Shown here: positions 1 to 64,000 of the stretch, one piece after another
Layout: every line of letters starts with the position of its first letter
Numbering within the stretch: position 1 is the stretch's first letter
NCBI RefSeq assembly: GCF_030540825.1
Contig: NZ_JAUOEO010000001.1
Location: 3,423,001-3,487,000, forward strand
Reading direction: 5' to 3'
Length of the DNA: 64,000 bases
DNA from: Flavivirga spongiicola
GTDB lineage: Bacteria > Bacteroidota > Bacteroidia > Flavobacteriales > Flavobacteriaceae
Program-made: the position numbers and the translations under genes
The notes under the pieces: generated by a model
What the model was told of the DNA's origin: nothing
What the model saw: only the letters and a program-made list of their open reading frames with translations
The model's database searches: none

Positions 1-705
1 ACTATCAGGATGGTACTTTATAATGCTTAAGCCATAACTGGGTGCTTCTCTTAGTTTAACATTTCGCCGTATAGTTGTATTAAAAACCATAGATTTAAAA
101 TGTTTAACTAATTCTATTTGTAATTGGTTTGATAAGCTTGTTTTTGAATCAAACATGGTAATTAACAACCCTTCAATATCAATATTTGGATTAGATGATT
201 TTTTGATACTTTTAATAGTTGTCAATAGTTTGCTTAAGCCTTCTAAAGCAAAGAATTCACACTGTACAGGTATAATTACTGAATGGCATGCTGTTAATGC
301 ATTAAGTGCCAATAATCCAAAAGAAGGGGGACAGTCAATGAGAATATATTCATAATTTTCTATAATATTAGAAAGTGCCCTTTTTAGCATAAATAAATCA
401 ATGGTTTTAGATTTATTTATTTCTATTGAGGCTAAACGGATGTTAGAAGGTATAAAATCAAAATGTGCAAATTCAGGTTTTACAATACTATTTTCAGCTT
501 TAAACGTGTTGTTAAAAAAACCTAAACTACTATATTTAATTTCAAAAGGAACAAGGCCAACACCAGAAGTAGCATTGGCTTGAGGGTCTAAGTCTATTAA
601 AAGTACTTTTTTATCAAGAAGACCAAGTGCATCTGCCAGATTTATGGACGTAGTCGTTTTACCAACGCCTCCTTTTTGACTAGCGATTGCAATTATTTTG
701 TTCAT
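1..705 (-). CDS. parA: ParA/Soj-family chromosome partitioning ATPase (C-terminus beyond window)
   Basis: The gene starts at the ATG at 705-703 and runs off the left edge, so 235 codons are visible of a family length near 255. The N-terminus MNKIIAIASQKGGVGKTTT holds the deviant Walker A motif (KGGVGKTT) of ParA/MinD ATPases. It is followed by LLIDLDPQAN (Walker A') and later by YILIDCPPS (Walker B region). The visible end APSYGLSIIKYHPDS is the typical ParA C-terminal block. ParA proteins form ATP-dependent dimers on DNA and segregate origins with ParB, which would be expected next to it outside the window. A chromosomal Soj-type protein is more likely than a plasmid one because the neighbours are core metabolic genes. 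Confidence 0.93.
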   Translation of the reverse strand, partial: MNKIIAIASQKGGVGKTTTSINLADALGLLDKKVLLIDLDPQANATSGVGLVPFEIKYSSLGFFNNTFKAENSIVKPEFAHFDFIPSNIRLASIEINKSKTIDLFMLKRALSNIIENYEYILIDCPPSFGLLALNALTACHSVIIPVQCEFFALEGLSKLLTTIKSIKKSSNPNIDIEGLLITMFDSKTSLSNQLQIELVKHFKSMVFNTTIRRNVKLREAPSYGLSIIKYHPDS

Positions 706-1284
706 TAGTTCTTTAGATAAGGGAAAATAAAAATACAACTATTTTGGAGTATAATAAACAGAATTCAACGATAATTCATTTGAAACAAGCGTGTTACCTT
801 GCTAGTTGTCTTTTTGTTGATGTTTTAACTCTTTTGAGTTTGAATTATGGTTTCTTTTGAAAAGACAGTTCAAAAAATAAGTATGTCGATATTTATTAAC
901 GAATCAAAAACCATAAGTGTACCAATAAATTGATAACTGTAGTAATCATGAACAAAGATTTAAGAGAAAAAATAGAAGCTGATAGTCATTTTGACAGTAT
1001 CGAAATAATGGAGATGATTATATGACCTTTTAGTCTTTAGTTCATGCTCCGCGCAATCGAAATACTCAAGACATACTAAAGCAGAAGTATTGAAGTAGAA
1101 AGTGAAAAGGAACGTTTTACTACGGTTATCTTAAGTGAAGAACAGTATAAGCTATAAAATTTTATTTTCGATAGTTCTACTATTTGTCGAATTACTGATT
1201 TTATGGGTTTTCATTCGCATAATTAAAGCAAGCCAATAGGAAAACAGGCAAACAAATTTTGCTCAAAATTAAAGAACAGGTACT
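706..1284. other. Gene-poor gap with decayed ORF traces
   Basis: No intact gene is visible in these 579 bases. Two short open stretches look coding-like. One starts at ATG 948 and reads MNKDLREKIEADSHF before a stop near 1025. The other, about 1085-1157, reads SIEVESEKERFTTVILSEEQ before a stop. They are in different frames and may be remnants of one lost gene, but I do not recognise a family. Confidence 0.35.
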
Positions 1285-3474
1285 TTAATCAATCAGGATC
1301 TCTAAAATCTTAATAGCTGCATCACTGATTTTGGTGCCAGGGCCAAATACAGCTATAGCACCAGTATCAAATAAGTATTGGTAATCTTGTTTTGGTATAA
1401 CACCACCTACAATGACCATAATATCATCACGGCCATAAGCTTTTAAGGCTTCAATAACTTGTGGTACTAAGGTTTTATGTCCTGCGGCTAATGACGAAAC
1501 ACCTAAAACGTGTACATCATTTTCAACAGCCTGTTTTGCAGCTTCTTGTGGTGTTTGAAATAATGGGCCAATATCTACATCGAAACCAACATCTGCGTAG
1601 CCTGTGGCTACTACTTTGGCACCCCGGTCATGACCATCTTGTCCCATTTTTGCAATCATAATACGAGGCCTTCTACCATCTTGTTCTGCAAAAACATCGG
1701 CAAGTTGTTGCGCTTTTTTAAAGGATTTATCGTCTTTTATTTCTTTACTGTACACACCAGAAAATGATTTTATTTGTGCTTTATAACGTCCAAATTCAAC
1801 TTCTAAAGCATCACTGATTTCTCCAAGAGTAGCGCGTTCACGAGCAGCTTCTACTGCTAAGGCTAATAAATTATAATCCTCGCGAAGGTGGGAATCTTTT
1901 GAGTCAATCTCTTGATTAGCTTTTGAATTTGGTTTATCCGAATTTAAGGAAAATTTAGCAGCTTCGGTTAATTTTAATAACGCCGACTTGACTTTTTCGG
2001 AATTTCGTTCAGATTTAATTTTGTTTAGGCGTTCTATTTGTTGGTTTCTAACGGTTTGATTATCAACTTCAAGTGTTGAAATTGCCGCTTCTTCTTCAAG
2101 TTTGTATTTATTTACTCCAACAATAATGTCTTGACCGGAATCTATACGCGCTTGTTTTTTAGCAGCAGCTTCTTCTATTCGAATTTTTGGAATCCCGGCT
2201 TCAATAGCTTTAGTCATACCTCCTAAGGTTTCGACTTCTTCAATTAAAGACCATGCTTTTTGAGCCATATCATGAGTTAGTTTTTCAACATAATAGCTTC
2301 CAGCCCATGGATCGACAGTTTTTGTGATTTTTGTTTCTTCTTGTAAATATATTTGTGTGTTTCTGGCTATACGTGCTGAGAAATCGGTTGGTAAGGCAAT
2401 CGCTTCATCCAGTGCATTCGTATGTAAACTTTGAGTGCCACCAAAAGCAGCAGCAGCAGCTTCTATAGTTGTTCTTGCTACATTGTTGAATGGGTCTTGT
2501 TCTGTTAAACTCCAACCGCTAGTTTGGCAATGTGTACGTAATGCTAAAGATTTTTCATTTTTTGGATTAAATTGTTTAACCAATTTTGCCCAGAGCATAC
2601 GTGCTGCACGCATTTTAGCAATCTCCATAAAATGATTCATACCAATGGCCCAAAAAAAAGATAGGCGAGGCGCAAAAGTATCTATATCCATGCCGGCAGC
2701 AAGCCCTTTTCTAATATATTCTAAACCATCGGCGAGCGTGTAAGCCAATTCAATATCACAGGTTGCTCCAGCTTCTTGCATATGATATCCTGAAATACTA
2801 ATGCTATTAAACTTAGGCATGTTTTTACTAGTATATTCAAAAATATCTGAAATGATTTTCATAGAAGGCGTAGGCGGGTAGATATATGTGTTACGCACCA
2901 TAAATTCCTTTAAAATATCATTTTGAATCGTACCGGCAAGTTGTTCTGGTTTAACGCCTTGTTCTTCAGCCGCTACAATATAAAATGCCATGATGGGTAA
3001 TACGGCGCCATTCATTGTCATGGAAACCGACATTTTATCTAGAGGAATTTGATCGAACAGTGTTTTCATATCTTCAACCGAATCAATAGCAACACCAGCT
3101 TTTCCAACATCACCAACAACACGTTCATGGTCACTATCGTAACCTCTATGAGTTGCTAAATCAAATGCAACAGAGAGCCCTTTTTGTCCAGCAGCTAAAT
3201 TGCGCCTGTAAAAAGCATTACTTTCTTCAGCAGTACTAAAACCAGCATATTGCCTAATAGTCCAAGGTCTTCTAACATACATGGTGCTATAAGGACCTCG
3301 TAAGTTTGGTGCCATTCCAGCAACAAATCCAAGGTGTTCTAAATCTTTTATGTCATCTTTGGAATAGGATGATTTAACATCTATGCCCTCGGCAGTCGAA
3401 AAAAGATCTAAGCTTTCGTTTTTTGAATTTTTTTGTTTGCTATTTATTGCGATATGTTGAAGGTCCTTTCTCAA
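1285..3474 (-). CDS. mutB: Methylmalonyl-CoA mutase large subunit
   Basis: This 729-residue protein interconverts succinyl-CoA and R-methylmalonyl-CoA with adenosylcobalamin, in propionate and odd-chain metabolism. The N-terminal two thirds form the substrate TIM barrel, with family blocks such as [19 protein letters not shown] near residue 70. The C-terminal 120 residues form the B12-binding domain with the DxHxxG motif (DGHDRG, about 613-618), whose His replaces the lower axial ligand of cobalamin. A charged low-complexity linker at about 500-545 joins the two. The length is close to the usual 710-730. The gene follows the small lipoprotein gene by 2 bp, in an operon with mutA. Confidence 0.97.
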
Positions 3475-3476
3475 GA

Positions 3477-4130
3477 TTATTCAGGTTTCTTATTAAAATC
3501 TACTTTAGATTCAGGTTTTTCTAAATTAACTTTAGAAAAATCCACATCAAAAAGTTTAGCATAAAACAAATCTAAAGCAATATATGTTGCCAAATATTTG
3601 TCTCTAATAGCGTTTCTATATTTACTAATTAAAGGCGTACCAAATAGTTTTGGACTCATACTGTTAGTTGTTACAAGTGAATTAAAGGTTGTTTTTAATG
3701 CGGTATCTTGTATATTATTTGCTATACAACCTATAATAGAGCCATTATAATTTAAGTGACTCTTGGCGTTATTAGCATCCCATAAAGTGCTTTCGTTTTT
3801 TAAAGCTTTAAAAACGTTAAGAGAATGGGCAGAGACTACATCTTCATACTTTAATCTTCCTCTTCCGTAAACGGCATCTCTTACAAATTGATTATAAGCT
3901 TGAGTTTGAGATACATTTTTGTTGGTTTTGCTATAAAAAACCAAAATATCATTTTCAAAAGAATATAAAGCTTCATGATACAATTTTGAATTGAAATCAC
4001 CACATGTTAGTACAACAGGATGATCAGTATATTGGTATTCTGAAAATGTATTTTCATTTTTACAGTTAAATAAAGTAAGTACTAATACAAGTGTAAAAAA
4101 CTTAGGATTTAGGTTCATTTTAATCTTCAT
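3477..4130 (-). CDS. Hypothetical lipoprotein between mutA and mutB
   Basis: This is a 217-residue protein with a hydrophobic N-terminus ending in a lipobox (LTLFNC, Cys about residue 23), so it is probably a periplasmic or outer-membrane lipoprotein. The rest is mixed alpha/beta and I see no known catalytic motif. The annotated start overlaps the end of mutA by 11 bp. A second in-frame ATG at 4118 (MNLNPKF) would nearly remove the overlap and leave a more normal signal peptide. It sits inside the mutA-mutB transcription unit with a 2 bp gap to mutB, so it is co-expressed with a cytoplasmic enzyme. The function is not known. Confidence 0.8.
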
Positions 4131-5487
4131 TTTTTAATCGTTCTTTTTCTGTTTTTTCTGCTAATCGCTTTTCAATTATTGGTTCAATTAATGTTTTTCT
4201 TTGATTTATTTTTACAAAAGGGTAAAGGTCTAGCTCTTGCTTCATTTTATTTTCCGCATTAGGGTGCTTGTTAGTACCTAACAATATTTCTTCTCCTGCA
4301 TGAAATTGTATGTCTTCTTTGATAGCACTTTCTTTAATTTTTCGTTGAATAGTACCATCTTTTAACTGCTTTAAAAAACCGCCATTTTTTTCAATATCTT
4401 TAAATAAATCTAAAGCTTTTTCGGTTAGTTGATTGGTTAAGGATTCTATATAATAAGCGCCATCTGATGGATTGTTAACGACATTAAAATAACTTTCATG
4501 CTTTAAAACTAATAGTTGGTTTCTGGCAATACGCTCGCCAAATTCATTGTCTTTGTGATAAATAGCATCGTAAGGTAAATTGTAGATACTATTTGCGCCT
4601 CCAAGAATAGCACTCATACATTCGGTAGTTGTGCGTAACATATTGGTGTTATAATCGTATAGTGTTTTGTTGCGTTTTGTTGGCGTTGCCAGAATGTAAC
4701 AATTAGGGTTTGCATTATATGCCGTTGCCAATGTATCCCAAAGCATTCTTAATGCTCGTAATTTTGCAATTTCAAAAAAATAGTTTGTGCCAATAGAAAC
4801 CCTAAAGTTTACTTCTAGAGTTGGTAAGGTTTCTTCACTATTTTCAAAGTAATTTAAATATTCATTGGCATGCGCTAAAGCATATGCCAATTGTTGCACA
4901 ATATTTGCTCCTGCATTTTGGTATAACGAAACATCAATCGAAAATGATTTTGTGTTTGTTACTATCGCTTTAAATTTAGAGAAATCATCTTTTAAGTTAT
5001 GATACCAATTTCCACTTTTTGCTAGATTACCTATGATATCTGTATGGATGCGGATTCTTGTGCCTGACGAAATGGTGATTAATTGTTTTACAAACGTTTC
5101 GGAAAGAAATTGTAACTCGAAATAGAGTGGTGTAGACTCAGGATTAATGTTTTCTAATAAATCGTTAATTAAAATGGTTTCCGAAGGAATAATAAACTTA
5201 ATACTTTCAGCTCCTCTTTCAATAGCATCAATTGCTTTTTGATTGGACTTTTTAACATCAGCTACAAAAATAGATTGAGAAATGTTCCATCCTGTTGACT
5301 TTGGGTTAGAAACTTTAGGTTGTTCTTTAAAATCGTCAGCATGATAAAACGGTTTTACAGAAATATCTTCATTAGTTTTCCAAACTAATGTGTCATTGTA
5401 ATCAGCTCCTTTTAAATCGAACTGTATTTTTTGTTTCCATTGTTTAGCTGAAACCGATTCAAATTCATTAAACAACCAATTATTCAT
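4120..5487 (-). CDS. mutA: Methylmalonyl-CoA mutase small subunit
   Basis: This 455-residue paralogue of the mutase barrel pairs with the large subunit. It keeps barrel blocks also found in MutB (FEIAKLRALRMLWDTLA, and GERIARNQLLVLKHES matching the [13 protein letters not shown] region). It ends at about 455 with no DxHxxG cobalamin motif, which fits the non-catalytic subunit. It overlaps the upstream divIC-like gene by 8 bp, so the cluster is translationally tight. Small subunits of this family in other bacteria are often longer; the shorter form here lacks the C-terminal cobalamin-like domain. Confidence 0.94.
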   Translation of the reverse strand: MNNWLFNEFESVSAKQWKQKIQFDLKGADYNDTLVWKTNEDISVKPFYHADDFKEQPKVSNPKSTGWNISQSIFVADVKKSNQKAIDAIERGAESIKFIIPSETILINDLLENINPESTPLYFELQFLSETFVKQLITISSGTRIRIHTDIIGNLAKSGNWYHNLKDDFSKFKAIVTNTKSFSIDVSLYQNAGANIVQQLAYALAHANEYLNYFENSEETLPTLEVNFRVSIGTNYFFEIAKLRALRMLWDTLATAYNANPNCYILATPTKRNKTLYDYNTNMLRTTTECMSAILGGANSIYNLPYDAIYHKDNEFGERIARNQLLVLKHESYFNVVNNPSDGAYYIESLTNQLTEKALDLFKDIEKNGGFLKQLKDGTIQRKIKESAIKEDIQFHAGEEILLGTNKHPNAENKMKQELDLYPFVKINQRKTLIEPIIEKRLAEKTEKERLKNED

Positions 5488-5803
5488 TCTTTTTAGTTTT
5501 TAAACTGTCTTCGTATTCAATCAGATAGATTTCTTCGTTGTCACGTTTCATATAATATTCTTCGCGAGCAAATTTTTCTAAACCATCTTGTGTACTGAGT
5601 TTTTTTATAGCTTTATTATCTTTTTCTATCTCTTTTTTATAATACTCTTTTTCATTTTCTAAGGCTTCTACATCTGTGTTTAATTCATGGTGTAAAATCC
5701 ACGAATTGTCATCAAAAAACAACATCCAAACTATAAAAGAGGCTAAAATCAAGATAAACCAATTTTTAAAAGGTTTGAAAAATTTATGTTTAAATAACGC
5801 CAT
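5480..5803 (-). CDS. Septum formation initiator family protein (DivIC/FtsB-like)
   Basis: The protein has 107 residues, a short basic N-terminus, one membrane helix (about residues 15-32, FILILASFIVWMLFF) and a periplasmic coiled coil rich in Glu and Lys (about 42-70). It ends with the family-typical EEYYMKRDNEEIYLIE block. DivIC/FtsB proteins join FtsL and FtsQ/DivIB in the divisome. It starts immediately after the uridine kinase stop codon and overlaps mutA by 8 bp, an arrangement that suggests one transcript from udk to mutB. Confidence 0.9.
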   Translation of the reverse strand: MALFKHKFFKPFKNWFILILASFIVWMLFFDDNSWILHHELNTDVEALENEKEYYKKEIEKDNKAIKKLSTQDGLEKFAREEYYMKRDNEEIYLIEYEDSLKTKKNE

Positions 5804-6409
5804 TTATAGTTTTTCGTTTATTATGGTTTTAACAATATCAATAGCCACAGTATTATATTTATTGTTTGGTATTATAATGTCTGCATACTCTTTCATGGGT
5901 TCAATAAATTGATCGTGCATTGGCTTTAACGTTGTTTGATAACGCGCTAAAACTTCATCTAAATCTCTACCACGTTCGGAAATATCACGTTTTAAACGTC
6001 TTATTAAGCGTTCGTCTGTATCTGCATGTACAAATATTTTAATATCAAACATATCCCGTAATTTTGGATTTGTTAAAATTAAAATCCCTTCAATAATCAT
6101 GACCTTCCTAGGGTGTGTTAAAATAGTATCACCAGTTCTATTATGTTTAACGAAAGAATATACAGGTTGGTGTATGGGTTTATTGTTTTTAAGTGCTTCT
6201 AAATGATCTGCTAAAAGATTAAAATCGATAGAACGTGGGTGATCAAAATTTATTTTTACACGTTCTTCATAAGATAAATGCGTGGTGTCTTTATAATAGG
6301 AATCTTGCGAAATCACTCCAACTTCACCTTCGGGAAGCTCATTCAATATCTGATTTACAACAGTGGTTTTGCCACAGCCGGTGCCTCCTGCAATTCCAAT
6401 TATAAGCAT
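5804..6409 (-). CDS. udk: Uridine kinase
   Basis: This 201-residue P-loop kinase phosphorylates uridine and cytidine to UMP and CMP in pyrimidine salvage. The Walker A motif GGTGCGKTT lies at about residues 8-16. Further blocks are SQDSYYKD (substrate region), NFDHPRSID and the lid-region sequence DERLIRRLKRDISERGRD. The length fits bacterial Udk (about 205-215). It is the first gene of the apparent udk-divIC-mutA-lipoprotein-mutB run. Confidence 0.96.
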   Translation of the reverse strand: MLIIGIAGGTGCGKTTVVNQILNELPEGEVGVISQDSYYKDTTHLSYEERVKINFDHPRSIDFNLLADHLEALKNNKPIHQPVYSFVKHNRTGDTILTHPRKVMIIEGILILTNPKLRDMFDIKIFVHADTDERLIRRLKRDISERGRDLDEVLARYQTTLKPMHDQFIEPMKEYADIIIPNNKYNTVAIDIVKTIINEKL

Positions 6410-6474
6410 TATTAATCTAGTTTAATTAGCTTTTACAAAGTTAGTTAAATGTAGTTATTTAAATGAGAAACTGC

Positions 6475-6891
6475 CTATTTTTTTATTTTTGAAACCTCTA
6501 CTTCTGTGACTATTTTATCATTTTTATTTCCCCAGCTATTTGTAATATAGTTCATAACATCAGCAACTTCATCATTACTTAAACCCATGGGGGCCATATA
6601 ACCGTTATATGTTTGTCCATTAACAACGATTTCACTTTTTTGACCATATTTAATACCTCTAATGCTAGCTTCTCGATTTTTTATAAGATAATCTGAATTA
6701 GCTAGTGGCGGATATACCTTTTCTACGCCTTTGCCATTGGGTAAATGGCAGGATACACAAAAGTCCGTATAAATTTCATGCCCTCTTTGTATACTTTCTT
6801 TTAAAGGATCTGTTTGCGATTTGTTATTTTGATTTGTATAAATAATGACTACAGAAGATAGTGTTATTAAGCTTACTATAATTAATTTCAT
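6475..6891 (-). CDS. Class I c-type cytochrome, exported
   Basis: This protein has 138 residues, with a signal peptide or N-terminal anchor (about 1-20), a single haem c site CVSCH at about 45-49 and a distal Met in the GYMAPMGLSNDEV block. It is therefore a monohaem electron carrier in the periplasm or membrane-anchored. It lies downstream of the PQQ-type sugar dehydrogenase gene on the same strand, 126 bp away. Such cytochromes often accept electrons from quinoprotein dehydrogenases, which is an inference from position only. Confidence 0.9.
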   Translation of the reverse strand: MKLIIVSLITLSSVVIIYTNQNNKSQTDPLKESIQRGHEIYTDFCVSCHLPNGKGVEKVYPPLANSDYLIKNREASIRGIKYGQKSEIVVNGQTYNGYMAPMGLSNDEVADVMNYITNSWGNKNDKIVTEVEVSKIKK

Positions 6892-7017
6892 GTGTTTATA
6901 TCTATTGTTTTTTATTTATCACATGTAGCTTCCATTATAATCATTCCATTGGGTATCGACTGTTCGTTATGGAAGTTTCATGTACTATTAAATTTTCAGT
7001 GATGGTTGTTTTGATTC

Positions 7018-8142
7018 TTAATTTTCAGGAATAATCTTTACAATACCTAAACCTTCAATGGCAGCATAAATATAACCATCTGGTGCCTCTAATAGATTTC
7101 TAACGCGACCTAAACCTTCAAACAGTTTTTCACGTTTTACTACTATATTGTTTTCTAAAACTAGTCTTTCAGTGTATTCAAATTTTAAAGAACCAACCAG
7201 AACATTACCTTTCCAATTTGGATATATGTCCGAAGAAACAAAAGTCATACCACTGGGAGCAATAGAAGGCACCCAATAGAATAAAGGTTGTTCCATGCCT
7301 TCTTTTTCAGTAATATCTGTGAACGTTGTGCCACTATAATTAATACCATATGATATAACTGGCCATCCGAAGTTTTTCCCTTTTTGGATGATATTAATTT
7401 CGTCTCCACCTCGTGGGCCATGTTCATGAGTCCAAATAGCTCCTGTAATTGGATTTTTTATCATGCCTTGTGGATTTCTATGGCCATAGCTATAAATAGC
7501 AGTTTTTGCATTGGCAGTATTTATAAAAGGGTTGTCTTCCGGAATACTTCCATCATCATTTAGTCTGTAAATTTTGCCACCATCCCGGGTAATATCTTGT
7601 GGATTTACATCTCTGTTGCCTCGATCTCCTATAGAAAAATACAAGTACCCTTCGTTATCAAACTCAATGCGTGCCCCCCAATGTTGCCCTTTTTTTGTAT
7701 TTGGACCGGCTTTATAAAGTAATTGTTTCTCAACTAAAGTGTTATTGTCTAGTTTAGCTCTTAAAATGGCAGTATTTCCTCCATCTTCATCGCCTTCGGG
7801 AGATGCATAAGATATATAGAGCCATCCGTTGTTTTTATAATCAGGATGTAATTCTAAATCCATTAAACCGCCCTGACCACGTACGTATATTTCCGGCAAT
7901 CCTTCAATACTTGTTTTTACACCGTCTTTAAAATGAATAAGCTCCCCGGCTTTTTCAGTAATAAGCATGCTTTCGTCGGGTAAAAGGACCATACCCCAGG
8001 GAATATTTAAATCAGGAACAATGACTTCGGTTGTATAATTAATATTAGTGGGCGTTTCTGCTTTGACTTCAGATTCTGTTTGTTGTGCACATGACATGCA
8101 TGAAATGAGGATTATTGATAAAAATGAATAAATATTTCTCAT
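7018..8142 (-). CDS. PQQ-dependent sugar dehydrogenase (GSDH family) lipoprotein
   Basis: This 374-residue six-bladed beta-propeller protein belongs to the soluble glucose/sorbosone dehydrogenase family, which oxidises aldose sugars using pyrroloquinoline quinone. Visible family features are IPWGMVLLPDESMLITEKAG at the first blade, GGLMDLELHPDY, WGARIEFDNEGYLYFSIGDR, YGHRNPQG and WTHEHGPRGGDEIN, which include the expected PQQ and calcium contacts. The N-terminus has a lipobox (SCMSC). It is 24 bp downstream of a TonB-dependent receptor gene and upstream of a cytochrome c gene, so the three may form a sugar-oxidation unit. The substrate cannot be read from sequence. Confidence 0.92.
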   Translation of the reverse strand: MRNIYSFLSIILISCMSCAQQTESEVKAETPTNINYTTEVIVPDLNIPWGMVLLPDESMLITEKAGELIHFKDGVKTSIEGLPEIYVRGQGGLMDLELHPDYKNNGWLYISYASPEGDEDGGNTAILRAKLDNNTLVEKQLLYKAGPNTKKGQHWGARIEFDNEGYLYFSIGDRGNRDVNPQDITRDGGKIYRLNDDGSIPEDNPFINTANAKTAIYSYGHRNPQGMIKNPITGAIWTHEHGPRGGDEINIIQKGKNFGWPVISYGINYSGTTFTDITEKEGMEQPLFYWVPSIAPSGMTFVSSDIYPNWKGNVLVGSLKFEYTERLVLENNIVVKREKLFEGLGRVRNLLEAPDGYIYAAIEGLGIVKIIPEN

Positions 8143-8165
8143 GGCTTTTTTTATTTAAAGATACT

Positions 8166-10466
8166 CTAAAACATATAATTTATATGTACTCCCGTATAAT
8201 AATTTACGGGGTTCCCAGGATAATAATACCTTGGTGGATTACCGTTAAAACCAGATGCATTTATTAAAACTTGTGAAGCATAGGCTTTGTCAAAGATATT
8301 ATTTATACCTAAGAAAATATTTAAGTTTAGCTTTTTATTAAGAGATGTTTTATACCCGATTTTAAAATTTGTTAAACTATAACTATCTGAATATAGGCTG
8401 TTATTATCAGTAATAGGCATGTCACCTACATATTGAAAGTTGATATTTCCGTAAATTCCAAATGATGATTCTACATGGATTCCTGTGTTAAAAACATCTG
8501 AAGGAACTCCTGTTAAATCATTTCCTGAAAAATTATTATCACCATCAATAAATTCTTTGAATTTAAAATTATTGAGTGTGTAGTTTACAAACGAGTTTAT
8601 AGATAGTGCTTCAGTCTGGAGCCATTCATAATTTAATGATAATTCTAATCCATCATGTTGTGTGCTTCCAGCGTTTATTCCAATAAACTCATCTTGAGTC
8701 GTCCTACGAGATACCAAAAGATTTTTAATCGCTAAACGATAAATTGCCAAATTAAATTGTAAACGATTATTTATTAAAGCACCTCGGGTACCAATTTCAA
8801 AATTCCACCCCGTTTCAGGTTTAAGATTAGTATTTATTTGTCCGTCAGGTAGCAAGGTTTCATTTAATGTGATAGGAGAGAAGCCGTGGCTAATATTTGA
8901 ATAAAGACTAACAGCTTTGGAAAGCAGATGAGATATACCAAATTTTGGAGATAGGATATGCTTAAATTTAAAGTTACCTGATTGATCCGGATTATTTTCA
9001 GAAACTGGAAATCTGTCATTTAAACTATATGATGTTTGATTTAAATTTAAACCTATTGAAAGTGTCGTTTTTTCTGAAAGCTCATAAACAGTTTCAAAAA
9101 ATGCGTTATAATAATTTCTTTTTTCTCTGAAGTTTGATAATTGATTCCCTTCAACACTTCCGGTACCATTTGGGAAATCGCGGTATAAATTTTCAAACGT
9201 TCCAGATTTATAGGTATCTCTAAAAAGTTCGCCACCAAGTGTCCAATTAAAAGTTTTATCTAAAAGTTTATAGTTGCCTAAAATTCGACTTCGAATACCT
9301 ATTGCCAAAGTGTTTTCTTTTAATATATTAAAGGGTCTGGGCTCGTATGCATCTAAAAAAGAAGTAAAAATACTAGTGACTTGTTTTGTATGGTTGTTAT
9401 ATTGATGATTCCAAGACAGGCCGAAAATCCCTCGTTTAGAATCTTCAAAGCCTTGTGATTGTTTCCAGGTAAATGCAGCAGATTTTGGATTGTTTAGATA
9501 GGTTTCTTCATTAATTGAGCTAGGGATAAATGCTTTCAAGTCAACAAAACTAGCTAAAAAATATAAGTCATTATTTTCATTTAAATAATGATTCGAATTT
9601 AGGGTAAAAGTTTGCCTGTCATATTCGTTGTTTTCACGATATCCATCACTATGGGTATTACTGTAAACAGCTCTAAAACTATTTGTAGTAGTGCCATGAT
9701 TTATATTTATCGTACCTTTTGATAATCCAAAAGATCCTACGGATAGTCTACTATTTATACTAGACTGATTTAAAAAGGCATTTTTGGGTGTTATATGAAT
9801 AGTACCTCCAAGACCAGCCCCATAAATGCTGGAAGTAGCGCCTTTAATAATTTCAAAACGTGAAATAGTATTTAATTCAAAATCCTCAATAGTGGTTTCT
9901 CCACTACCAGTTGTTAAAGGAATATCTTTAAAGTAAGCTCTAATTTTTGCAGTTCCGAATAAATTCCTTGAGCCTATACCTCTAATTGTAACTCGGTTAG
10001 TGTTAAGTGCTCCACTTTGCATAAATACTCCGGGTGTTCTGTTTAAAATAGCAGCTATATTGATGTCATTACCTAGTTCAATAGCCTTTAATGGAATCAT
10101 ACTAATTGAGGTTGTAGCCTTTTTTAGTTTTTTGGGAATATGGTTTGAGTTGATAATAACTTCATTTAATTCAGACGGATTAATATTTAGTTGAATAATG
10201 TAGTATGAATCTTTTTTTAGTTCAAGGACCTTTTCAAGATAACCTTCTTTTTTAAATGAATAAATACTAGCTTCAGAGGTTTCGAAGGTTCCGCTTAAAT
10301 TTGAAACCGTTGTACTTTTGGTATCAAGGTTTGTTATTAGTACGTTTGTTAATATAGCCCCATTGTCTTTATCAATAATTTTTCCTTTAATTTTTGATTG
10401 CCCAAAAGCACTAAAAGCAAAGCCAAGAGTTAGTAAAACAAGAATTCTTTTTTTTATAAAATGCAC
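8166..10466 (-). CDS. TonB-dependent outer-membrane receptor
   Basis: The protein has 766 residues with a signal peptide ending near AFG-QSK. A carboxypeptidase-like regulatory domain follows (about 23-100, KIKGKIIDKDNGAILTNV). Then come a plug domain (LNRTPGVFMQSGALNTNRVTIRG, IKGATSSIYGAGLGGTIHI) and a 22-stranded barrel ending in an aromatic residue (INYMF). It imports a ligand at the cost of TonB energy. It is not SusC-sized and has no SusD partner here, so a siderophore-, cofactor- or small-ligand receptor is as likely as a sugar receptor. PQQ or sugar uptake is possible from the next gene. Confidence 0.93.
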   Translation of the reverse strand: MHFIKKRILVLLTLGFAFSAFGQSKIKGKIIDKDNGAILTNVLITNLDTKSTTVSNLSGTFETSEASIYSFKKEGYLEKVLELKKDSYYIIQLNINPSELNEVIINSNHIPKKLKKATTSISMIPLKAIELGNDINIAAILNRTPGVFMQSGALNTNRVTIRGIGSRNLFGTAKIRAYFKDIPLTTGSGETTIEDFELNTISRFEIIKGATSSIYGAGLGGTIHITPKNAFLNQSSINSRLSVGSFGLSKGTININHGTTTNSFRAVYSNTHSDGYRENNEYDRQTFTLNSNHYLNENNDLYFLASFVDLKAFIPSSINEETYLNNPKSAAFTWKQSQGFEDSKRGIFGLSWNHQYNNHTKQVTSIFTSFLDAYEPRPFNILKENTLAIGIRSRILGNYKLLDKTFNWTLGGELFRDTYKSGTFENLYRDFPNGTGSVEGNQLSNFREKRNYYNAFFETVYELSEKTTLSIGLNLNQTSYSLNDRFPVSENNPDQSGNFKFKHILSPKFGISHLLSKAVSLYSNISHGFSPITLNETLLPDGQINTNLKPETGWNFEIGTRGALINNRLQFNLAIYRLAIKNLLVSRRTTQDEFIGINAGSTQHDGLELSLNYEWLQTEALSINSFVNYTLNNFKFKEFIDGDNNFSGNDLTGVPSDVFNTGIHVESSFGIYGNINFQYVGDMPITDNNSLYSDSYSLTNFKIGYKTSLNKKLNLNIFLGINNIFDKAYASQVLINASGFNGNPPRYYYPGNPVNYYTGVHINYMF

Positions 10467-10580
10467 AAGTTAATAGTATGTATTTAAGTGTGCTAAATTA
10501 TAGTTTTTTGAGAATATATTTTTATGATATTTAGAAGTGAAAGTTTTTAATATAAAAAATGGTGTAACGAATAAAAAAAC

Positions 10581-10588
10581 TATATTTG
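10581..10588 (+). promoter_or_regulatory. Putative -7 promoter element upstream of the tRNA-Pro duplication
   Basis: The octamer TATATTTG matches the Bacteroidota -7 consensus TAnnTTTG and lies 25 bp before the first tRNA-Pro copy. It was probably the original tRNA promoter. It now reads first through the degenerate copy and the GIY-YIG gene before reaching the intact tRNA. Confidence 0.55.
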
Positions 10589-10612
10589 CAATCCTAAAAT
10601 GATAACCAATTT

Positions 10613-10685
10613 GGGGGTGTAGCGTAGCCGGTTATCGCGCCGCGTTTGGGACGCGGAGGTCGTCACGCTTGAGGCGTGACCACCC
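10613..10685 (+). pseudogene. Degenerate tRNA-Pro copy with replaced T-arm
   Basis: The 5' acceptor strand, D-arm and anticodon arm (loop TTTGGGA, anticodon TGG) match the intact tRNA-Pro at 10929. The copy has one extra G in the acceptor and one C fewer in the D-loop. The T-arm is missing. In its place is a 7-bp hairpin, GTCACGC-TTGAG-GCGTGAC, at 10662-10680, followed by CACCC, which can still pair with the acceptor GGGTG. It is probably not a working tRNA, because the GTTCGAAT T-loop is absent. The shared sequence extends upstream to 10601. Confidence 0.8.
10662..10680. repeat. REP-like hairpin replacing tRNA T-arm
   Basis: A 7-bp perfect stem with a 5-nt loop (GTCACGC...GCGTGAC). A second hairpin of the same core, TCACGC-CGCA-GCGTGA, is found at 11393-11408. 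This suggests a small family of GC-rich palindromes in this patch. Confidence 0.7.
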
Positions 10686-10698
10686 AAAACGAGAAAAG

Positions 10699-10938
10699 AT
10701 GATCGTTTATATATTATATAGCGAGAAAAGTTCAAGATATTACGTAGGTCAAACTACGGATATTGAAAAAAGGTTGAAAAGACATAACTTAGGTATAGTG
10801 CCATCTACAAAGTATGGTGTGCCTTGGGAATTAGTTTTGCAAATTGAAGTTTTATCACGTTCAGAAGCAATGATTTTAGAACGTAAAATAAAAAAGAGAG
10901 GAGCAAAACGATTTATAGATAACCAATTCGGGGTGTAG
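10699..10938 (+). CDS. GIY-YIG nuclease domain protein inserted at tRNA-Pro
   Basis: The protein has 79 residues from the ATG at 10699, which follows a GAGAAAAG stretch. A longer reading from TTG at 10669 would start inside the REP hairpin and is unlikely. The N-terminus MIVYILYSEKSSRYYVGQT holds the GIY-YIG signature in its Bacteroidota form (YILYS...YYVGQT). Conserved basic residues RLKRHN and the catalytic-region Glu in RSEAMILERKIKKR follow. The stop codon TAG lies inside the acceptor stem of the intact tRNA, so the last residues DNQFGV are encoded by the repeat. The gene is flanked by 62-bp direct repeats of tRNA sequence. Single-domain GIY-YIG proteins are UvrC/Slx1-like DNA nucleases of mostly unknown role; a homing-type role is inferred from its location. 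Confidence 0.88.
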   Translation: MIVYILYSEKSSRYYVGQTTDIEKRLKRHNLGIVPSTKYGVPWELVLQIEVLSRSEAMILERKIKKRGAKRFIDNQFGV

Positions 10939-11003
10939 CGTAGCCCGGTTATCGCGCCGCGTTTGGGACGCGGAGGTCGCAGGTTCGAATCCTGCCACCC
11001 CGA
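10929..11003 (+). tRNA. tRNA-Pro (anticodon TGG)
   Basis: The cloverleaf is complete. The acceptor strands CGGGGTG and CACCCCG pair over 7 bp. The anticodon stem CCGCG/CGCGG carries loop TTTGGGA with anticodon TGG. The T-arm is GCAGG-TTCGAAT-CCTGC. The discriminator base is A and no CCA is encoded. The 5' end overlaps the 3' end of the GIY-YIG gene. Positions 10918-10979 repeat positions 10601-10662. Confidence 0.96.
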
Positions 11004-11026
11004 CGAACCTAGTAATAGGTCACAAC

Positions 11027-11064
11027 AAAACACTGTTAATCGTATGATTTTCAGTGTTTTTTGT
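11027..11064 (+). terminator. Rho-independent terminator after tRNA-Pro
   Basis: The stem AAAACACTG pairs with CAGTGTTTT (11052-11060) across a loop of 16 nt, followed by TTG and a T-run. It lies 24 bp after the tRNA and would end the tRNA transcript. Confidence 0.7.
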
Positions 11065-11169
11065 TTTTATGCATTTTTTTGATGCCAAATAAAAGCATTT
11101 AAAACGAATCCATCCCAAAATAAGGGCTCTACAATTATTTAGACCAAGTATATCAAACTGCTCTAATGC

Positions 11170-11277
11170 CATAAACAACTTATAGAAGAAGGTAAAATCA
11201 TATCCTCAGATACCATCAAGTCCAGATATCTTGAAGAAGACGATAATAGTAAAAACCTTAAAAGAATTATAATGTAA
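11170..11277 (+). pseudogene. Tyrosine recombinase (integrase) N-terminal fragment
   Basis: The reading frame HKQLIEEGKIISSDTIKSR, followed by YLEEDDNSKNLK and a stop, resembles the SAM-like N-terminal domain of Bacteroidota tyrosine recombinases. In that domain a KL..L..EGKIIT..AIK..YLG(E/K)D block precedes the core-binding region. Upstream, the frame is broken by a stop and a likely frameshift (DQVYQTALMP precedes in another frame). The catalytic domain is absent. A decayed integrase next to a tRNA gene fits the scar of an old genomic island. The match is from memory of the family, not a search. Confidence 0.5.
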
Positions 11278-11556
11278 CCTTCTTTCAAATTTTATACTCT
11301 TGGTTGGCTAATATTTCGCTAAGTTAGGAAGCTTTGTTGAGCGGGATTACATATAAGGAGTACAAGAAAGTTATATAATGTTGAATTATTGATCACGCCG
11401 CAGCGTGACCAACATTTCAACACTCCAAAAGCAACACTATGAGATAATTAAAATATTAATTTTGAAGAACTATGCTAGTGTTTTTTATAGGAGTTTGTTT
11501 GTTAGCAATAGTTAATTTTTTCTGAGAGTTAGATGATTATTTGAGAGTAACTTTTT
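11278..11556. other. Gap without a recognisable gene; contains REP-like hairpin
   Basis: I see no open frame worth calling. The hairpin TCACGC-CGCA-GCGTGA at 11393-11408 is framed by imperfect outer arms (GTTGAA near 11380, TTCAAC near 11416). It shares its core with the hairpin in the degenerate tRNA. Confidence 0.5.
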
Positions 11557-11790
11557 CTACTGTATTTCATTTTCTGGTGGACTTATTTTTTGAGATACAT
11601 CGTCTGTTAATGTCAATATTTCTTGATGTTTTTTGAGTTTTTCAATTTTATTTTCATCGACTACTCCCGTAATTATACCAAATTCAAAAACATTTTCGAT
11701 AACTAAACCATCTTGACTTAATAAATTAACAACCGAATTAATTCTATCTAGGTGATCCTCAGAAATAGTTATGATGACATTTTTTTTCAT
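11557..11790 (-). CDS. Small protein downstream of subtilase, possible I9-like inhibitor
   Basis: The protein has 77 residues and no signal peptide. The pattern VIITISEDHLDRINSVVNLL, then LVIENVFEFGIITG, then KIEKLKKHQEILTLTDD, looks like the beta-alpha-beta-beta-alpha-beta order of subtilisin propeptide (inhibitor I9-like) folds, where the C-terminal strand blocks the protease cleft. It starts 15 bp after the subtilase stop on the same strand, so the two are co-transcribed. A role as a stand-alone chaperone or inhibitor of the neighbouring protease is inferred from fold pattern and position; no sequence search was possible. Confidence 0.55.
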   Translation of the reverse strand: MKKNVIITISEDHLDRINSVVNLLSQDGLVIENVFEFGIITGVVDENKIEKLKKHQEILTLTDDVSQKISPPENEIQ

Positions 11791-11805
11791 AAATAATAGT
11801 TGTTT

Positions 11806-13062
11806 TTATGGGGCAATTGATAACCCTGACCCAACGTCGATGTTTAACAAAGGTAATCTTTTTGCTAAAATCCTTAACTCATTTATAATTTGATAAGGTG
11901 TTGCATTTGGTGTTTTTTCCCAAAGTAAAGCCAATATTCCAGCAACATGTGGTGTAGCCATACTTGTACCTGAGATAGTTCTATATCTCATTGGGACAGG
12001 CCACGAAGAGTACACCATTACTCCAGCAGATGCAATATCTATTTGCTGATTAGGGTTAATTGATCTATTTGAAAAGTCTGCTACATTAAAGTTCATGTCA
12101 ATTGCTGCAACAGATAAAATGGAAGGACAATTTGCTGGACTGTTTACTGGATTAAAGATATTCCTTGAACGTCTACTATCATTTCCCGCGGCCGCTACTA
12201 ATATACTACCTTTGGATAAAGCATGCTTAGCAATTCGTTCGTATGCTTGATCATATCCTTGACCAGGGAATACATTTGAGCCTAAAGACATAGAAACTAC
12301 TTTACAGCCATTATTTACAGCCCAATTAATTCCATTCAGAATCCAAGATTGAGCGCCACTTCCTTGATTACTTAATACTTTTCCTGCATATATAATCGAA
12401 TCTTTAGCTACACCATATCGTTGACCATGCATGTCTGAATCACCACATGCTGTTCCTATACAATGTGTGCCATGTCCATGTCTGTCTTGCACAGTTTGAT
12501 TATTTACAAAAGAGTTTGAGTTTATATTTCTTCCGATAAAATCTGGATGCTGTAAATCAAATCCGGTATCTAAAACGGCAACTTTAATATCCTTCCCTGT
12601 ATAACTTGAATTCATTGTCTCCGTTGCGCTTATACCCCAAGTAGAAGAAATATTCATAATAGAAGGAATATCATCTGGCACATATACAATTTTTTCAGGC
12701 TCAATAATAAAATCATTTGATTCGGATTCAAGTATTTGAATTTGATCTTCATCTCCATCTATTAGAGCTATTCCTAAGTGTTCATAAATAAGTGCATCTG
12801 CATTTTTAAGTTTTGACTCATTAATAGCTTCATCCTTAAAATCATTTGTTGATGCCATTTTGAAACCTAATTTGTTTTTAAAAGTTTTTCGAATTTTAGA
12901 GAAACTTTTTCCTTCATCTAGGGTTACTAAATATCTGCCCGTGTAGAGAGGTTTCTGATCATTTGTATTTTCATAAACTTCTTTGACGAATTTTTCATAA
13001 GAAGAGATTCGCTCATTATTTTCTTTGAGAAACGTTTGTTTTCCTAATATTGGCTTTTTCAT
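11806..13062 (-). CDS. Subtilisin-like serine protease (S8 family)
   Basis: This 418-residue protease has the catalytic triad visible as Asp165 (VAVLDTGFD), His197 (HGHGTHCIG) and Ser367 (SGTSMATPHVAG), with oxyanion Asn294 (AAAGND). Residues about 40-130 (RYLVTLDEGKSFSKIRKTF through EPEKIVYVPDD) look like an I9-type propeptide. No signal peptide or lipobox is visible at the N-terminus (MKKPILGKQTFLKENN), so the enzyme is either cytoplasmic or exported in an unrecognised way. A small possible inhibitor is encoded just downstream. The gene lies in the accessory patch beside tRNA-Pro. Confidence 0.93.
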   Translation of the reverse strand: MKKPILGKQTFLKENNERISSYEKFVKEVYENTNDQKPLYTGRYLVTLDEGKSFSKIRKTFKNKLGFKMASTNDFKDEAINESKLKNADALIYEHLGIALIDGDEDQIQILESESNDFIIEPEKIVYVPDDIPSIMNISSTWGISATETMNSSYTGKDIKVAVLDTGFDLQHPDFIGRNINSNSFVNNQTVQDRHGHGTHCIGTACGDSDMHGQRYGVAKDSIIYAGKVLSNQGSGAQSWILNGINWAVNNGCKVVSMSLGSNVFPGQGYDQAYERIAKHALSKGSILVAAAGNDSRRSRNIFNPVNSPANCPSILSVAAIDMNFNVADFSNRSINPNQQIDIASAGVMVYSSWPVPMRYRTISGTSMATPHVAGILALLWEKTPNATPYQIINELRILAKRLPLLNIDVGSGLSIAP

Positions 13063-13783
13063 AATATCTGTATTGGTTTATGACCAAAGTACTAGTCAAT
13101 TTGATTCATTTCAATACCCATTAAAGGGTATTTATAATTATTGCTAACGTGAGTGAGTGTGGTTAATTGTGTTGGTAAGAACTAAGTTAGCAAAAGAAAA
13201 GGAGTCAAAGGAAAAACCGTAGGATTTCAGAGTAAACACAGAACATGCAATTTAGGACACGTTGTGCCTGTTGTACAAGACTAATATCTTTAGTTATACA
13301 AGGCAAAAAAGACTACCAAGAGAAACTTTATCGACGATTAAGGTCAGTATTAGATTTTGGTTTCCCGTATGTATTAACCAAACCTTATTATGGAGAAGGC
13401 GGACAAAAGAGTATTGGTTCCGTGGTTTTCTTTAGACTATGAAAAAAAGATCTGTACGCTCATTTAGAAAGACTTCGTCATATTAGTGCGGTGGATAAAA
13501 AAAATTAACAAGAAAAGCCAAGCCCAATTACATGGGAAACCCCAAGGCTTTATATGGCGTAATTATGTAGCCGATAGAGGTTATGCTAAAGCGATGTGTC
13601 ATTTAGTTTTGTATAAAAGCCTTAATTAGTCTTTAAATAAAGCCCATAGCGCTCTGTTAATTTTGTAAAAACGATATTAAATCTAAAAACAAAAGCTTCT
13701 TAAATTGGAGCTTTTGGATTAAAATTTATGCTTTTTAGTGCCTTGTACAAAGATTATCATTGTTGTGGGGAGTTTATATTCCG
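13063..13783. other. Gap with decayed coding traces
   Basis: There is no intact gene in about 720 bases. Coding-like stretches occur in different plus-strand frames. One spans 13245-13442 (contains GFPYVLTKPYYGEGGQ), one about 13449-13508 (DLYAHLERLRHISAVDKKN) and one 13513-13629 (KPQGFIWRNYVADRGYAKAM to a stop). This looks like one gene broken by frameshifts. I do not recognise the family. Confidence 0.4.
13690..13716. terminator. Stem-loop, possible terminator
   Basis: A perfect 8-bp stem CAAAAGCT/AGCTTTTG with an 11-nt loop lies between the decayed ORF and the convergent hxlR gene. A strong T-run is missing, so termination is only possible. Confidence 0.4.
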
Positions 13784-14224
13784 CTAGCAAAAATTTTTAT
13801 TATTAAAACTCCTTACCGATTCTGCTATATCTTTTATCAGAGTATCTTTATCATTCCATATTCTATCCAAAATACTAATCCTTTCTTCTGGAATAAGTAA
13901 AGTTTCATCATTTTGAAACCCCCAAGCTATCATTTCAATAAGAATTGGAATTAAGCCAATTCCCTTTTCAGTAAGTTGATACAATTTTTTGGTTTTTTGA
14001 TGTTCGTACTTTTCACTAGTTATAAAGCCATTTTCTTCTAATTTTTTCAATCTATCAGACAAAATATTTGTGGCAATGCCTTCTCCAGATTCCAAAAATT
14101 CATTGTAGAAATGAAGTCCGCTAAAAACTAAATCCCTAATGATTAGTAGTGACCATTTATCTCCAAATAAATCTAATGAGCTACTTATAGGACATTCTGA
14201 CCGCTTTTTAATATTTTTTTTCAT
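13784..14224 (-). CDS. HxlR-family transcriptional regulator
   Basis: This 146-residue winged-helix regulator shows the family start CPISSSLDLFGDKWSLLIIRDL (here split over residues about 10-31) with the conserved Cys. It also has ILSDRLKKLEENGFI (recognition helix region) and YQLTEKG (wing). HxlR proteins are dimeric repressors or activators, often responding to aldehydes or redox signals via the N-terminal Cys. The gene is divergent from an NTF2-like gene, and the 87 bp between them hold two palindromes with the same core. Autoregulation and control of the neighbour are likely. Confidence 0.92.
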   Translation of the reverse strand: MKKNIKKRSECPISSSLDLFGDKWSLLIIRDLVFSGLHFYNEFLESGEGIATNILSDRLKKLEENGFITSEKYEHQKTKKLYQLTEKGIGLIPILIEMIAWGFQNDETLLIPEERISILDRIWNDKDTLIKDIAESVRSFNNKNFC

Positions 14225-14226
14225 TT

Positions 14227-14243
14227 ACTTGTTTTTTGCAAGT
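14227..14243. promoter_or_regulatory. Operator palindrome 1 for HxlR
   Basis: The arms ACTTG and CAAGT flank a T-rich 7-nt centre. This site lies 2 bp upstream of the hxlR start codon, so binding would block the leader or promoter of hxlR. Confidence 0.6.
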
Positions 14244-14250
14244 TAATTAT

Positions 14251-14258
14251 TATATTTG
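14251..14258 (+). promoter_or_regulatory. Putative -7 promoter element of the NTF2-like gene
   Basis: TATATTTG matches TAnnTTTG and lies between the two HxlR-type palindromes, 53 bp before the start codon of the NTF2-like gene. Confidence 0.55.
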
Positions 14259-14262
14259 TTTA

Positions 14263-14279
14263 ACTTGCTTTTTGCAAGT
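14263..14279. promoter_or_regulatory. Operator palindrome 2 for HxlR
   Basis: The arms ACTTGC and GCAAGT flank TTTTT, a perfect 17-nt palindrome-like site. It starts 36 bp after operator 1 and directly follows the -7 element, which would suit repression of the NTF2-like gene. Confidence 0.65.
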
Positions 14280-14311
14280 ATCAAAATTAAGCATTTTAAA
14301 ACAAAATAAAA

Positions 14312-14668
14312 ATGAACAGTATAAAAAACTCAATTGAAGTAGTAGAATCTTTTTTTAGTGCGATAAACGAAGGAAATTTTGAACAAGCTAAAAACTATAT
14401 GGCAGATAACCATCAATACACCGGACCTATGTTTTCAACAAACAACCCTGATGAGTATTTTGAAAAATTGATGGCTTTTGAAATGGAGTTTGCAGTAGAA
14501 ACTCAGGATATGGTTGTAGCGAAAAATGCGATTACGCATTTATCTCTTCTCAAAATAGTAAACCCAGTGCAAGCTACAATTCCCTGTTGTGAAGTATTTA
14601 ATGTAGAAGAAGGGAAAATTACTCGACAGCGTTTTTATTTTGACACGAATTTATTTCCAAGCAATTAA
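14312..14668 (+). CDS. NTF2-like / SnoaL-like family protein
   Basis: The protein has 118 residues and no signal peptide. The pattern VVESFFSAINEGNFEQAKNYM, then DEYFEKLMAFEME, then EVFNVEEGKITRQRFYFDTNLF is the cone-shaped alpha+beta fold of the SnoaL/NTF2-like group, in which small-molecule isomerases, cyclases or binding proteins occur. The substrate is not predictable. It is divergent from hxlR, whose operators sit in its promoter. It is probably the regulated target. Confidence 0.85.
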   Translation: MNSIKNSIEVVESFFSAINEGNFEQAKNYMADNHQYTGPMFSTNNPDEYFEKLMAFEMEFAVETQDMVVAKNAITHLSLLKIVNPVQATIPCCEVFNVEEGKITRQRFYFDTNLFPSN

Positions 14669-14744
14669 AACTAATTTCTTTGAAACTTAGATTATTCAAA
14701 TCATAACAGAAAGTAATTGATCATCATCGATTGTACGCTATAAA

Positions 14745-14879
14745 ATGGAATCAGTAAATGCGAAGATCTTCATCATTGACTTTTCCGAAATTATAAAAAT
14801 AGTAGACAATAAAATTCAATACATTCAAGTGTTTTTTGATACGGCTAACTCTATGGGTTTCTTTTTCAATGACCTTTAG
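14745..14879 (+). pseudogene. Fragment resembling the C-terminus of an NTF2-like protein
   Basis: A 44-residue frame contains FIIDFSEIIKIVDNKIQYIQ followed by VFFDTANSMGFF. This is the order of the last strands of SnoaL-like proteins (compare VEEGKITRQRFYFDTN in the gene upstream). No N-terminal part is visible in the preceding 75 bp. It is probably the remains of a second copy, though a tiny real gene cannot be excluded. Confidence 0.4.
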
Positions 14880-14900
14880 CCCAAGCAGTACTTTAATTAT

Positions 14901-15020
14901 CAACAACACGTTTGTTTATGGTTTGTTGCGTGTCTTAAACAAATACAAACCAAATAGAAAATCCGCGAGGATTTTCGTAAGAAGGCTATAACTAGCAATA
15001 AATTATAGGGCACGTTGTTG
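14901..15020. repeat. Structured inverted-repeat element at the 3' side of the FRG gene
   Basis: The outer arms CAACAACACG (14901-14910) and CACGTTGTTG (15011-15020) are imperfect inverted repeats. Inside are a stem GGTTTGT/ACAAACC (about 14920-14952) and a hairpin AAATCC-GCGA-GGATTT (14959-14974). Nested stems with a CGTTGTTG-type outer arm recall integron attC sites or the cruciform spacers found around small accessory genes in this phylum. No integron integrase is visible in the window. Confidence 0.45.
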
Positions 15021-15027
15021 ACAATAG

Positions 15028-15801
15028 TTATTTTGAGTTATCATTCCATATTTTATTCAGCATCTCCAAAATCTTTTCTTTATTTTCTTTACTTATTTTT
15101 CCGTATGCGAAGTGGTTTTTTACAAAACTTTCAAGTTCGTTAGAAAAGAAAAATCCTATTTCCTTCTCACTTGGATAAATCTTATCCGATTGGTTTTTTG
15201 CGTATACAATATCCTTCTTAGATTTTATAAATTTATACCACTTGATTTTGAAATGATTGTCTAATCCTGAATCTTTTAAATCGCTAATTCCTCTCTCATG
15301 TTTTGCACCAAAAGCAATTTGATTTTTCGGTCTTTTTGCAAAGGGGTGTACGGATAAGTCAATAACTTTATAATATTTTGAAAGTCCAATAGTGTCAGCA
15401 ACACAAATTGTTCCAATTTCTTCATCATAATTACCAAGATGCGAAAATATTACAGCAGTATCAAAAGAAGGGGAGATGTCAAAAATATCAGTTGGAAATC
15501 CGTAATGTTGAAGAAATCCTTCTGCAATATCTCTGTCCATATTGCTTGCCTTAGAATGATATTCTGAAAAAATATCTTGAAAATCTAAGAAAGGTGAAAC
15601 GTAATAGAATGGATTCATAGACTTTCCATCTTCAGCCGTTAAAAAACGTTTCATCGAAGGTTCAGTTTTAGAGTACCATTTGCTTTCTCCTCTTAGCATT
15701 AATTTTTTGTCCTCTAGATTCTTACTCAAATCACTATTAAAATCGATTTCTATTTGCTTTTTACAAGCATCTAAATTTTTGAAAATCTCTTGGTTTATCA
15801 T
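15028..15801 (-). CDS. FRG-domain protein
   Basis: The protein has 257 residues and no signal peptide. The N-terminal half has the FRG pattern: LMLRGESKWYSKTEPSMKR (conserved F/L-R-G), then DIAEGFLQHYGFPTDIFDIS (HYG.PT..LD), then SFDTAVIFSHLG (P..A..FA). FRG domains are found alone or in toxin/defence contexts and their activity is not settled. The C-terminal part is Lys-rich and without motif. The gene sits in the accessory patch and its 3' side abuts a structured inverted repeat. This setting suggests a cassette-like or defence-related gene, but this is inference. Confidence 0.85.
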   Translation of the reverse strand: MINQEIFKNLDACKKQIEIDFNSDLSKNLEDKKLMLRGESKWYSKTEPSMKRFLTAEDGKSMNPFYYVSPFLDFQDIFSEYHSKASNMDRDIAEGFLQHYGFPTDIFDISPSFDTAVIFSHLGNYDEEIGTICVADTIGLSKYYKVIDLSVHPFAKRPKNQIAFGAKHERGISDLKDSGLDNHFKIKWYKFIKSKKDIVYAKNQSDKIYPSEKEIGFFFSNELESFVKNHFAYGKISKENKEKILEMLNKIWNDNSK

Positions 15802-16034
15802 TGCCCTCTAATTATTGCCAATTATATAAACACAATATTGCGTTTATTTATATTATATATACAAATGTAGCTGTATTCTTATAAAATTGATTTGATATTA
15901 TACCGATTTTATTACTTTTAAGAAATCATTTGACTGAATCCCTTGTAATAAATATTTAGAGACTTCTTATTAGAGCTTAAAAAGAAGTCAGGGTGTGATG
16001 CGAATCGATTATGAATTGAATAAAAATTTAAAAG

Positions 16035-16078
16035 ATTCCCGCCGCAGTTTATCTTGAGCGGAGACGAAAGGCGGGAAT
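16035..16078. repeat. REP-like palindrome ATTCCCGCC...GGCGGGAAT
   Basis: Two 9-nt perfectly complementary arms at 16035-16043 and 16070-16078 enclose a 26-nt loop. The right arm covers the first ATG (16077) of the next gene. This is an argument for using the second ATG at 16083 as the start of that gene. Confidence 0.7.
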
Positions 16079-16082
16079 GAAG

Positions 16083-16784
16083 ATGTTTAAACACAGACAC
16101 CCATACAAACCATTTATACAAAGCGATACGACTAAGCTCATCGTTGGAACCTTACCACCTCCACGATTTTCAACGGGAGAGCTTTTAGAAAAGGACGTTG
16201 ATTTTTGTTATGGTAGTTATTACAATTCGTTGTGGTTATTTATTGATAAAATTCATGATTTAAATTTACGTTACGATAACTCGCAAGAAGCTATTGAACA
16301 ACGTAAACAGTTTTTAATTAAAAATAAAATAGGCGTTTGCGATATTGTTGAAAGTGCAGAACGTGAAAAAATTGATGCGTCCGATTTAGGAATGCAAAAC
16401 ATAAAACTTCGAGATGTTGTTGGATATTTAAAGCAATACCCAACTATAGATACCGTGTTATTTACAGGCGGAAACAGTAAAAATGGCCCAGAATACTTTT
16501 TTAGAAAGCATATAAGAGATTATAAAATAAAATTAGAATTGGTGAATAACGAGATTCCTAGAATTCACCAATTTGAACTACCTGTTAGGTTGAGCGCCCG
16601 CCTGCCGGATGGGCAGGCAGTTGAAACTTCATTAAGAATTATCAAAACAGTGTCTTTAACTTCGGGTTCTGGTGCTGCTAATATTTCAATAAGCAGAATT
16701 CCTTTGTACAAGCAATTAAAAGCCAAAAACCCGAAATTCAATACGTTTGATTTTAGGGTTATGCAGTATCGTGAATTTCTTTGA
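16083..16784 (+). CDS. Uracil-DNA glycosylase superfamily protein
   Basis: The protein has 233 residues from ATG 16083 (MFKHRHPYKP). The ATG at 16077 lies in a palindromic repeat and is less likely. LIVGTLPPPRF near residue 20 and TSGSGAANISISRI near the C-terminus correspond to the two active-site loops of the UDG-like fold (G(E/T)xPxxx and the SPS/SGA loop). DFCYGS and VLFTGGNSKNGP fit the core strands. An in-frame REP-like palindrome at 16600-16618 adds about 10 residues (SARLPDGQAVE), probably in a surface loop before the last active-site strand. It is likely a base-excision repair or related enzyme; activity is not proven for this branch. Confidence 0.75.
   Translation: MFKHRHPYKPFIQSDTTKLIVGTLPPPRFSTGELLEKDVDFCYGSYYNSLWLFIDKIHDLNLRYDNSQEAIEQRKQFLIKNKIGVCDIVESAEREKIDASDLGMQNIKLRDVVGYLKQYPTIDTVLFTGGNSKNGPEYFFRKHIRDYKIKLELVNNEIPRIHQFELPVRLSARLPDGQAVETSLRIIKTVSLTSGSGAANISISRIPLYKQLKAKNPKFNTFDFRVMQYREFL
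16600..16618. repeat. REP-like palindrome inside the UDG-like gene
   Basis: GCCTGCC and GGCAGGC flank a 5-nt loop. It is GC-rich in an AT-rich gene and is translated as part of the protein without breaking the frame. Confidence 0.7.
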
Positions 16785-16930
16785 ACAACACTTATTTACT
16801 AGTCAGCCGTCATGTCGAATGAGGTACGATTGAGGTATTGCATTACCCAAGTTTGACTATTATGGATTATGGAATTTCTTACTGTGTTCGAAATGACAAA
16901 GAGCTGACAACTAGCATATAATATCAATTA

Positions 16931-18787
16931 TTATTTACCCTGTATAAAACCCAATAAATTATCAATGGTATTAGTTGTTACTGAATGATAATTCGGTCTG
17001 GCTTTATTATAAATAGCTAAAGCAACATCTGTTTTGCCATTCCTTTTAAAGGCTTTGTAAATGGTAGAAACATACCAACGTCTACCCACTTTAATTAAAA
17101 AATCTTCAATTTTAGTATCAACATTATTTCCGTGATAATTATGATTAATAGCTTGTTCATACCAAACCATGGCGATGTATGAATTATTAGAGTTGGTTAA
17201 ATTGAAAACTTCATCAATCATAGCTAAATGTTCTGTTTTAATATCATCAGGGAAATTTCGAACAAAGTGCACCCACTCTTGAGTTGTCCAATCTTTAGTA
17301 AGTGTTTTATCTATCATATTTGTTTTAACAAACTGCTGAATTGTTTTTTCAACCGTTTCGAATTTATCAGAAGAAATGATAGCTTGATTATCAGGGATGC
17401 CCGCAGTATAAACCCACTCGTCTGTATTAAAGGTTATATTATGCTTTTCTAATAAGTTTTCATTTAAAAACGTAATGAATTTTTCGGTATTGATTGTTGA
17501 AAATGCATGTTTTTGAAAATAACTTTTTAAGAAAACATCAAATTTTTCGCGACCAGCTCTTTCTTCTAATGTTCTTAAAAAGAGATACCCTTTATCGTAG
17601 GCAATACTATTCATACCATCATCAGGGTTACGGCCTTTTAAATTTAGTTTCAGCTTTGTATCATCGGGAGACTCTTTAAAGCCCTCTATTTCTTCTTCTA
17701 AATCTTGTCTCCCAATACGAGCTAGCATATTGGCTCTATCTTTACCGTAAAGCGCTTCCATAATGCGCATTTCAAAGTATACAGTAAAACCTTCGTTAAG
17801 CCAAAAATCATCCCAGGTGGCATTGGTTACCAAATTTCCGGACCAGGAGTGTGCTAATTCATGCGCAATAAGTGATGTTAAGCTTTTATCTCCTGCAATG
17901 ACTGTAGGCGTTGCAAAGGTTAATCGTGGATTTTCCATACCCCCAAAAGGGAAACTAGGAGGTAAAATAATCACATCAAATTGTTCCCAGGCATAGGTCC
18001 CATATAACGCTTCGGCAGAAACCACCATGTTTTCCATGTCCGAAAATTCATAATGTGCTTTTTCTACCATAGATTTTTCAGCATAAATCCCAGTTCGGTT
18101 ACTAATGGCTTTATATTCAATATCTCCAACAGCAAGTGCAATTAAGTAAGGAGAAATTGGTTGTGCCATTTTAAAGGTGTAATGGCCGTCTGGTGTTTTT
18201 GTTTTGGGGTTTTCGGCACTCATAACCGCCATTAATTGAGAAGGGACTTGCACTTTTGCGTTATAAGTAATTCTAATTTGTGGACTGTCTTGAATAGGAA
18301 TCCAGGTTCGTGTTAAAATAGCTTGTCCCTGTGTGAATAAAAAAGGATGTCTTTTATCAGCTGTTTGCTGAGGTTTTAACCATTGCAACGCTTCTGTTTT
18401 ATGAGTGGTTTTATAAAAAATAGTAATATGTTTCGTATCACTGTTGATATCAATTTTTAAAGGACTTCCCAATTGCTCATCAAAATCACCTAAAGAAAAT
18501 GAAGTGTCTTTACCATCTGCTTGCACATGTTCAATGGTTAAAAATTTTGAATCCAGAATAATTTGTGATGCCTTATTATTTTTAATTGAATAGGATGCTT
18601 TACCATGTATTATTTCATTATCAAAATCTACACTAATATCTAAATCGAGGTGTGTAATAGCAGCTTTGTTTGGTTGAGAAAAAGAATGAGGTTCTTCAAT
18701 ATAACTTAACATAGATGCATTTTTTTTGTTAGAACAACTTGAAGTTAAGAGGATTAAGCATCCTAATAGTAATGTGATTTTTTTCAT
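16931..18787 (-). CDS. M1-family aminopeptidase, lipoprotein
   Basis: This 618-residue zinc aminopeptidase is of the leukotriene-A4-hydrolase-like type. The lipobox is TSSC at about residue 18. The N-terminal beta domain is followed by the substrate-binding GGMEN motif (about 282-286), the zinc site HELAH (309-313) and the third ligand in NEGF (Glu332). A C-terminal helical domain completes the family length (about 600-640). It removes N-terminal residues from peptides in the periplasm or at the outer membrane. It is monocistronic and convergent with the UDG-like gene. Confidence 0.95.
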   Translation of the reverse strand: MKKITLLLGCLILLTSSCSNKKNASMLSYIEEPHSFSQPNKAAITHLDLDISVDFDNEIIHGKASYSIKNNKASQIILDSKFLTIEHVQADGKDTSFSLGDFDEQLGSPLKIDINSDTKHITIFYKTTHKTEALQWLKPQQTADKRHPFLFTQGQAILTRTWIPIQDSPQIRITYNAKVQVPSQLMAVMSAENPKTKTPDGHYTFKMAQPISPYLIALAVGDIEYKAISNRTGIYAEKSMVEKAHYEFSDMENMVVSAEALYGTYAWEQFDVIILPPSFPFGGMENPRLTFATPTVIAGDKSLTSLIAHELAHSWSGNLVTNATWDDFWLNEGFTVYFEMRIMEALYGKDRANMLARIGRQDLEEEIEGFKESPDDTKLKLNLKGRNPDDGMNSIAYDKGYLFLRTLEERAGREKFDVFLKSYFQKHAFSTINTEKFITFLNENLLEKHNITFNTDEWVYTAGIPDNQAIISSDKFETVEKTIQQFVKTNMIDKTLTKDWTTQEWVHFVRNFPDDIKTEHLAMIDEVFNLTNSNNSYIAMVWYEQAINHNYHGNNVDTKIEDFLIKVGRRWYVSTIYKAFKRNGKTDVALAIYNKARPNYHSVTTNTIDNLLGFIQGK

Positions 18788-18875
18788 ATTAAATTTTAAT
18801 ATTTTAAACGGAGCACGAAGTTAGTCGTTTTTCTTTTAAAATCAATAATTAAAGGGAGATGGCAAAAATTAGCTG

Positions 18876-18883
18876 TACATTTG
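18876..18883 (+). promoter_or_regulatory. Putative -7 element for rhlE
   Basis: TACATTTG matches TAnnTTTG, 83 bp upstream of the rhlE start codon, leaving a fairly long leader. The -33 element is not clear. Confidence 0.4.
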
Positions 18884-18966
18884 CGCTTTAATTAAAGGGA
18901 TGGTGTATTAATTTATTATATGGTCATCTCACATTCCCTATAAATAGGGCTAGCCAAACAATTTAT

Positions 18967-20262
18967 ATGTCATTTAACTCATTAGGCTTATCTCAAGCCT
19001 TGCTAAAAGCGATTAGCAAAAAGGGATATACAACACCATCACCTATACAACAAAAAGCGATTCCACCTATTTTAGAAGGAAAAGATGTTTTGGCATCTGC
19101 TCAAACCGGCACAGGAAAAACGGCTGGCTTTACATTACCACTTTTACATTTACTTTCTGAAAACCCGAAGCAAAAATATAGACCAATACGTGCTTTAATT
19201 TTAACGCCAACAAGAGAATTGGCAGCACAAGTGTATGCTAATGTTAGAGAGTATAGTGAGTTTTTAAACCTAAGAAGTGCCGTTATTTTTGGAGGTGTAA
19301 ATCAAAAACCACAGGTAGCAAGGATTCGTCAGGGTGTTGATATTTTGGTGGCAACCCCGGGACGTTTATTAGATTTAGAAAATCAAGGCTTGTTATCCCT
19401 AAAAAGGATCGAGATTTTTGTTTTAGATGAAGCTGATCGCATGTTAGACATGGGGTTTTTACGTGATATTGAGCGTGTTATAAAAATGATACCAACGAGA
19501 AGACAAAATTTGATGTTTTCTGCAACATTTTCAAAAGATATAAAGAAATTAGCACATGGTATTTTACAGCATCCGGTGCAGGTGGAAGCCACACCGGAGA
19601 ACACCACTGTTGAGGCTATTAATCAGAAAGTATATCGTGTTGCCAAAGGTTTAAAGACAGGGTTAATTATTAAATTAATTTCTGACGGTAATTGGAAACA
19701 AGTGCTTGTTTTTACACGTACTAAACATGGCGCAAATAAGCTTTGTAAAAAGATGATAAGTGCTAATATTAGTGCAGCCGCTATACATGGAAACAAAAGT
19801 CAAGGTGCCAGAACAAAAGCATTGGCAGGTTTTAAAAATGGTAGCATTCGTGTTTTAGTAGCAACAGATATTGCAGCTAGGGGATTGGATATTCCATTGT
19901 TACCACATGTGATAAATTTTGAACTGCCTAATATTTCTGAAGATTATGTGCATAGAATAGGAAGAACAGGTCGAGCAGGAGCTAAGGGAGAAGCTTTGTC
20001 GTTAGTAAGTGCCGATGAAACAACTTACTTGCGGGATATTGAAAAATTGATAGACATGAAACTTCCTGTAGAAATTATTGAAGGTTTTGAACCCGATCCT
20101 AATGCTTCAACAGTTCCAGAAAAAAGACAACAAGGTGGTGGTAGAAACAGATCCAGAAGCCATTCTGGTTCTAGAAATTCAAAGGGAAGTGGCCAAAAAA
20201 GTAATAATTCCAGACGTTCCAAGAGACCTAATGACAGGCGCAATAACGATAGAAGAAATTAG
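18967..20262 (+). CDS. rhlE: DEAD-box RNA helicase, RhlE type
   Basis: This 431-residue ATP-dependent RNA helicase has all core motifs: Q-motif region ([14 protein letters not shown]), motif I AQTGTGKT, Ia [14 protein letters not shown] ([10 protein letters not shown]), [37 protein letters not shown]. The C-terminus (about 380-431) is a basic tail rich in Arg, Ser, Asn and Gly that likely binds RNA. Such helicases act in ribosome assembly and cold adaptation. Two small genes follow within 10 bp each and may be co-transcribed. Confidence 0.96.
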
Positions 20263-20267
20263 TTATC

Positions 20268-20477
20268 ATGAAGAAAATTCTAAAAGATAAAATTATTGAG
20301 GTTTGCGATAAAAAAATAGCACAGAAAGGTCCAAATGTTGGTTTGTCTTTTTATGCTTTTTTCGCCAATAAAAATGATAACCCAGAGTTACTTATGGAGG
20401 CTGCAAGCTGGTGGATTATGGAGCATAAGCTAGATCATTTTGAGAAAGCTGTAAAGATTAAGAGTTTGGTAGAATAA
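20268..20477 (+). CDS. Small conserved protein (DUF6500-like)
   Basis: The protein has 69 residues, acidic/basic mixed, soluble, with the pattern [19 protein letters not shown] then [20 protein letters not shown] recall this pattern as a small uncharacterised family (DUF6500), but cannot confirm it. It starts 5 bp after rhlE and ends 5 bp before the VF530-type gene, so the three probably form one transcript. Confidence 0.75.
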
Positions 20478-20482
20478 GCTTT

Positions 20483-20707
20483 ATGGAGGTACAACCCAAT
20501 AACCCGTTACATGGTATAAAACTGGAACAGATCATTAACGATTTGGTGGCGCATTATGGTTGGGAATATATGGGGTACACCGTTAAAATTAGATGCTTCA
20601 CTGATAACCCTTCGGTAAAATCGAGTTTAAAGTTTTTGAGGCGTACACCTTGGGCAAGGACAAAAGTAGAAGCTATGTATTTGGACATGCTACGAAAGAA
20701 AAAATAA
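20483..20707 (+). CDS. VF530-family (DUF2132) small DNA-binding-like protein
   Basis: The protein has 74 residues. [20 protein letters not shown], then [21 protein letters not shown] and KVEAMYLDM, are the family blocks of VF530/DUF2132, a small helical fold with a structure solved from Vibrio and a proposed nucleic-acid-binding role. Its position behind rhlE fits an RNA/DNA-linked function, which is an inference. Confidence 0.88.
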
Positions 20708-20773
20708 ATAGTTGATTTTTAGATATTTGCGCAATTATTATTTATTGTTATACTCTGAAGACATCATGTTCTT

Positions 20774-22285
20774 TTATAATTTAAAACTATTTATCCCTTC
20801 ATTTACAGTGTAATTGATCTCATTAACTATTAGAGTGAATTTATTGTTTGCTTTTACTTTTACGATACCATTTTCATAGATTATGTCGGCAATTACTTCT
20901 CCAAAAACAAGGTTTTTTATTCCTTGAATGCCTTCTTTATGTAGATTCCATTTTACCGTTTTATTTTGAGCATTGATGTCGTAAAAACCAATAACGTTTT
21001 CAATCATTAGAGAAATGGGGCCTAATGCAGACCAACCACAAAAGTCAGGTCTTACATCATTATCATGAATTGTTTGTGCTGGTTTTGGTTCAGTTGGACT
21101 GTAGCATTCCCATATCGTATGTGGTGTATATTGTTGGTATGTCTTTGACATATGATCAATTATAGCTAGGGAATTAGCATGTGCTAATTCAAAATAGCCG
21201 TATTTTTGAATTGCTTTTATTCCCATATAAGCAGTTGGCAGCCATACTGAACCTCTCCAATACCCTCCTCTAGGATCAAAATCTATATCGTTTCGAGGAA
21301 CTGTAGTCCAAGGGACTCTTCCTCCTAAGGTTTCAGGATTTTTAATATGCTTTACCATTCTTTCGGCTTGTGTGCTGTCGCACATTTCAGCAAGCATTGG
21401 CCAATAAGACGCTGGAGTAATTAATTTCATTGGCTCCAATGTATTTTTATTTATGTCGTAATAAATGCCATCCTCTTCATCCCAATAAAGCTTATTAACT
21501 TTTTGTTTAATCACATCATATTTTGATTTCCATATATTTGCCTGCACATTATCTCCCAAACTTGTAAATAATTTATAAATATTTAAAGCACTAAGACCTT
21601 GTTGCGCAATGGCATCAACCCAAAGCATATCAGGATTATTGGGACGATTTTTTTTTGCAGATACCCCTTTTCTTCCTCTAGGAGTGTTATCCATACCACT
21701 ACGACCTCCTTCCCATAGGTAACCGTTAGGGTCTTTTTTAATCCATGTTTTGGCGCTATTAGCGATTATAGTTCCTTTTGACACAGTATCAAACCACTCA
21801 AAATGTTTTTGCAGGTATTCTTTTTCATAGAGTAGTTTTTTAACATGTTTTGTATCACTAGAAAACTTATAAAAATCATATTCTGTCCAAGCAAATAAAG
21901 GAGGATTGTCCGGAATTTCTATTCTTAACGGAATTTCTAAATTATCATGTATAGGCGCATAGAAATTACTTAAAGACTCTATCGCTGGAAAATTATGTGA
22001 GGCATATTTAAAGAAATGAAGCATAAATGCAGTATCCCAAATCCATATTGTGTTTTCATCAAAAGCCTCATCTATATATGGGCTCTGGGCAAGCCCATCA
22101 AAACTTTTAACATGTTCCTTTGCCAAGTCCCACGCTTTGTTATATAGAGTTACATAATCTGGATTTAAGCTATATACAATTGTAGGTATATTATTAGGTT
22201 TGGCAGGAGAGGCGACAGTTTTATGTTTATTGTTGCAACCAATTAGACATAAAATAGTTAAGAAGGAGTACAGGAATTTTGTCAT
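20774..22285 (-). CDS. GH63/trehalase-like (alpha/alpha)6 glycosidase, lipoprotein
   Basis: The protein has 503 residues with lipobox LIGC near residue 17. An (alpha/alpha)6-toroid glycosidase pattern is visible: TIWIWDTAFMLHFFKYA, WEGGRSGMDNTPRG (the Asp in this block is a usual catalytic acid), MLWVDAIAQQGLS, GGYWRGSVWLPTAY and TIWECYSP (the Glu of WE is the usual base). These match the MGH1-like GH63/GH37 group that hydrolyses alpha-linked gluco- or mannosyl substrates, e.g. trehalose or mannosylglycerate. The exact substrate is unclear. The gene stands alone on the minus strand. Confidence 0.85.
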   Translation of the reverse strand: MTKFLYSFLTILCLIGCNNKHKTVASPAKPNNIPTIVYSLNPDYVTLYNKAWDLAKEHVKSFDGLAQSPYIDEAFDENTIWIWDTAFMLHFFKYASHNFPAIESLSNFYAPIHDNLEIPLRIEIPDNPPLFAWTEYDFYKFSSDTKHVKKLLYEKEYLQKHFEWFDTVSKGTIIANSAKTWIKKDPNGYLWEGGRSGMDNTPRGRKGVSAKKNRPNNPDMLWVDAIAQQGLSALNIYKLFTSLGDNVQANIWKSKYDVIKQKVNKLYWDEEDGIYYDINKNTLEPMKLITPASYWPMLAEMCDSTQAERMVKHIKNPETLGGRVPWTTVPRNDIDFDPRGGYWRGSVWLPTAYMGIKAIQKYGYFELAHANSLAIIDHMSKTYQQYTPHTIWECYSPTEPKPAQTIHDNDVRPDFCGWSALGPISLMIENVIGFYDINAQNKTVKWNLHKEGIQGIKNLVFGEVIADIIYENGIVKVKANNKFTLIVNEINYTVNEGINSFKL

Positions 22286-22367
22286 TTGTTTATTGATACT
22301 TTTATTGTGATATTAAGTACAATGCTTAGATATGGTTTCGTTTTAATGAACTATATCGGTTATATTG

Positions 22368-22526
22368 TTAATAACCATTTTTTAATTTTTCGATTAATTC
22401 TTCAATTTCAAGGATGGACATTTTTGTTACACATTGAATACATGAGTCATCAGTTCCGATTATTAAAGTTCCCTTTTTGTCTTCCTCATAACCAGCTTGT
22501 TTTATTGAAAAAGTTAGAGGGTTCAT
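22368..22526 (-). CDS. Small protein overlapping the upstream membrane-protein stop (ATGA)
   Basis: A 52-residue frame starts at ATG 22526 (MNPLTFSIKQAGYEED) and ends at TAA 22368. It has good codon character and contains SCIQCVTKMSILEIEELIEK. Its ATG overlaps the TGA stop of the upstream gene (ATGA), a typical translational coupling. Alternatively, the upstream gene has lost one A in the A7 run at about 22538-22544. One extra A would fuse the two frames into a single product of about 158 residues. No family recognised. Confidence 0.55.
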   Translation of the reverse strand: MNPLTFSIKQAGYEEDKKGTLIIGTDDSCIQCVTKMSILEIEELIEKLKNGY

Positions 22527-22846
22527 GTCTTTAGTTTTTTTCCATCTTTAAACCAACCGTAGTTGGCTTGGTAAGTTACTTTTTGTTTGTCAAAAACAAT
22601 TGTTTCATAGCCATAAGTATTCCATAAGGAGATTCTTAGCATGTAAAACCCCATAAGACCAAATAGTCCTATCCAAATTAAAAAACCAAAATGAAATTGA
22701 TATCCCATCGAAATCGATAAAGCTATTCCCATCAATGGAGAAAAAAAGAAAAGAAAAGAAAACAGAAACATAACTGACCTTATAAAAACAGGTGATTTTC
22801 TAACCTTTAATATTAATTGATTATTGTTTATTTCGTATGACTTCAT
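22523..22846 (-). CDS. Two-helix membrane protein, hypothetical
   Basis: The protein has 107 residues. Two membrane helices are visible (about 22-46 and 52-72, MFLFSFLFFFSPLMGIALSI and FGFLIWIGLFGLMGFYML). Short beta-like soluble ends (YEINNNQLILKV and ETIVFDKQKVTYQANYGWF) flank them, a layout like small PH-like or DUF membrane proteins. The frame ends just after a poly-A run (A7), where a frame shift would continue into the next small ORF. It lies 11 bp downstream of trmL. Confidence 0.65.
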   Translation of the reverse strand: MKSYEINNNQLILKVRKSPVFIRSVMFLFSFLFFFSPLMGIALSISMGYQFHFGFLIWIGLFGLMGFYMLRISLWNTYGYETIVFDKQKVTYQANYGWFKDGKKLKT

Positions 22847-22857
22847 TTTTTATTAAT

Positions 22858-23316
22858 CTAGGACTGTTGCAATTGTTTTAACCCCTCATAAACTACAATA
22901 CTAACGGCATTTGCTATATTTAAACTTCTAACATGTTTACTATACAAGGGAATTTTAAAGAGCTTATTTTGATTCGCTTCAATAATGGGCTTAGATAAAC
23001 CAACGGATTCTTTTCCAAAGATTAAAAACAGATGGTCTTCAAAAGGAATGTCCCAATGGCTTTTATTTCCGTGACTGGAAAGAAAAACCATTTTTTGATT
23101 TTTATTTTTCTGGAAGAAATGATCTAGACTATCATAATAAGTCACCGATAAATGTTGCCAATAGTCAAGTCCGGCTCTTTTCAATCGCGTATCGTCAATT
23201 TCAAAACCAAAAGGTTTAACAAGGTGTAAATGTGAGCCAGAAGCTAAAGCTAATCGTCCAATGTTTCCTGTGTTATTAGGTATTTCAGGTTCTACCAATA
23301 CTATGTTTAAAGGCAT
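22858..23316 (-). CDS. trmL: tRNA (cytidine/uridine-34 2'-O)-methyltransferase
   Basis: This 152-residue SPOUT methyltransferase methylates the wobble ribose in certain tRNA-Leu species, using S-adenosylmethionine. Motifs are EPEIPNNTGNIGRLAL near the N-terminus (motif 1 with the conserved Asn and Arg), LIFGKESVGLS (motif 2) and PLYSKHVRSLNIANAVSIVV (motif 3, which forms the trefoil knot). The length is typical (about 150-160). Confidence 0.95.
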   Translation of the reverse strand: MPLNIVLVEPEIPNNTGNIGRLALASGSHLHLVKPFGFEIDDTRLKRAGLDYWQHLSVTYYDSLDHFFQKNKNQKMVFLSSHGNKSHWDIPFEDHLFLIFGKESVGLSKPIIEANQNKLFKIPLYSKHVRSLNIANAVSIVVYEGLKQLQQS

Positions 23317-23663
23317 TTATATTATTTTGTGTTATCTTTTGTAAGATACGTTTTAGGTTTGGTATTACTTAGAGAAAACCTAAGTTTTTAGTGGTATAAT
23401 TATTAAGAAGTTGTACACTATGTTTAGTCGAAAATCAATGAGGTTAATGAATAGATGATTTACTTTATATTTAATATTAGAGGTCTAAAAAGTCTTTATA
23501 ATTTGATTTGTCAGGTTGAGCCAGTCGAAACCGATATTGATTATCAATAAGTTAAAAATATTTCGACAAAGCCTGTACTGAGTTTATCGAAGTGCTCAAT
23601 ATGACATCTAACTTACTTTTTAGACCTCTTTACTGCTTTTATAACTAGTGAATTAAGAAATGT
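23317..23663. other. Intergenic gap containing a MITE-like element
   Basis: No gene is visible. The main content is the inverted-repeat element at 23479-23629 described separately. The remaining parts carry no recognisable feature. Confidence 0.6.
23479..23629. repeat. MITE-like element, copy 1
   Basis: A 151-bp element with perfect 15-bp terminal inverted repeats, AGAGGTCTAAAAAGT at 23479-23493 and its complement at 23615-23629. The interior holds a REP-type motif (TGTCATATTGAGCAC on the minus strand, followed by CTCAGTACA), which also occurs in the element at 55370-55546. It has no coding capacity. Confidence 0.65.
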
Positions 23664-24332
23664 CTATTTGGTTTTATTATTATAAGATGTATTAGGGTCT
23701 TTGCACCACCCTTTGTAATTTGATTTATCACAGATTGGATAGGTGTTATTTTCATTGTCTACTTTAATGGAAGTCAAATTTGGGTTATCGTATGACCACA
23801 TAGATCCCATGTTTACATTATTCCCATTTTTAATATTTAAACTAGTAAGTAGGTTTTTGTAGCAATATAAAACTTCAAGCTTCTTATTTTTACTAAGGTC
23901 TAATTTTGTTAATTTATTATCTCTAACCCCTAGCTTTTTAAGATTCTTGTTCTTCTTTAGGTTTAAATGAGTTATTTGATTATCATAACAATATAAAACT
24001 TCAAGATTTTTGTTTTTAGAAACATCTAAGTTTTTTAATTGATTATCATGACAATATAGTTTTTTTAGGTTTTCAAACTCTTGAATTCCTTCTAGAGAAG
24101 TTATATCTTTAAAACTAACATTTAAAAATTCTATGTTTTTAATCTCATTAATTTGTATTTTATTATCGTTGTTTATATCTACATCACTGTCTGGTTTTCC
24201 ATCTCCATCGCTATCTATACAATTAGAACTTAATAAGGCTTTTTTAAATTGATTATCTGGGATATTCACATTTTGTCCTATAGAAGAGAGTGCAACAAGT
24301 AAAAAAGCGTAAAGGAAAAATAGTTTTCTCAT
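23664..24332 (-). CDS. Secreted leucine-rich-repeat protein
   Basis: The protein has 222 residues with signal peptide MRKLFFLYAFLLVALSSIGQ. A dockerin-like or calcium-loop-like stretch DSDGDGKPDSDVDINNDN lies at about 41-58. It is followed by about five 21-22-residue LRR units of the form NLKKLYCHDNQLKNLDVSKN (about 88-180). Such short LRR proteins in flavobacteria are usually cell-surface or secreted, with binding roles. No T9SS tail is visible at the C-terminus, which is shorter than in most relatives. Confidence 0.8.
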   Translation of the reverse strand: MRKLFFLYAFLLVALSSIGQNVNIPDNQFKKALLSSNCIDSDGDGKPDSDVDINNDNKIQINEIKNIEFLNVSFKDITSLEGIQEFENLKKLYCHDNQLKNLDVSKNKNLEVLYCYDNQITHLNLKKNKNLKKLGVRDNKLTKLDLSKNKKLEVLYCYKNLLTSLNIKNGNNVNMGSMWSYDNPNLTSIKVDNENNTYPICDKSNYKGWCKDPNTSYNNKTK

Positions 24333-24386
24333 ATATTATTTTAAGTTTAATGTGTGAATGTAAAATGAAACTTATTCGTTTCTTTT

Positions 24387-26453
24387 TTATTTAGGTTCCA
24401 CTGCACTAAAAGGTTTATATGGGCTTAAATTAAAAGTGAAATTACCGTGAGAATCTGTGCCATCTTTTCCTTTAACAGATGCTCTTACTTTATATTTAGA
24501 ATTAGGGTTGTAATTGTCTACTTTCAAATGGTATAAAAAGGTTTTAGTTCTACTTGTTCCTCTATATTTATTTGCTAAACCTTCATGTTGGTCTGTAGAA
24601 ATTATTTTATCATTTTCTAATAACTCTACTTTTTCTATATCCATAAAGTTTTCACCTCTGGTGTAGAAAAAACCAGCAATTATTCTTCCATTTGCATAAA
24701 CTTTTTTAGTCACATCCCATTCTATATTAGAGAACTCTGTTGTAAGTTTCTCTGGCGACCAGTTTCCTGAAATGTATCCACCTTCTTTATAATAATCAAC
24801 TTTTAGTTCATCTAATCTAGAGTAGTGCGATTCTAAACGGTTTTTAAAATCATTAAAATTTCTTTCTCCTTTTTGTATCCACCCAATTTCTGCAACAGCA
24901 AGAAGTCTAGGGAAGTTTTGAACATTCACATCTTTAACTTCTTGAGGGATGGCTGTCCACATATTCGCTTGAATCCCTAGAAGATAATGTTCGTTAGTTT
25001 CGTTTAATCCTTTGGAGGGTTCATAAGAATAGATTTTTTCTAACGAATTAATATTACGGTAAGCTAAGTCCGACATGGTACCATCATTTCTATTGGCTTG
25101 TGTAATATCGAAGTATAAATATCCCGTAGGTGTCCCTACAGTATAAAAACCGTTTTCGGCAGCCTCTTTAATGGCATGACTACCTAACCAAGACATAATA
25201 GCTGTTCCTCTTATTGGGTCGTGATCGCCTTCTAAAATATCGTTCCATCCAATAGGTTGTCTTCCTTTGGATTTAATAATATCGCAAACTCTAGCAACAA
25301 AATAAGATTGTAATCCTTTGTTAGATTTTAAGCCTTTCTCTTTAATAAATTGTTGAACATGCTTTGACGCTTCCCAAACACTAAACTGTACTTCATCTCC
25401 ACCAAAATGAATGTATTTAGAAGGGAATATAGCGGTTAACTCCTCGAAAACATCATTTAAAAAGGAGTATACTTTTTCGTTAGTTGGATCGAAAGTATTA
25501 GGTGTGCGTTGATTTTTCCACATGCGCCATGATGCTAAAAAAGGAAAAACAAAAGAAGGGTTTGTATCTTGATTAACACTTAATTCTGGGTAAGAAAGCA
25601 TTGCAGGCCAGCAGTGACCGGGTAAATCAATTTCTGGTACAATAGTTATATTTCTAACAGCGGCATAGGCGACTAAATCTTTTAGTTGCTCTTGAGTGTA
25701 ATAACCACTTCTTTCTTTGGGTTGGTTAAACCTTTCTGGGAAAATTGTAGATTGAGGGCTTGTTAGCTTAGGATATTTCTTAATCTCGACTCTCCAACCT
25801 TGATCGTCGGTAAGGTGTAAATGAAAAACATTCATTTTATAAAGTGCCATCACATCAAGATATTTTTTTAGAACATCTATATTGTAAAATGTTCTACTAA
25901 CATCTTTCATATAACCTCTCCAAGAAAAACGGGGTTTATCCTCAATTGAAACACAAGGCATTTTCCATTCTACATTTTTAACAATAGTAGAGCTTTGTGC
26001 GGCACTAGGTAACATTTGTAAGATGGTTTGCGTACCATTAAAAAGACCTGCAGATTCAAACGCTTCTAGTACAATTTCTTTATTAGAAACATTTAGTTTG
26101 TAACCTTCTGTTCCTAATTCTTTTAAATCTTTATTAAGAATTAGTTTAATGCTATTATCGCCAGTATTGACCTTTACATTAAATCCGCTAGTTTGATTAA
26201 TCTTAGAAATAAATAAACCTGCAATTGATGCTATTCTATCATCTTGAGATTTGATTTGCAAACCAGTATTTTCATGAATAAAAAAAGCGCCTTTTTTAGA
26301 AACTAGTTTTTCAGGTTTTGGAATAATATTGACATCTAATATTGTCTCTTTATACTTCTTACTTAAGTCTTTATTACAGGAGGAGACTCCAAAACAAATA
26401 CTTATAGTAATTACTAAAATGAAATAGTTTTTCAGGTTTTTTATTTGTGCCAT
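24387..26453 (-). CDS. Beta-N-acetylhexosaminidase (GH20), lipoprotein
   Basis: The protein has 688 residues with lipobox SSC at about residue 26. A GH20b-type N-terminal domain (about 40-170) precedes the TIM barrel beginning at RFSWRGYMKDVSR. The catalytic pair is Asp353-Glu354 in HFGGDEVQ, used in substrate-assisted hydrolysis of terminal GlcNAc/GalNAc. HLHLTDDQGWR and EIDLPGH are further active-site blocks. A C-terminal chitobiase-like beta domain follows. It would act on chitin fragments or glycans in the periplasm. It lies between the LRR gene and the trp operon, each with separate promoters. Confidence 0.95.
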   Translation of the reverse strand: MAQIKNLKNYFILVITISICFGVSSCNKDLSKKYKETILDVNIIPKPEKLVSKKGAFFIHENTGLQIKSQDDRIASIAGLFISKINQTSGFNVKVNTGDNSIKLILNKDLKELGTEGYKLNVSNKEIVLEAFESAGLFNGTQTILQMLPSAAQSSTIVKNVEWKMPCVSIEDKPRFSWRGYMKDVSRTFYNIDVLKKYLDVMALYKMNVFHLHLTDDQGWRVEIKKYPKLTSPQSTIFPERFNQPKERSGYYTQEQLKDLVAYAAVRNITIVPEIDLPGHCWPAMLSYPELSVNQDTNPSFVFPFLASWRMWKNQRTPNTFDPTNEKVYSFLNDVFEELTAIFPSKYIHFGGDEVQFSVWEASKHVQQFIKEKGLKSNKGLQSYFVARVCDIIKSKGRQPIGWNDILEGDHDPIRGTAIMSWLGSHAIKEAAENGFYTVGTPTGYLYFDITQANRNDGTMSDLAYRNINSLEKIYSYEPSKGLNETNEHYLLGIQANMWTAIPQEVKDVNVQNFPRLLAVAEIGWIQKGERNFNDFKNRLESHYSRLDELKVDYYKEGGYISGNWSPEKLTTEFSNIEWDVTKKVYANGRIIAGFFYTRGENFMDIEKVELLENDKIISTDQHEGLANKYRGTSRTKTFLYHLKVDNYNPNSKYKVRASVKGKDGTDSHGNFTFNLSPYKPFSAVEPK

Positions 26454-26568
26454 TTTGCCTTGTTACTTAATTTTATAAAAATTTTGTCTGCTAAGCTAAA
26501 TAATTGCAGTAATTATTATTATAAAATTAAGTTAAAGGTTTGACGGTCTTTAACTCTTGTAAATGGTA

Positions 26569-27333
26569 TTAATTTAAAATAGACTTGACAAATTTGTCAA
26601 TACTGTCTATACTTTCATTGGTGACATACTTTACAAATGCACTTCCAATAATGGCGCCTTTAGCATATTGTGTCGCTTGTGTAAAGGTTTGATTATTACT
26701 AATGCCAAATCCAACAATTTGAGGGTTGTCAAGATTCATTTTTGCAATACGTTCAAAGTACTGGGTCTGCTGGTTTCCAAAACCAACTTTAGCTCCCGTT
26801 GTACTGGCACTACTAACCATATAAATAAAACCATTTGAAATGGAATCTATATAGCGAATACGTTCATCACTGGTTTGCGGTGTTATTAAAAACACGTTTG
26901 TTAAGCCATACTTTTCAAAAACAGTCTGATATTTTTCATGATATACATCTACAGGTAAATCGGGGATTATTAAACCATCAATACCAATCTCTTGACATTT
27001 TTTACAAAAAGCTTCAACACCATATTGGAACATAGGGTTAAAGTATCCCATAATAATTAAAGGAATATTAACCGATTTTCTAATGTCTTTTAATTGATCG
27101 AACAGCACTTCGGTTGTCATACCATTTTTTAAAGCTTGTGTGGAACTTGCTTGAATGGTTGGACCATCTGCTAAGGGATCACTAAAAGGTAATCCTATTT
27201 CGATCATATCAACCCCATTTTTTTCTAAATCTTGAATGATGGAAACGGTGTCATTAATACCTGGATAACCTGCTGTAAAGTATATAGAAAGTAACTTTTT
27301 ATCTTCTTGTAGTTTTTGATTTATTCTGTTCAT
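26569..27333 (-). CDS. trpA: Tryptophan synthase alpha chain
   Basis: This 254-residue TIM-barrel enzyme cleaves indole-3-glycerol phosphate to indole and glyceraldehyde 3-phosphate. MIEIGLPFSDPLADGPTIQ holds the catalytic Glu, and GLIIPDLP the catalytic Asp. GFGISN and GAIIGSAFVK form the phosphate site. It is the last gene of the trp operon and is separated from trpB by a GIY-YIG gene and two REP-like palindromes. Confidence 0.97.
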   Translation of the reverse strand: MNRINQKLQEDKKLLSIYFTAGYPGINDTVSIIQDLEKNGVDMIEIGLPFSDPLADGPTIQASSTQALKNGMTTEVLFDQLKDIRKSVNIPLIIMGYFNPMFQYGVEAFCKKCQEIGIDGLIIPDLPVDVYHEKYQTVFEKYGLTNVFLITPQTSDERIRYIDSISNGFIYMVSSASTTGAKVGFGNQQTQYFERIAKMNLDNPQIVGFGISNNQTFTQATQYAKGAIIGSAFVKYVTNESIDSIDKFVKSILN

Positions 27334-27353
27334 TATAAATGAATAGTTTTTTC

Positions 27354-27373
27354 ATTTCCGCGAAGGCGGAAAT
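27354..27373. repeat. REP-like palindrome between trpA and the GIY-YIG gene
   Basis: The perfect stem ATTTCCGC/GCGGAAAT with loop GAAG is followed by CTG. It is the left bracket of the GIY-YIG gene; an imperfect inverted relative lies at 27689-27710. Confidence 0.75.
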
Positions 27374-27390
27374 CTGTTTAATATTTATTT

Positions 27391-27675
27391 TTAAATATAT
27401 TCTGAAAGGTCTTTCCAATCAGGGTTTATACTGTTTATTAGATTGATTTTCCATTCTCGATTCCACTTTTTTATTTGTCTTTCTCTTTTTATAGAATTAT
27501 TCACATATTTGGTTGTCTCAAAATAAACTAACTTGTCTAGATTGTATTTTCCGGTAAAACTTTTTAAACTATTATTTTTATGTTGTATTAAACGTTGTTT
27601 TAATTGTTTTGATCTACCGATATATAATGTCGTATGATTTTTATTAGTTAATATGTAAATATAATGGATGTCCAT
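27391..27675 (-). CDS. GIY-YIG nuclease domain protein inside the trp operon
   Basis: The protein has 94 residues. HYIYILTNKNHTTLYIGRS at the N-terminus is the GIY-YIG motif (YIYIL...LYIGRS). LKQRLIQHK with its Arg and YFETTKYVNNSIKRERQIKKW with the conserved Glu follow. It is a single-domain UvrC-like nuclease protein. It has no link to tryptophan synthesis and lies between trpB and trpA, bracketed by related palindromes in opposite orientation (27354-27373 and 27689-27710). It is probably an inserted selfish or accessory unit that stays in the operon because it does not stop transcription. Confidence 0.92.
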   Translation of the reverse strand: MDIHYIYILTNKNHTTLYIGRSKQLKQRLIQHKNNSLKSFTGKYNLDKLVYFETTKYVNNSIKRERQIKKWNREWKINLINSINPDWKDLSEYI

Positions 27676-27688
27676 GGTTTGATGATAA

Positions 27689-27710
27689 GATTTCCATCTT
27701 CACGGAAATA
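27689..27710. repeat. Imperfect REP-like palindrome between GIY-YIG gene and trpB
   Basis: GATTTCC and GGAAATA flank ATCTTCAC. It resembles the palindrome at 27354 in reverse orientation and lies 14 bp upstream of the GIY-YIG start codon. Confidence 0.55.
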
Positions 27711-27717
27711 CAAAAAA

Positions 27718-28899
27718 TCAAAAATTAAAATAATCTATATAGTTTTCTAAATCTTTATCACCACGGCCAGACAAGCTTACCACAACAATATCATCGGGTT
27801 TAAATGTTTTTTGTTCGAAAATAGCTAGTGCATGAGAGCTTTCTATAGCAGGAATAATACCTTCTAATTTACATAGCTCTAATCCGGATTTCATTGCTTC
27901 ATCATCTGTGATTGCCATAAATTCTGCGCGCCCTGTTTTGCATAAATGTGCATGCATAGGGCCAACACCAGGATAATCTAAACCTGCCGAAATAGAGTAG
28001 GGTTCTGTTATTTGACCATCATTAGTTTGCATTAATAAGGTTTTACAACCATGTATAATACCTTCTTTTCCTAAAACAGATGTTGCAGCACTTTCACCGG
28101 AATCAATGCCTAAACCAGCAGCTTCTACAGCAATAATATTAACATCGTCTTCATGTAAATAATGATAATATGTTCCAGCTGCATTACTTCCTCCTCCAAT
28201 ACAAGCAACTACATAATTAGGATTCTCTCTGCCTTCATGTTCTTTTAACTGCCATTTAATCTCTTCTGAAATAACTGATTGAAATTTGGTTACCATGTCC
28301 GGATAGGGATGAGGTCCGATAGCAGAACCTATAATATAATGAGTGTCTACAGGATTGTTGATCCAATCTCGAATAGCTTCGTTGGTGGCGTCTTTTAAGG
28401 TACGGCTTCCAGAAAGTGCAGGTACCACAGTAGCTCCTAACATTTTCATTCTGGCTACATTTGGAGCTTGTCTTTTAATATCGATTTCACCCATGTAAAC
28501 AATACATTCCAATCCCATTAAAGCACAAACGGTAGCCGTTGCAACACCATGTTGCCCTGCCCCGGTTTCAGCAATAATACGATGCTTACCTAAGCGTTTA
28601 GCCATGAGTATTTGACCAATAGTATTGTTTATTTTATGCGCTCCTGTATGGTTTAAATCCTCTCGTTTTAAATAAATTTTAGTTTTATATTTTTCTGAAA
28701 GGCGTGCTGCAAAGTAGAGAGGGGAAGGGCGTCCCACATAATCTTTTAAAAGTTGATCAAACTCTTTTTGAAACTCAGGTTCGGCCATCACTTTAAGGTA
28801 GTTTTGGCGTAATTCTTCTACATTTGGATATAGCATTTCAGGAATGTATGCCCCTCCAAATTCACCGTAATACCCTTTTTCATTTACGTTATAATTCAT
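27718..28899 (-). CDS. trpB: Tryptophan synthase beta chain
   Basis: This 393-residue PLP enzyme joins indole and serine. The PLP lysine is Lys89 in [20 protein letters not shown], the phosphate-binding GGGSNAAGT and the C-terminal LSGRGDKD are standard blocks. The sequence is of the TrpB1 type that works with TrpA. It lies downstream of trpF with two palindromes in the 69-bp gap. Confidence 0.98.
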
Positions 28900-28910
28900 A
28901 ATTTTTTGTC

Positions 28911-28981
28911 ATTCCCTCGAAGGAGGGAATCTGTTTAATTTTAGTTATAATTTATAATGGATTCCGCATCAAGTGCGGAAT
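28911..28981. repeat. Inverted pair of REP-like palindromes (REPIN-like) between trpB and trpF
   Basis: The hairpin ATTCCCTC-GAAG-GAGGGAAT at 28911-28930 and the hairpin ATTCCGCA-TCAAG-TGCGGAAT at 28961-28981 face each other. The unit begins with TGTCATTCC and ends with GGAATGACA. It overlaps the 3' end of trpF, whose stop begins at 28969. Confidence 0.7.
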
Positions 28982-29757
28982 GACAAATGTTTTTTAAACT
29001 CTTTTAATTTCTCAATATTTTTCAATCCAGGTTCTATTTCGAATTTACTGTTTATATCTAAGGCATAGCAATACTTTGAAGCCTCACTTTGTTTGAATTT
29101 CTTGATATCTTCAATTTGATCTAAACCAATACCACCACTTAAAAAGAAAGGTTTGGTTGATGGGTAATTATTTAATACGTTCCAATCGAAAGTATAACCA
29201 TTGCCTCCAGGTAATTTTCCTTTCGTATCGAATAAAAAATAATCGCAAACGTCTTCATAAGGTTTTAAAACTTCAAAATTGAATTCGTCTTTGATTGAGA
29301 ATACTTTGATTATCTCAACTTGAACTGGCTTCAGGTTATTTTTGTGAGATGCTGAAATGAGTTCAGCATGATGATCTGTCTCTTTGGATGAAATTACCAC
29401 GTCGCTCTGCTCCTCGTAATGACATCTCAATTTTAAACAGTATTCTGGTGATTCTTTCCCATGTAATTGAACTGCCTGAAGTTGATGCGTATTTATTTGT
29501 TCGATAACGTCTTCTAAATTTTCATTTACAAAAACGCCCACTTTTTTAATAGATTCTAGTAATTCTGGAATGTTGCCATCAAAATGTCTTGCAGATTTTT
29601 TATAAAATATAAACCCAAGATAATCTGGTTGCAAATCTGCAACTTGACTTATATTATCTTTATATTTCATTCCACAAACTTTTAGCCTCACCCCAACCCT
29701 CTCCGAAGGAGAGGAGGCTTTTTTTGTTTGAGATATGTTTCTTCTTTCTTTTTTCAT
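28969..29757 (-). CDS. trpF: Phosphoribosylanthranilate isomerase with translated repeat insertions
   Basis: The protein has 262 residues, against a usual TrpF length of about 205-220. The catalytic Cys is in KVCGM (about residue 28) and the catalytic Asp in FLFDTKG, so activity is plausible. Two extra parts explain the length. One is an N-terminal extension of about 25 residues encoded by the palindrome region at 29698-29714 (reads SSPSERVGVRL). The other is an internal insert of about 30 residues (HYEEQSDVVISSKETDH and AELISAS) encoded by repeats at 29349-29424. The C-terminus overlaps another palindrome. The barrel strand order around the insert (EYCLKL ... EIIKVFSI) shows that it sits in a loop. 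Confidence 0.93.
   Translation of the reverse strand: MKKERRNISQTKKASSPSERVGVRLKVCGMKYKDNISQVADLQPDYLGFIFYKKSARHFDGNIPELLESIKKVGVFVNENLEDVIEQINTHQLQAVQLHGKESPEYCLKLRCHYEEQSDVVISSKETDHHAELISASHKNNLKPVQVEIIKVFSIKDEFNFEVLKPYEDVCDYFLFDTKGKLPGGNGYTFDWNVLNNYPSTKPFFLSGGIGLDQIEDIKKFKQSEASKYCYALDINSKFEIEPGLKNIEKLKEFKKHLSFRT
29349..29424. repeat. Two REP-like sequences translated inside trpF
   Basis: The hairpin ATGCTGAA-ATGAG-TTCAGCAT lies at 29349-29369. The adjacent segment at about 29384-29424 carries the TGTCATTACGAGG-type repeat (minus-strand sense GATGTCATTACGAGGAGC). Both are of a kind usually found between genes; here they keep the reading frame. Confidence 0.7.
29698..29714. repeat. REP-like palindrome at the trpF N-terminus
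   Basis: CCTCTCC-GAA-GGAGAGG, followed on the minus strand by GTTGGGGTGAGG, a common intergenic repeat context. It is read as codons between the ATG at 29757 and the conserved KVCGM block. Confidence 0.65.
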
Positions 29758-29770
29758 TAGAGTAAGTGTT

Positions 29771-29787
29771 CTCCTCCAAAGGAGGAG
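29771..29787. repeat. REP-like palindrome between trpC and trpF
   Basis: CTCCTCC-AAA-GGAGGAG lies directly after the trpC stop codon, within the 30-bp trpC-trpF gap. Confidence 0.65.
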
Positions 29788-30570
29788 TTAGAGGAGACTC
29801 TCTATAAATTGTTTTGCACTTTCACCTGCATTATCTGTTTTCATAAAGTTTTCTCCTATTAGAAAACCCTGATAGCCATAAGGCTTTAATTCTTTAATAG
29901 CTTCAATATTGCTAATACCACTTTCTGAAACTTTTACAAAATCATTTGGAATAAGAGCACTTAATGTTTTGCTAGTTTCTAAACTAACTTCAAATGTTTT
30001 TAAATTTCTATTATTCACACCTAACATATCCAACGAAGGCATCACAGATTTATGTAATTCTTCTTCGTTATGAACTTCTAACAAAACATCTAAATTCAAA
30101 CGTTTTGCAAATTCTGAAAATTGCTTTATTTCTTCTCTGGTTAAAATGGCTGCTATCAATAAAATAACATCTGCACCATAGGCTTTTGCTTCTAATAATT
30201 GATATTCATCTATGATAAATTCTTTACGGAGTAAAGGTAAATGACAACTTGCCCTGGCAGTTAATAAATCGTCTAAAGAACCTCCAAAATATTTTCCATC
30301 AGTTAAGACTGACATACCACAAACACCAGCATCTTCATAACCTTTTGCGACATCTTGAACGTTTAGACTTTGATTTATTACTGATTTTGATGGCGAACGC
30401 CTTTTATGTTCTGCAATAATCCCTGAGTCGCTATGTCGTAAATTGTTAGCAAGAGAAATTGTTTCTCTTTCAAACAAAATAGATTGCTCTAATTGAGTTA
30501 CTGGAATGAGGCCTTTACGAAGTGTAACTTCCTCACGTTTATCTTTTACTATTTTATCTAATATTGTCAT
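29788..30570 (-). CDS. trpC: Indole-3-glycerol phosphate synthase
   Basis: This 260-residue TIM-barrel enzyme closes the indole ring from CdRP. The start MTILDKIVKDKREEV is typical. IIAEHKRRSPSKS holds the catalytic Glu/Lys pair. LLRKEFIIDEYQ, LLEVHNEEE, GVNNRNLKTF and VSESGI are conserved blocks. The standalone TrpC is not fused to TrpF. It lies 67 bp after trpD, with short CAGTGTTCAGT-type repeats in the gap (about 30572-30610). Confidence 0.97.
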   Translation of the reverse strand: MTILDKIVKDKREEVTLRKGLIPVTQLEQSILFERETISLANNLRHSDSGIIAEHKRRSPSKSVINQSLNVQDVAKGYEDAGVCGMSVLTDGKYFGGSLDDLLTARASCHLPLLRKEFIIDEYQLLEAKAYGADVILLIAAILTREEIKQFSEFAKRLNLDVLLEVHNEEELHKSVMPSLDMLGVNNRNLKTFEVSLETSKTLSALIPNDFVKVSESGISNIEAIKELKPYGYQGFLIGENFMKTDNAGESAKQFIESLL

Positions 30571-30637
30571 TGTTCAGTGTTCAGTAATCAGTGTTCAGTT
30601 GGCAGTGGGAAAAACTGCTTACTACTTCTGCATACTA

Positions 30638-31630
30638 TTATTTACTCATTTCTATTAATGTATCTAAACTCGCTTTTGCTTTCCCTGAAAGCAACGACTC
30701 TTTTGCTTGCTCAAACCCTTCTTTATGACTAATTTGTTTCGTGGTTGCTATGGCTAAACCAGCATTAGCACAAACGACATTATTCTGAGGTTCGGTCCCT
30801 TTCCCCTGAATAACATTTATGAATATTTTAGCGGCATCTTCTACAGTATTTCCTCCAAAAATAGATTCTTGAGTGATGGCAGATATTCCTAAATCTTCAG
30901 GCGAAAACATCGTTTCAGAATTATTAGAAATTACTTTGGTGTTTCCAGTTAAAGAAATTTCATCATAACCATCTAATGCATGAACGATACTATAATTTTT
31001 GTCTGTATTTTGATATAAATAGCCGTATAAACGTAACAATTCTAAATTGAAGACACCTACCATTTGGTTTTTAGGAAATGATGGGTTTACCATAGGCCCC
31101 AACATATTAAAAAATGTTTTGACGCCTAATTCGCGACGAATAGGCGCTACGTTTTTCATAGCTGGATGGAACAATGGCGCATGTAAAACACAGATACCGG
31201 CTTTATCAATAGATCGTTTTAAGAAATCTTCATCATTAGAAAATTTAATACCTAAATACTCCATAACGTTTGAAGATCCACAAGCAGAAGATACTCCATA
31301 ATTACCGTGTTTAGCTACGTTAATGCCAGCTCCGGCAGATACAAATGATGATAAGGTTGAGATGTTAAAGGTGTCTTTTCCATCGCCACCAGTGCCACAT
31401 AAATCAATAGCATTAAAGTCTTTTAAATCTATGGCAATACATAACTCTAACAAAGCATCTCTAAAACCACGTAATTCTTCAAGGGTGATGCTTCGCATCA
31501 TAAAGACCGTCAGGAAAGATGCAATCTGACTTTGGTTGTACATACCATTAGATATGTTTACCAGTACTTGTTTTGCTTCTTCACTTGAGATGCTTTCGTG
31601 ATTAATAAGTCTGTTTAATAAGTTTTTCAT
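30638..31630 (-). CDS. trpD: Anthranilate phosphoribosyltransferase
   Basis: This 330-residue enzyme transfers phosphoribose from PRPP to anthranilate. The PRPP loop DLCGTGGDGKDTFNIST lies at about 76-92, with KHGNYGVSSACGSSNVME and HPAMKNVAPIRRELGVKTFFN following. It is a separate protein from TrpG. The 121-bp gap to trpG carries GCACTGCTCACTGCTCACTG-like tandem repeats (about 31709-31735) and a CTCTCC...GGAGAG palindrome. Confidence 0.97.
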   Translation of the reverse strand: MKNLLNRLINHESISSEEAKQVLVNISNGMYNQSQIASFLTVFMMRSITLEELRGFRDALLELCIAIDLKDFNAIDLCGTGGDGKDTFNISTLSSFVSAGAGINVAKHGNYGVSSACGSSNVMEYLGIKFSNDEDFLKRSIDKAGICVLHAPLFHPAMKNVAPIRRELGVKTFFNMLGPMVNPSFPKNQMVGVFNLELLRLYGYLYQNTDKNYSIVHALDGYDEISLTGNTKVISNNSETMFSPEDLGISAITQESIFGGNTVEDAAKIFINVIQGKGTEPQNNVVCANAGLAIATTKQISHKEGFEQAKESLLSGKAKASLDTLIEMSK

Positions 31631-31751
31631 AAGCTCTCTCTGTCATTTTACGATACCTCTCCCAAAAGGAGAGAAATGTTTTGATTAATTTGTGTTTTTC
31701 GTTTGAGTAAGCACTGCTCACTGCTCACTGCATACTGTTTAGTACCGATAG

Positions 31752-32318
31752 CTAACTATTCAACCAGTTTTCTAATATTTTTTTTCCGTCTGGTGTTAAT
31801 ACCGATTCTGGGTGGTATTGTACGCCTTTTACATCGTAGGCTTTATGGCGCAAAGACATCACTTGTCCGTTTTCATCAAATGAAGTGGCTTCCAAACTAT
31901 CCGGTAAATTAGGGTTGACAACCCAGGAATGATACCTACCAACTTCTATGTTTTTTCCTAAACCGTTAAAAATAGGTTCATCATCAACACTAATGGTCAC
32001 ATTTGTTGAAACTCCATGATATACCTCGTCTAAGTTTATTAGTGACCCTCCAAATACTTCACCAATAGCTTGCTGCCCTAAACAAACTCCTAAAATACTT
32101 TTAGTAGGAGCATACCTTTTAATAATTGGTTTTAATAGACCAGCCTCATCTGGAATACCAGGTCCTGGAGATAATAGAATTTTATCGTAAGGTTCTACAT
32201 CATCTAAAACCAATTTATCGTTTCTAACAACAGTGACATCACAATTTAAATCTTCTAGATAATGAACTAGATTGTATGTAAAACTGTCGTAATTATCTAT
32301 AACTAATACTTTCGTCAT
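31752..32318 (-). CDS. trpG: Anthranilate synthase component II (glutamine amidotransferase)
   Basis: This 188-residue class I amidotransferase supplies ammonia to TrpE. The nucleophile is Cys79 in GVCLGQQ, the catalytic His-Glu lie in YHPES near residue 167, and LSPGPG forms the oxyanion region. It may also serve para-aminobenzoate synthesis, as in many bacteria with one such subunit. It lies 284 bp after trpE, a gap containing a REP-like palindrome. Confidence 0.97.
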   Translation of the reverse strand: MTKVLVIDNYDSFTYNLVHYLEDLNCDVTVVRNDKLVLDDVEPYDKILLSPGPGIPDEAGLLKPIIKRYAPTKSILGVCLGQQAIGEVFGGSLINLDEVYHGVSTNVTISVDDEPIFNGLGKNIEVGRYHSWVVNPNLPDSLEATSFDENGQVMSLRHKAYDVKGVQYHPESVLTPDGKKILENWLNS

Positions 32319-32602
32319 TTTTTTTCATTCCTGCGAAGGCAGGAATCTGCTTTTTAGTTAAACTTTTTTCTTTGTTCATTTTGTCTTGATACAAAACGAA
32401 CCAAAAAATCATATCAAAATTAGGAAATTGCTAAAGCATCATTCGTTTTCGGAATTACGTGCTTAAAGCTTCGCTTTGCATCTCCATTCCTTCACTCATT
32501 ATTTCTTGATTTTGACTTTTCCGACTGTGTCGGAATTTCAAGATTGATTTATATTTTAAGTTTCTATTTATATATTTTATTCTTTAATTTACGTCAATCG
32601 TC
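32319..32602. other. trpE-trpG gap filled with repeat sequence
   Basis: The gap holds the palindrome ATTCCTGC-GAAG-GCAGGAAT at 32327-32346 and a TTGTTCATTTTGTCTTGATA / ACAAAACGAACC tract near 32372-32402 that resembles a common flavobacterial intergenic repeat. A TTCCGAC/GTCGGAA hairpin lies at about 32518-32535. No gene is visible. It lies inside the trp operon. Confidence 0.6.
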
Positions 32603-34006
32603 TCATATCTCTTCAGCTAATTTAATAGCCTTTGTTAATGCTCCTAATTTATTATATACCTCTTGTAATTCGTTTTCTGGATTAGATTTTGAAACTAACC
32701 CTGCACCAGCTTGCCAATGTAATTTGTGATTTTTACTTAAAAAGGTTCTAATCATAATGGCGTGATTAAAATTACCTTCAAAGTCCATAAAACCAATAGC
32801 CCCACCATAAAAAGAGCGGCTTGTTTTTTCGTATTGTTCAATAAGTTGCATCGCTCTGTGCTTTGGTGCACCACTTAACGTACCTGCAGGAAATGTATCG
32901 GCAACGACTTGCATAGTTGATGTGTCTTTGTGTTTTTGGCCAGTAACTTTGCTTACTAGATGAATAACGTGTGAGAAAAACTGAACTTCTCTATAAGTAT
33001 CTACGGTAACATGGCTTCCGTGTCTGCTTAAATCATTTCTTGCTAAGTCCACTAGCATAACATGCTCCGCATTTTCTTTATCATCTTTTACCAATTGTTT
33101 TGCTAATTCGGCATCTTGAGAATCATTTCCAGTTCTTTTGAATGTTCCAGCTATGGGATGAATCTCAGCTTTATCATCACTCACAATAAGTTGTGCTTCC
33201 GGCGAGCTACCAAAAATCTTAAAGTTTCCGTAATCAAAATAGAACAGGTATGGTGAAGGGTTTATACTTCTTAATGCGCGATATACATTAAACTCATCAC
33301 CTTTAAATTCTTGTGTAAAGTTTTTAGATAATACTAATTGAAATACATCACCTCGCGCACAGTGTTTTTTTGCTAGCTCTACATGTGTTTTATATTCATC
33401 ATCTGCTAAATTAGACGTGATGTCTCCTTTTGAATAAAAATTGTATGAAGCAAAATTTTTAACCTTGATAAGGTGATCTATTTCATCAATATTACTTTCT
33501 GTATTATGACAATGTGCAAAAATGTAGGCTTCGTTTTTATGATGATTTATAGCAATGATGTTCTGATAAACCGCATAATAAACATCAGGGATATTTATTG
33601 AATTATCTTTTTTTGAAATCTCAACATCTTCAAAATAACGTACAGCATCATAAGCTAAATAACCAAAAATACCGTTGTTTATAAACTTAAAATCGGTGTC
33701 TGAATTAACCTCAAATCGTTTTGTGAATTGATGTATTTCTTCAGAGACATCCATACGATCCGTTATTTTGCTTTCTAATGAACTTCCGTCAGGAAACATT
33801 TGACTAATGAAGTCATTTTCAACCTTAATAGAAGCTATTGGGTTAAAACAGATATAAGAAAAACTGTTATCGTTAGCATGGTAGTCACTACTCTCAAGTA
33901 ATATGCTATTAGGGTATTTATCTCTAATTTTAAGATATATACTTACAGGCGTAATAGTGTCTGCTAGTATTTTTTTGTAGTGTGTGTATAAACTATATTT
34001 TGTCAT
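32603..34006 (-). CDS. trpE: Anthranilate synthase component I
   Basis: This 467-residue chorismate-binding enzyme has the C-terminal core blocks FQLVLSKNFTQEF, PSPYLFYFDYG, GSSPEAQLIV, HPIAGTFKRTG, ENAEHVMLVDLARNDL, FPAGTLSGAPKHRAMQLI and GGAIGFMDFEGNFNHAIMIRT. The N-terminal part carries SSDYHANDNSFSYICFNP, near the Trp feedback site (LLES motif, SILLESSDYH). It is the first gene of the operon, preceded by an attenuator. Confidence 0.97.
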   Translation of the reverse strand: MTKYSLYTHYKKILADTITPVSIYLKIRDKYPNSILLESSDYHANDNSFSYICFNPIASIKVENDFISQMFPDGSSLESKITDRMDVSEEIHQFTKRFEVNSDTDFKFINNGIFGYLAYDAVRYFEDVEISKKDNSINIPDVYYAVYQNIIAINHHKNEAYIFAHCHNTESNIDEIDHLIKVKNFASYNFYSKGDITSNLADDEYKTHVELAKKHCARGDVFQLVLSKNFTQEFKGDEFNVYRALRSINPSPYLFYFDYGNFKIFGSSPEAQLIVSDDKAEIHPIAGTFKRTGNDSQDAELAKQLVKDDKENAEHVMLVDLARNDLSRHGSHVTVDTYREVQFFSHVIHLVSKVTGQKHKDTSTMQVVADTFPAGTLSGAPKHRAMQLIEQYEKTSRSFYGGAIGFMDFEGNFNHAIMIRTFLSKNHKLHWQAGAGLVSKSNPENELQEVYNKLGALTKAIKLAEEI

Positions 34007-34038
34007 TAGTCTGAATTTATTTCAGTAATTTTTTAATT

Positions 34039-34073
34039 AAAAAAAGGCTTGTCGTGAATGACAAGCCTTTTTT
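34039..34073 (-). terminator. trp attenuator terminator
   Basis: On the minus strand a stem AAAAAGGCTTGTC / GACAAGCCTTTTT with a short loop is followed by a T-run. It lies 34 bp upstream of trpE and 34 bp downstream of the leader peptide stop. It is the classical position for transcription attenuation. Confidence 0.85.
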
Positions 34074-34106
34074 GATATTTTAAGTTTTAAATATACTAGG
34101 TTTCCT

Positions 34107-34163
34107 TCACGAACGTAAGTTTCTGAAGTTCCACCACCAAGCATTATTTAAAATTGTATTCAT
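34107..34163 (-). CDS. trpL: trp operon leader peptide with three consecutive Trp codons
   Basis: The 18-residue peptide MNTILNNAWWWNFRNLRS starts at ATG 34163 and ends with TGA. Three adjacent TGG codons precede the attenuator hairpin. Ribosome stalling at these codons when charged tRNA-Trp is scarce would prevent terminator formation. It is well below normal gene-calling size and was found by reading the leader region. Confidence 0.85.
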   Translation of the reverse strand: MNTILNNAWWWNFRNLRS

Positions 34164-34288
34164 TTTTACTTTTTGTTGGTTCAAATATAGAAATGAAAAT
34201 ATAAATACGCAATAGTTTGAAACATTTTTTATATAAAAGTTTGTTAAACTATAATATAGACATTGAAGTATTAATTAAATTTAAGGTT

Positions 34289-34834
34289 ATGAAATTAAAA
34301 TTACTAATTGTTGCAATATTGATAATAACAAGTTGCAAGCATGAGAAAAAAAGGGTTGCAGATAGTCGAGATATCACTAAGCAGGAAGTTAGCGATGAAA
34401 TGAATTTGAGTGATGTTGTATTAGAGGTTTATGATTATAATGGTTTTGAAAAATTCTTGAATAAGAAAGATGATAAAATATATGTCATTAATTTTTGGGC
34501 TACCTGGTGTGCGCCATGTGTTAAAGAGTTGCCATATTTTGAAAAGCTAAATTCGCAATACAATGATAAAAATGTTGAAGTTATTTTGGTGAGTTTAGAT
34601 TTTCCACATTTATATGAATCTAAGCTAAAACCATTTATAAAAAAAAGAAAATTAAAATCTAAAGTAATTGCCTTAGATGATGTGGATATGAATTCATGGA
34701 TCCCAAAAGTAAATAAAGATTGGTCTGGATCTATACCAGCAACTATTATATATAAAAATGATGACAATAAATTTTTTGAGCAATCATTTACTTATGAAGC
34801 ATTAGAGACAGAAGTTAAACATTTTTTAAATTAA
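34289..34834 (+). CDS. TlpA-like thiol-disulfide oxidoreductase, lipoprotein
   Basis: The protein has 181 residues from ATG 34289, which has a TAAGG sequence before it and gives a clean lipoprotein signal MKLKLLIVAILIITSC. An upstream in-frame ATG at 34217 would bury this signal. The thioredoxin-fold domain has the redox motif WCAPC (in FWATWCAPCVKELPYF) and a cis-Pro in SIPATIIY. It would reduce or shuttle disulfides in the periplasm. It is followed by a second thioredoxin-fold gene 97 bp downstream. Confidence 0.9.
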   Translation: MKLKLLIVAILIITSCKHEKKRVADSRDITKQEVSDEMNLSDVVLEVYDYNGFEKFLNKKDDKIYVINFWATWCAPCVKELPYFEKLNSQYNDKNVEVILVSLDFPHLYESKLKPFIKKRKLKSKVIALDDVDMNSWIPKVNKDWSGSIPATIIYKNDDNKFFEQSFTYEALETEVKHFLN

Positions 34835-34931
34835 ATATTATGGAATCCCATAATAAGCATTTGACGAGCAACGGTTAGTATAATCGATATAATTAAAAGG
34901 TTACTAAGAATTAATTAAAAATTTTAAATAG

Positions 34932-35555
34932 ATGAAAAAAGCAGTTCAAATAATTTCGGCGGCACTCGTTGTACTTTTTATAAGTGCATTCACAATGTAT
35001 GAAACAACTACTACAGGAAAAGGTTACAAAATAGGTGATGTAGCTGAAGGCTTTTCACTTAAAAATATAGACGGTAAGATGGTGTCGTTATCAGATTATA
35101 AAGATGCAAAAGGTTTTATCGTAATATTTACGTGTAACACATGTCCATATGCTGTTATGTATGAAGATAGGATTATTGCTTTAAACGAAAAGTACGCTTC
35201 AAAAGGTTACCCTGTAATAGCTATTATGCCTAATAACCCGGATATTAAACCTGGAGATAATATGGAAGCTATGAAAGCACGAGCAAAAAGTAAAGGATTT
35301 ACTTTCCCTTATTTAATTGATGAAGGGCAAAAAGTGTATCCTAAATATGGCGCTACCAAAACACCGCATGTATTTTTATTGCAAAAAACAGATGCAGGTA
35401 AGGTTGTAAAATACATTGGAGCCATAGATGATAATTATAAAGATGCTTCAGCAGTAAAGACGAAGTACGTTGAGCATGCTGTTGATGCTCTTTTAGCAGG
35501 AAAGAAAGTTAAACAAACTGAAACCAAAGCTATTGGTTGTTCTATTAAAGCATAG
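34932..35555 (+). CDS. Thioredoxin-fold (AhpC/TSA-like) secreted protein
   Basis: The protein has 207 residues with signal peptide MKKAVQIISAALVVLFISAF. The redoxin domain shows FTCNTCPYAVMYEDR (a CxxCP motif), AIMPNNPD, then TKTPHVFLL (cis-Pro). This family is common in Bacteroidota as a periplasmic thiol protein, with an N-terminal domain start GDVAEGFSLKNIDGK like peroxiredoxins. The substrate is not known. A strong terminator lies downstream (35696-35726). Confidence 0.88.
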   Translation: MKKAVQIISAALVVLFISAFTMYETTTTGKGYKIGDVAEGFSLKNIDGKMVSLSDYKDAKGFIVIFTCNTCPYAVMYEDRIIALNEKYASKGYPVIAIMPNNPDIKPGDNMEAMKARAKSKGFTFPYLIDEGQKVYPKYGATKTPHVFLLQKTDAGKVVKYIGAIDDNYKDASAVKTKYVEHAVDALLAGKKVKQTETKAIGCSIKA

Positions 35556-35695
35556 TATTAACTTATCATTATGGTAATAAGGTTTCTGTTGAAATTGGCA
35601 TCCTAGCGAAATCATAGATTTACGAATACAGCCTTAATAATCATATAAAAGTTAAGAACAAAACAGGAATTTTAGTATAATTAACTATTTATAGA

Positions 35696-35726
35696 AAAAC
35701 TGAAGTGTAATACTTCAGTTTTTTTT
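35696..35726 (+). terminator. Rho-independent terminator
   Basis: A perfect stem AAAACTGAAG/CTTCAGTTTT with a 7-nt loop is followed by TTTT. It separates the thioredoxin-fold genes from the rhodanese pair. Confidence 0.85.
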
Positions 35727-35747
35727 CGTCTATAATTTTAGATGTAT

Positions 35748-35755
35748 TAATTTTG
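35748..35755 (+). promoter_or_regulatory. Putative -7 element for the rhodanese pair
   Basis: TAATTTTG matches TAnnTTTG, 25 bp before the start codon of the first rhodanese gene and 21 bp after a terminator. Confidence 0.5.
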
Positions 35756-35780
35756 CACATACATATTATATTATACAAAA

Positions 35781-36098
35781 ATGGAAGATTTAACACAAGA
35801 AGAATGGGCATCACAATTGGCTGATGATAATAACGCCATAGTATTAGATGTAAGAACTGATGCTGAAGTTGCCGATGGTATTATACCAAATGCTATACAT
35901 ATTGATATATACCAAGGACAAGAGTTTATTTCAGAAATCGAAGATCTGGATAAAAGCAAAAATTATTATGTTTACTGCCGTTCTGGTAACAGAAGTGGAC
36001 AAGCATGTGCCATCATGGAAGAGTTGGGTTTTGAGAATGCTTATAATCTAGAAGGTGGTATTTTGGAGTGGGAAGGTGATTTGGTTGATTTAAATTAA
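35781..36098 (+). CDS. Rhodanese-domain protein, cytoplasmic
   Basis: This 105-residue single rhodanese domain has the active-site loop CRSGNRSG (Cys about 71), preceded by VLDVRTDAEVADG and followed by LEGGILEWEG. There is no signal peptide, so it is cytoplasmic. Such domains carry sulfur as a persulfide. It is followed by a lipoprotein rhodanese 10 bp downstream, giving one cytoplasmic and one exported member in the same transcript. Confidence 0.93.
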   Translation: MEDLTQEEWASQLADDNNAIVLDVRTDAEVADGIIPNAIHIDIYQGQEFISEIEDLDKSKNYYVYCRSGNRSGQACAIMEELGFENAYNLEGGILEWEGDLVDLN

Positions 36099-36108
36099 TA
36101 ATGCATAA

Positions 36109-36504
36109 ATGAAGCGGTTAATAATATTTTTATGCTCCATTTTTAGCATAAGTGCAACTAGCTGTAAAGAATCATCATCTAAAGGTGTGGTAAAAGTCGT
36201 TTCTCCCAAAATGGTTCAAACACTTTTAATTGAAAACTCTATACAGCTTTTAGATGTTAGGACGCCAAAAGAGTTTAAAGAAGGGCATATAGATGGAGCA
36301 CAGAATATAGATTGGTTTTCTACTACTTTTGATTCAGATATCAAAAATTTAGATAAAACAAAACCTGTTATTCTGTATTGCAAATCGGGAGGACGTAGTG
36401 CAAAAAGTGGTAAAAAATTACTTCGTGCTGGTTTTACAGAAATATATGATTTAGAAGGAGGCATTACGAGATGGAAAAAAGCAGGCTTTGAAATAAAATT
36501 TTAG
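36109..36504 (+). CDS. Rhodanese-like lipoprotein
   Basis: The protein has 131 residues with signal and lipobox (SATSC, Cys about 19). The rhodanese domain follows, with LLDVRTPKEFKEGHI and the active-site loop CKSGGRSA. It is predicted to be exported and membrane-anchored. It is co-transcribed with the preceding cytoplasmic rhodanese. Confidence 0.93.
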   Translation: MKRLIIFLCSIFSISATSCKESSSKGVVKVVSPKMVQTLLIENSIQLLDVRTPKEFKEGHIDGAQNIDWFSTTFDSDIKNLDKTKPVILYCKSGGRSAKSGKKLLRAGFTEIYDLEGGITRWKKAGFEIKF

Positions 36505-36713
36505 TAAAAAACAGCTAATTTGTAACAACTGCATATACTGTTTTTAGCCAATTAGATCATTCAACTACTTTTTGAGTACTTTACCTTTTTTATTTTTAAG
36601 AGAGAAGTCATTTTAGCTATCTTTATATAAAAGTTTGCTGTTTTATTAGAAAAGTAGCTTTTTTTTTAAGGTTTCAACTATTTAATAAGGTTTTATTATT
36701 TATTTAAAAAAAG

Positions 36714-36983
36714 ATGGAAAACGGTTATATAATATTAGGCATAGTTGCATTATTGTTTTTAAGTATGTATGGTTACTCATATTTGTCAGTAGCTATGGAA
36801 AAAATTAAGCTTAATAAAGAAAAGAAAAGAGAAGCTCGGAAAGATGAATTAAGACGTCAGGAACGGATTAAAAATCAAGAAGCTAGAGATGAGAAATTTC
36901 GAAAGTTTAATAAACGAAAAGAAGAAATTAAGCATGAGCTTATGTTGTTAGAAAAAATGAAGGAAAAGCAGAAAGTAAGTTAA
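36714..36983 (+). CDS. Small membrane-anchored coiled-coil protein
   Basis: The protein has 89 residues. One N-terminal membrane helix (about 5-26, YIILGIVALLFLSMYGYSYL) is followed by a highly charged Lys/Glu/Arg helix to the end. It is predicted to be a single-pass protein with a cytoplasmic coiled coil. No family recognised. Its own transcript ends at the palindromic terminator at 37045-37076. Confidence 0.7.
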   Translation: MENGYIILGIVALLFLSMYGYSYLSVAMEKIKLNKEKKREARKDELRRQERIKNQEARDEKFRKFNKRKEEIKHELMLLEKMKEKQKVS

Positions 36984-37044
36984 TTGAAAATGATGCATAA
37001 CTAATACTAAATAAGCTAATTATTTAGTACCGAAATAATTATTT

Positions 37045-37076
37045 AAACCTGAGCAATAATATTATTGCTCAGGTTT
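37045..37076. terminator. Bidirectional terminator
   Basis: A perfect 16-bp inverted repeat (AAACCTGAGCAATAAT and its complement) is followed by T-runs for the plus-strand gene and preceded by an A-run that serves the minus-strand DUF4861 operon. The two flanking genes converge here. Confidence 0.85.
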
Positions 37077-37092
37077 TTTATTTGTATAGTAT

Positions 37093-38268
37093 TTATTTAA
37101 TAATTTCAATTCTTAACGGGTTCTGTAGTTTTTTAGAGAATAGATTTAAATGGTTTTCCCATGCTTGTTTTGTATCAAATTGCCCGCTTTCTTTCCAACC
37201 AAAACCAGCGTAATAAACTACTTTATTGTTTGCTACTTTAAGATGCGCATAAGCATTACTTAAATCTTTTGAATCTATATCATATTTTTCAAATCCAAGA
37301 AATGTATTTTTTGATGCTATAATGGCAGTTCCAAGTTCAGATTCACCATGCGGCTGCCAATAGCTTACCCAACCAGCAGATTTGTCTCCTATTACTTCTC
37401 CATCTTTTTCATGTAATGTTAAACCAGCAGAAATGGTATTGATACCTTCTAATGTAATAGTAAACTTTGAAAAATTATTACCAAAATCCAAACTTATGAC
37501 TCTTGATTCTTTTACCAATTTGCCATCTGCATTCCAATCTTCATATTCTAAATAAAAACTGGTGCGTAATGGACCTGTTGTTATCGTTTTCCAATGCGTA
37601 TAGTTTTTAGAAAAGTAATAAGTACTATCAACTTTAACAGCTATACCACCAACACCACGACTTACACCCACATGAAAATTGTCTAGGCCTTCACCAGTGT
37701 CTTCATGGTAAGTTCCCGTACCCTCTGTGGTCTTTTTATACCATTTATTAATTATAGGGTAATCCACTTTTTTTAACCAGGCATCAACGCCACTAGAAAG
37801 TGTTCCACCCTTTTGGTTTTCTTCTTTTAGTCTTTGGGCTGTTGGTCCAAAAACTCTAAAGGCTACGCGGTCATTTTCCCAGGCATAATCATCAGTACGT
37901 TCTGGTACAAATCTTGAATAACAATATTCTGGAGCTATTTGTTTTTCAGTTTCAGTAACCGTAATTAGTTCAAATTTTTTTTCTGAATTTGCTGCAATAT
38001 TTGGTTGAAACAAAATGACATCTAGTATACCATCACCATCATTATCTACAGTTTGAGTAATTTGCAACTGCCCTGTTTCTTTATCTCGAATACCTATCAT
38101 AGCTAAGTCTTCAGCGTTTAAAAGACTTTTAGTTAATTCTACGGTTTCAAATGACCGTTCTGTGTCTAGTGTATTTTTTACCAAAATTGATGGTGTTTTT
38201 TCTTTATTAGAACAAGAAGAAAACAATACCGCTACCAATAAACAAGTAACTAATTTATAAGTATTCAT
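37093..38268 (-). CDS. DUF4861-domain lipoprotein
   Basis: The protein has 391 residues with lipobox FSSC (about residue 19). The beta-rich body contains YHEDTGEGLDNFHVGVSRGVGG and GWVSYWQPHGESELGTAI, which I recall as DUF4861, a family common in uronate-polymer utilisation loci (alginate, pectin, glycosaminoglycan). Biochemical function is not established to my knowledge. It is the last gene of a kduI-kduD-DUF4861 operon (21 bp after kduD), which supports a role near unsaturated uronate handling. Confidence 0.8.
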   Translation of the reverse strand: MNTYKLVTCLLVAVLFSSCSNKEKTPSILVKNTLDTERSFETVELTKSLLNAEDLAMIGIRDKETGQLQITQTVDNDGDGILDVILFQPNIAANSEKKFELITVTETEKQIAPEYCYSRFVPERTDDYAWENDRVAFRVFGPTAQRLKEENQKGGTLSSGVDAWLKKVDYPIINKWYKKTTEGTGTYHEDTGEGLDNFHVGVSRGVGGIAVKVDSTYYFSKNYTHWKTITTGPLRTSFYLEYEDWNADGKLVKESRVISLDFGNNFSKFTITLEGINTISAGLTLHEKDGEVIGDKSAGWVSYWQPHGESELGTAIIASKNTFLGFEKYDIDSKDLSNAYAHLKVANNKVVYYAGFGWKESGQFDTKQAWENHLNLFSKKLQNPLRIEIIK

Positions 38269-38289
38269 GGAAAATGATTTTAAAGATTA

Positions 38290-39081
38290 TTATGCTTCGT
38301 TTGATGGTTTACCTATGGTGGCCAAAATGCCTCCGTCTACATAAACGACATGACCATTTACAAAGTCACTTGCTTTAGAGCTTAAAAATATTGCTGCTCC
38401 TTGTAAATCTTCTGGATTTCCCCAACGCCCTGCAGGTGTACGACCCATGATAAATTCATTAAAAGGGTGACCATCTACTCTAATGGGAGCGGTTTGGCTA
38501 GTTGCAAAATAGCCTGGTCCGATTCCGTTTGTTTGAATATTAAACCTTGCCCACTCTGTAGCCATACTACGAGTTAACATTTTTAAACCACCTTTTGCAG
38601 CTGCATAGGCACTTACTGAAGTTCTACCTAATTCACTCATCATTGAACAAATGTTAATGATTTTGCCACCACCTCTTGCAATCATGCCTTTAGCTACATA
38701 TTTTGAGACAATAAAAGGACCAACCAAATCGACTTTAATTACCAGTTCGAAATCTTTAGTTTCCATTTCAACAATTGGCGTTCTTTTAATAATACCAGCG
38801 TTGTTTACTAAGATATCGATTGGACCAACTTCTGATTCAATTTTTGCTATAGCGTCTTCAACGGCTGCATCATCAGTGACATCAAACACATAACCATGAA
38901 CATCCAATCCTGATGCTTTATATTCTTTAAGTGCATCTTCTAATGGACCACTTGTATTATTGTTTACTACCAATGTAGCTCCTGCATTTCCTAGTCCTTT
39001 TGCCATAGCCATTCCTAAACCATGTACGGCACCAGTAACTAATGCTACTTTTCCTGTTAAATCGAATAAGTTAATTGACAT
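38290..39081 (-). CDS. kduD: SDR oxidoreductase, 2-deoxy-D-gluconate 3-dehydrogenase type
   Basis: This 263-residue short-chain dehydrogenase has the NAD-binding TGAVHGLGMA at about 16-25, NNAG, and the active-site Tyr-Lys in SAYAAAKGG. It most likely reduces 3-deoxy-D-glycero-2,5-hexodiulosonate to KDG. This follows from the adjacent kduI, 17 bp upstream in the same operon. Gluconate 5-dehydrogenase is the nearest alternative. Confidence 0.88.
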   Translation of the reverse strand: MSINLFDLTGKVALVTGAVHGLGMAMAKGLGNAGATLVVNNNTSGPLEDALKEYKASGLDVHGYVFDVTDDAAVEDAIAKIESEVGPIDILVNNAGIIKRTPIVEMETKDFELVIKVDLVGPFIVSKYVAKGMIARGGGKIINICSMMSELGRTSVSAYAAAKGGLKMLTRSMATEWARFNIQTNGIGPGYFATSQTAPIRVDGHPFNEFIMGRTPAGRWGNPEDLQGAAIFLSSKASDFVNGHVVYVDGGILATIGKPSNEA

Positions 39082-39098
39082 ATATTTACTTTTTAATT

Positions 39099-39941
39099 TT
39101 ATTTTAATTCGTTTATTTTACAATGATCCATATCGCCGTAATCTAGATTCTCACCGGCCATTCCCCAAATAAAGCTATAGCTACTAGTTCCAGAACCTGA
39201 GTGAATTGACCAGGGTGGAGAAATGACAGCTTCGTTATTTCCCATCCATAGATGTCTTGTTTCCTGGGGTTGTCCCATAAAGTGACAAACAGCTTGATCT
39301 TCTGGAACTTCAAAATAAAAATACACTTCCATTCTTCTGTCATGTACATGTGCTGGCATAGTATTCCAGGAGCTTCCAGGCTTTAGTGTAGTCATTCCCA
39401 TTTGTAATTGACAAACATCAACAACGCTATTCACTATGTATTTTCTTAGTGTTCTTGCATTTGCTGTTTCTGGAGCCCCTAATTGGATAACTTCTACATC
39501 TTCAGTACCAATTTTTTTGTTAGGATATGACATATGAGCTGGTGTAGAGTTCATATAAAAAAGAGCAGGATTATTTTCAGATTTACTTGAAAACTCAATA
39601 ACCTTATTCCCTTTACCTACATAAAGTGCTTCTTTGTGTTCTAAAACATAAGAAGTTCCATCAACCGTTACTGTTCCTGTCTCTCCAACATTTATAATCC
39701 CGAGCTCTCTTCTTTCAAGAAAGTAATCGGCTTTTAAAGGGTCTATCGCTTCCAACTTTAAAGCTGACTCAGTTGGAACAACACCTCCGGTTATAAATCT
39801 ATCGTAATGAGAATAGACTAAATTTATTTTATTAGGCTCCAACAAATTCTGAATTAAGAATTCATCTCTTAGTCTTGAAGTATCATATGACTTAACATCT
39901 TGAGGTGATGCAGCATATCTTACGTTATATTGTGTTTTCAT
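39099..39941 (-). CDS. kduI: 5-keto-4-deoxyuronate isomerase
   Basis: This 280-residue cupin-type isomerase converts 4-deoxy-L-threo-5-hexosulose uronate, the product released by GH88 from lyase oligosaccharides, to the 2,5-diketo form. The metal ligands are visible as His198 and His200 (MPAHVHDRRMEVYFYF), Glu205 and His247 (WSIHSG). It is the first gene of the kduI-kduD-DUF4861 operon. A perfect palindrome in the divergent promoter with the LacI regulator lies 58 bp upstream. Confidence 0.96.
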   Translation of the reverse strand: MKTQYNVRYAASPQDVKSYDTSRLRDEFLIQNLLEPNKINLVYSHYDRFITGGVVPTESALKLEAIDPLKADYFLERRELGIINVGETGTVTVDGTSYVLEHKEALYVGKGNKVIEFSSKSENNPALFYMNSTPAHMSYPNKKIGTEDVEVIQLGAPETANARTLRKYIVNSVVDVCQLQMGMTTLKPGSSWNTMPAHVHDRRMEVYFYFEVPEDQAVCHFMGQPQETRHLWMGNNEAVISPPWSIHSGSGTSSYSFIWGMAGENLDYGDMDHCKINELK

Positions 39942-39998
39942 TGTAATATTTTAGAAGTTATGTGAAATATATTTTTACAAATATATACAATTTACATG

Positions 39999-40020
39999 AA
40001 AATACAATCGATTGTATTTT
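39999..40020. promoter_or_regulatory. LacI-type operator between kduI and lacI-family gene
   Basis: A perfect 22-bp palindrome with half-site AAAATACAATC and a central CG, the usual shape of LacI/GalR-family operators. It overlaps the -33 position relative to the -7 element at 40031 and lies 58 bp before kduI, so it can control both divergent units. Confidence 0.85.
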
Positions 40021-40030
40021 GAACTTTTAC

Positions 40031-40038
40031 TATATTTG
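40031..40038 (+). promoter_or_regulatory. Putative -7 element for the LacI-family gene
   Basis: TATATTTG matches TAnnTTTG. It lies 10 bp after the palindromic operator and 32 bp before the ATG at 40070. A TTG at 40012-40014 inside the operator could serve as the -33 element. Confidence 0.6.
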
Positions 40039-40069
40039 TTTTATATTGAAAAGAAAAGACTCATTTTTA

Positions 40070-41089
40070 ATGGAAATAAACAAGGTTACTATACATGATA
40101 TTGCTAAGGCATTAGGTATAGATAGTTCAACTGTTTCAAGAGCTTTAAACGACAGTTCGAGAGTAACAAAAAAAACAAAAGATAAAATTCTTAAAAAAGC
40201 AGAAGAACTAGGGTATCAGCGTAATCTTTTAGCTTCTAACCTTCGAAAAAATGTTACAAATACAATCGGGGTTGTTGTCCCCCGAATTTCACGTCATTTC
40301 TTTTCTTCAGCAATTCAGGGGATTGAAGAAGCGGCTTATCAATCTGGTTATAATGTTATTATTTGTCAATCTTTAGAGCAACTTGAAAGAGAAAAAAATA
40401 TATTAGAAAGCCTTGCAGCAAATAGAGTTGCGGGTGTATTAATTTCAATCTCTATGGAAACTATGAATTATGATCATATGAATGGACTAAAACAAGGTGG
40501 TATACCGTTTGTGTTTTTTGATAGACATTGTAGTATACCTGAAAATAATAATGTCCTTATTGATGATTTTAAAGGAGGTTTTGATGCTACTCAGCATTTA
40601 ATAGACAAAGGATGTAAAAATATTGTTCATTTTTCCGGACCACAAGAATTAGGGATCTATAAGAATCGTTTTGATGGCTATAAGGCAGCTTTAAAGAAAA
40701 ACAATTTGCCATTCAAGGATGCTTATGTTTTAAGCTCTAGATTGATGGAACAAGATGGTTTTGAAAATGCCAAAAGCCTTTTGGAAAATGTTCTGGATTT
40801 TGATGGTATTTTTTCAGCTAACGATGTTGCAGCTATTGGAGCCATGAAATATTTATTAAATGAAGGTATTAAAATTCCTGATGATGTTGCCATCGTAGGT
40901 TTTAGTAATGAACCAATTTCAACAGTTATTAATCCTGCTTTAACAACTATTAACCAACCGGGATTTGAAATGGGAAAAATAGCAACCGATTTATTGCTAA
41001 AACAAGTAAAAAATAAAACGACGTTACTAAAAACGCAAACGATCATATTAGATTCAAATTTGATTGAACGTGATTCTTCTAAAAAATAA
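40070..41089 (+). CDS. LacI-family transcriptional regulator
   Basis: The protein has 339 residues from ATG 40070 (MEINKVTIHDIAKALGI). An upstream ATG at 39962 would include the operator and promoter in the gene and is rejected. The helix-turn-helix TIHDIAKALGIDSSTVSRAL and the hinge helix region (NLRKNVTN) are typical. The periplasmic-binding-protein-like core follows (IGVVVPRISRHFFSSAIQGIE, FDGIFSANDVAAIGAM, VGFSNEP). It is divergent from the kdu operon with a perfect operator between. It likely represses kdu genes until a keto-deoxy-uronate appears; the inducer is inferred. Confidence 0.92.
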   Translation: MEINKVTIHDIAKALGIDSSTVSRALNDSSRVTKKTKDKILKKAEELGYQRNLLASNLRKNVTNTIGVVVPRISRHFFSSAIQGIEEAAYQSGYNVIICQSLEQLEREKNILESLAANRVAGVLISISMETMNYDHMNGLKQGGIPFVFFDRHCSIPENNNVLIDDFKGGFDATQHLIDKGCKNIVHFSGPQELGIYKNRFDGYKAALKKNNLPFKDAYVLSSRLMEQDGFENAKSLLENVLDFDGIFSANDVAAIGAMKYLLNEGIKIPDDVAIVGFSNEPISTVINPALTTINQPGFEMGKIATDLLLKQVKNKTTLLKTQTIILDSNLIERDSSKK

Positions 41090-41430
41090 AGACATTCAAG
41101 TCTACTGGGAAATGATATAAAAACATTTTGTCTCAAACTGAAAATTTAGGAAGACTCAGAAAATGAAACATTAAGACCTATATAAAGAAACATTTATACT
41201 TCATTGTAATTTTTGGGATTTCTAAATTTACAAAACTGATTTTACTTATTTTCAGCTAAGTTTTAATCCTTGTCAACAAGGCTATTTACTTATAGTTTGT
41301 ACAAAATGAAATTAATGGAAAGTAGAAGCCTCTTTGACCAAGCATATTAGTATGATAAAGAGTATGGAGGTCATATAAAATCATCGCTTTTTTGTTTGGT
41401 TTGTAAGCGAGCTACTCTAAAAATAAAATA
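41090..41430. promoter_or_regulatory. Leader region of the Tat-lyase/sulfatase operon with locus motif A
   Basis: This 341-bp gap carries the shared locus element. AACAT half-sites lie at 41167 and 41189, with ACCTATATAAAG between them. AAATTTACA follows at 41224. The rest shows no gene. The element precedes the operon by about 200 bp, so the untranslated leader would be long. Confidence 0.75.
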
Positions 41431-43344
41431 TTGGAAAATAAACGTAGAGAATTTTTGAGAACAGCTGGAATGGGAGGGCTATTGTTCATGTCGTTACCAT
41501 CGATGGGGCCATATAATTCTGGGATAGTAACCTTTAATGATGATTTACTGTTGAAGACGAGTAGCGAATTACTTAAACAATGGGGAGATACTTTACTAAA
41601 GTATCAAATAAACAATAAAAATCTAGAAGTGCTCTATGGAGGATTAATGTGCCCTGCTTGCGCAAGAATTCACGGACGCTGCCCAGAGGCTATATATCCA
41701 TTGATGTATCTTGCCAGTGATACTGGAGAGAAAGTGTATTTAGAGTCTGCAATGGCGTTGTATGAATGGATGGAAAAAAACGTTAGTCAACCAGATGGAT
41801 CCTGGGTTAATGATGTTAATGTTTCCAATTGGGTAGGTACAACTGTTTTTATGGCTATTGCCTTAGGAGAAGCTTTGATGAACCATGGTGAACTATTAGG
41901 GGAAACCGTAAAACAACAGTGGTTGCAAAGGTTAAAAAAAGCAGCAGATTTTATTAATAGCAACTTTCATATCGGGTATTCCAATATCAATTATCCAATC
42001 AGTGCTGCGTACGCATTATCATTATCAGGAGATTTGTATAATAATGAAGCATACAAAGAACACTCAAAAAAATTAGCACATCAGGCACTTGATTATATAA
42101 CTCCTAAGAATAATTTATTATTAGGAGAAAGAGGAAAAGGAAATGATCAAGCCAGCTCCAAAGGTTGTTACCCAGTTGATTTGGGCTATAATGTAGAGGA
42201 GTCCCTTCCCATGTTGGTGATGTATGGTTTGCGAACCAAAGATACTTTGGTGTTAGATGCTGTAAACAAACTTTTAGCTGCACACATGGAGTTTATGCTT
42301 CCAGATGGAGCGTGGGATAATAGTTGGGGAACCCGAAGTTTTAAATGGTCGTATTGGGGTAGCCGCACAAGTGATGGCTGTCAAACTGCTTATGGGTTAT
42401 TAGCAGATAAAGATCCTAGATTTTATAAAACGGCACTGCAAAACACCCAGCTACTTAAGGCATGTACTCATGATGGTATACTTTATGGAGGGCCACATTA
42501 TAAAACCCATGGCGTTTCACCTTGTATTCATCATACATTTTGCCATGCTAAAGCGTTGGCAACTATTTTGGATAAAGGACTTCCTGTTAAATATGATAAT
42601 ATCCCTGATAACATGAAGCTGCCAAGGGAAAACCCATATGGCGTAAAAGAAATGTCAGATATAGGTACCTGGTTGATTTCTGGAGAGCATTGGAAAGCTA
42701 CGATAACGGGCTATGATAAAGAGTATTCATTCAAGAATGGTCATCCTACAGGAGGCGCATTGTCCATGTTATGGCATAAAAAGATGGGGCCCGTTCTTGC
42801 TTCCAGTATGAATAAATATCGACTGTTTGAAACACCGAATATGCAGCACAATTATGATCCAAATTCAACCTCACTCACGGCAAGATTTCAAACAGTGGAT
42901 GGTGAATTTATGAATATAAGTGATCTAAAATCTAATATTGAATATCGAGAGTCTGAAGAAAAGATTGAATTTACTATTGAGTCAAAATTGGTAGATGAAA
43001 ATCAGAAATCTCCAGAAAGCGGAGAGATAAATGCTAAGCTACAATATACTTTTTCAGAACATTCGGTGAAAATAAGTGCTCAACATGATAGCATAAATGA
43101 AGATAAGGTGCATTTTGTAATACCCATTATTTCATCGTCTAAGGAGCCTTTTCAACAGACCTCCAGAACGTTATTAACCGTGCAAAAAGAAGGCACTGCA
43201 TTGCTCATAAAAACAAATAAACCAATCAAAATTTTGCCAACCTTAAAGGAGAAAGGCCGGATTTTTAACCACGTACCTGGCATGGAGGCCATCCCATTGG
43301 TCTTAAAAGGAAATCATGTGGTAGTAGAGTTACAGGAGAACTAA
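41431..43344 (+). CDS. Tat-exported (alpha/alpha)-toroid protein, possible lyase or hydrolase
   Basis: The protein has 637 residues. The start is TTG at 41431, because the twin-arginine signal (NKRREFLRTAGMGG) lies before the first in-frame ATG (41470). The N-terminal two thirds are helical repeats, with LYGGLMCPACARIHGRCPEA, NISNWVGTTV-type blocks, DGAWDNSWGTRSFKWSYWGSR and PCIHHTFCHAKALA. A beta-sandwich-like C-terminus follows. This architecture is shared by several lyase and unsaturated-uronidase families, and Cys/His clusters suggest a metal or structural site. I do not recognise a named family. It is first in the operon with two sulfatases and a PL12 lyase. Confidence 0.7.
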   Translation: MENKRREFLRTAGMGGLLFMSLPSMGPYNSGIVTFNDDLLLKTSSELLKQWGDTLLKYQINNKNLEVLYGGLMCPACARIHGRCPEAIYPLMYLASDTGEKVYLESAMALYEWMEKNVSQPDGSWVNDVNVSNWVGTTVFMAIALGEALMNHGELLGETVKQQWLQRLKKAADFINSNFHIGYSNINYPISAAYALSLSGDLYNNEAYKEHSKKLAHQALDYITPKNNLLLGERGKGNDQASSKGCYPVDLGYNVEESLPMLVMYGLRTKDTLVLDAVNKLLAAHMEFMLPDGAWDNSWGTRSFKWSYWGSRTSDGCQTAYGLLADKDPRFYKTALQNTQLLKACTHDGILYGGPHYKTHGVSPCIHHTFCHAKALATILDKGLPVKYDNIPDNMKLPRENPYGVKEMSDIGTWLISGEHWKATITGYDKEYSFKNGHPTGGALSMLWHKKMGPVLASSMNKYRLFETPNMQHNYDPNSTSLTARFQTVDGEFMNISDLKSNIEYRESEEKIEFTIESKLVDENQKSPESGEINAKLQYTFSEHSVKISAQHDSINEDKVHFVIPIISSSKEPFQQTSRTLLTVQKEGTALLIKTNKPIKILPTLKEKGRIFNHVPGMEAIPLVLKGNHVVVELQEN

Positions 43345-43389
43345 GATTGATGAACATTAATAGTTATGTAAACAAGTGTTTAAAAGAAT

Positions 43390-45414
43390 ATGAATATCAT
43401 TAAAACTAAAAGAATAGTGTTGATAAAATTAATAAATCGCTTACTACTTTTAACAGGAATCGTGGCCATAGTATCTTGTGGTAAAAAGATTATTGAAAAA
43501 CAAATAGTAGAGAGACCAAATTTTCTATGTATTACATTTGAAGATGCAAGCCCTTATGGGCTTAGTTGTTATGGTAATCCCGATTTTAAAACACATACAA
43601 TCGATAGTTTAGCAAAAAGAGGAATTTTATATACCAATGCATTTTCTACTGCTCCACATTGTTCACCTGCAAGATCTACATTGATAACAGGTTCATTTGC
43701 GACTACTTATGGTATGGATGTGCATCGGGAAGATTATGAAACACCTCAGCATATCTTTTACTCAGAGATTCTAAGAAAGCATGGCTATTTTTGTACTAAT
43801 AACACAAAAACAGATTACAATACGATCCTAAATGATAAGAGTTTTTGGGATGAATGTGGAGTCAATGCAACTTATTGGAGTAAACAAAGAAAACCAAACC
43901 AGCCTTTTTTTGCTGTATTTAATGCAAGTGCGACCCACATGGGAAGGATGCGCACTATAATTACAAAAGACAGAGGGAGATACAAGAAAATGGGGATAAA
44001 TCCGGAGACAATACAATTACCTAATTATGTTCCAGATTTACCAGACGTACGTTCAGATTTGGCTGTTCATTTGGAGTCCTATAAAGGCGTAGATCTTTGG
44101 TTACGTACTTTTTTAAACGATTTAAAACAAAGAGGGTTGGCAGAAAATACCATCATTTTCTTTTATAGCGATCACGGAGGTTGCTTACCTAGAGGGAAGG
44201 GGTTTCCGTTTGAATCTGGCTTAAAAGTTCCCTATATAGTCCATGTCCCAGAAAAATGGCAAAAGATATACGGAATCAAGCAAAGCATCATAGAAGATAG
44301 GTTAATAGGTTTCGAAGATTTTGCTCCTACAGTTCTTAATTTGGCAGGTATAGAGATTCCTGGATTTATGCAAGGACACCCTTTTTTAGGACCAGAATCT
44401 GATAAAGAAAAACAGTACCAGTTTGGTTTTAGAACCAATCAGGAAAATTATCATTATGATCCTTCAAGAACAGTTAGAGATGGTAAATATAAATACATCA
44501 GAAATTATATTCCCCACAAACCATTTGCTTTAAGAAATTTGTATCAGTGGGGGATGCCTGCAAATTTAGCATGGGATAATTATGTTTTATCTGGAGCTTG
44601 TAACAATGAGACCTGGTTACAACCATTTAAACCAAAAACGTCAGAGATGTTATTCGATTTAGATAAAGATCCTAACGAGTTAAATAATCTGGCAGACAAC
44701 CCTATTTATTCGAATAAATTAATAGAGCTAAGAACAGCGGTATCAAAACATATTCGTGAAACAAAAGATTTAGGTTTTTTCTTTAGAGGAGGTCGAAAGA
44801 AAGAAGAAGGCTTATATAAATGGGTTAGAAAAACTAATTTTCCATTGGAAGAGATGTACGATGCGGCGGAAAAAGCAAGTATGCCAACCTTGAGGGATAT
44901 ACCTTATCTAACAAAATTGTTATCTAACAAACATGCAGATATTAGATATTGGGGAGCGGTAGGTTTTAATACCCTTGCTTCAAGAGGAGACATTAAAGAA
45001 GTTCCTTTGGTTTTGAAAAATGTAGTAAAAGATTCTGTTATTCAAGTTTCAACAATGGCTGCCGAAGCACTTTGTTATATTTCGGAGGATGACAAAGCAC
45101 TTTCTCTTTTATTTGAAAGGTTTAAGAATAATGATAATACCGCCTATTCGGCATTGGAAACGTTGACCTGGTATCCTAAGCAAAAAAAGAGGGTGGCAAC
45201 TTTAGCGGGTAAATTGGAAAACCTATTGGCTGAAAATGAAAAAAATAAAGATGATAGAATGAGTATCTATTTGAAGATTCGTTCCTTAATGGTAAACATA
45301 GGTAAGTTACCCGTTAAAGATTTATATCCTGAAAGTCATAAAGAAAAAGGACGATTGCTTAATATAAAATCTAGACAATTTCAGTATCCTGAAGGCGTCA
45401 TATTATATGAATAA
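43390..45414 (+). CDS. S1-family sulfatase with C-terminal repeat domain, lipoprotein
   Basis: The protein has 674 residues with lipobox VSC (about 30). The formylglycine motif is CSPAR (Cys91, HCSPARSTLITG), and the metal Asp residues are in FEDAS near 51 and YSDHGG. The arylsulfatase core ends near 470. The last 160 residues look like HEAT-type helical repeats (LRDIPYLTKLLSN, DIRYWGAVGFNTLA). A sulfatase-activating enzyme must be encoded elsewhere. It hydrolyses a sulfate ester on a saccharide; position specificity is not readable. Confidence 0.92.
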   Translation: MNIIKTKRIVLIKLINRLLLLTGIVAIVSCGKKIIEKQIVERPNFLCITFEDASPYGLSCYGNPDFKTHTIDSLAKRGILYTNAFSTAPHCSPARSTLITGSFATTYGMDVHREDYETPQHIFYSEILRKHGYFCTNNTKTDYNTILNDKSFWDECGVNATYWSKQRKPNQPFFAVFNASATHMGRMRTIITKDRGRYKKMGINPETIQLPNYVPDLPDVRSDLAVHLESYKGVDLWLRTFLNDLKQRGLAENTIIFFYSDHGGCLPRGKGFPFESGLKVPYIVHVPEKWQKIYGIKQSIIEDRLIGFEDFAPTVLNLAGIEIPGFMQGHPFLGPESDKEKQYQFGFRTNQENYHYDPSRTVRDGKYKYIRNYIPHKPFALRNLYQWGMPANLAWDNYVLSGACNNETWLQPFKPKTSEMLFDLDKDPNELNNLADNPIYSNKLIELRTAVSKHIRETKDLGFFFRGGRKKEEGLYKWVRKTNFPLEEMYDAAEKASMPTLRDIPYLTKLLSNKHADIRYWGAVGFNTLASRGDIKEVPLVLKNVVKDSVIQVSTMAAEALCYISEDDKALSLLFERFKNNDNTAYSALETLTWYPKQKKRVATLAGKLENLLAENEKNKDDRMSIYLKIRSLMVNIGKLPVKDLYPESHKEKGRLLNIKSRQFQYPEGVILYE

Positions 45415-45432
45415 TGATATAAACTCACTTTT

Positions 45433-47004
45433 ATGAAAAATATATATCTGTTTTCGTTTATCATTTTCTCCTGTGTATTTCAAGCATGTTCACAGGAAAA
45501 CAGTGATGCTGTAAGACCAAATATTCTTTTTATTGCTGTTGATGATTTAAAACCGACTATTGGAAGTTTTGGAGATAGTTATGCTATTACACCAAACATA
45601 GATAAGTTATCTGAAAAGGCTACAATTTTTTTGAATAATCACACACAACAAGCTATTTGTGGTCCGTCTAGGGCAAGTTTAATGACAGGAAAGCGTCCTG
45701 ATTATACAAAGGTTAGAGACCTGAAGACTAGAATGCGAGATGTTAACCCTGATATTTTGACAATCCCTCAATATTTTAAAGAAAGTGGGTATACGACTGC
45801 TATAACGGGTAAAATTTTTGATTTTAGATGCATAGATAAATTTGGAGATAAAGTTTCTTGGACTATTCCATATATAAGAGAATATGATATAGATTATCCA
45901 GAGAAATATGGCAAACCCGAGATAAACTATTATCAAAATAAAGAGATCAAAGCGAAATATACCCAACTTAAAGAAGAAGCCAGATCTAAAGGTATTAAGG
46001 ATGTAATTCAATATGCAAAGGATAGATTTAAACCTCCTTTTGAATCGAGTAATGCACCCGATGAAGCCTATACAGATGGCGCCATCGCGGTTCATGCTTT
46101 GAAATTATTAGATACCGTTACAAAGGACCGTTCAAAACCCTTCTTTTTAGCTGTTGGGTTTAAAAGGCCGCATTTACCCTTTGTAGCACCAAAAAAATAT
46201 TGGGACTTGTACAATAGAGAAGACGTGGTATTAAGTGCTTACCAGAAAAAAGCGAAAAAGAGCACAGATTTGGCATACCACAACTCTTTTGAATTGTTAA
46301 AATACAAAACTCCAGAGATAGATTACATTGTAAAAGATGGTTTGTTGGAATTAAGTTCAGATGCGCAAAAAAAACTAATACATGGCTATTACGCCTCCGT
46401 GTCATTTGTAGATGTTCAGATAGGAAAGATTGTAAAAAAGCTAAAACAATTAGGATTAGACAAAAATACGATCATCGTGCTTTGGGGAGATCACGGTTGG
46501 CATTTGGGAGATCATAGTATGTGGAACAAACATTCTAATTTTGAACAAGCTACACGCTCCCCTTTAATAATAAGCGCACCCTATTTAAATAATGCAACTT
46601 TAAAAGTAAGTTCTCCCACCGAATTTTTGGATATTTTTCCGACCCTATGCGAACTATCTGGGGTGGATATTCCAGAGGAATTAGACGGAAAAAGTTTATT
46701 TCCAATAATGAATGGTGCAAAGAAAGAAGTAAAGAAATATGCGGTTAGTCAGTATCCTAGAGGAGATAACACAGGGTATAGCTTTAGAACCGGAAGCTAT
46801 AGATATACCGTTTGGATAGGAAATAATAAAAAAAGCACAGATGTCATAACCCTTGATGACATTGTGGCTCAGGAACTATATGATTATAGTGTTGACCCTT
46901 TGGAAACATCCAACTTTTTTGGAGAAAAAGAGTATAAATCCATTGAGCAAGAATTGCTCGCAATGGCAGAGGCATTTTTTACAAGAGAAGTAAAACAAAA
47001 ATAG
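45433..47004 (+). CDS. S1-family sulfatase, iduronate-2-sulfatase-like, lipoprotein
   Basis: The protein has 523 residues with lipobox FQAC (about 19). The motif CGPSR (Cys76, AICGPSRASLMTGKRPD) is the formylglycine site, and IAVDDLKP holds the metal Asp pair. LWGDHGWHLGDHSMWNKHSNFE is the block typical of the iduronate-2-sulfatase-like branch. In this locus, 2-O-desulfation of a hexuronic acid is plausible. It lies 18 bp after the previous sulfatase and 63 bp before the PL12 gene. Confidence 0.92.
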   Translation: MKNIYLFSFIIFSCVFQACSQENSDAVRPNILFIAVDDLKPTIGSFGDSYAITPNIDKLSEKATIFLNNHTQQAICGPSRASLMTGKRPDYTKVRDLKTRMRDVNPDILTIPQYFKESGYTTAITGKIFDFRCIDKFGDKVSWTIPYIREYDIDYPEKYGKPEINYYQNKEIKAKYTQLKEEARSKGIKDVIQYAKDRFKPPFESSNAPDEAYTDGAIAVHALKLLDTVTKDRSKPFFLAVGFKRPHLPFVAPKKYWDLYNREDVVLSAYQKKAKKSTDLAYHNSFELLKYKTPEIDYIVKDGLLELSSDAQKKLIHGYYASVSFVDVQIGKIVKKLKQLGLDKNTIIVLWGDHGWHLGDHSMWNKHSNFEQATRSPLIISAPYLNNATLKVSSPTEFLDIFPTLCELSGVDIPEELDGKSLFPIMNGAKKEVKKYAVSQYPRGDNTGYSFRTGSYRYTVWIGNNKKSTDVITLDDIVAQELYDYSVDPLETSNFFGEKEYKSIEQELLAMAEAFFTREVKQK

Positions 47005-47067
47005 ATGGTGTGAATGATAACTATTATGCTTGTAGTTGAATTGACATTAAATTATAGATAACTAAAT

Positions 47068-49224
47068 ATGATCTTAAGAATAAATCATTTTGTAATTCTT
47101 TTTCTCTTAATTGGATTCAAGACTGTTAAAGCTCAAAAGAGTCAAGTTTTAGAAAGACTCGATTTGAATAATCCACAATTATTGGAAACCAAAGAGGCTT
47201 ATCAAAAAGGAAATGAGAAGGCTGCATTAGAGTCATTATTGACATATTATCGAAAAAAAGATGATATGTATTTAAAGGCTTTTAAGAGTGATATTGATTT
47301 TATTAAAACCCAATACCGTGAAGCGGTAGATAGAACGGTGAAAACCGCCAATGAAGTATTGAAAAAGTCTTTTATGTTTCGATACGAATGGGATATGGAA
47401 AAAACAAATATACCATACCAATTTAAGGGAGAGATAAATTGGACAGCGTCTCCCAATGGTGATCCTGAGTGGTGTTATATGATTAACAGACATCGTTTTT
47501 GGATTGATCTTGGAAAGACTTATTTTTTAACAGGAAAGGAAAAATATGCAAAAGGTCTTGTTAACCAAATAGCGCATTGGATTGATAATAACCCAATAGA
47601 AGATAGGCTCAAAAAATTATCGTGGAGAAGAATAGAGGCTGGTATTCGTTGTGAAAATTGGATTAAATCTTTTGAATATATTAAAGAATCAAAATATGTG
47701 ACTCCAGAGTTTTTGGTGAAATTCCTGAATGCCATGTATGAACATGGCATGTATATAAACAGCTCGTATAACTATTTTTCAAAAACAAGCAATTGGGGTG
47801 TTTTAGAATTCCACGGATTGTTTAATTTATCCCATTATTTCACGGAATTTAAGCTGGCCCCTCAATGGCAGCATGACGCTATTGATCATTTAGCAAATAA
47901 TATACAATTACAAATTCTGGAAGATGGCAGTCAATGGGAGCAATCTCCCATGTACCACAATGAGCTTTTTCATTGTTTTATGAATGTGAATTTAATTGCA
48001 CAGCGAAAAAATATCGTACTTCCAGAAATTTTAGTTCAAAAAACTAAGGCTATGGCATACGCTAACATAAAATGGCAAAAACCAAATTTCCATCAACCCA
48101 TGTTAGGAGATAGTGATGATACGGATTTACGAGGGTTACTTACGCAGGCTTCTTTTATATTTAATGATGAGGTTATAAAATCAAGAGCATTAAAGACCTT
48201 AGATTACGAGACCTTTTTTACACTTGGGAGAGAAAATTACAGAACATACCAAAATATGACATCCTCTCAGCCAGATTTTTTATCTGCTTACCAGAAAAGT
48301 TCGGGAGATTATTATATGCGTTCTTCATGGAAAGAAGATGCTACATATACCAGTCTGCATTTAAAAAAATTAGGGAATGGGCACGGGCATGATAATATTT
48401 TACATTTTACACTTTTTGCCAATCAAAGAGATTATTTGGTAGATGGAGGGCGCTATACCTATGTGAATAATGAATGGAGGAGACTATTCAAGAGCAGTAA
48501 GAGTCACAATACTTTGGGAGTAGATGATCTGCCTAATAGTATTTATAAAAACTCATGGACCAATGAATATGAAGCACGTTCGCAAGGGATATATACAAAA
48601 TCGACTAGCGATTTTGATTATGCAGAAGCAGAAAATACAGCCTATAAAAGATTGAAAGATCCCGTTTCAATGAAGAGAAGAATGCTGTTTTTGAAACCAA
48701 ATATTTGGTTGGTGTTTGATAGCTTTTCTGCCAACGGGAGCCATAAATATTCGCAATATTTTAATTTTCCAAACAACCTTATTGAAATAAAAAACAATGG
48801 ACTGTCTACGACATACCCAAAAGATAATCTAAGGATACAACCCATAAATGAAACCCGTATCGAGTTGGTTGATGCCTGGTGGTCGCCGGAATACAATCTG
48901 AAAAAGAAAAGTAAACGTGCTGAATTATCTAAAAGGGCTAAAGGTTTCAGTTCTTTTATTTCATTGTTGTACTTCCCGGAAACCACGGTATTGCGATTCG
49001 AAAAAACACCTGTATATAACCGTGAAGATGAATTGATTTCAGACACAGATGCTGAGGCGGTAAGTATTTTTTATGAAGATAAACAATATACGCTCTTCAT
49101 AGTCCACAATTCTCCCTCACCTAAGACTCACTTTTTTAAAGTAAATAATCAATTGATATATGGGGAAGTCGTATTGATTGAGAAAGGTATAAATGGAAAT
49201 AAAATTTTAGTTATTAAGGAATAA
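47068..49224 (+). CDS. Heparinase III-like polysaccharide lyase (PL12)
   Basis: The protein has 718 residues with signal peptide ending near KAQ. An N-terminal (alpha/alpha) toroid (RFWIDLGKTYFLTG, WRRIEAGIRCENWIKSFEYI, SNWGVLEFHGLFNLS, EQSPMYHNELFHCFMNV) precedes a beta-sandwich lyase domain (GHGHDNILHFTLFANQRDYL, VDGGRYTYVNNEWRRLFKSSKSHNTLGVD). These are heparinase II/III family blocks; length and order fit PL12 heparan-sulfate lyases, which cut at glucuronate-containing, low-sulfated sites. The Tyr, His and Asn of these blocks are the usual catalytic residues. It is the fourth gene of the operon. Confidence 0.9.
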   Translation: MILRINHFVILFLLIGFKTVKAQKSQVLERLDLNNPQLLETKEAYQKGNEKAALESLLTYYRKKDDMYLKAFKSDIDFIKTQYREAVDRTVKTANEVLKKSFMFRYEWDMEKTNIPYQFKGEINWTASPNGDPEWCYMINRHRFWIDLGKTYFLTGKEKYAKGLVNQIAHWIDNNPIEDRLKKLSWRRIEAGIRCENWIKSFEYIKESKYVTPEFLVKFLNAMYEHGMYINSSYNYFSKTSNWGVLEFHGLFNLSHYFTEFKLAPQWQHDAIDHLANNIQLQILEDGSQWEQSPMYHNELFHCFMNVNLIAQRKNIVLPEILVQKTKAMAYANIKWQKPNFHQPMLGDSDDTDLRGLLTQASFIFNDEVIKSRALKTLDYETFFTLGRENYRTYQNMTSSQPDFLSAYQKSSGDYYMRSSWKEDATYTSLHLKKLGNGHGHDNILHFTLFANQRDYLVDGGRYTYVNNEWRRLFKSSKSHNTLGVDDLPNSIYKNSWTNEYEARSQGIYTKSTSDFDYAEAENTAYKRLKDPVSMKRRMLFLKPNIWLVFDSFSANGSHKYSQYFNFPNNLIEIKNNGLSTTYPKDNLRIQPINETRIELVDAWWSPEYNLKKKSKRAELSKRAKGFSSFISLLYFPETTVLRFEKTPVYNREDELISDTDAEAVSIFYEDKQYTLFIVHNSPSPKTHFFKVNNQLIYGEVVLIEKGINGNKILVIKE

Positions 49225-49267
49225 CATAGAGCTTAAACTAACAGTCAGGCTCCTTATAAATAGATGT

Positions 49268-49331
49268 AACATATAGCATTTAAATAGGTAACATCAGTTG
49301 GATCGTATTTTTAAAGGACTTCCTAAATTGT
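49268..49331 (+). promoter_or_regulatory. Locus motif E (upstream of T9SS-tail protein)
   Basis: The half-sites AACATA (49268) and AACATC (49290) are 22 bp apart, and AAATTGT begins at 49325, 28 bp after the 7-nt second half-site. It has the same spacing as the other four elements of the locus but less sequence match in the middle. Confidence 0.6.
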
Positions 49332-49356
49332 AGTATTAATTTAACTTATAATAATT

Positions 49357-50121
49357 ATGAAGAAAAAATACTCAATTAAGACACATTTGACTTTTATATT
49401 TGTGTTAAGTCTTTTATTAGGTTTTGAAGTGTCTGTAAATGCTCAGACCTTTAATTTTGATACTGATACTGACACAGAAGGTTGGACATCATCTAATGGA
49501 ACACTGGCTGTTGCTGGAGGTATTATGACCTTAACACCAAATGTAGGAACAACTAGCCCAGGTGCTAAGTATCCAAATGCTCTAAACCCTGCTAATGGAC
49601 AATACTTACATGTATTATGCACAACTCCTGGTCCGGAAATTGATAGACGAATTCGATTTAGAGTTGATAGTGATGGTACATGGACAACTCAAAATATTAT
49701 AATTTCTGCTAACCCCCAAACATATAATTTTGATCTCAGTAGTAATCCAGGCTGGACGGGAACATCTATAAGTGATATAACCATTCGTTTTCAATCAAAT
49801 AATAGTACAACAGCATCTGTAGAAAACGTTTCAATTGATGCCATAATTTTTGACAACAATCCAACATTGAACATCGTGTCATTAGAAAGATTCGATTTCT
49901 CATTCTTTCCTAACCCAACCCAAGATAAGATAAACTTAAAAGCTAATGAGCCTATTAACCAAGTTCAAGTATATACCTTATTAGGTAAAGAAGTTTTAAA
50001 TTTAGACTTAGGCGACATATCTAACCCAAACGTGGATATCTCTAGCTTAAGTGTTGGAATTTATAATATGAAAGTTAGCATTGGCGATTCAGTTGGAGTC
50101 GTAAAGGTTGTTAAAAAATAG
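49357..50121 (+). CDS. Secreted beta-sandwich protein with T9SS sorting tail
   Basis: The protein has 254 residues with signal peptide ending near VNA-Q. Residues about 32-165 (NFDTDTDTEGWTSSNG to AIIFDN) look like a carbohydrate-binding-module-type beta-sandwich. The last 80 residues are a Por-secretion tail, with FDFSFFPNPTQDKINLKA, VQVYTLLGKEVLNL and SSLSVGIYNMKVSI, ending in VVKK. It is likely exported by the type IX system and attached to the surface or released. It sits alone between the PL12 and PL13 genes with its own locus motif, so it may be a glycan-binding accessory protein. Confidence 0.85.
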   Translation: MKKKYSIKTHLTFIFVLSLLLGFEVSVNAQTFNFDTDTDTEGWTSSNGTLAVAGGIMTLTPNVGTTSPGAKYPNALNPANGQYLHVLCTTPGPEIDRRIRFRVDSDGTWTTQNIIISANPQTYNFDLSSNPGWTGTSISDITIRFQSNNSTTASVENVSIDAIIFDNNPTLNIVSLERFDFSFFPNPTQDKINLKANEPINQVQVYTLLGKEVLNLDLGDISNPNVDISSLSVGIYNMKVSIGDSVGVVKVVKK

Positions 50122-50278
50122 AACAAATCAATACTAATTAGTTAAAGAACGGTTTTATAGATAAGCCAGTTTTTAAGATTTTAGAAAAAGGTTAGGGTTA
50201 TGAATATTTGTGAGCACAAATAAAGCATAACCCTAATTTTATTTTATAAAGTATATAATAAATAACTATAGAAAAAGT

Positions 50279-50345
50279 AACATCCACACCTTTACAAAGA
50301 AACATTTATCATATGACTGTAATTTAATATCTAGTTAAATTTACA
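50279..50345 (+). promoter_or_regulatory. Locus motif B (upstream of PL13)
   Basis: AACAT half-sites at 50279 and 50301 (22 bp apart) have ACCTTTACAAAG between them. AAATTTACA lies at 50337-50345, 29 bp after the AACATTT half-site. It lies about 50 bp before the PL13 start codon. Confidence 0.75.
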
Positions 50346-50393
50346 AAAATAACTGTCACGTTTTGAAATTACAGTTTTAAATAAAATCAATAT

Positions 50394-51449
50394 ATGAAAA
50401 GAGTTTACCTGTGTTTTTTTATGCTTATAGCATTGCTTTCTTGTGCACAAACTAAAAAGCAATCAAAAAAGCTAAATGTTGAAAAAGAAATTACATCCAG
50501 GTCAAGTGCTCAAAAAGATGTTGCGAGTGCTAGTGATATTGTTGATGGTCGATTTATAGTAATCGGGAATAGGAGCCCAAGTGGCATAGTTACCAGAGAA
50601 GAAACAAAAAAGGGGCCTATATATCATTTTAAAGCAACAGGAGATGCAAATCGTATAGAATTTAGCCCTTGTTTTGGCTCTAAAGAAAACCTTAAGGATA
50701 TTTCTCAAGAAGAAATAGAGCTATTGAAAAAAATAAAAAGTGCTTATGAATATGATGATGAAGGACAATATGGAGAAACGGTGACCTATGAGTGGGAAGC
50801 ACGATTTCCTGAAAAAATGATTGAAGGAAAAGGGGGTATATTTGCTCAATGGCATGGCAGGCCAGACCGTACGTTGGTTAAAGATCCAAAAGGAAATTTA
50901 CAATACCTGCCAAAAGAGAAATTTGTAGCTATGTTGGATACTGTATATTTTGAAAAAAATGTAGGTATGAGTATAAAAGATAATAAACCAAATGGGTGGT
51001 TTGTTGATAATTCTGCAGGAGGTCCCATTGCAGCTTTCCATTTTCGTCCAGATTATATGTACCTAATGGTGCGTACAGAAGCAAATCGAATTTCAAATCC
51101 AACATTTAAGGTAAAACCAAAACCAGGAATACATCTCAATCAATTAATAGGAAAAGATGGCAAGTATGGCACCATCGTATTTGAAAAACCTTCATCAGAA
51201 GTGCCTATTAATGAATGGATCAAGTTCAAGGTCAAAATTAAATATAGTAAGTATAGCAAAATAGCTGATGAGGTATTAAAATCAGGAGGAATTCAGGTAT
51301 GGATGAATGGTGAAAAAGTAGCTGATTGGAAAGGTAATATTGGTAAAAACGATCTACATGGCCCTTATTTTAAATATGGAATTTACAAACCGGGAAAACT
51401 TGGTTTTAAAGTAGATTGTAAAAAACTTATACAAACAATTAATAGGTAA
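50394..51449 (+). CDS. Heparinase I-like polysaccharide lyase (PL13), lipoprotein
   Basis: The protein has 351 residues with lipobox LLSC (Cys17). A beta-jelly-roll protein follows, with GGIFAQWHGRPD (a catalytic His is expected in this strand), FHFRPDYMYLMVRTEAN, EWIKFKVKIKYSK, GGIQVWMNGEKVADWKG and the C-terminal GPYFKYGIYKPG, whose Tyr matches the catalytic Tyr region. These are the blocks of PL13 heparin lyases, which cleave highly sulfated 2-O-sulfoiduronate sites. The length is close to the family (about 380). It is 75 bp before the PL8-type gene. Confidence 0.85.
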   Translation: MKRVYLCFFMLIALLSCAQTKKQSKKLNVEKEITSRSSAQKDVASASDIVDGRFIVIGNRSPSGIVTREETKKGPIYHFKATGDANRIEFSPCFGSKENLKDISQEEIELLKKIKSAYEYDDEGQYGETVTYEWEARFPEKMIEGKGGIFAQWHGRPDRTLVKDPKGNLQYLPKEKFVAMLDTVYFEKNVGMSIKDNKPNGWFVDNSAGGPIAAFHFRPDYMYLMVRTEANRISNPTFKVKPKPGIHLNQLIGKDGKYGTIVFEKPSSEVPINEWIKFKVKIKYSKYSKIADEVLKSGGIQVWMNGEKVADWKGNIGKNDLHGPYFKYGIYKPGKLGFKVDCKKLIQTINR

Positions 51450-51523
51450 TGTAATACATTGACAACGGTTTATTGTAAAGACATAACATGGTAAAAAAGA
51501 AATTAGAAATTAAATTTTATAGA

Positions 51524-54487
51524 ATGAATAAAACAATAATTATATTATTAAGTTTTTTTATAACAAGCACCCTTTCTGCCCAAGAAACGCTTTTCGCCGA
51601 TTATTTTGATATAAAAGTAGGCGAGAAATCAGGAGCCATTGTTTTAGGGAAAGTACATTTAAAAAAGAATAAAGACATCTATACTGAAAAAATACCCAAA
51701 GACTACCAATTTTATATTACAGAAACAGATACAGATAAATTTGAAATCCAAACTAGTTTTGATAGTCAGGGAAGAATTTTTGGCGTAATAAAAGTAGCCA
51801 AGAGAAAAAAGACGGGAAAGATACCGGTAGATCATCATCTCGTCATATCACTAAAGGAAGGAAAAAAGGTGTTGACTTCAAAAAAGATAACTATTCATGT
51901 TGTTGAAAAAACCATGTGGGAAGATTTTGTAACGTATTATACGCCCAAGACACTTTCTAACAAAAGACTTTATGGTAAAAAATTTAAGAATGATAAGCTT
52001 TCAAACCTGATAACACTTTTAGAAAGGACTAATGGTCAATTTTCGTTTACTACTATGTACGGGAAACATCCTTCAGAATATAAAAGTGGAAAGGAACTGG
52101 AAAATGATTGGCGAAACGTAGCCGATCATATAGGAGGATTAGGTTATGCTTATGCTAAGTCAAAGAAGTTTGGTTTGCCTAGTGGTGACCCTGAGAAGAT
52201 TGAGCGTTTAAAACGTGTTATCTATAAGGCAATCATTCAATATACAAATAGCGTACCTGTAGAACCTAATGACGTGATGATAGAAGGGAAACCCATAGGA
52301 ACCGAACTAGGAGATGGCTTTAGTATGTTAGGAGAATATAAATTTGCAGGTCATGGTTTTGTAACGCATCATTGGAGAACTACTGATGCCTTGGCAGCTC
52401 CATTAATACATATTTGGCCAGAAGTTTTAAAAGGAATTGAAAATGGGGATGAAGAAGCCCAAGAGGTATATAATTCTATAATCCGGTTCTACCAACTTTT
52501 CTTTGCAGTAGTCCCAGGTAGAAGATCTATGGATGATCCTACAGAACGATGGAAAAACATATCTGATGTGAATTATTCTGAAGGAGCCTGGTCTGATGCC
52601 AATATTAGTCATAGAATGCGTTCATTAATGATGATGCCTATTCTTTGGGCAGATTATAACAGACCTATTACCTATGTGCCTTATTGGTACGATGACTACT
52701 ATAATGGGACAAAATTTGAAGGGATGACATTTGCCGACAACTGGTCGCCACGAGGCGTCGTTTTGGATTTAAGAAACTGGTGTGATAAATTATCATTACC
52801 TACCCATCTTTATGATCAATCGGGTTTTCATCCTGATGGAACCATATCTCATCATACAGGTCATAACTCTTCCGATTCGGCCATGTTTGCCTATGGTTTC
52901 GAATGGCTTGTTACAGTTAATGATGCTATCGAATATTATAAGAATACACCTTACCCTTTAAAGGATGAAAATTATCAATTTCTTGCTGATCGCATAGGCT
53001 ATACATATAGAAGGATGATTTATAAAGATCATTTGGATTTTGTTGTAGCGGGAAGAAGTTTTTCTTCAGATGTCTCCGATTTTGGTTCTGGTCATGTAGC
53101 AAGGGAAATTAAACAGGTTTTAGCAGGTAAATCCCCAACGACTAAAATAGAGGGAGAAAAAGAGCTTAAAGAGCTAAAAAAAGCATTTAAAAATAAAACA
53201 CATAAATTTTCGGGAACTACCTCATTTTGGAATGCAGATTATTTGGTACACAGAAAAGAGGAAGATGACATCAATTATTATTTTTCAGTGAAGCATAAGT
53301 CAGTAAGAACATCTGGTGCTGAGGATTTTACTAAGGTAAGAAAATCATGGCATGCAGGTAGTGGAGTATTTCAACTGCGAGTAAATGGAAATGAATATTC
53401 TCCAGATGTCTTATCACATATGGATTGGCATGTATTGCCTGGCGTTACTGAAGCATGGAAAACGAACCCAATGCCTAAAGGTCCTGCTTCTGCTTCTATG
53501 CCAGGAGGGAATGCCTTTTCAGGAATATTATCAGATGGAACTTATGGTCTTACTGGGTATCACCACAAACCAATTGACAAGTACACAGCAGCTGAGGCAT
53601 TGAAATCATATCACCTTATTGATGGTTTTGGGACAGCTATAGGTAGTCATATAAAAAGAAAAGAACAGGCAAAAGGAGAGGATCTTATAGTTACCTGTGT
53701 TGATCAATCCAGGTTTACATCTGCTATTACCTATGGTATAGATGGCAAGATAACTTCTATTCAAGCAGGGGAAAGTGTTAGTATCGAGAAGGAAATAAAA
53801 AATCCTGTTTGGATTCATCACAATAATAAAGGATACCTTATTTATCCAAAACAAGGACAGAAATTATTCATTAAAACGGGAACTGAGATTAACGTTACAG
53901 AAACAGATCTCAATATTGAAAAAAATGATAACTACATTATTGCTATAGATCATGGTGTAAACCCGGAGACTACTGAAAAAGATAAATATCACTATGTCCT
54001 AGTTGCTAATGTTTCTGTAGAAGACATGCCGGAAATACTTACTGAATATACAGGGAATACGGCTACGTATGCTTCTGATGGCATATACCATGCTTTATGT
54101 CATTCATTAGAAAGTTTAACCCAAGTTGTGTTTTATGAAGCTGGAAAAGCGATCTTGGATGATCAATGGGTTGAAACCGATAAACCCGCTTTAGTAATGC
54201 TAAAAGATCTGGGTACTCAACTTAGGTTATCAGTGGTTGACCCTATGCATAGCTTGGATAATGAAGTATTAATACTTAAAATATCACAATCACTTAAGGC
54301 TGGAACATACCATTATACCATGCCAGGGATAAAACCAAGAAAAGGTGAGAAAGCCATAGTGACATCCACTACTGAAGGTTCGGTAATTACCATTTCTTTG
54401 CCCGACAAAGCAGATGGTGTTTATTATAACTATCAAGAGCAGATGTATGCAGGGGCTCCTATAGTATTAATGTTGGAAAAGAAATAA
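51524..54487 (+). CDS. PL8-type polysaccharide lyase (chondroitin/hyaluronan lyase-like)
   Basis: The protein has 987 residues from ATG 51524, which gives a clean signal peptide (MNKTIIILLSFFITSTLSAQ). The longer frame from 51488 adds 12 residues before it. A beta domain (about 20-115) precedes the (alpha/alpha) toroid, with FHPDGTISHHTGHNSSD (catalytic His/Tyr region) and NWSPRGVVLDLRNWCDKL. The beta-sandwich super-domain with MDWHVLPGVTEAW (the family's W-x-x-LPGTT block), HMDW and YGLTGYHH follows. PL8 enzymes cut chondroitin, hyaluronan or xanthan. The sequence is divergent, so the polymer is uncertain. A terminator follows at 54575-54603. Confidence 0.82.
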   Translation: MNKTIIILLSFFITSTLSAQETLFADYFDIKVGEKSGAIVLGKVHLKKNKDIYTEKIPKDYQFYITETDTDKFEIQTSFDSQGRIFGVIKVAKRKKTGKIPVDHHLVISLKEGKKVLTSKKITIHVVEKTMWEDFVTYYTPKTLSNKRLYGKKFKNDKLSNLITLLERTNGQFSFTTMYGKHPSEYKSGKELENDWRNVADHIGGLGYAYAKSKKFGLPSGDPEKIERLKRVIYKAIIQYTNSVPVEPNDVMIEGKPIGTELGDGFSMLGEYKFAGHGFVTHHWRTTDALAAPLIHIWPEVLKGIENGDEEAQEVYNSIIRFYQLFFAVVPGRRSMDDPTERWKNISDVNYSEGAWSDANISHRMRSLMMMPILWADYNRPITYVPYWYDDYYNGTKFEGMTFADNWSPRGVVLDLRNWCDKLSLPTHLYDQSGFHPDGTISHHTGHNSSDSAMFAYGFEWLVTVNDAIEYYKNTPYPLKDENYQFLADRIGYTYRRMIYKDHLDFVVAGRSFSSDVSDFGSGHVAREIKQVLAGKSPTTKIEGEKELKELKKAFKNKTHKFSGTTSFWNADYLVHRKEEDDINYYFSVKHKSVRTSGAEDFTKVRKSWHAGSGVFQLRVNGNEYSPDVLSHMDWHVLPGVTEAWKTNPMPKGPASASMPGGNAFSGILSDGTYGLTGYHHKPIDKYTAAEALKSYHLIDGFGTAIGSHIKRKEQAKGEDLIVTCVDQSRFTSAITYGIDGKITSIQAGESVSIEKEIKNPVWIHHNNKGYLIYPKQGQKLFIKTGTEINVTETDLNIEKNDNYIIAIDHGVNPETTEKDKYHYVLVANVSVEDMPEILTEYTGNTATYASDGIYHALCHSLESLTQVVFYEAGKAILDDQWVETDKPALVMLKDLGTQLRLSVVDPMHSLDNEVLILKISQSLKAGTYHYTMPGIKPRKGEKAIVTSTTEGSVITISLPDKADGVYYNYQEQMYAGAPIVLMLEKK

Positions 54488-54574
54488 GGTTACTTTATAA
54501 CATGAAATCTCTCTTTCATTTATAGATAAAAAACTAAAAAAATAGCTTCAAAAGGGGCTGTTATTTAGTTTTTG

Positions 54575-54603
54575 AGACTGTCTAAAAAGATAGTCTTTTT
54601 TTT
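54575..54603 (+). terminator. Rho-independent terminator after the PL13-PL8 unit
   Basis: AGACTGTC and GATAGTCT pair with one wobble over a 5-6 nt loop, followed by an eight-T run. Confidence 0.75.
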
Positions 54604-54739
54604 GCAATTTTTTAAGCAATTCTTAATTCTAGTAAAACAACAGAAATTTATACGCATATTGCTACAAATTCCTTTACATAGATTAAAGGTTTATTATATT
54701 AGTGAGCATATAATAGATATATAGTTAACATTAACTATA

Positions 54740-54747
54740 TATCTTTG
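54740..54747 (+). promoter_or_regulatory. Putative -7 element of the small membrane-protein gene
   Basis: TATCTTTG matches TAnnTTTG and is 35 bp before the start codon at 54783. No -33 element is clear. Confidence 0.4.
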
Positions 54748-54782
54748 TTGTAGGTAATTTAAAATACTTCTACTAAAATTAT

Positions 54783-55124
54783 ATGAAAAAAATTGATTGG
54801 AATCTTCTAAACGAAACAATTGTTTGGTGGGAAAAAAAACGAATTACCTTTAATGTTGTTGTCGGCATATCTGGATTGATATCATTTATGGTATTATCTC
54901 CTAACTATTTTGGAATTACGGAAATCATAGGAATATTAACTTGGGGAATATTAGCGAACATTCTTTATTCAAGCGGAATTTTGATTGAAATTTTTAATTT
55001 TTATTATTTTAATGATAAAGTAAAGTTTTTTAAATTTAGGTTTGGATTTTACATATTTGGATCTCTTCTTTATTGTGCTGTAACTTTCATTTATCCTTTT
55101 CTTTACTATATACCTCCTTTTTGA
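54783..55124 (+). CDS. Small multi-pass membrane protein, hypothetical
   Basis: The protein has 113 residues with three hydrophobic stretches (about 23-40, 46-72 and 86-110) and aromatic-rich ends. No family recognised. It stands between two ends of the lyase locus and bears no sign of a glycan role. It follows the terminator of the PL8 unit and carries its own possible promoter, so it is probably unrelated to the locus. Confidence 0.6.
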   Translation: MKKIDWNLLNETIVWWEKKRITFNVVVGISGLISFMVLSPNYFGITEIIGILTWGILANILYSSGILIEIFNFYYFNDKVKFFKFRFGFYIFGSLLYCAVTFIYPFLYYIPPF

Positions 55125-55191
55125 TAAAAAACTACCAACAACAAAGAACTGAGTTAAAAAACAAACTTAAGCGGTGTATAAGACATAGCTA

Positions 55192-55263
55192 TTAAAGCAC
55201 TAGCTATCATGATTGCAGCAGAAATACCACAGTAGGTATGGGGAATCTTGGGATTGTCAAAAA
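55192..55263 (-). pseudogene. Degenerate fragment of the GH88 gene
   Basis: The sequence aligns without gaps to 55852-55923 inside the intact GH88 gene, at about three quarters identity by eye. Shared runs include GCAGAAA and ATTGTCAA-like ends. The reading frame is broken. It is the remains of a duplicated GH88 gene or of a homologous gene at this junction. Confidence 0.7.
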
Positions 55264-55280
55264 ATTATAACTATCTAGAG

Positions 55281-55345
55281 TAAATGTATGCAGAGATTCC
55301 AATAGTATTAAATTGGAAAAGAAATAAGGTTTCGTTCTAACATAC
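55281..55345 (+). pseudogene. Degenerate fragment of the PL8-type gene 3' end
   Basis: The sequence aligns with 54441-54505, i.e. the last codons, the stop and the first bases after the PL8-type gene. TTGGAAAAGAAATAAGGTT is shared exactly. It ends at the same relative point past the stop codon. Confidence 0.75.
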
Positions 55346-55369
55346 GATTATAAATAAAAAAAGAAAAAT

Positions 55370-55546
55370 GAGACTATCTAAAAAGTAATAAATTTTGTCA
55401 TTCAGAGCACTTCGACTACGCTCAGTACAAGCTATAGCGAAGAATCTTATGCTTTTAGAGATTCTTCACAGCTTCGCTACTACCTTCGAAACAAAATATA
55501 TTTTGTTTCTCGGTAATATTCAGAATGACACTTTTTAGACAGCCTC
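55370..55546. repeat. MITE-like element, copy 2
   Basis: A 177-bp element with imperfect 17-bp terminal inverted repeats (GAGACTATCTAAAAAGT at 55370 and the complement of GAGGCTGTCTAAAAAGT at 55530-55546). The core TCTAAAAAGT is shared with the element at 23479. The interior has TGTCATTCAGAGCAC, CTCAGTACA and a hairpin GAAGAATCT/AGATTCTTC, related to the interior of copy 1 in opposite orientation. Confidence 0.65.
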
Positions 55547-55600
55547 ATTTAAAAATTAGGGTTAGAGTAAATAAATGTACTTTATAAAGTCCAATGAGAA

Positions 55601-56806
55601 TTAAATCTTAGATAAATCACGATTGGTAATATCAGCATATCTAATTAGTGCTTCCAAAAAATAATAATCGGCATAATTGATAGGGGTATCAATTTCAGAG
55701 TAATTAGGAAGGTGTCCTGTGCTATGCTTTAGAATAAAATTTGCATTTTCTCCAATTTTAGCAAGATATTGCTCGTTTGATAGATTTTTAAGAATAGCTT
55801 CAGCATGTGAGAAATATTTATCACCATCATCAACAATGGTGCTTAGTTTTAATAAGGCACTGGCCATAATAGTTGAAGCAGAAACATCACGATAAGCATG
55901 TGGAATTCGTGGACTGTCAAAATCCCAATAAGGAATTTTGTCCTTAGGAAGCCTTGGATGATTCATTATAAAGGCCGCTATTTTTTTTGCCTGTTCCAGA
56001 TACTCCTTTTTTTGAGTTTCTCTATACATCATAGTATAGCCATACAATCCCCAAGCCTGACCTCTTGCCCATGACGATTCATCAGCATAGCCTTGATGGG
56101 TCATTTTTTTGATTATTTCTCCTGTTTCTGAGTTATAATTCACTACATGATAAGAGCTATTATCAGCTCTAAAATGATTAGCTAACGTTGTATCGCTATG
56201 CGAAAGAGCCATTTGCTTGTATGTGTTGTTATTTGCGTTTTTTGATGCCCACATTAATAATTCTAAGTTCATCATGTTATCCACGATTACTGGAAAGTTA
56301 TATGGTGCAAAATCCCAAGATTTTATACAACCAACGGTTTTAGAAAATCTACCAGAAAGCGTTTTTGCACCATTTAATAAAACAGTCTTATAATCATTGT
56401 TCCCTGTAAGTCGATACCCATTCCCAAACGAGGTGTAGAGCATAAACCCCAAGTCGTGTGTATGAGTGAAATATTGTATTGTATCCAATGCTGTTGTAAA
56501 TTTATTAGCCTGTTCCTTGAAAAAATCATCTTTACTTATTTCAAACATGTACCACAATGAGCCCGGAAAGAACCCCGTGGTCCAATCTCTCGTTGGCGCA
56601 ATCCTAGTTTCTCCACTGGGCCATATGGAACGTGGGTTTTTACCTGGTTCGTATGCGGCTGTTGCCAGTTTTAGTTGTTCTTTTGCTGTGGTAACACTTT
56701 TGGTTAGCCAGTCAGTTTCACTGTAATTTGTTTGTTTTTTGCTCTGGCATGCCATCAGTAAGCCAATTAATATAAGTGCAGCGATTGATCTATAGTATTT
56801 AAGCAT
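55601..56806 (-). CDS. Unsaturated glucuronyl hydrolase (GH88), lipoprotein
   Basis: The protein has 401 residues with lipobox LMAC (Cys20). It hydrates the 4,5-double bond of lyase-generated oligosaccharide ends and so releases unsaturated uronate for KduI. The catalytic Asp residues are visible as Asp118 (HDLGFML) and Asp176 (VIVDNMMNLELL), with DWTTGFFPGSLWY and ARGQAWGLYGY as further family blocks. It lies 17 bp downstream of the PL21 lyase gene, in one operon. Confidence 0.95.
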   Translation of the reverse strand: MLKYYRSIAALILIGLLMACQSKKQTNYSETDWLTKSVTTAKEQLKLATAAYEPGKNPRSIWPSGETRIAPTRDWTTGFFPGSLWYMFEISKDDFFKEQANKFTTALDTIQYFTHTHDLGFMLYTSFGNGYRLTGNNDYKTVLLNGAKTLSGRFSKTVGCIKSWDFAPYNFPVIVDNMMNLELLMWASKNANNNTYKQMALSHSDTTLANHFRADNSSYHVVNYNSETGEIIKKMTHQGYADESSWARGQAWGLYGYTMMYRETQKKEYLEQAKKIAAFIMNHPRLPKDKIPYWDFDSPRIPHAYRDVSASTIMASALLKLSTIVDDGDKYFSHAEAILKNLSNEQYLAKIGENANFILKHSTGHLPNYSEIDTPINYADYYFLEALIRYADITNRDLSKI

Positions 56807-56822
56807 TCTTTTTTGTTTTAAG

Positions 56823-59135
56823 TTATTTTTTAATCAGTTTATAATTTCCACCAGTACCTTCAAAATACAAGGTTCCGTCTTCATTTACAGTATTAGAAGT
56901 TTTGAACATCTCATTGTCTTTTATAATTTGCCAATGCCCTGGTTTTAAATCGGTCAATAGAATCTTGTATGATTTATTTTCTTGAATGCTAAAACTAAAT
57001 GGTTGATCCATTGATTGAAACCATTTATTGAAGCATACAATTCTATCTTGTATCTGGATTCCCAGAATGTGCTCTCCGTCTATTTTTTTGACAGATAAAT
57101 GAGTATTGTTATCATTATCCATTATCTGCATGACATTAAGAAAATAGTTTTCCTGCGTATCGGTTTTGGGTGTGACTTCTATTCTCCAGGCACCTCTCTC
57201 ATTAGCAATGTCTGGTCGTTTGGTAGGAGTGTTGTTATAGTTTGTACCACGTACCCAAAAATCTTTACCAGGACCCCCTACCGATTTTATTTCAAGATCA
57301 TCCAATTCTGGAATTAAAGTCGTATTGACTAATTTTCCGGTATAACCATTTTCGGTAAGTGATAACGTTGTTTCATTATTACTGATTTTTGGTTTTTCTA
57401 TACTGTGTAAAAGCCAGGTTTTTTGAAAAGAAGGGTTAGATGAAACCACTTTATCAAAAACAATAAATACAGCAGGAATAGTATCATTTTTTAAATTTAA
57501 AAAAGTGAACGACCTTTTAACTTCTTTGACCTTTTTGCTATACGCTTTTGTAATATCACCCTTTAAATAGGAATAATCTGGACTAAGAAGGTCAGGACCA
57601 AACTCTCGTGCCAAAATCTCACCAGTCTTATAGCCTTTGGTCAACAAATCCTTTAATGTTACCGGAGGACTCCATCCATCACCAGGCATTCTTTGTCCGC
57701 CATCATTAGCTGCAAAAGGTGTTCTTCGGGATCCGCCATAGCTTGACGATTTAAATGTTTCATTGGGGTCATAAATCAGCAAACTATTGTGTGCTATGGA
57801 GCGCTTAAAATAGTTTTTGTTGTGATCACTATTGTACCCGCCAGATGATCCGGAATAAATACCAGAATCAATGGCAAGTGGGCCTTTGTAGTAAATTTGA
57901 AATGCACCTGCATCCAGATGTTGATGGTTGTTAAATTGATATTCGTTTATTTTCATTTCGGCTATAACACTTTTTTTGTTCCAGCCTGTACGCGCAATCA
58001 TCCATCCATAAGGAGCTCCGAAATATTTAGTTAAAGGTAAATCTGAAGGTGTCTTTTTTCCAAGTTCAGTGTCTTTCCATAAAAACTCAAATAGCTTATC
58101 CCTACTATCAATATTGGGTCTTTTTAAATATTCATTGTTAACATATTCATCTTTATAATAGCTTCCGGATAATAACCCTACCAATGCCATGGATGTTGGT
58201 TTACCTTGTGAATAATTAACATCACCACTGGCAAGAAATTGCCCATCAGGACGTCTACTATAAATATGATGATACGGAATATATTGTTGAGATGGATTAT
58301 ACACATTACCAGCTCCCATACGATCAAATATCCAAAGCGGATATAAGTCTGCTGCCTGTCTTACCTTGCTATAGCCAGCACCTTGATGATAAGCTTCTCC
58401 AGGGTAAAACCAATTTCTGACGGGAAGGTGCTCACGAAAAAAACGTCCGGCTGCCAGATGGTACATTTCGGGAAATTCATCATAAATTGCTATGGACGCA
58501 GATAACAGATCTCTCATAATCATCCATTCTGAAGAATGTCCAGTAACCGAACTTTGTTTTACGGGAGGATATCCGCATTCAAGTCTTTTGGCCATGCGCA
58601 GAAATTCAGCTATAAAGGCTTGTTTTTCGTTTTCGGTCAAAAGATCATGACACCAATCATAAACAATGGCTCCAGACACCATCATGCGACCAAAAGCCCT
58701 GGCAATGTCTTGTACGTGCGGCCAATCGCTTTTTTGCATTTTAGTGAGTATATCTTTAATGGCTTGACGCCCGAATACCTTTTTACCTGTGGTTAAATAA
58801 CGTATGGCATTCAATTCAGAACGAACCGTTACTCCTTGCTGTTTAACATAATCTCTCCAACCTTTTACCTTACCATCATCTACGCTTTCTTCTTCGCTCA
58901 TTTTTACCAGCTCATTCCAAATAGACTGGAGTTTGGGGTTGGAGATTCGCTTTTTTAAATCTGGAATATCCTTAGCTCTTAAGTAGAGCCTTGGATGTTC
59001 AGATGGAGGTATAGGAATTGAAATACCATCAATGGATTCCCATTTAAGGCTATTCTCATTCTGAGCTATAACTGGCCCACATATCTGGAAAAATGTACCG
59101 ATCAAAATAGTACGAATTAGGACTTTATATATCAT
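56823..59135 (-). CDS. Heparinase II-like polysaccharide lyase (PL21)
   Basis: The protein has 770 residues with signal peptide ending near VIAQ. Counting along the sequence puts the His of TGHSSEW at 200, the Glu at 203, the Tyr of QGAGY at 255 and the His of FNNHQHLDAG at 404. This is a constant offset of two from the published catalytic residues His202, Glu205, Tyr257 and His406 of Pedobacter heparinase II (772 residues). This agreement makes PL21 very likely. Heparinase II cuts both heparin and heparan sulfate. HQHLDAG also carries the zinc-site residues. It is first in an operon with GH88. Confidence 0.93.
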   Translation of the reverse strand: MIYKVLIRTILIGTFFQICGPVIAQNENSLKWESIDGISIPIPPSEHPRLYLRAKDIPDLKKRISNPKLQSIWNELVKMSEEESVDDGKVKGWRDYVKQQGVTVRSELNAIRYLTTGKKVFGRQAIKDILTKMQKSDWPHVQDIARAFGRMMVSGAIVYDWCHDLLTENEKQAFIAEFLRMAKRLECGYPPVKQSSVTGHSSEWMIMRDLLSASIAIYDEFPEMYHLAAGRFFREHLPVRNWFYPGEAYHQGAGYSKVRQAADLYPLWIFDRMGAGNVYNPSQQYIPYHHIYSRRPDGQFLASGDVNYSQGKPTSMALVGLLSGSYYKDEYVNNEYLKRPNIDSRDKLFEFLWKDTELGKKTPSDLPLTKYFGAPYGWMIARTGWNKKSVIAEMKINEYQFNNHQHLDAGAFQIYYKGPLAIDSGIYSGSSGGYNSDHNKNYFKRSIAHNSLLIYDPNETFKSSSYGGSRRTPFAANDGGQRMPGDGWSPPVTLKDLLTKGYKTGEILAREFGPDLLSPDYSYLKGDITKAYSKKVKEVKRSFTFLNLKNDTIPAVFIVFDKVVSSNPSFQKTWLLHSIEKPKISNNETTLSLTENGYTGKLVNTTLIPELDDLEIKSVGGPGKDFWVRGTNYNNTPTKRPDIANERGAWRIEVTPKTDTQENYFLNVMQIMDNDNNTHLSVKKIDGEHILGIQIQDRIVCFNKWFQSMDQPFSFSIQENKSYKILLTDLKPGHWQIIKDNEMFKTSNTVNEDGTLYFEGTGGNYKLIKK

Positions 59136-59565
59136 TGTGTCTAAACTTGAATGTTTTCTGCTAAATTAATTCTTAAAGTAATTCTTACAGAGAATCATTT
59201 GTGTCATAAAACAAGTAGATATGTTTCATTATCCCAGATTCTATATTAGAAAACCTATTATAACTTAAAACTGTAGTAAACTATAGAGCTTCTTTACTTT
59301 TTTAGTTTAGCTCTCCCTCTTCACGAGTTTAAGAAGTGCCTACATCTTTTTAACTATTATATTCTATTCATCAATATTTGTGGACACATTATAGCTTCTA
59401 GAGGAGAGGCTACTCGATGCTATGTATGCTGAAACTTAATAAAAAGTCACAGTTTTTGCAGCTTTAACCTTCATAGTAAAGTTATAATGTTTTAAGAAAG
59501 AGACCTGACGTTTTATTAGCTGAGAGATAGAGTTAAGCTCTGATCAAAGAGTTTCGTACTTCTGA
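59136..59565. other. Upstream gap of the PL21-GH88 operon
   Basis: No gene is visible in 430 bases. A weak relative of the locus motif (minus strand, AATAT and AACAT 22 bp apart near 59243-59221) is present but lacks the AAATT box, so I do not count it. The remainder shows nothing recognisable. Confidence 0.4.
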
Positions 59566-60390
59566 TTAATCTATAATCTCATAAATATTATAATTATCAT
59601 AAAGTCCTTTAGCAGGAACCATAAGTCGAATGGCAGTTTGACCGCCTTTGAGGTGTTTGTTTGTATCTTGATATCGAAAACTAAGCGTATTGTTAATGTA
59701 CCATTCAACAGTGTTTTTATACTTAATAATCTTCAAATGATGCTTCCCTTGTAAATCTTTGAGAGTTAGATCTTCTCCTTTGATAGTAAGTATGCGACCT
59801 GGACATTTACGCATGTTAGTAGTACCTCTGCCTGGAGCAAAAAATGAGATTCTGTAGTTATGTAAATCACTTTTGGTGTATTGTGCGGCAACCCCAAAAC
59901 GTTTTTTTAAAGCGTTGTCAAATACATCCTGTCCTTGATTTCCAGTACAACTGAACATAAGCATATGTAATGCGTTTTCAGACAAACTTTGAAATTCACA
60001 CTCGATAATATAGTTTTCGGGGGTTTTGAATTTATTCCAATAAACTAAGTGACCTCCTCTGAAAACCCCATCGACATAATACTTTTCAATTTCCGAACCT
60101 AAATCCTTTTTCATGGCAGGTTCCACCGCTTCATAAAAATTTGCTCCTAACCCTGAGAAGTGACCTCCGTTTTGAGTGTAGTATGCTGAAGTAACATCGT
60201 AGTATTTGGAATGCAATAACAACTTACCGTCTTGAATTGTAGCTATTCCAGGCCCTTCCATAACCCAATTGGATAAGTCTGAAGGGGCGTTAAAATTACA
60301 GGAATAGATCAGTTTTGTTTGATGCTCCTTATGAGTTTTACACCCTAAAAAACTGATAAGACATAGAAGTGTCAAGGTTATCTGATTCAT
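59566..60390 (-). CDS. DUF1961-family lipoprotein
   Basis: The protein has 274 residues with lipobox FLGC (Cys17). It has a concanavalin-like beta-sandwich pattern: LSNWVMEGPGIATIQDGKLLL, FRGGHLVYWNKFKTPENYII, ALHMLMFSCTGNQGQDVFD, and a C-terminal strand EWYINNTLSFRYQD. I recall this family (DUF1961) from polysaccharide loci as a putative sugar-binding or degrading protein. The gene is divergent from the 898-residue lyase-like gene and the two share the 190-bp gap with locus motif D. Confidence 0.75.
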   Translation of the reverse strand: MNQITLTLLCLISFLGCKTHKEHQTKLIYSCNFNAPSDLSNWVMEGPGIATIQDGKLLLHSKYYDVTSAYYTQNGGHFSGLGANFYEAVEPAMKKDLGSEIEKYYVDGVFRGGHLVYWNKFKTPENYIIECEFQSLSENALHMLMFSCTGNQGQDVFDNALKKRFGVAAQYTKSDLHNYRISFFAPGRGTTNMRKCPGRILTIKGEDLTLKDLQGKHHLKIIKYKNTVEWYINNTLSFRYQDTNKHLKGGQTAIRLMVPAKGLYDNYNIYEIID

Positions 60391-60471
60391 AATATGATAA
60401 GTTTTGAGGTTTTAAAAATAAAGTTTTGTACTATTCTTTGTTGGGTCAAATGGAGATATTATTTTAAATGG

Positions 60472-60537
60472 AACATTGATACCCTTTATATGTAACATGG
60501 AACTGTTAAAACTGCTATGAATCTATATAAATTAGTA
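60472..60537 (+). promoter_or_regulatory. Locus motif D (between DUF1961 and DUF4962 genes)
   Basis: The half-sites AACATT (60472) and AACATG (60494) are 22 bp apart, with ACCCTTTATA between them. AAATTAG starts at 60529, 28 bp after the 7-nt second half-site. It points to the plus-strand lyase-like gene 44 bp later. Confidence 0.65.
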
Positions 60538-60580
60538 AGCTGAATATTTATATAAATAACCCATCTGTAATATCGGGGAA

Positions 60581-63277
60581 ATGAAAGTTATGAAAAAACA
60601 CTACCTCAGACTCAGTCTTGCCCTTATTTTTATAATGCAATCGTGTATTAATAAGGATACTAATGTTGTGACTTCGTTAGAAGCCGAAAAGCATATTGAT
60701 AAAAAATTCATTCATGCCATGGTTAAATTAGAATCATTTCCGAAAAGCGGCAAAATAGAAGTGAACTCACCATGGATGTTATGGTCTCCAGTCGTTAAAG
60801 AAAAGAAGGGGTATAATACTTATGAGTTTAAAGAAGGATTTTTATATAGAGGAAGGGTTTCAAAAGATCCAGAATTTAAAGATGCAACCACGATGACTTC
60901 AGAAGCAAGAGAATGGAGTTTTTTTAATCCTCACCAAGAACTGAATTTGGGGACATGGTATTGGCAACATGCCGTTATTGACAAAAAGACTAATATAGAA
61001 ACTTGGTCTGAAGTCATGACATTTGAAGTCACGGGTGAAGAACGAAAATTCGTTTCTCCTCCTATTGGTCAGGTGATCAAAAATATACCACGAAACCATC
61101 CACGTGTACTTGCTACCAAAGATCAAATAGGTAAATTACCATTTCCTAAGAAGGCTGTGACTATATTTATTAATAAGATGGATGGTTTTTTGGGAAAAAC
61201 CTTTCCCAAGTCGCTGATATACCATGATGAAGCTGTCTTGTCAGAAAAAAGAACGAGCATAAATAAGGTAGATTACAATAGATTTATTGATAAACGAACC
61301 AAGGAAATTTATAGAGGACATAAATTTAGATTGGAGAGTATGCTTAAAGCTTATTTAGTGACTGGAGATGCGAAGTATGTAGAAGAGTCTTTAAGAAGGT
61401 ATTTTTACCTGAAGAAACAATATTTTGATATTGTAAAAAAAGGCGTTTCCAATGATTTTACAGATGGTTTCTATCTTAATATATTGGCTGGTATTTATGA
61501 TGTATGCTATGATTACCTTGAAGATGATGAAAAAGAATATATCAAGAAAACATTGATAGTATCACAGAAAAAAACATACCATCACTTTCTTCACAGAGCA
61601 GAGCATTACATTTTAGATAGCCACATGTGGCAATTTCACTTACGTACCTTTTTGGGGACGGCGTTGTCTTTAGTGCACGATGTACCAGAAGCTAAAAAAT
61701 GGGTAGAGTATATTTATGAAGTTTGGACGATGAAAGCACCAGTAGGTAGTAGAAATGATGGCGGGTGGTTTACTGGAAATGGCTATTTTGATGCAAACAA
61801 AGGGTCGCTTCTTATTATGCCAATAATAATGACTCGTATGACTGGAGTCAATTATTTTGATCATCCCTGGTATCAAAATGTTGGCGCTTATTTAGCTTAT
61901 ACAGCACCAGTAGGGCATATTGCCGGTAGTTATGGTGACAATGCAGATGTAAAAAAAGAGAATACCATGGATTTTGTAATGGCCTATGCTCACATTACAG
62001 GAGATCCTTATGCAAGGCAATATATTGATTTAGGAAAAAAATTAGGAACTCCAGAAACAAGAGGGATTCGAAAGGCATCCGATGAAGAAAGTAGATTACC
62101 TATGGGATTGGATGAGAACGGGAACCTGTTTTGGTATATGTACCAACCATTGCCTCTAAATGCTAAAAGGAATCATCAGACAGATTTTTCACGTAGCAAA
62201 GTTTTTGCAGATGTGGGAACAGTGACAACACACACTGATTTATTAAATCCTGATCGTAACTTGATGTTTTCCTTTAGATCGTCTCCATTTGGTATGGTAG
62301 GTCATTCACAAGCGAGTCAGAATACGTTTAATATCCAATATGGGGGAGAGCCCTTGTTTTTTCGAACGGGATATTATTCAAGCTGGGCAGATCATCATTC
62401 ATTACAAAGTTATAAGCATACACGTGCCCATAACGGTGTATTGGCTGATGGTATAGGGCAAGCCTATACAACAGAAGGATATGGATGGGTTGCTAGGTTT
62501 GCCACTGGTGAAAAGATAAGCTACGCCTTAGGTGATGCCAGTAATGCATATAATGGTACGATGAGAGACCAGCTTATTAAGATGTTTAAAAAATGGGATG
62601 TACATCATACGCCTGAAAATGGATTTGGTAACCCGGGAGTAACGCGTTTTAGAAGACATACTATGATGTTGGAAGATCATATTATTGTAATTTATGATGA
62701 ACTTGAAGCTAATAAACCAGTAACATGGTCATGGTTAATACATAGTAAAGATACATTGGCCGGAAGTGAAAATTCATATTATACGGAAAACAAAAAAGGT
62801 AAAGGAACACTTCATTTATATAATAGTAATAATGATTTGAAAAATACAGTTACCAATAAGTTTCATGCGCCAGCTGTGGATTGGTTAGGTAACGGTTGGA
62901 AGAGAGGAATAACATATAAGAATCATTGGCACGGAAAAACAGATACAGAGAAATTGCCCAAAACACGCTTTTTAGCCATCTTACAAGTTACAGCAAAAGA
63001 AAATGAATTTATGCCTATGAGTTATTTAGGGGGTGGTAAGTTACAGATTGATGGTTGGCAAATTAGTGTTGAGCTAGATGAAAACAAACCAGCTAGCTTT
63101 ATATGCAAAAAGGAAGGTGCTGGGGCGATAAGCTTTAATAATAGAAGTATTGAAATGAATGCTAAAAAGTATGTGCACCAAACTCCTGGGAGTACGATGT
63201 TAATTGAAATAATAAATGATAAGATTGAAAAGCAGGAGGTTATTGATACATTACCCGATGAAGTTATTTATTATTAA
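60581..63277 (+). CDS. DUF4962/heparinase II-III-fold protein (possible PL15-like exolyase)
   Basis: The protein has 898 residues with lipobox MQSC (about residue 22). The N-terminal beta domain (about 45-155, WMLWSPVVKEKKGYNTYEFK, WYWQHAVIDKKT) matches my recollection of DUF4962. Next is an (alpha/alpha) toroid (DSHMWQFHLRTFLGTALSL, GGWFTGNGYFDANKGSLL). A C-terminal heparinase II/III-type sheet follows (SPFGMVGHSQASQNTFNIQYGG and SYKHTRAHNGVLADG, with His residues in likely catalytic positions). This order resembles PL15 lyases used as exo-acting enzymes in glycosaminoglycan loci. The family assignment is tentative. Confidence 0.72.
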   Translation: MKVMKKHYLRLSLALIFIMQSCINKDTNVVTSLEAEKHIDKKFIHAMVKLESFPKSGKIEVNSPWMLWSPVVKEKKGYNTYEFKEGFLYRGRVSKDPEFKDATTMTSEAREWSFFNPHQELNLGTWYWQHAVIDKKTNIETWSEVMTFEVTGEERKFVSPPIGQVIKNIPRNHPRVLATKDQIGKLPFPKKAVTIFINKMDGFLGKTFPKSLIYHDEAVLSEKRTSINKVDYNRFIDKRTKEIYRGHKFRLESMLKAYLVTGDAKYVEESLRRYFYLKKQYFDIVKKGVSNDFTDGFYLNILAGIYDVCYDYLEDDEKEYIKKTLIVSQKKTYHHFLHRAEHYILDSHMWQFHLRTFLGTALSLVHDVPEAKKWVEYIYEVWTMKAPVGSRNDGGWFTGNGYFDANKGSLLIMPIIMTRMTGVNYFDHPWYQNVGAYLAYTAPVGHIAGSYGDNADVKKENTMDFVMAYAHITGDPYARQYIDLGKKLGTPETRGIRKASDEESRLPMGLDENGNLFWYMYQPLPLNAKRNHQTDFSRSKVFADVGTVTTHTDLLNPDRNLMFSFRSSPFGMVGHSQASQNTFNIQYGGEPLFFRTGYYSSWADHHSLQSYKHTRAHNGVLADGIGQAYTTEGYGWVARFATGEKISYALGDASNAYNGTMRDQLIKMFKKWDVHHTPENGFGNPGVTRFRRHTMMLEDHIIVIYDELEANKPVTWSWLIHSKDTLAGSENSYYTENKKGKGTLHLYNSNNDLKNTVTNKFHAPAVDWLGNGWKRGITYKNHWHGKTDTEKLPKTRFLAILQVTAKENEFMPMSYLGGGKLQIDGWQISVELDENKPASFICKKEGAGAISFNNRSIEMNAKKYVHQTPGSTMLIEIINDKIEKQEVIDTLPDEVIYY

Positions 63278-63384
63278 AGAAGCATAGGTTTCCTTTTTTG
63301 TTACAAGCCTCAAATAATTAAAGCTCTTTTTAATGATATTTAAGTATTATATTGATTAACACTAACATTTCATCGCGAAAAAGT

Positions 63385-63450
63385 AACATTTAAACCTTTA
63401 TAAAGAAACATTTGTTAGCACGTTTTTTTAAGCCCGCTCTTAAATTTACA
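63385..63450 (+). promoter_or_regulatory. Locus motif C (upstream of susC)
   Basis: AACATT (63385) and AACATT (63407) are 22 bp apart, with ACCTTTATAAAG between them. AAATTTACA lies at 63442-63450, 28 bp after the second half-site. It precedes the susC start by 26 bp, so TAAATTTAC is the likely -7 region. Confidence 0.8.
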
Positions 63451-63475
63451 GAATAAACTTTTAAATATAAATTTT

Positions 63476-64000
63476 ATGCAAAAGAAGTACAAAAACTTGT
63501 TTAAACCCTTAAAAGAAAAGTGGACTTTAGCTTTTTTTATTTTGTTTCTGGGATTTTCATCCTATGCACAGGAAATAGGGCAAATAATAAAAGTAACTGG
63601 AACTGTAACGGACACTAGTGGAGCACCCCTTTTAGGTGTGAATGTTATTGAAGAAGGAAGTACATCTAATGGGGGTACAACAGATTTTGACGGGAATTAT
63701 AATATAAATGTCAAAAAGGGTAGTGTTTTAACGTTTAGTTATATTGGTTTTTTAACTCAAAAGGTGACTATTGACACTAAATCAGTCGTCAATATTGTTA
63801 TGTCTGAAGATTCACAGAAACTTGATGAGATTGTTGTTATAGGATATGGTACTCAAAAGCGAAGAGACCTTACAGGTTCTGTTAGCTCGGTTGATGTTGG
63901 AGATTTAAATGTGGCTCCTGTAGGATCGGTAGATGGTGCTTTAGCAGGTCGTATTTCTGGTGTGCAAGTTACTTCATCGCAAGGTAGACCAGGAGCGCCT
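63476..64000 (+). CDS. susC: SusC-type TonB-dependent receptor (N-terminal part, cut by window edge)
   Basis: 175 codons are visible from ATG 63476. Signal peptide region FFILFLGFSSYAQ. The carboxypeptidase-like domain (GTVTDTSGAPLLGVNVIEEG, DFDGNYNINVKKGSVLTFSYIGF) and the TonB box and plug start (LDEIVVIGYGTQKRRDLTGSV, then GALAGRISGVQV) are those of SusC proteins. These act with a SusD lipoprotein to import oligosaccharides. A susD gene is expected just beyond the window. The promoter carries locus motif C. Confidence 0.95.
   Translation, partial: MQKKYKNLFKPLKEKWTLAFFILFLGFSSYAQEIGQIIKVTGTVTDTSGAPLLGVNVIEEGSTSNGGTTDFDGNYNINVKKGSVLTFSYIGFLTQKVTIDTKSVVNIVMSEDSQKLDEIVVIGYGTQKRRDLTGSVSSVDVGDLNVAPVGSVDGALAGRISGVQVTSSQGRPGAP

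Follow-up and report, generated by a model that had tools for sequence, protein, structure and literature searches.

The lyase locus of Flavivirga spongiicola raises the question of what reads a DNA arrangement that recurs, with hardly any change in spacing, in front of one transcription unit after another. Five copies lie in the window, by which we mean the whole 64,000-nt stretch of DNA analysed here (contig C1:3423001–3487000). A sequence-only reading of the window had proposed that one activator, encoded elsewhere, controls the whole locus through them. Judged from the letters, the genomic setting and the comparison with relatives, the element very likely serves a regulon for the use of glycosaminoglycans, as both the core promoter and the binding site of its activator, a hybrid two-component system (HTCS).

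A direct repeat and a promoter box at a fixed distance

The five repeated DNA elements in the window are real. Each is a direct repeat of AACAT half-sites with a 22-bp period (AACAT-N17-AACAT; Table 1), and the middle of the repeat reads ACCTnTAnAAAG in three of them. The letters of the downstream box are AAATTTACA at three sites, AAATTGT at one and AAATTAG at one. Counted from the last letter of the second AACAT up to the T of TAnnTT, the gap measures 29 bp at four sites and 30 bp at 50279. Letters and spacings are exactly as first described. In the whole genome (5.9 Mb, four contigs), the pattern AACATN17AACATN20-34AAATT has five matches, all of them the five reported sites, and the reversed control pattern has one; the search for stray sites with both spacings thus finds the strict AAATT form in this locus alone.

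Taken by itself, the half-site pair is weak evidence, because its count with up to one mismatch is not above chance (17 in the window vs. 14.6 ± 3.8 expected, with 34 of 100 shuffles reaching 17). The element is significant because the box stands at a fixed distance from the repeat. In a grid of 52 periods (8–59) and 55 gaps (5–59), giving 2860 cells and requiring at least 9 of 10 half-site letters plus TAnnTT, the cell (22,29) was the unique maximum for the 73-kb locus, with six hits against a cell mean of 0.195 and a next best of three. At the looser level of 8 of 10 letters it held eight hits and was not the unique maximum, 16 cells reaching that number.

The list of five units proved correct in its members and incomplete, as two further clear sites and a weak one belong to the same locus. 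The core AACATNNNNACCTNTANAAAGAAACAT, with up to three mismatches allowed, matched the genome five times, at 41167, 50279, 63385, C1:3517385 (one mismatch) and one place elsewhere (three mismatches), and site 7 was found with a matrix of six sites. The gap is 29 bp in six of the seven clear sites and 30 bp in the remaining one. The weak eighth site, with 8 of 10 half-site letters, stands 26 bp ahead of the heparinase II–GH88 genes (59135–55601), and the ortholog of this heparinase II gene in a relative, G735, is likewise preceded by a site. At 8 of 10 letters or better, 13 rows were listed for the locus, of which five others besides the weak eighth site look like chance. At site 7, the mechanically assigned first ATG of the minus-strand sulfatase L007:5641–7062 falls inside the regulatory site (L007:7023–7090); the protein probably starts at residue 24 of the frame, which opens a signal-peptide-like stretch.

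Table 1. Copies of the element and associated genes. Positions are those of the window unless prefixed by C1. Scores and genome ranks are those of the model built from foreign sites.
Feature	Position	Strand	Description	Score and rank
Site 1	41165..41230	+	Half-sites 41167/41189; box TAAATTTA at 41223–41230	9.8 bits, level of chance matches
Genes behind site 1	41431–49224		Protein with below-cut-off GH47 match, two sulfatases, PL12-like	
Lyase gene	47068–49224		Best solved-structure match by sequence: heparinase III, 5.2e-42	
Site 2	49266..49331	+	Half-sites 49268/49290; box TAAATTGT at 49324–49331; precedes T9SS-tail protein (49357–50121)	25.4 bits, rank 3
Site 3	50277..50343	+	Half-sites 50279/50301; box TAAATTTA at 50336–50343, gap 30; precedes PL13–PL8 (50394–54487)	15.9 bits, rank 7
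Lyase gene	50394–51449		Best solved-structure match by sequence: heparin lyase I, E 1.2e-34	
Lyase gene	51488–54487		Best solved-structure match by sequence: chondroitinase AC, 2.6e-23	
Lyase gene	56823–59135		Best solved-structure match by sequence: heparinase II, 1046.7 bits	
Weak eighth site	59161..59227	-	AACAT/CACAA 22 bp apart, gap 30; box TAATTTAG	11.1 bits, among chance matches
Site 4	60470..60535	+	Half-sites 60472/60494; box TAAATTAG at 60528–60535; precedes DUF4962 heparinase II/III-like protein	18.3 bits, rank 5
DUF4962 gene	60581–63277		Best solved-structure match by sequence: heparinase II/III-like protein, 5.3e-116	
Site 5	63383..63448	+	Half-sites 63385/63407; box TAAATTTA at 63441–63448; precedes susC	27.5 bits, rank 1
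Unit behind site 5	63476 to past window end		susC (start 63476), then susD, CBM96, GH88, two sulfatases, PL8	
Beyond window, after the susC–PL8 unit		-	PL8, glycosidase, CBM9 protein, sulfatase, MFS, ROK kinase, sulfatase	
Minus-strand PL8		-	Best solved-structure matches by sequence: chondroitinase (2.5e-58), chondroitin ABC lyase	
Site 7	C1:3513087	-	Box TATATTTG; about 100 bp before HTCS, divergent sulfatase–ROK–MFS–sulfatase genes ahead	Rank 6, repeat part only (model positions 1–48)
HTCS gene	C1:3513190–3517320	+	Candidate regulator, 1376 aa	
Site 6 (TRAP site)	C1:3517385		Between HTCS gene and dctPQM, 65 bp past HTCS; perfect box TAACTTTG	Rank 2
Beyond window, further on		+	HTCS, TRAP importer dctPQM, deaminase-like protein	

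An alignment of 15 sites from three genera, confined to sites with gap 29 (so that site 3, with gap 30, was left out), refined the element to GNAACAT-N15-GNAACAT-N29/30-TAnnTTTG. Invariant in all 15 are the G two bases before AACAT in both half-sites, the C and A of the first half-site and the AACA of the second. The box letters occur 14 (T), 15 (A), 15 (T), 15 (T), 12 (T) and 9 (G) times; the TA and TT had entered the search for most of these sites, and the last TG had not. The box thus reads TAnnTTTG, as the early comparison with a -7 element had suggested, and this is the published -7 consensus; the same study reports that no -33 motif was found in Flavobacterium johnsoniae (PMC7366714). 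A search for a -33 element (TTTG/TTG) among the 15 sites gave no column between repeat and box with TTG in at least three of them. A fixed TTG would be expected to be absent here, because an activator-dependent promoter would obtain its -33 contact from the activator.

A hybrid two-component regulator beside the sites and in relatives

The cluster continues for about 36 kb beyond the window, and roughly 26 kb past the window end it contains the gene of a candidate regulator, identified by its domains and its proximity. The protein (L007:7190–11320) carries Reg_prop, Y_Y_Y, HisKA, HATPase_c, Response_reg and HTH_18/HTH_AraC domains, the architecture of an HTCS. By sequence comparison, the closest solved structure to its sensor is 4a2l (452.5 bits, 3e-134), which is BT4663 (PMC8534201), described as a heparin/HS sensor (PMC3878776). 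All eight sites of the genome's own locus lie within about 50 kb of this gene, and two flank it. An HTCS with an AraC domain, its gene bracketed by sites, accordingly fits the activator that had been sought outside the window. The assignment of two-turn direct repeats to an AraC-type or hybrid two-component activator is likewise supported by the HTCS, by the flanking sites and by their recurrence with HTCS orthologs.

HTCSs are a major class of glycan-use regulators in Bacteroides (PMC11253607). The motifs predicted for 16 Bacteroides HTCSs are described as direct repeats averaging 21 bp (PMC3878776), and the response-regulator parts of BT4663 and BT4124 have been tested for binding to their susC promoters (PMC11253607). 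The element has such a direct repeat: the period was free in the grid, and 22 bp with a gap of 29 bp was the unique maximum both in this locus and in G735. In the later site lists the period was fixed at 22, and these lists are hence no test of it.

Control of the whole locus, as first proposed, is too wide a claim. The stretch with the KduI/dehydrogenase/DUF4861 operon and the LacI-type gene (37093–41089) has no row in the site list that starts at 8 of 10 letters. The operon runs divergently from the LacI-type gene and is likely a uronate-catabolism unit in its own right, separately controlled.

When 299 family genomes were searched with the HTCS, the top hits apart from the own protein came from G216 (46% identity) and G169 (43%); among 397 family genomes, the HTCS at E 1e-277 retrieved G735 (54%), G216 and G169, and SusC at E 1e-250 retrieved four others, G094, G169, G735 and G216. 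Order-wide, the HTCS search at E 1e-280 found the own genome only (1 of 395), and class-wide at 1e-265 it found two of 395, the own genome and one distant hit. None of 36 HTCS loci from a genome-collection scan (best-segment identity 26–44%) contains RACAT-N17-RACAT-N20-34-TAnnTT.

G735, which belongs to another genus, came into the analysis when the geometry was already known from the own genome and from G169. At 9 of 10 letters or better, (22,29) was again the unique maximum of the 2860 cells, with six hits (mean 0.127, next three), and at 8 of 10 letters it was so once more, with 14 hits (next nine). Five of the six hits stand before a gene; for the sixth, at 43360 on the minus strand, the box falls within a gene, and chance is the likely explanation. 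With gaps of 29 and 30 at 8 of 10 letters, nine of 16 places have the box 30–160 bp before a gene start, the other seven looking like chance. Behind the nine are susC (at 8 of 10 letters only), a gene at 15388, a deaminase homologue, heparinase II, ROK–MFS, a PL8-like gene at 43803, two GH88 genes and one further gene. In G169, sites stand before GH88, susC, DUF4962 and, with the box CACCTTTG, ROK–MFS; the grid cell (22,29) has three hits, a number reached by eight of the 2860 cells, and seven at 8 of 10 letters, reached by 75 cells. G169 also has an AACAT pair 22 bp apart at L080:1268 (41268 in the joined stretch), upstream of the HTCS gene; the pair faces away from that gene, lacks a box and has no gene in front of it, and may be a trace of autoregulation or a relic.

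The HTCS of G216 is 46% identical and has near-identical recognition helices, yet this genome offers two weak candidates only, before MFS and PL8 (L075:2463, 16.7 bits; 55514 on the minus strand, 8 of 10 letters); its grid cell (22,29) is empty at 9 of 10 letters and holds three hits at 8 of 10, close to what an average cell has. G094 has SusC and SusD about 66% identical and an HTCS of only 32% identity, with 29% over its last 150 residues. There, (22,29) has no hit at 9 of 10 letters and one at 8 of 10, and the model of foreign sites described below gave nothing above 7.9 bits in 100 kb. The element thus appears to be conserved with HTCS orthologs, clearly in G735, fairly in G169 and by two weak sites in G216, and it is lacking in G094, whose HTCS is unrelated. 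The sites in G735 and G169 and their absence from G094 indicate that the element follows the HTCS and not the transport genes, with G216 as a doubtful case. The comparison of related flavobacterial loci that the sequence-only reading had called for therefore turned out in its favour: the geometry recurs with the HTCS ortholog in other genera and is missing where the HTCS is unrelated.

A model was built from nine foreign sites (six from G735, three from G169), using sequence only and none of the own sequence; it is not fully independent, because its members were chosen by likeness to the own element. Scanning the own genome gave 4206 first-look candidates, of which 150 were scored and 59 matched at E 10 or better. 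Six of the first seven ranks are sites of this locus (Table 1). The background was estimated from 11 other genomes of the same genus. At E 0.01 or better, three of these gave a single match and eight gave none, whereas the own genome gave four. One of the three matches (G1137, L105:1502), near a LacI-type gene, is an AACAT pair with 9 of 10 letters and a TAnnTT box at gap 29. Its overlap with the opening codons of a reading frame leads us to take it as chance; all the same, it shows that such look-alikes can turn up, about one per genome.

Other possible readers of the element

Rank 4 of the scan (24.2 bits, C1:3719722) lies between a second HTCS gene (C1:3715467–3719645) and its susC. Across 66 loci (925 kb), mostly around HTCS genes of other genomes, this site scored best; the next reached 14.5 bits and then 13 (the DUF4962 site of G169). 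With this similar site 200 kb away, the element is not confined to the one locus. A GNAACAT pair with the box TAACTTTG stands ahead of the susC that goes with the second HTCS. One motif could thus serve two regulators, and paralogous HTCSs with similar motifs have been reported (PMC3878776). It would nevertheless be surprising if the sites were read by this second protein or by a lone AraC-type regulator, whether on its own or jointly with the adjacent HTCS: none of the eight sites is farther than about 50 kb from the adjacent HTCS and two flank its gene, the sites accompany orthologs of that HTCS in G735 and G169, and only one high-scoring site is found at the second. The locus around the latter (L101:5467–9787, i.e. 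C1:3715467–3719787) shows the site followed by susC/susD, a sulfatase and GH2, with GH20 and DUF2961 upstream, and is possibly a cross-regulated sulfated-glycan locus.

The two HTCSs of this genome are 33% identical overall and 40% in the DNA-binding region, and their first recognition helices are similar. In an alignment of 68 DNA-binding domains, 65 after removal of three duplicates, SRV(H/Q) in the first recognition helix is found in six domains, those of the own HTCS, G735, G169, G216, the second own HTCS and one HTCS in G119. All five carriers other than G119 have a site or a weak candidate nearby. The G119 protein has YFS instead of YFR in the second helix, and the best match in 60 kb of that genome (15.4 bits) lies inside a gene and has no box. 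Helix 1 with SRVH alone is therefore ruled out as a predictor of sites by G119; the second-helix form GFxDxxYFR is also common among the other aligned HTCSs. The helix pair may be regarded as a lead, not a proven code, and as a starting point for predicting HTCS targets.

The half-site can also be viewed as TGTAAC, which resembles the -35 elements of extracytoplasmic function (ECF) sigma factors, so that the element would be an ECF promoter. ECF promoters have 16–17 bp between -35 element and -10. Here there are two copies at a fixed 22 bp, and the nearer copy is 29–30 bp from the box, about twice the usual ECF spacing. The box, moreover, is the primary-sigma -7 consensus TAnnTTTG (PMC7366714), and although SusC-linked ECF/anti-sigma pairs occur in Bacteroides (PMC3878776), an ECF promoter is highly improbable. 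Scarcely any more credible is binding by the LacI-type regulator encoded at 39962–41089, whose gene does sit in the lyase part of the window and ends 76 bp upstream of site 1. LacI operators are palindromes and the element is a direct repeat; in addition, no LacI hit at E 1e-30 is listed in the stretches from four relatives, yet G735 and G169 carry sites.

One element before heparin- and chondroitin-type lyase genes

With the adjacent HTCS as the favoured reader, a mechanism can be outlined. Unsaturated glycosaminoglycan disaccharides in the periplasm would be the signal, upon which the HTCS would autophosphorylate and pass the phosphate to its own receiver domain. An HTCS dimer would then occupy the repeat, with each GNAACAT half-site taken by one AraC domain and the two domains on the same DNA face, two helical turns apart. 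The nearer half-site would fall about 45–41 bp upstream of the transcription start, near the place of a -33 element, where the dimer may stand in for the missing -33 contact and bring the primary sigma factor to the -7 box TAnnTTTG. The HTCS would govern no fewer than seven promoters, perhaps eight, serving lyases, sulfatases, SusCD, GH88, the ROK kinase and the MFS and TRAP importers.

In AraC class II activation at I1–I2, direct-repeat half-sites lie two turns apart with a period of 21 bp, the proximal one over the -35 region. The present element shares the direct-repeat half-sites two turns apart and differs in its 22-bp period, in showing no -35/-33 element and in its box, the TAnnTTTG of the Bacteroidota primary sigma factor. 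By its layout it very probably joins the known Bacteroides HTCS-site type, with a promoter geometry that seems tighter than in the available descriptions (PMC3878776, PMC11253607); searches of open-access text listed no paper on an HTCS binding motif for flavobacteria.

The less ordinary feature is that one regulator would act over both heparin-type and chondroitin-type lyase genes (Table 1); since units of both types are alike preceded by one element, a single regulator for the two classes is suggested. B. thetaiotaomicron is described as having separate HTCSs for heparin (BT4663) and chondroitin/hyaluronan (BT3334) (PMC3878776, PMC9067506). As far as the cited accounts go, the HTCS_Hep (BT4663) regulon resembles the present one in its propeller-sensor HTCS beside susCD and heparin lyases, in a direct-repeat site and in including a kinase, an inner-membrane transporter and a sulfatase (PMC3878776, PMC11253607). 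Unlike there, the element here additionally stands before genes of the PL8 chondroitinase type, a TRAP importer and the T9SS-tail protein. The HTCS_Hya (BT3334) regulon is similar in placing PL8, GH88, sulfatases and susCD under an HTCS (PMC3878776, PMC9067506), but is described as separate from the heparin regulon, whereas here one element covers both lyase classes.

The fixed ruler from the half-sites to the -7 box predicts start sites and outlines the regulon here and in two further genera, and the distribution of the element suggests that one sensor handles heparin-type and chondroitin-type substrates. A wider reading is tentative, and we hold it somewhat less probable than not: one HTCS may be the single switch for all glycosaminoglycans, heparin/heparan sulfate as well as chondroitin/hyaluronan, and the rigid ruler of 22 plus 29/30 bp together with the helix pair SRV(H/Q)-(L/F)-(Y/F)R and GFxDxxYFR might match regulator to regulon from sequence alone, including the second, possibly cross-wired HTCS locus 200 kb away.

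A minor observation concerns the receiver domain of the HTCS, where the S/CHIP contact motif reads KHIP in the own protein, NHIP in G735 and G216 and SGIP in G169. This motif has been tied to inhibition of DNA binding, and the B. thetaiotaomicron HTCSs that deviate from it are described as mostly linked to host glycans (PMC11253607).
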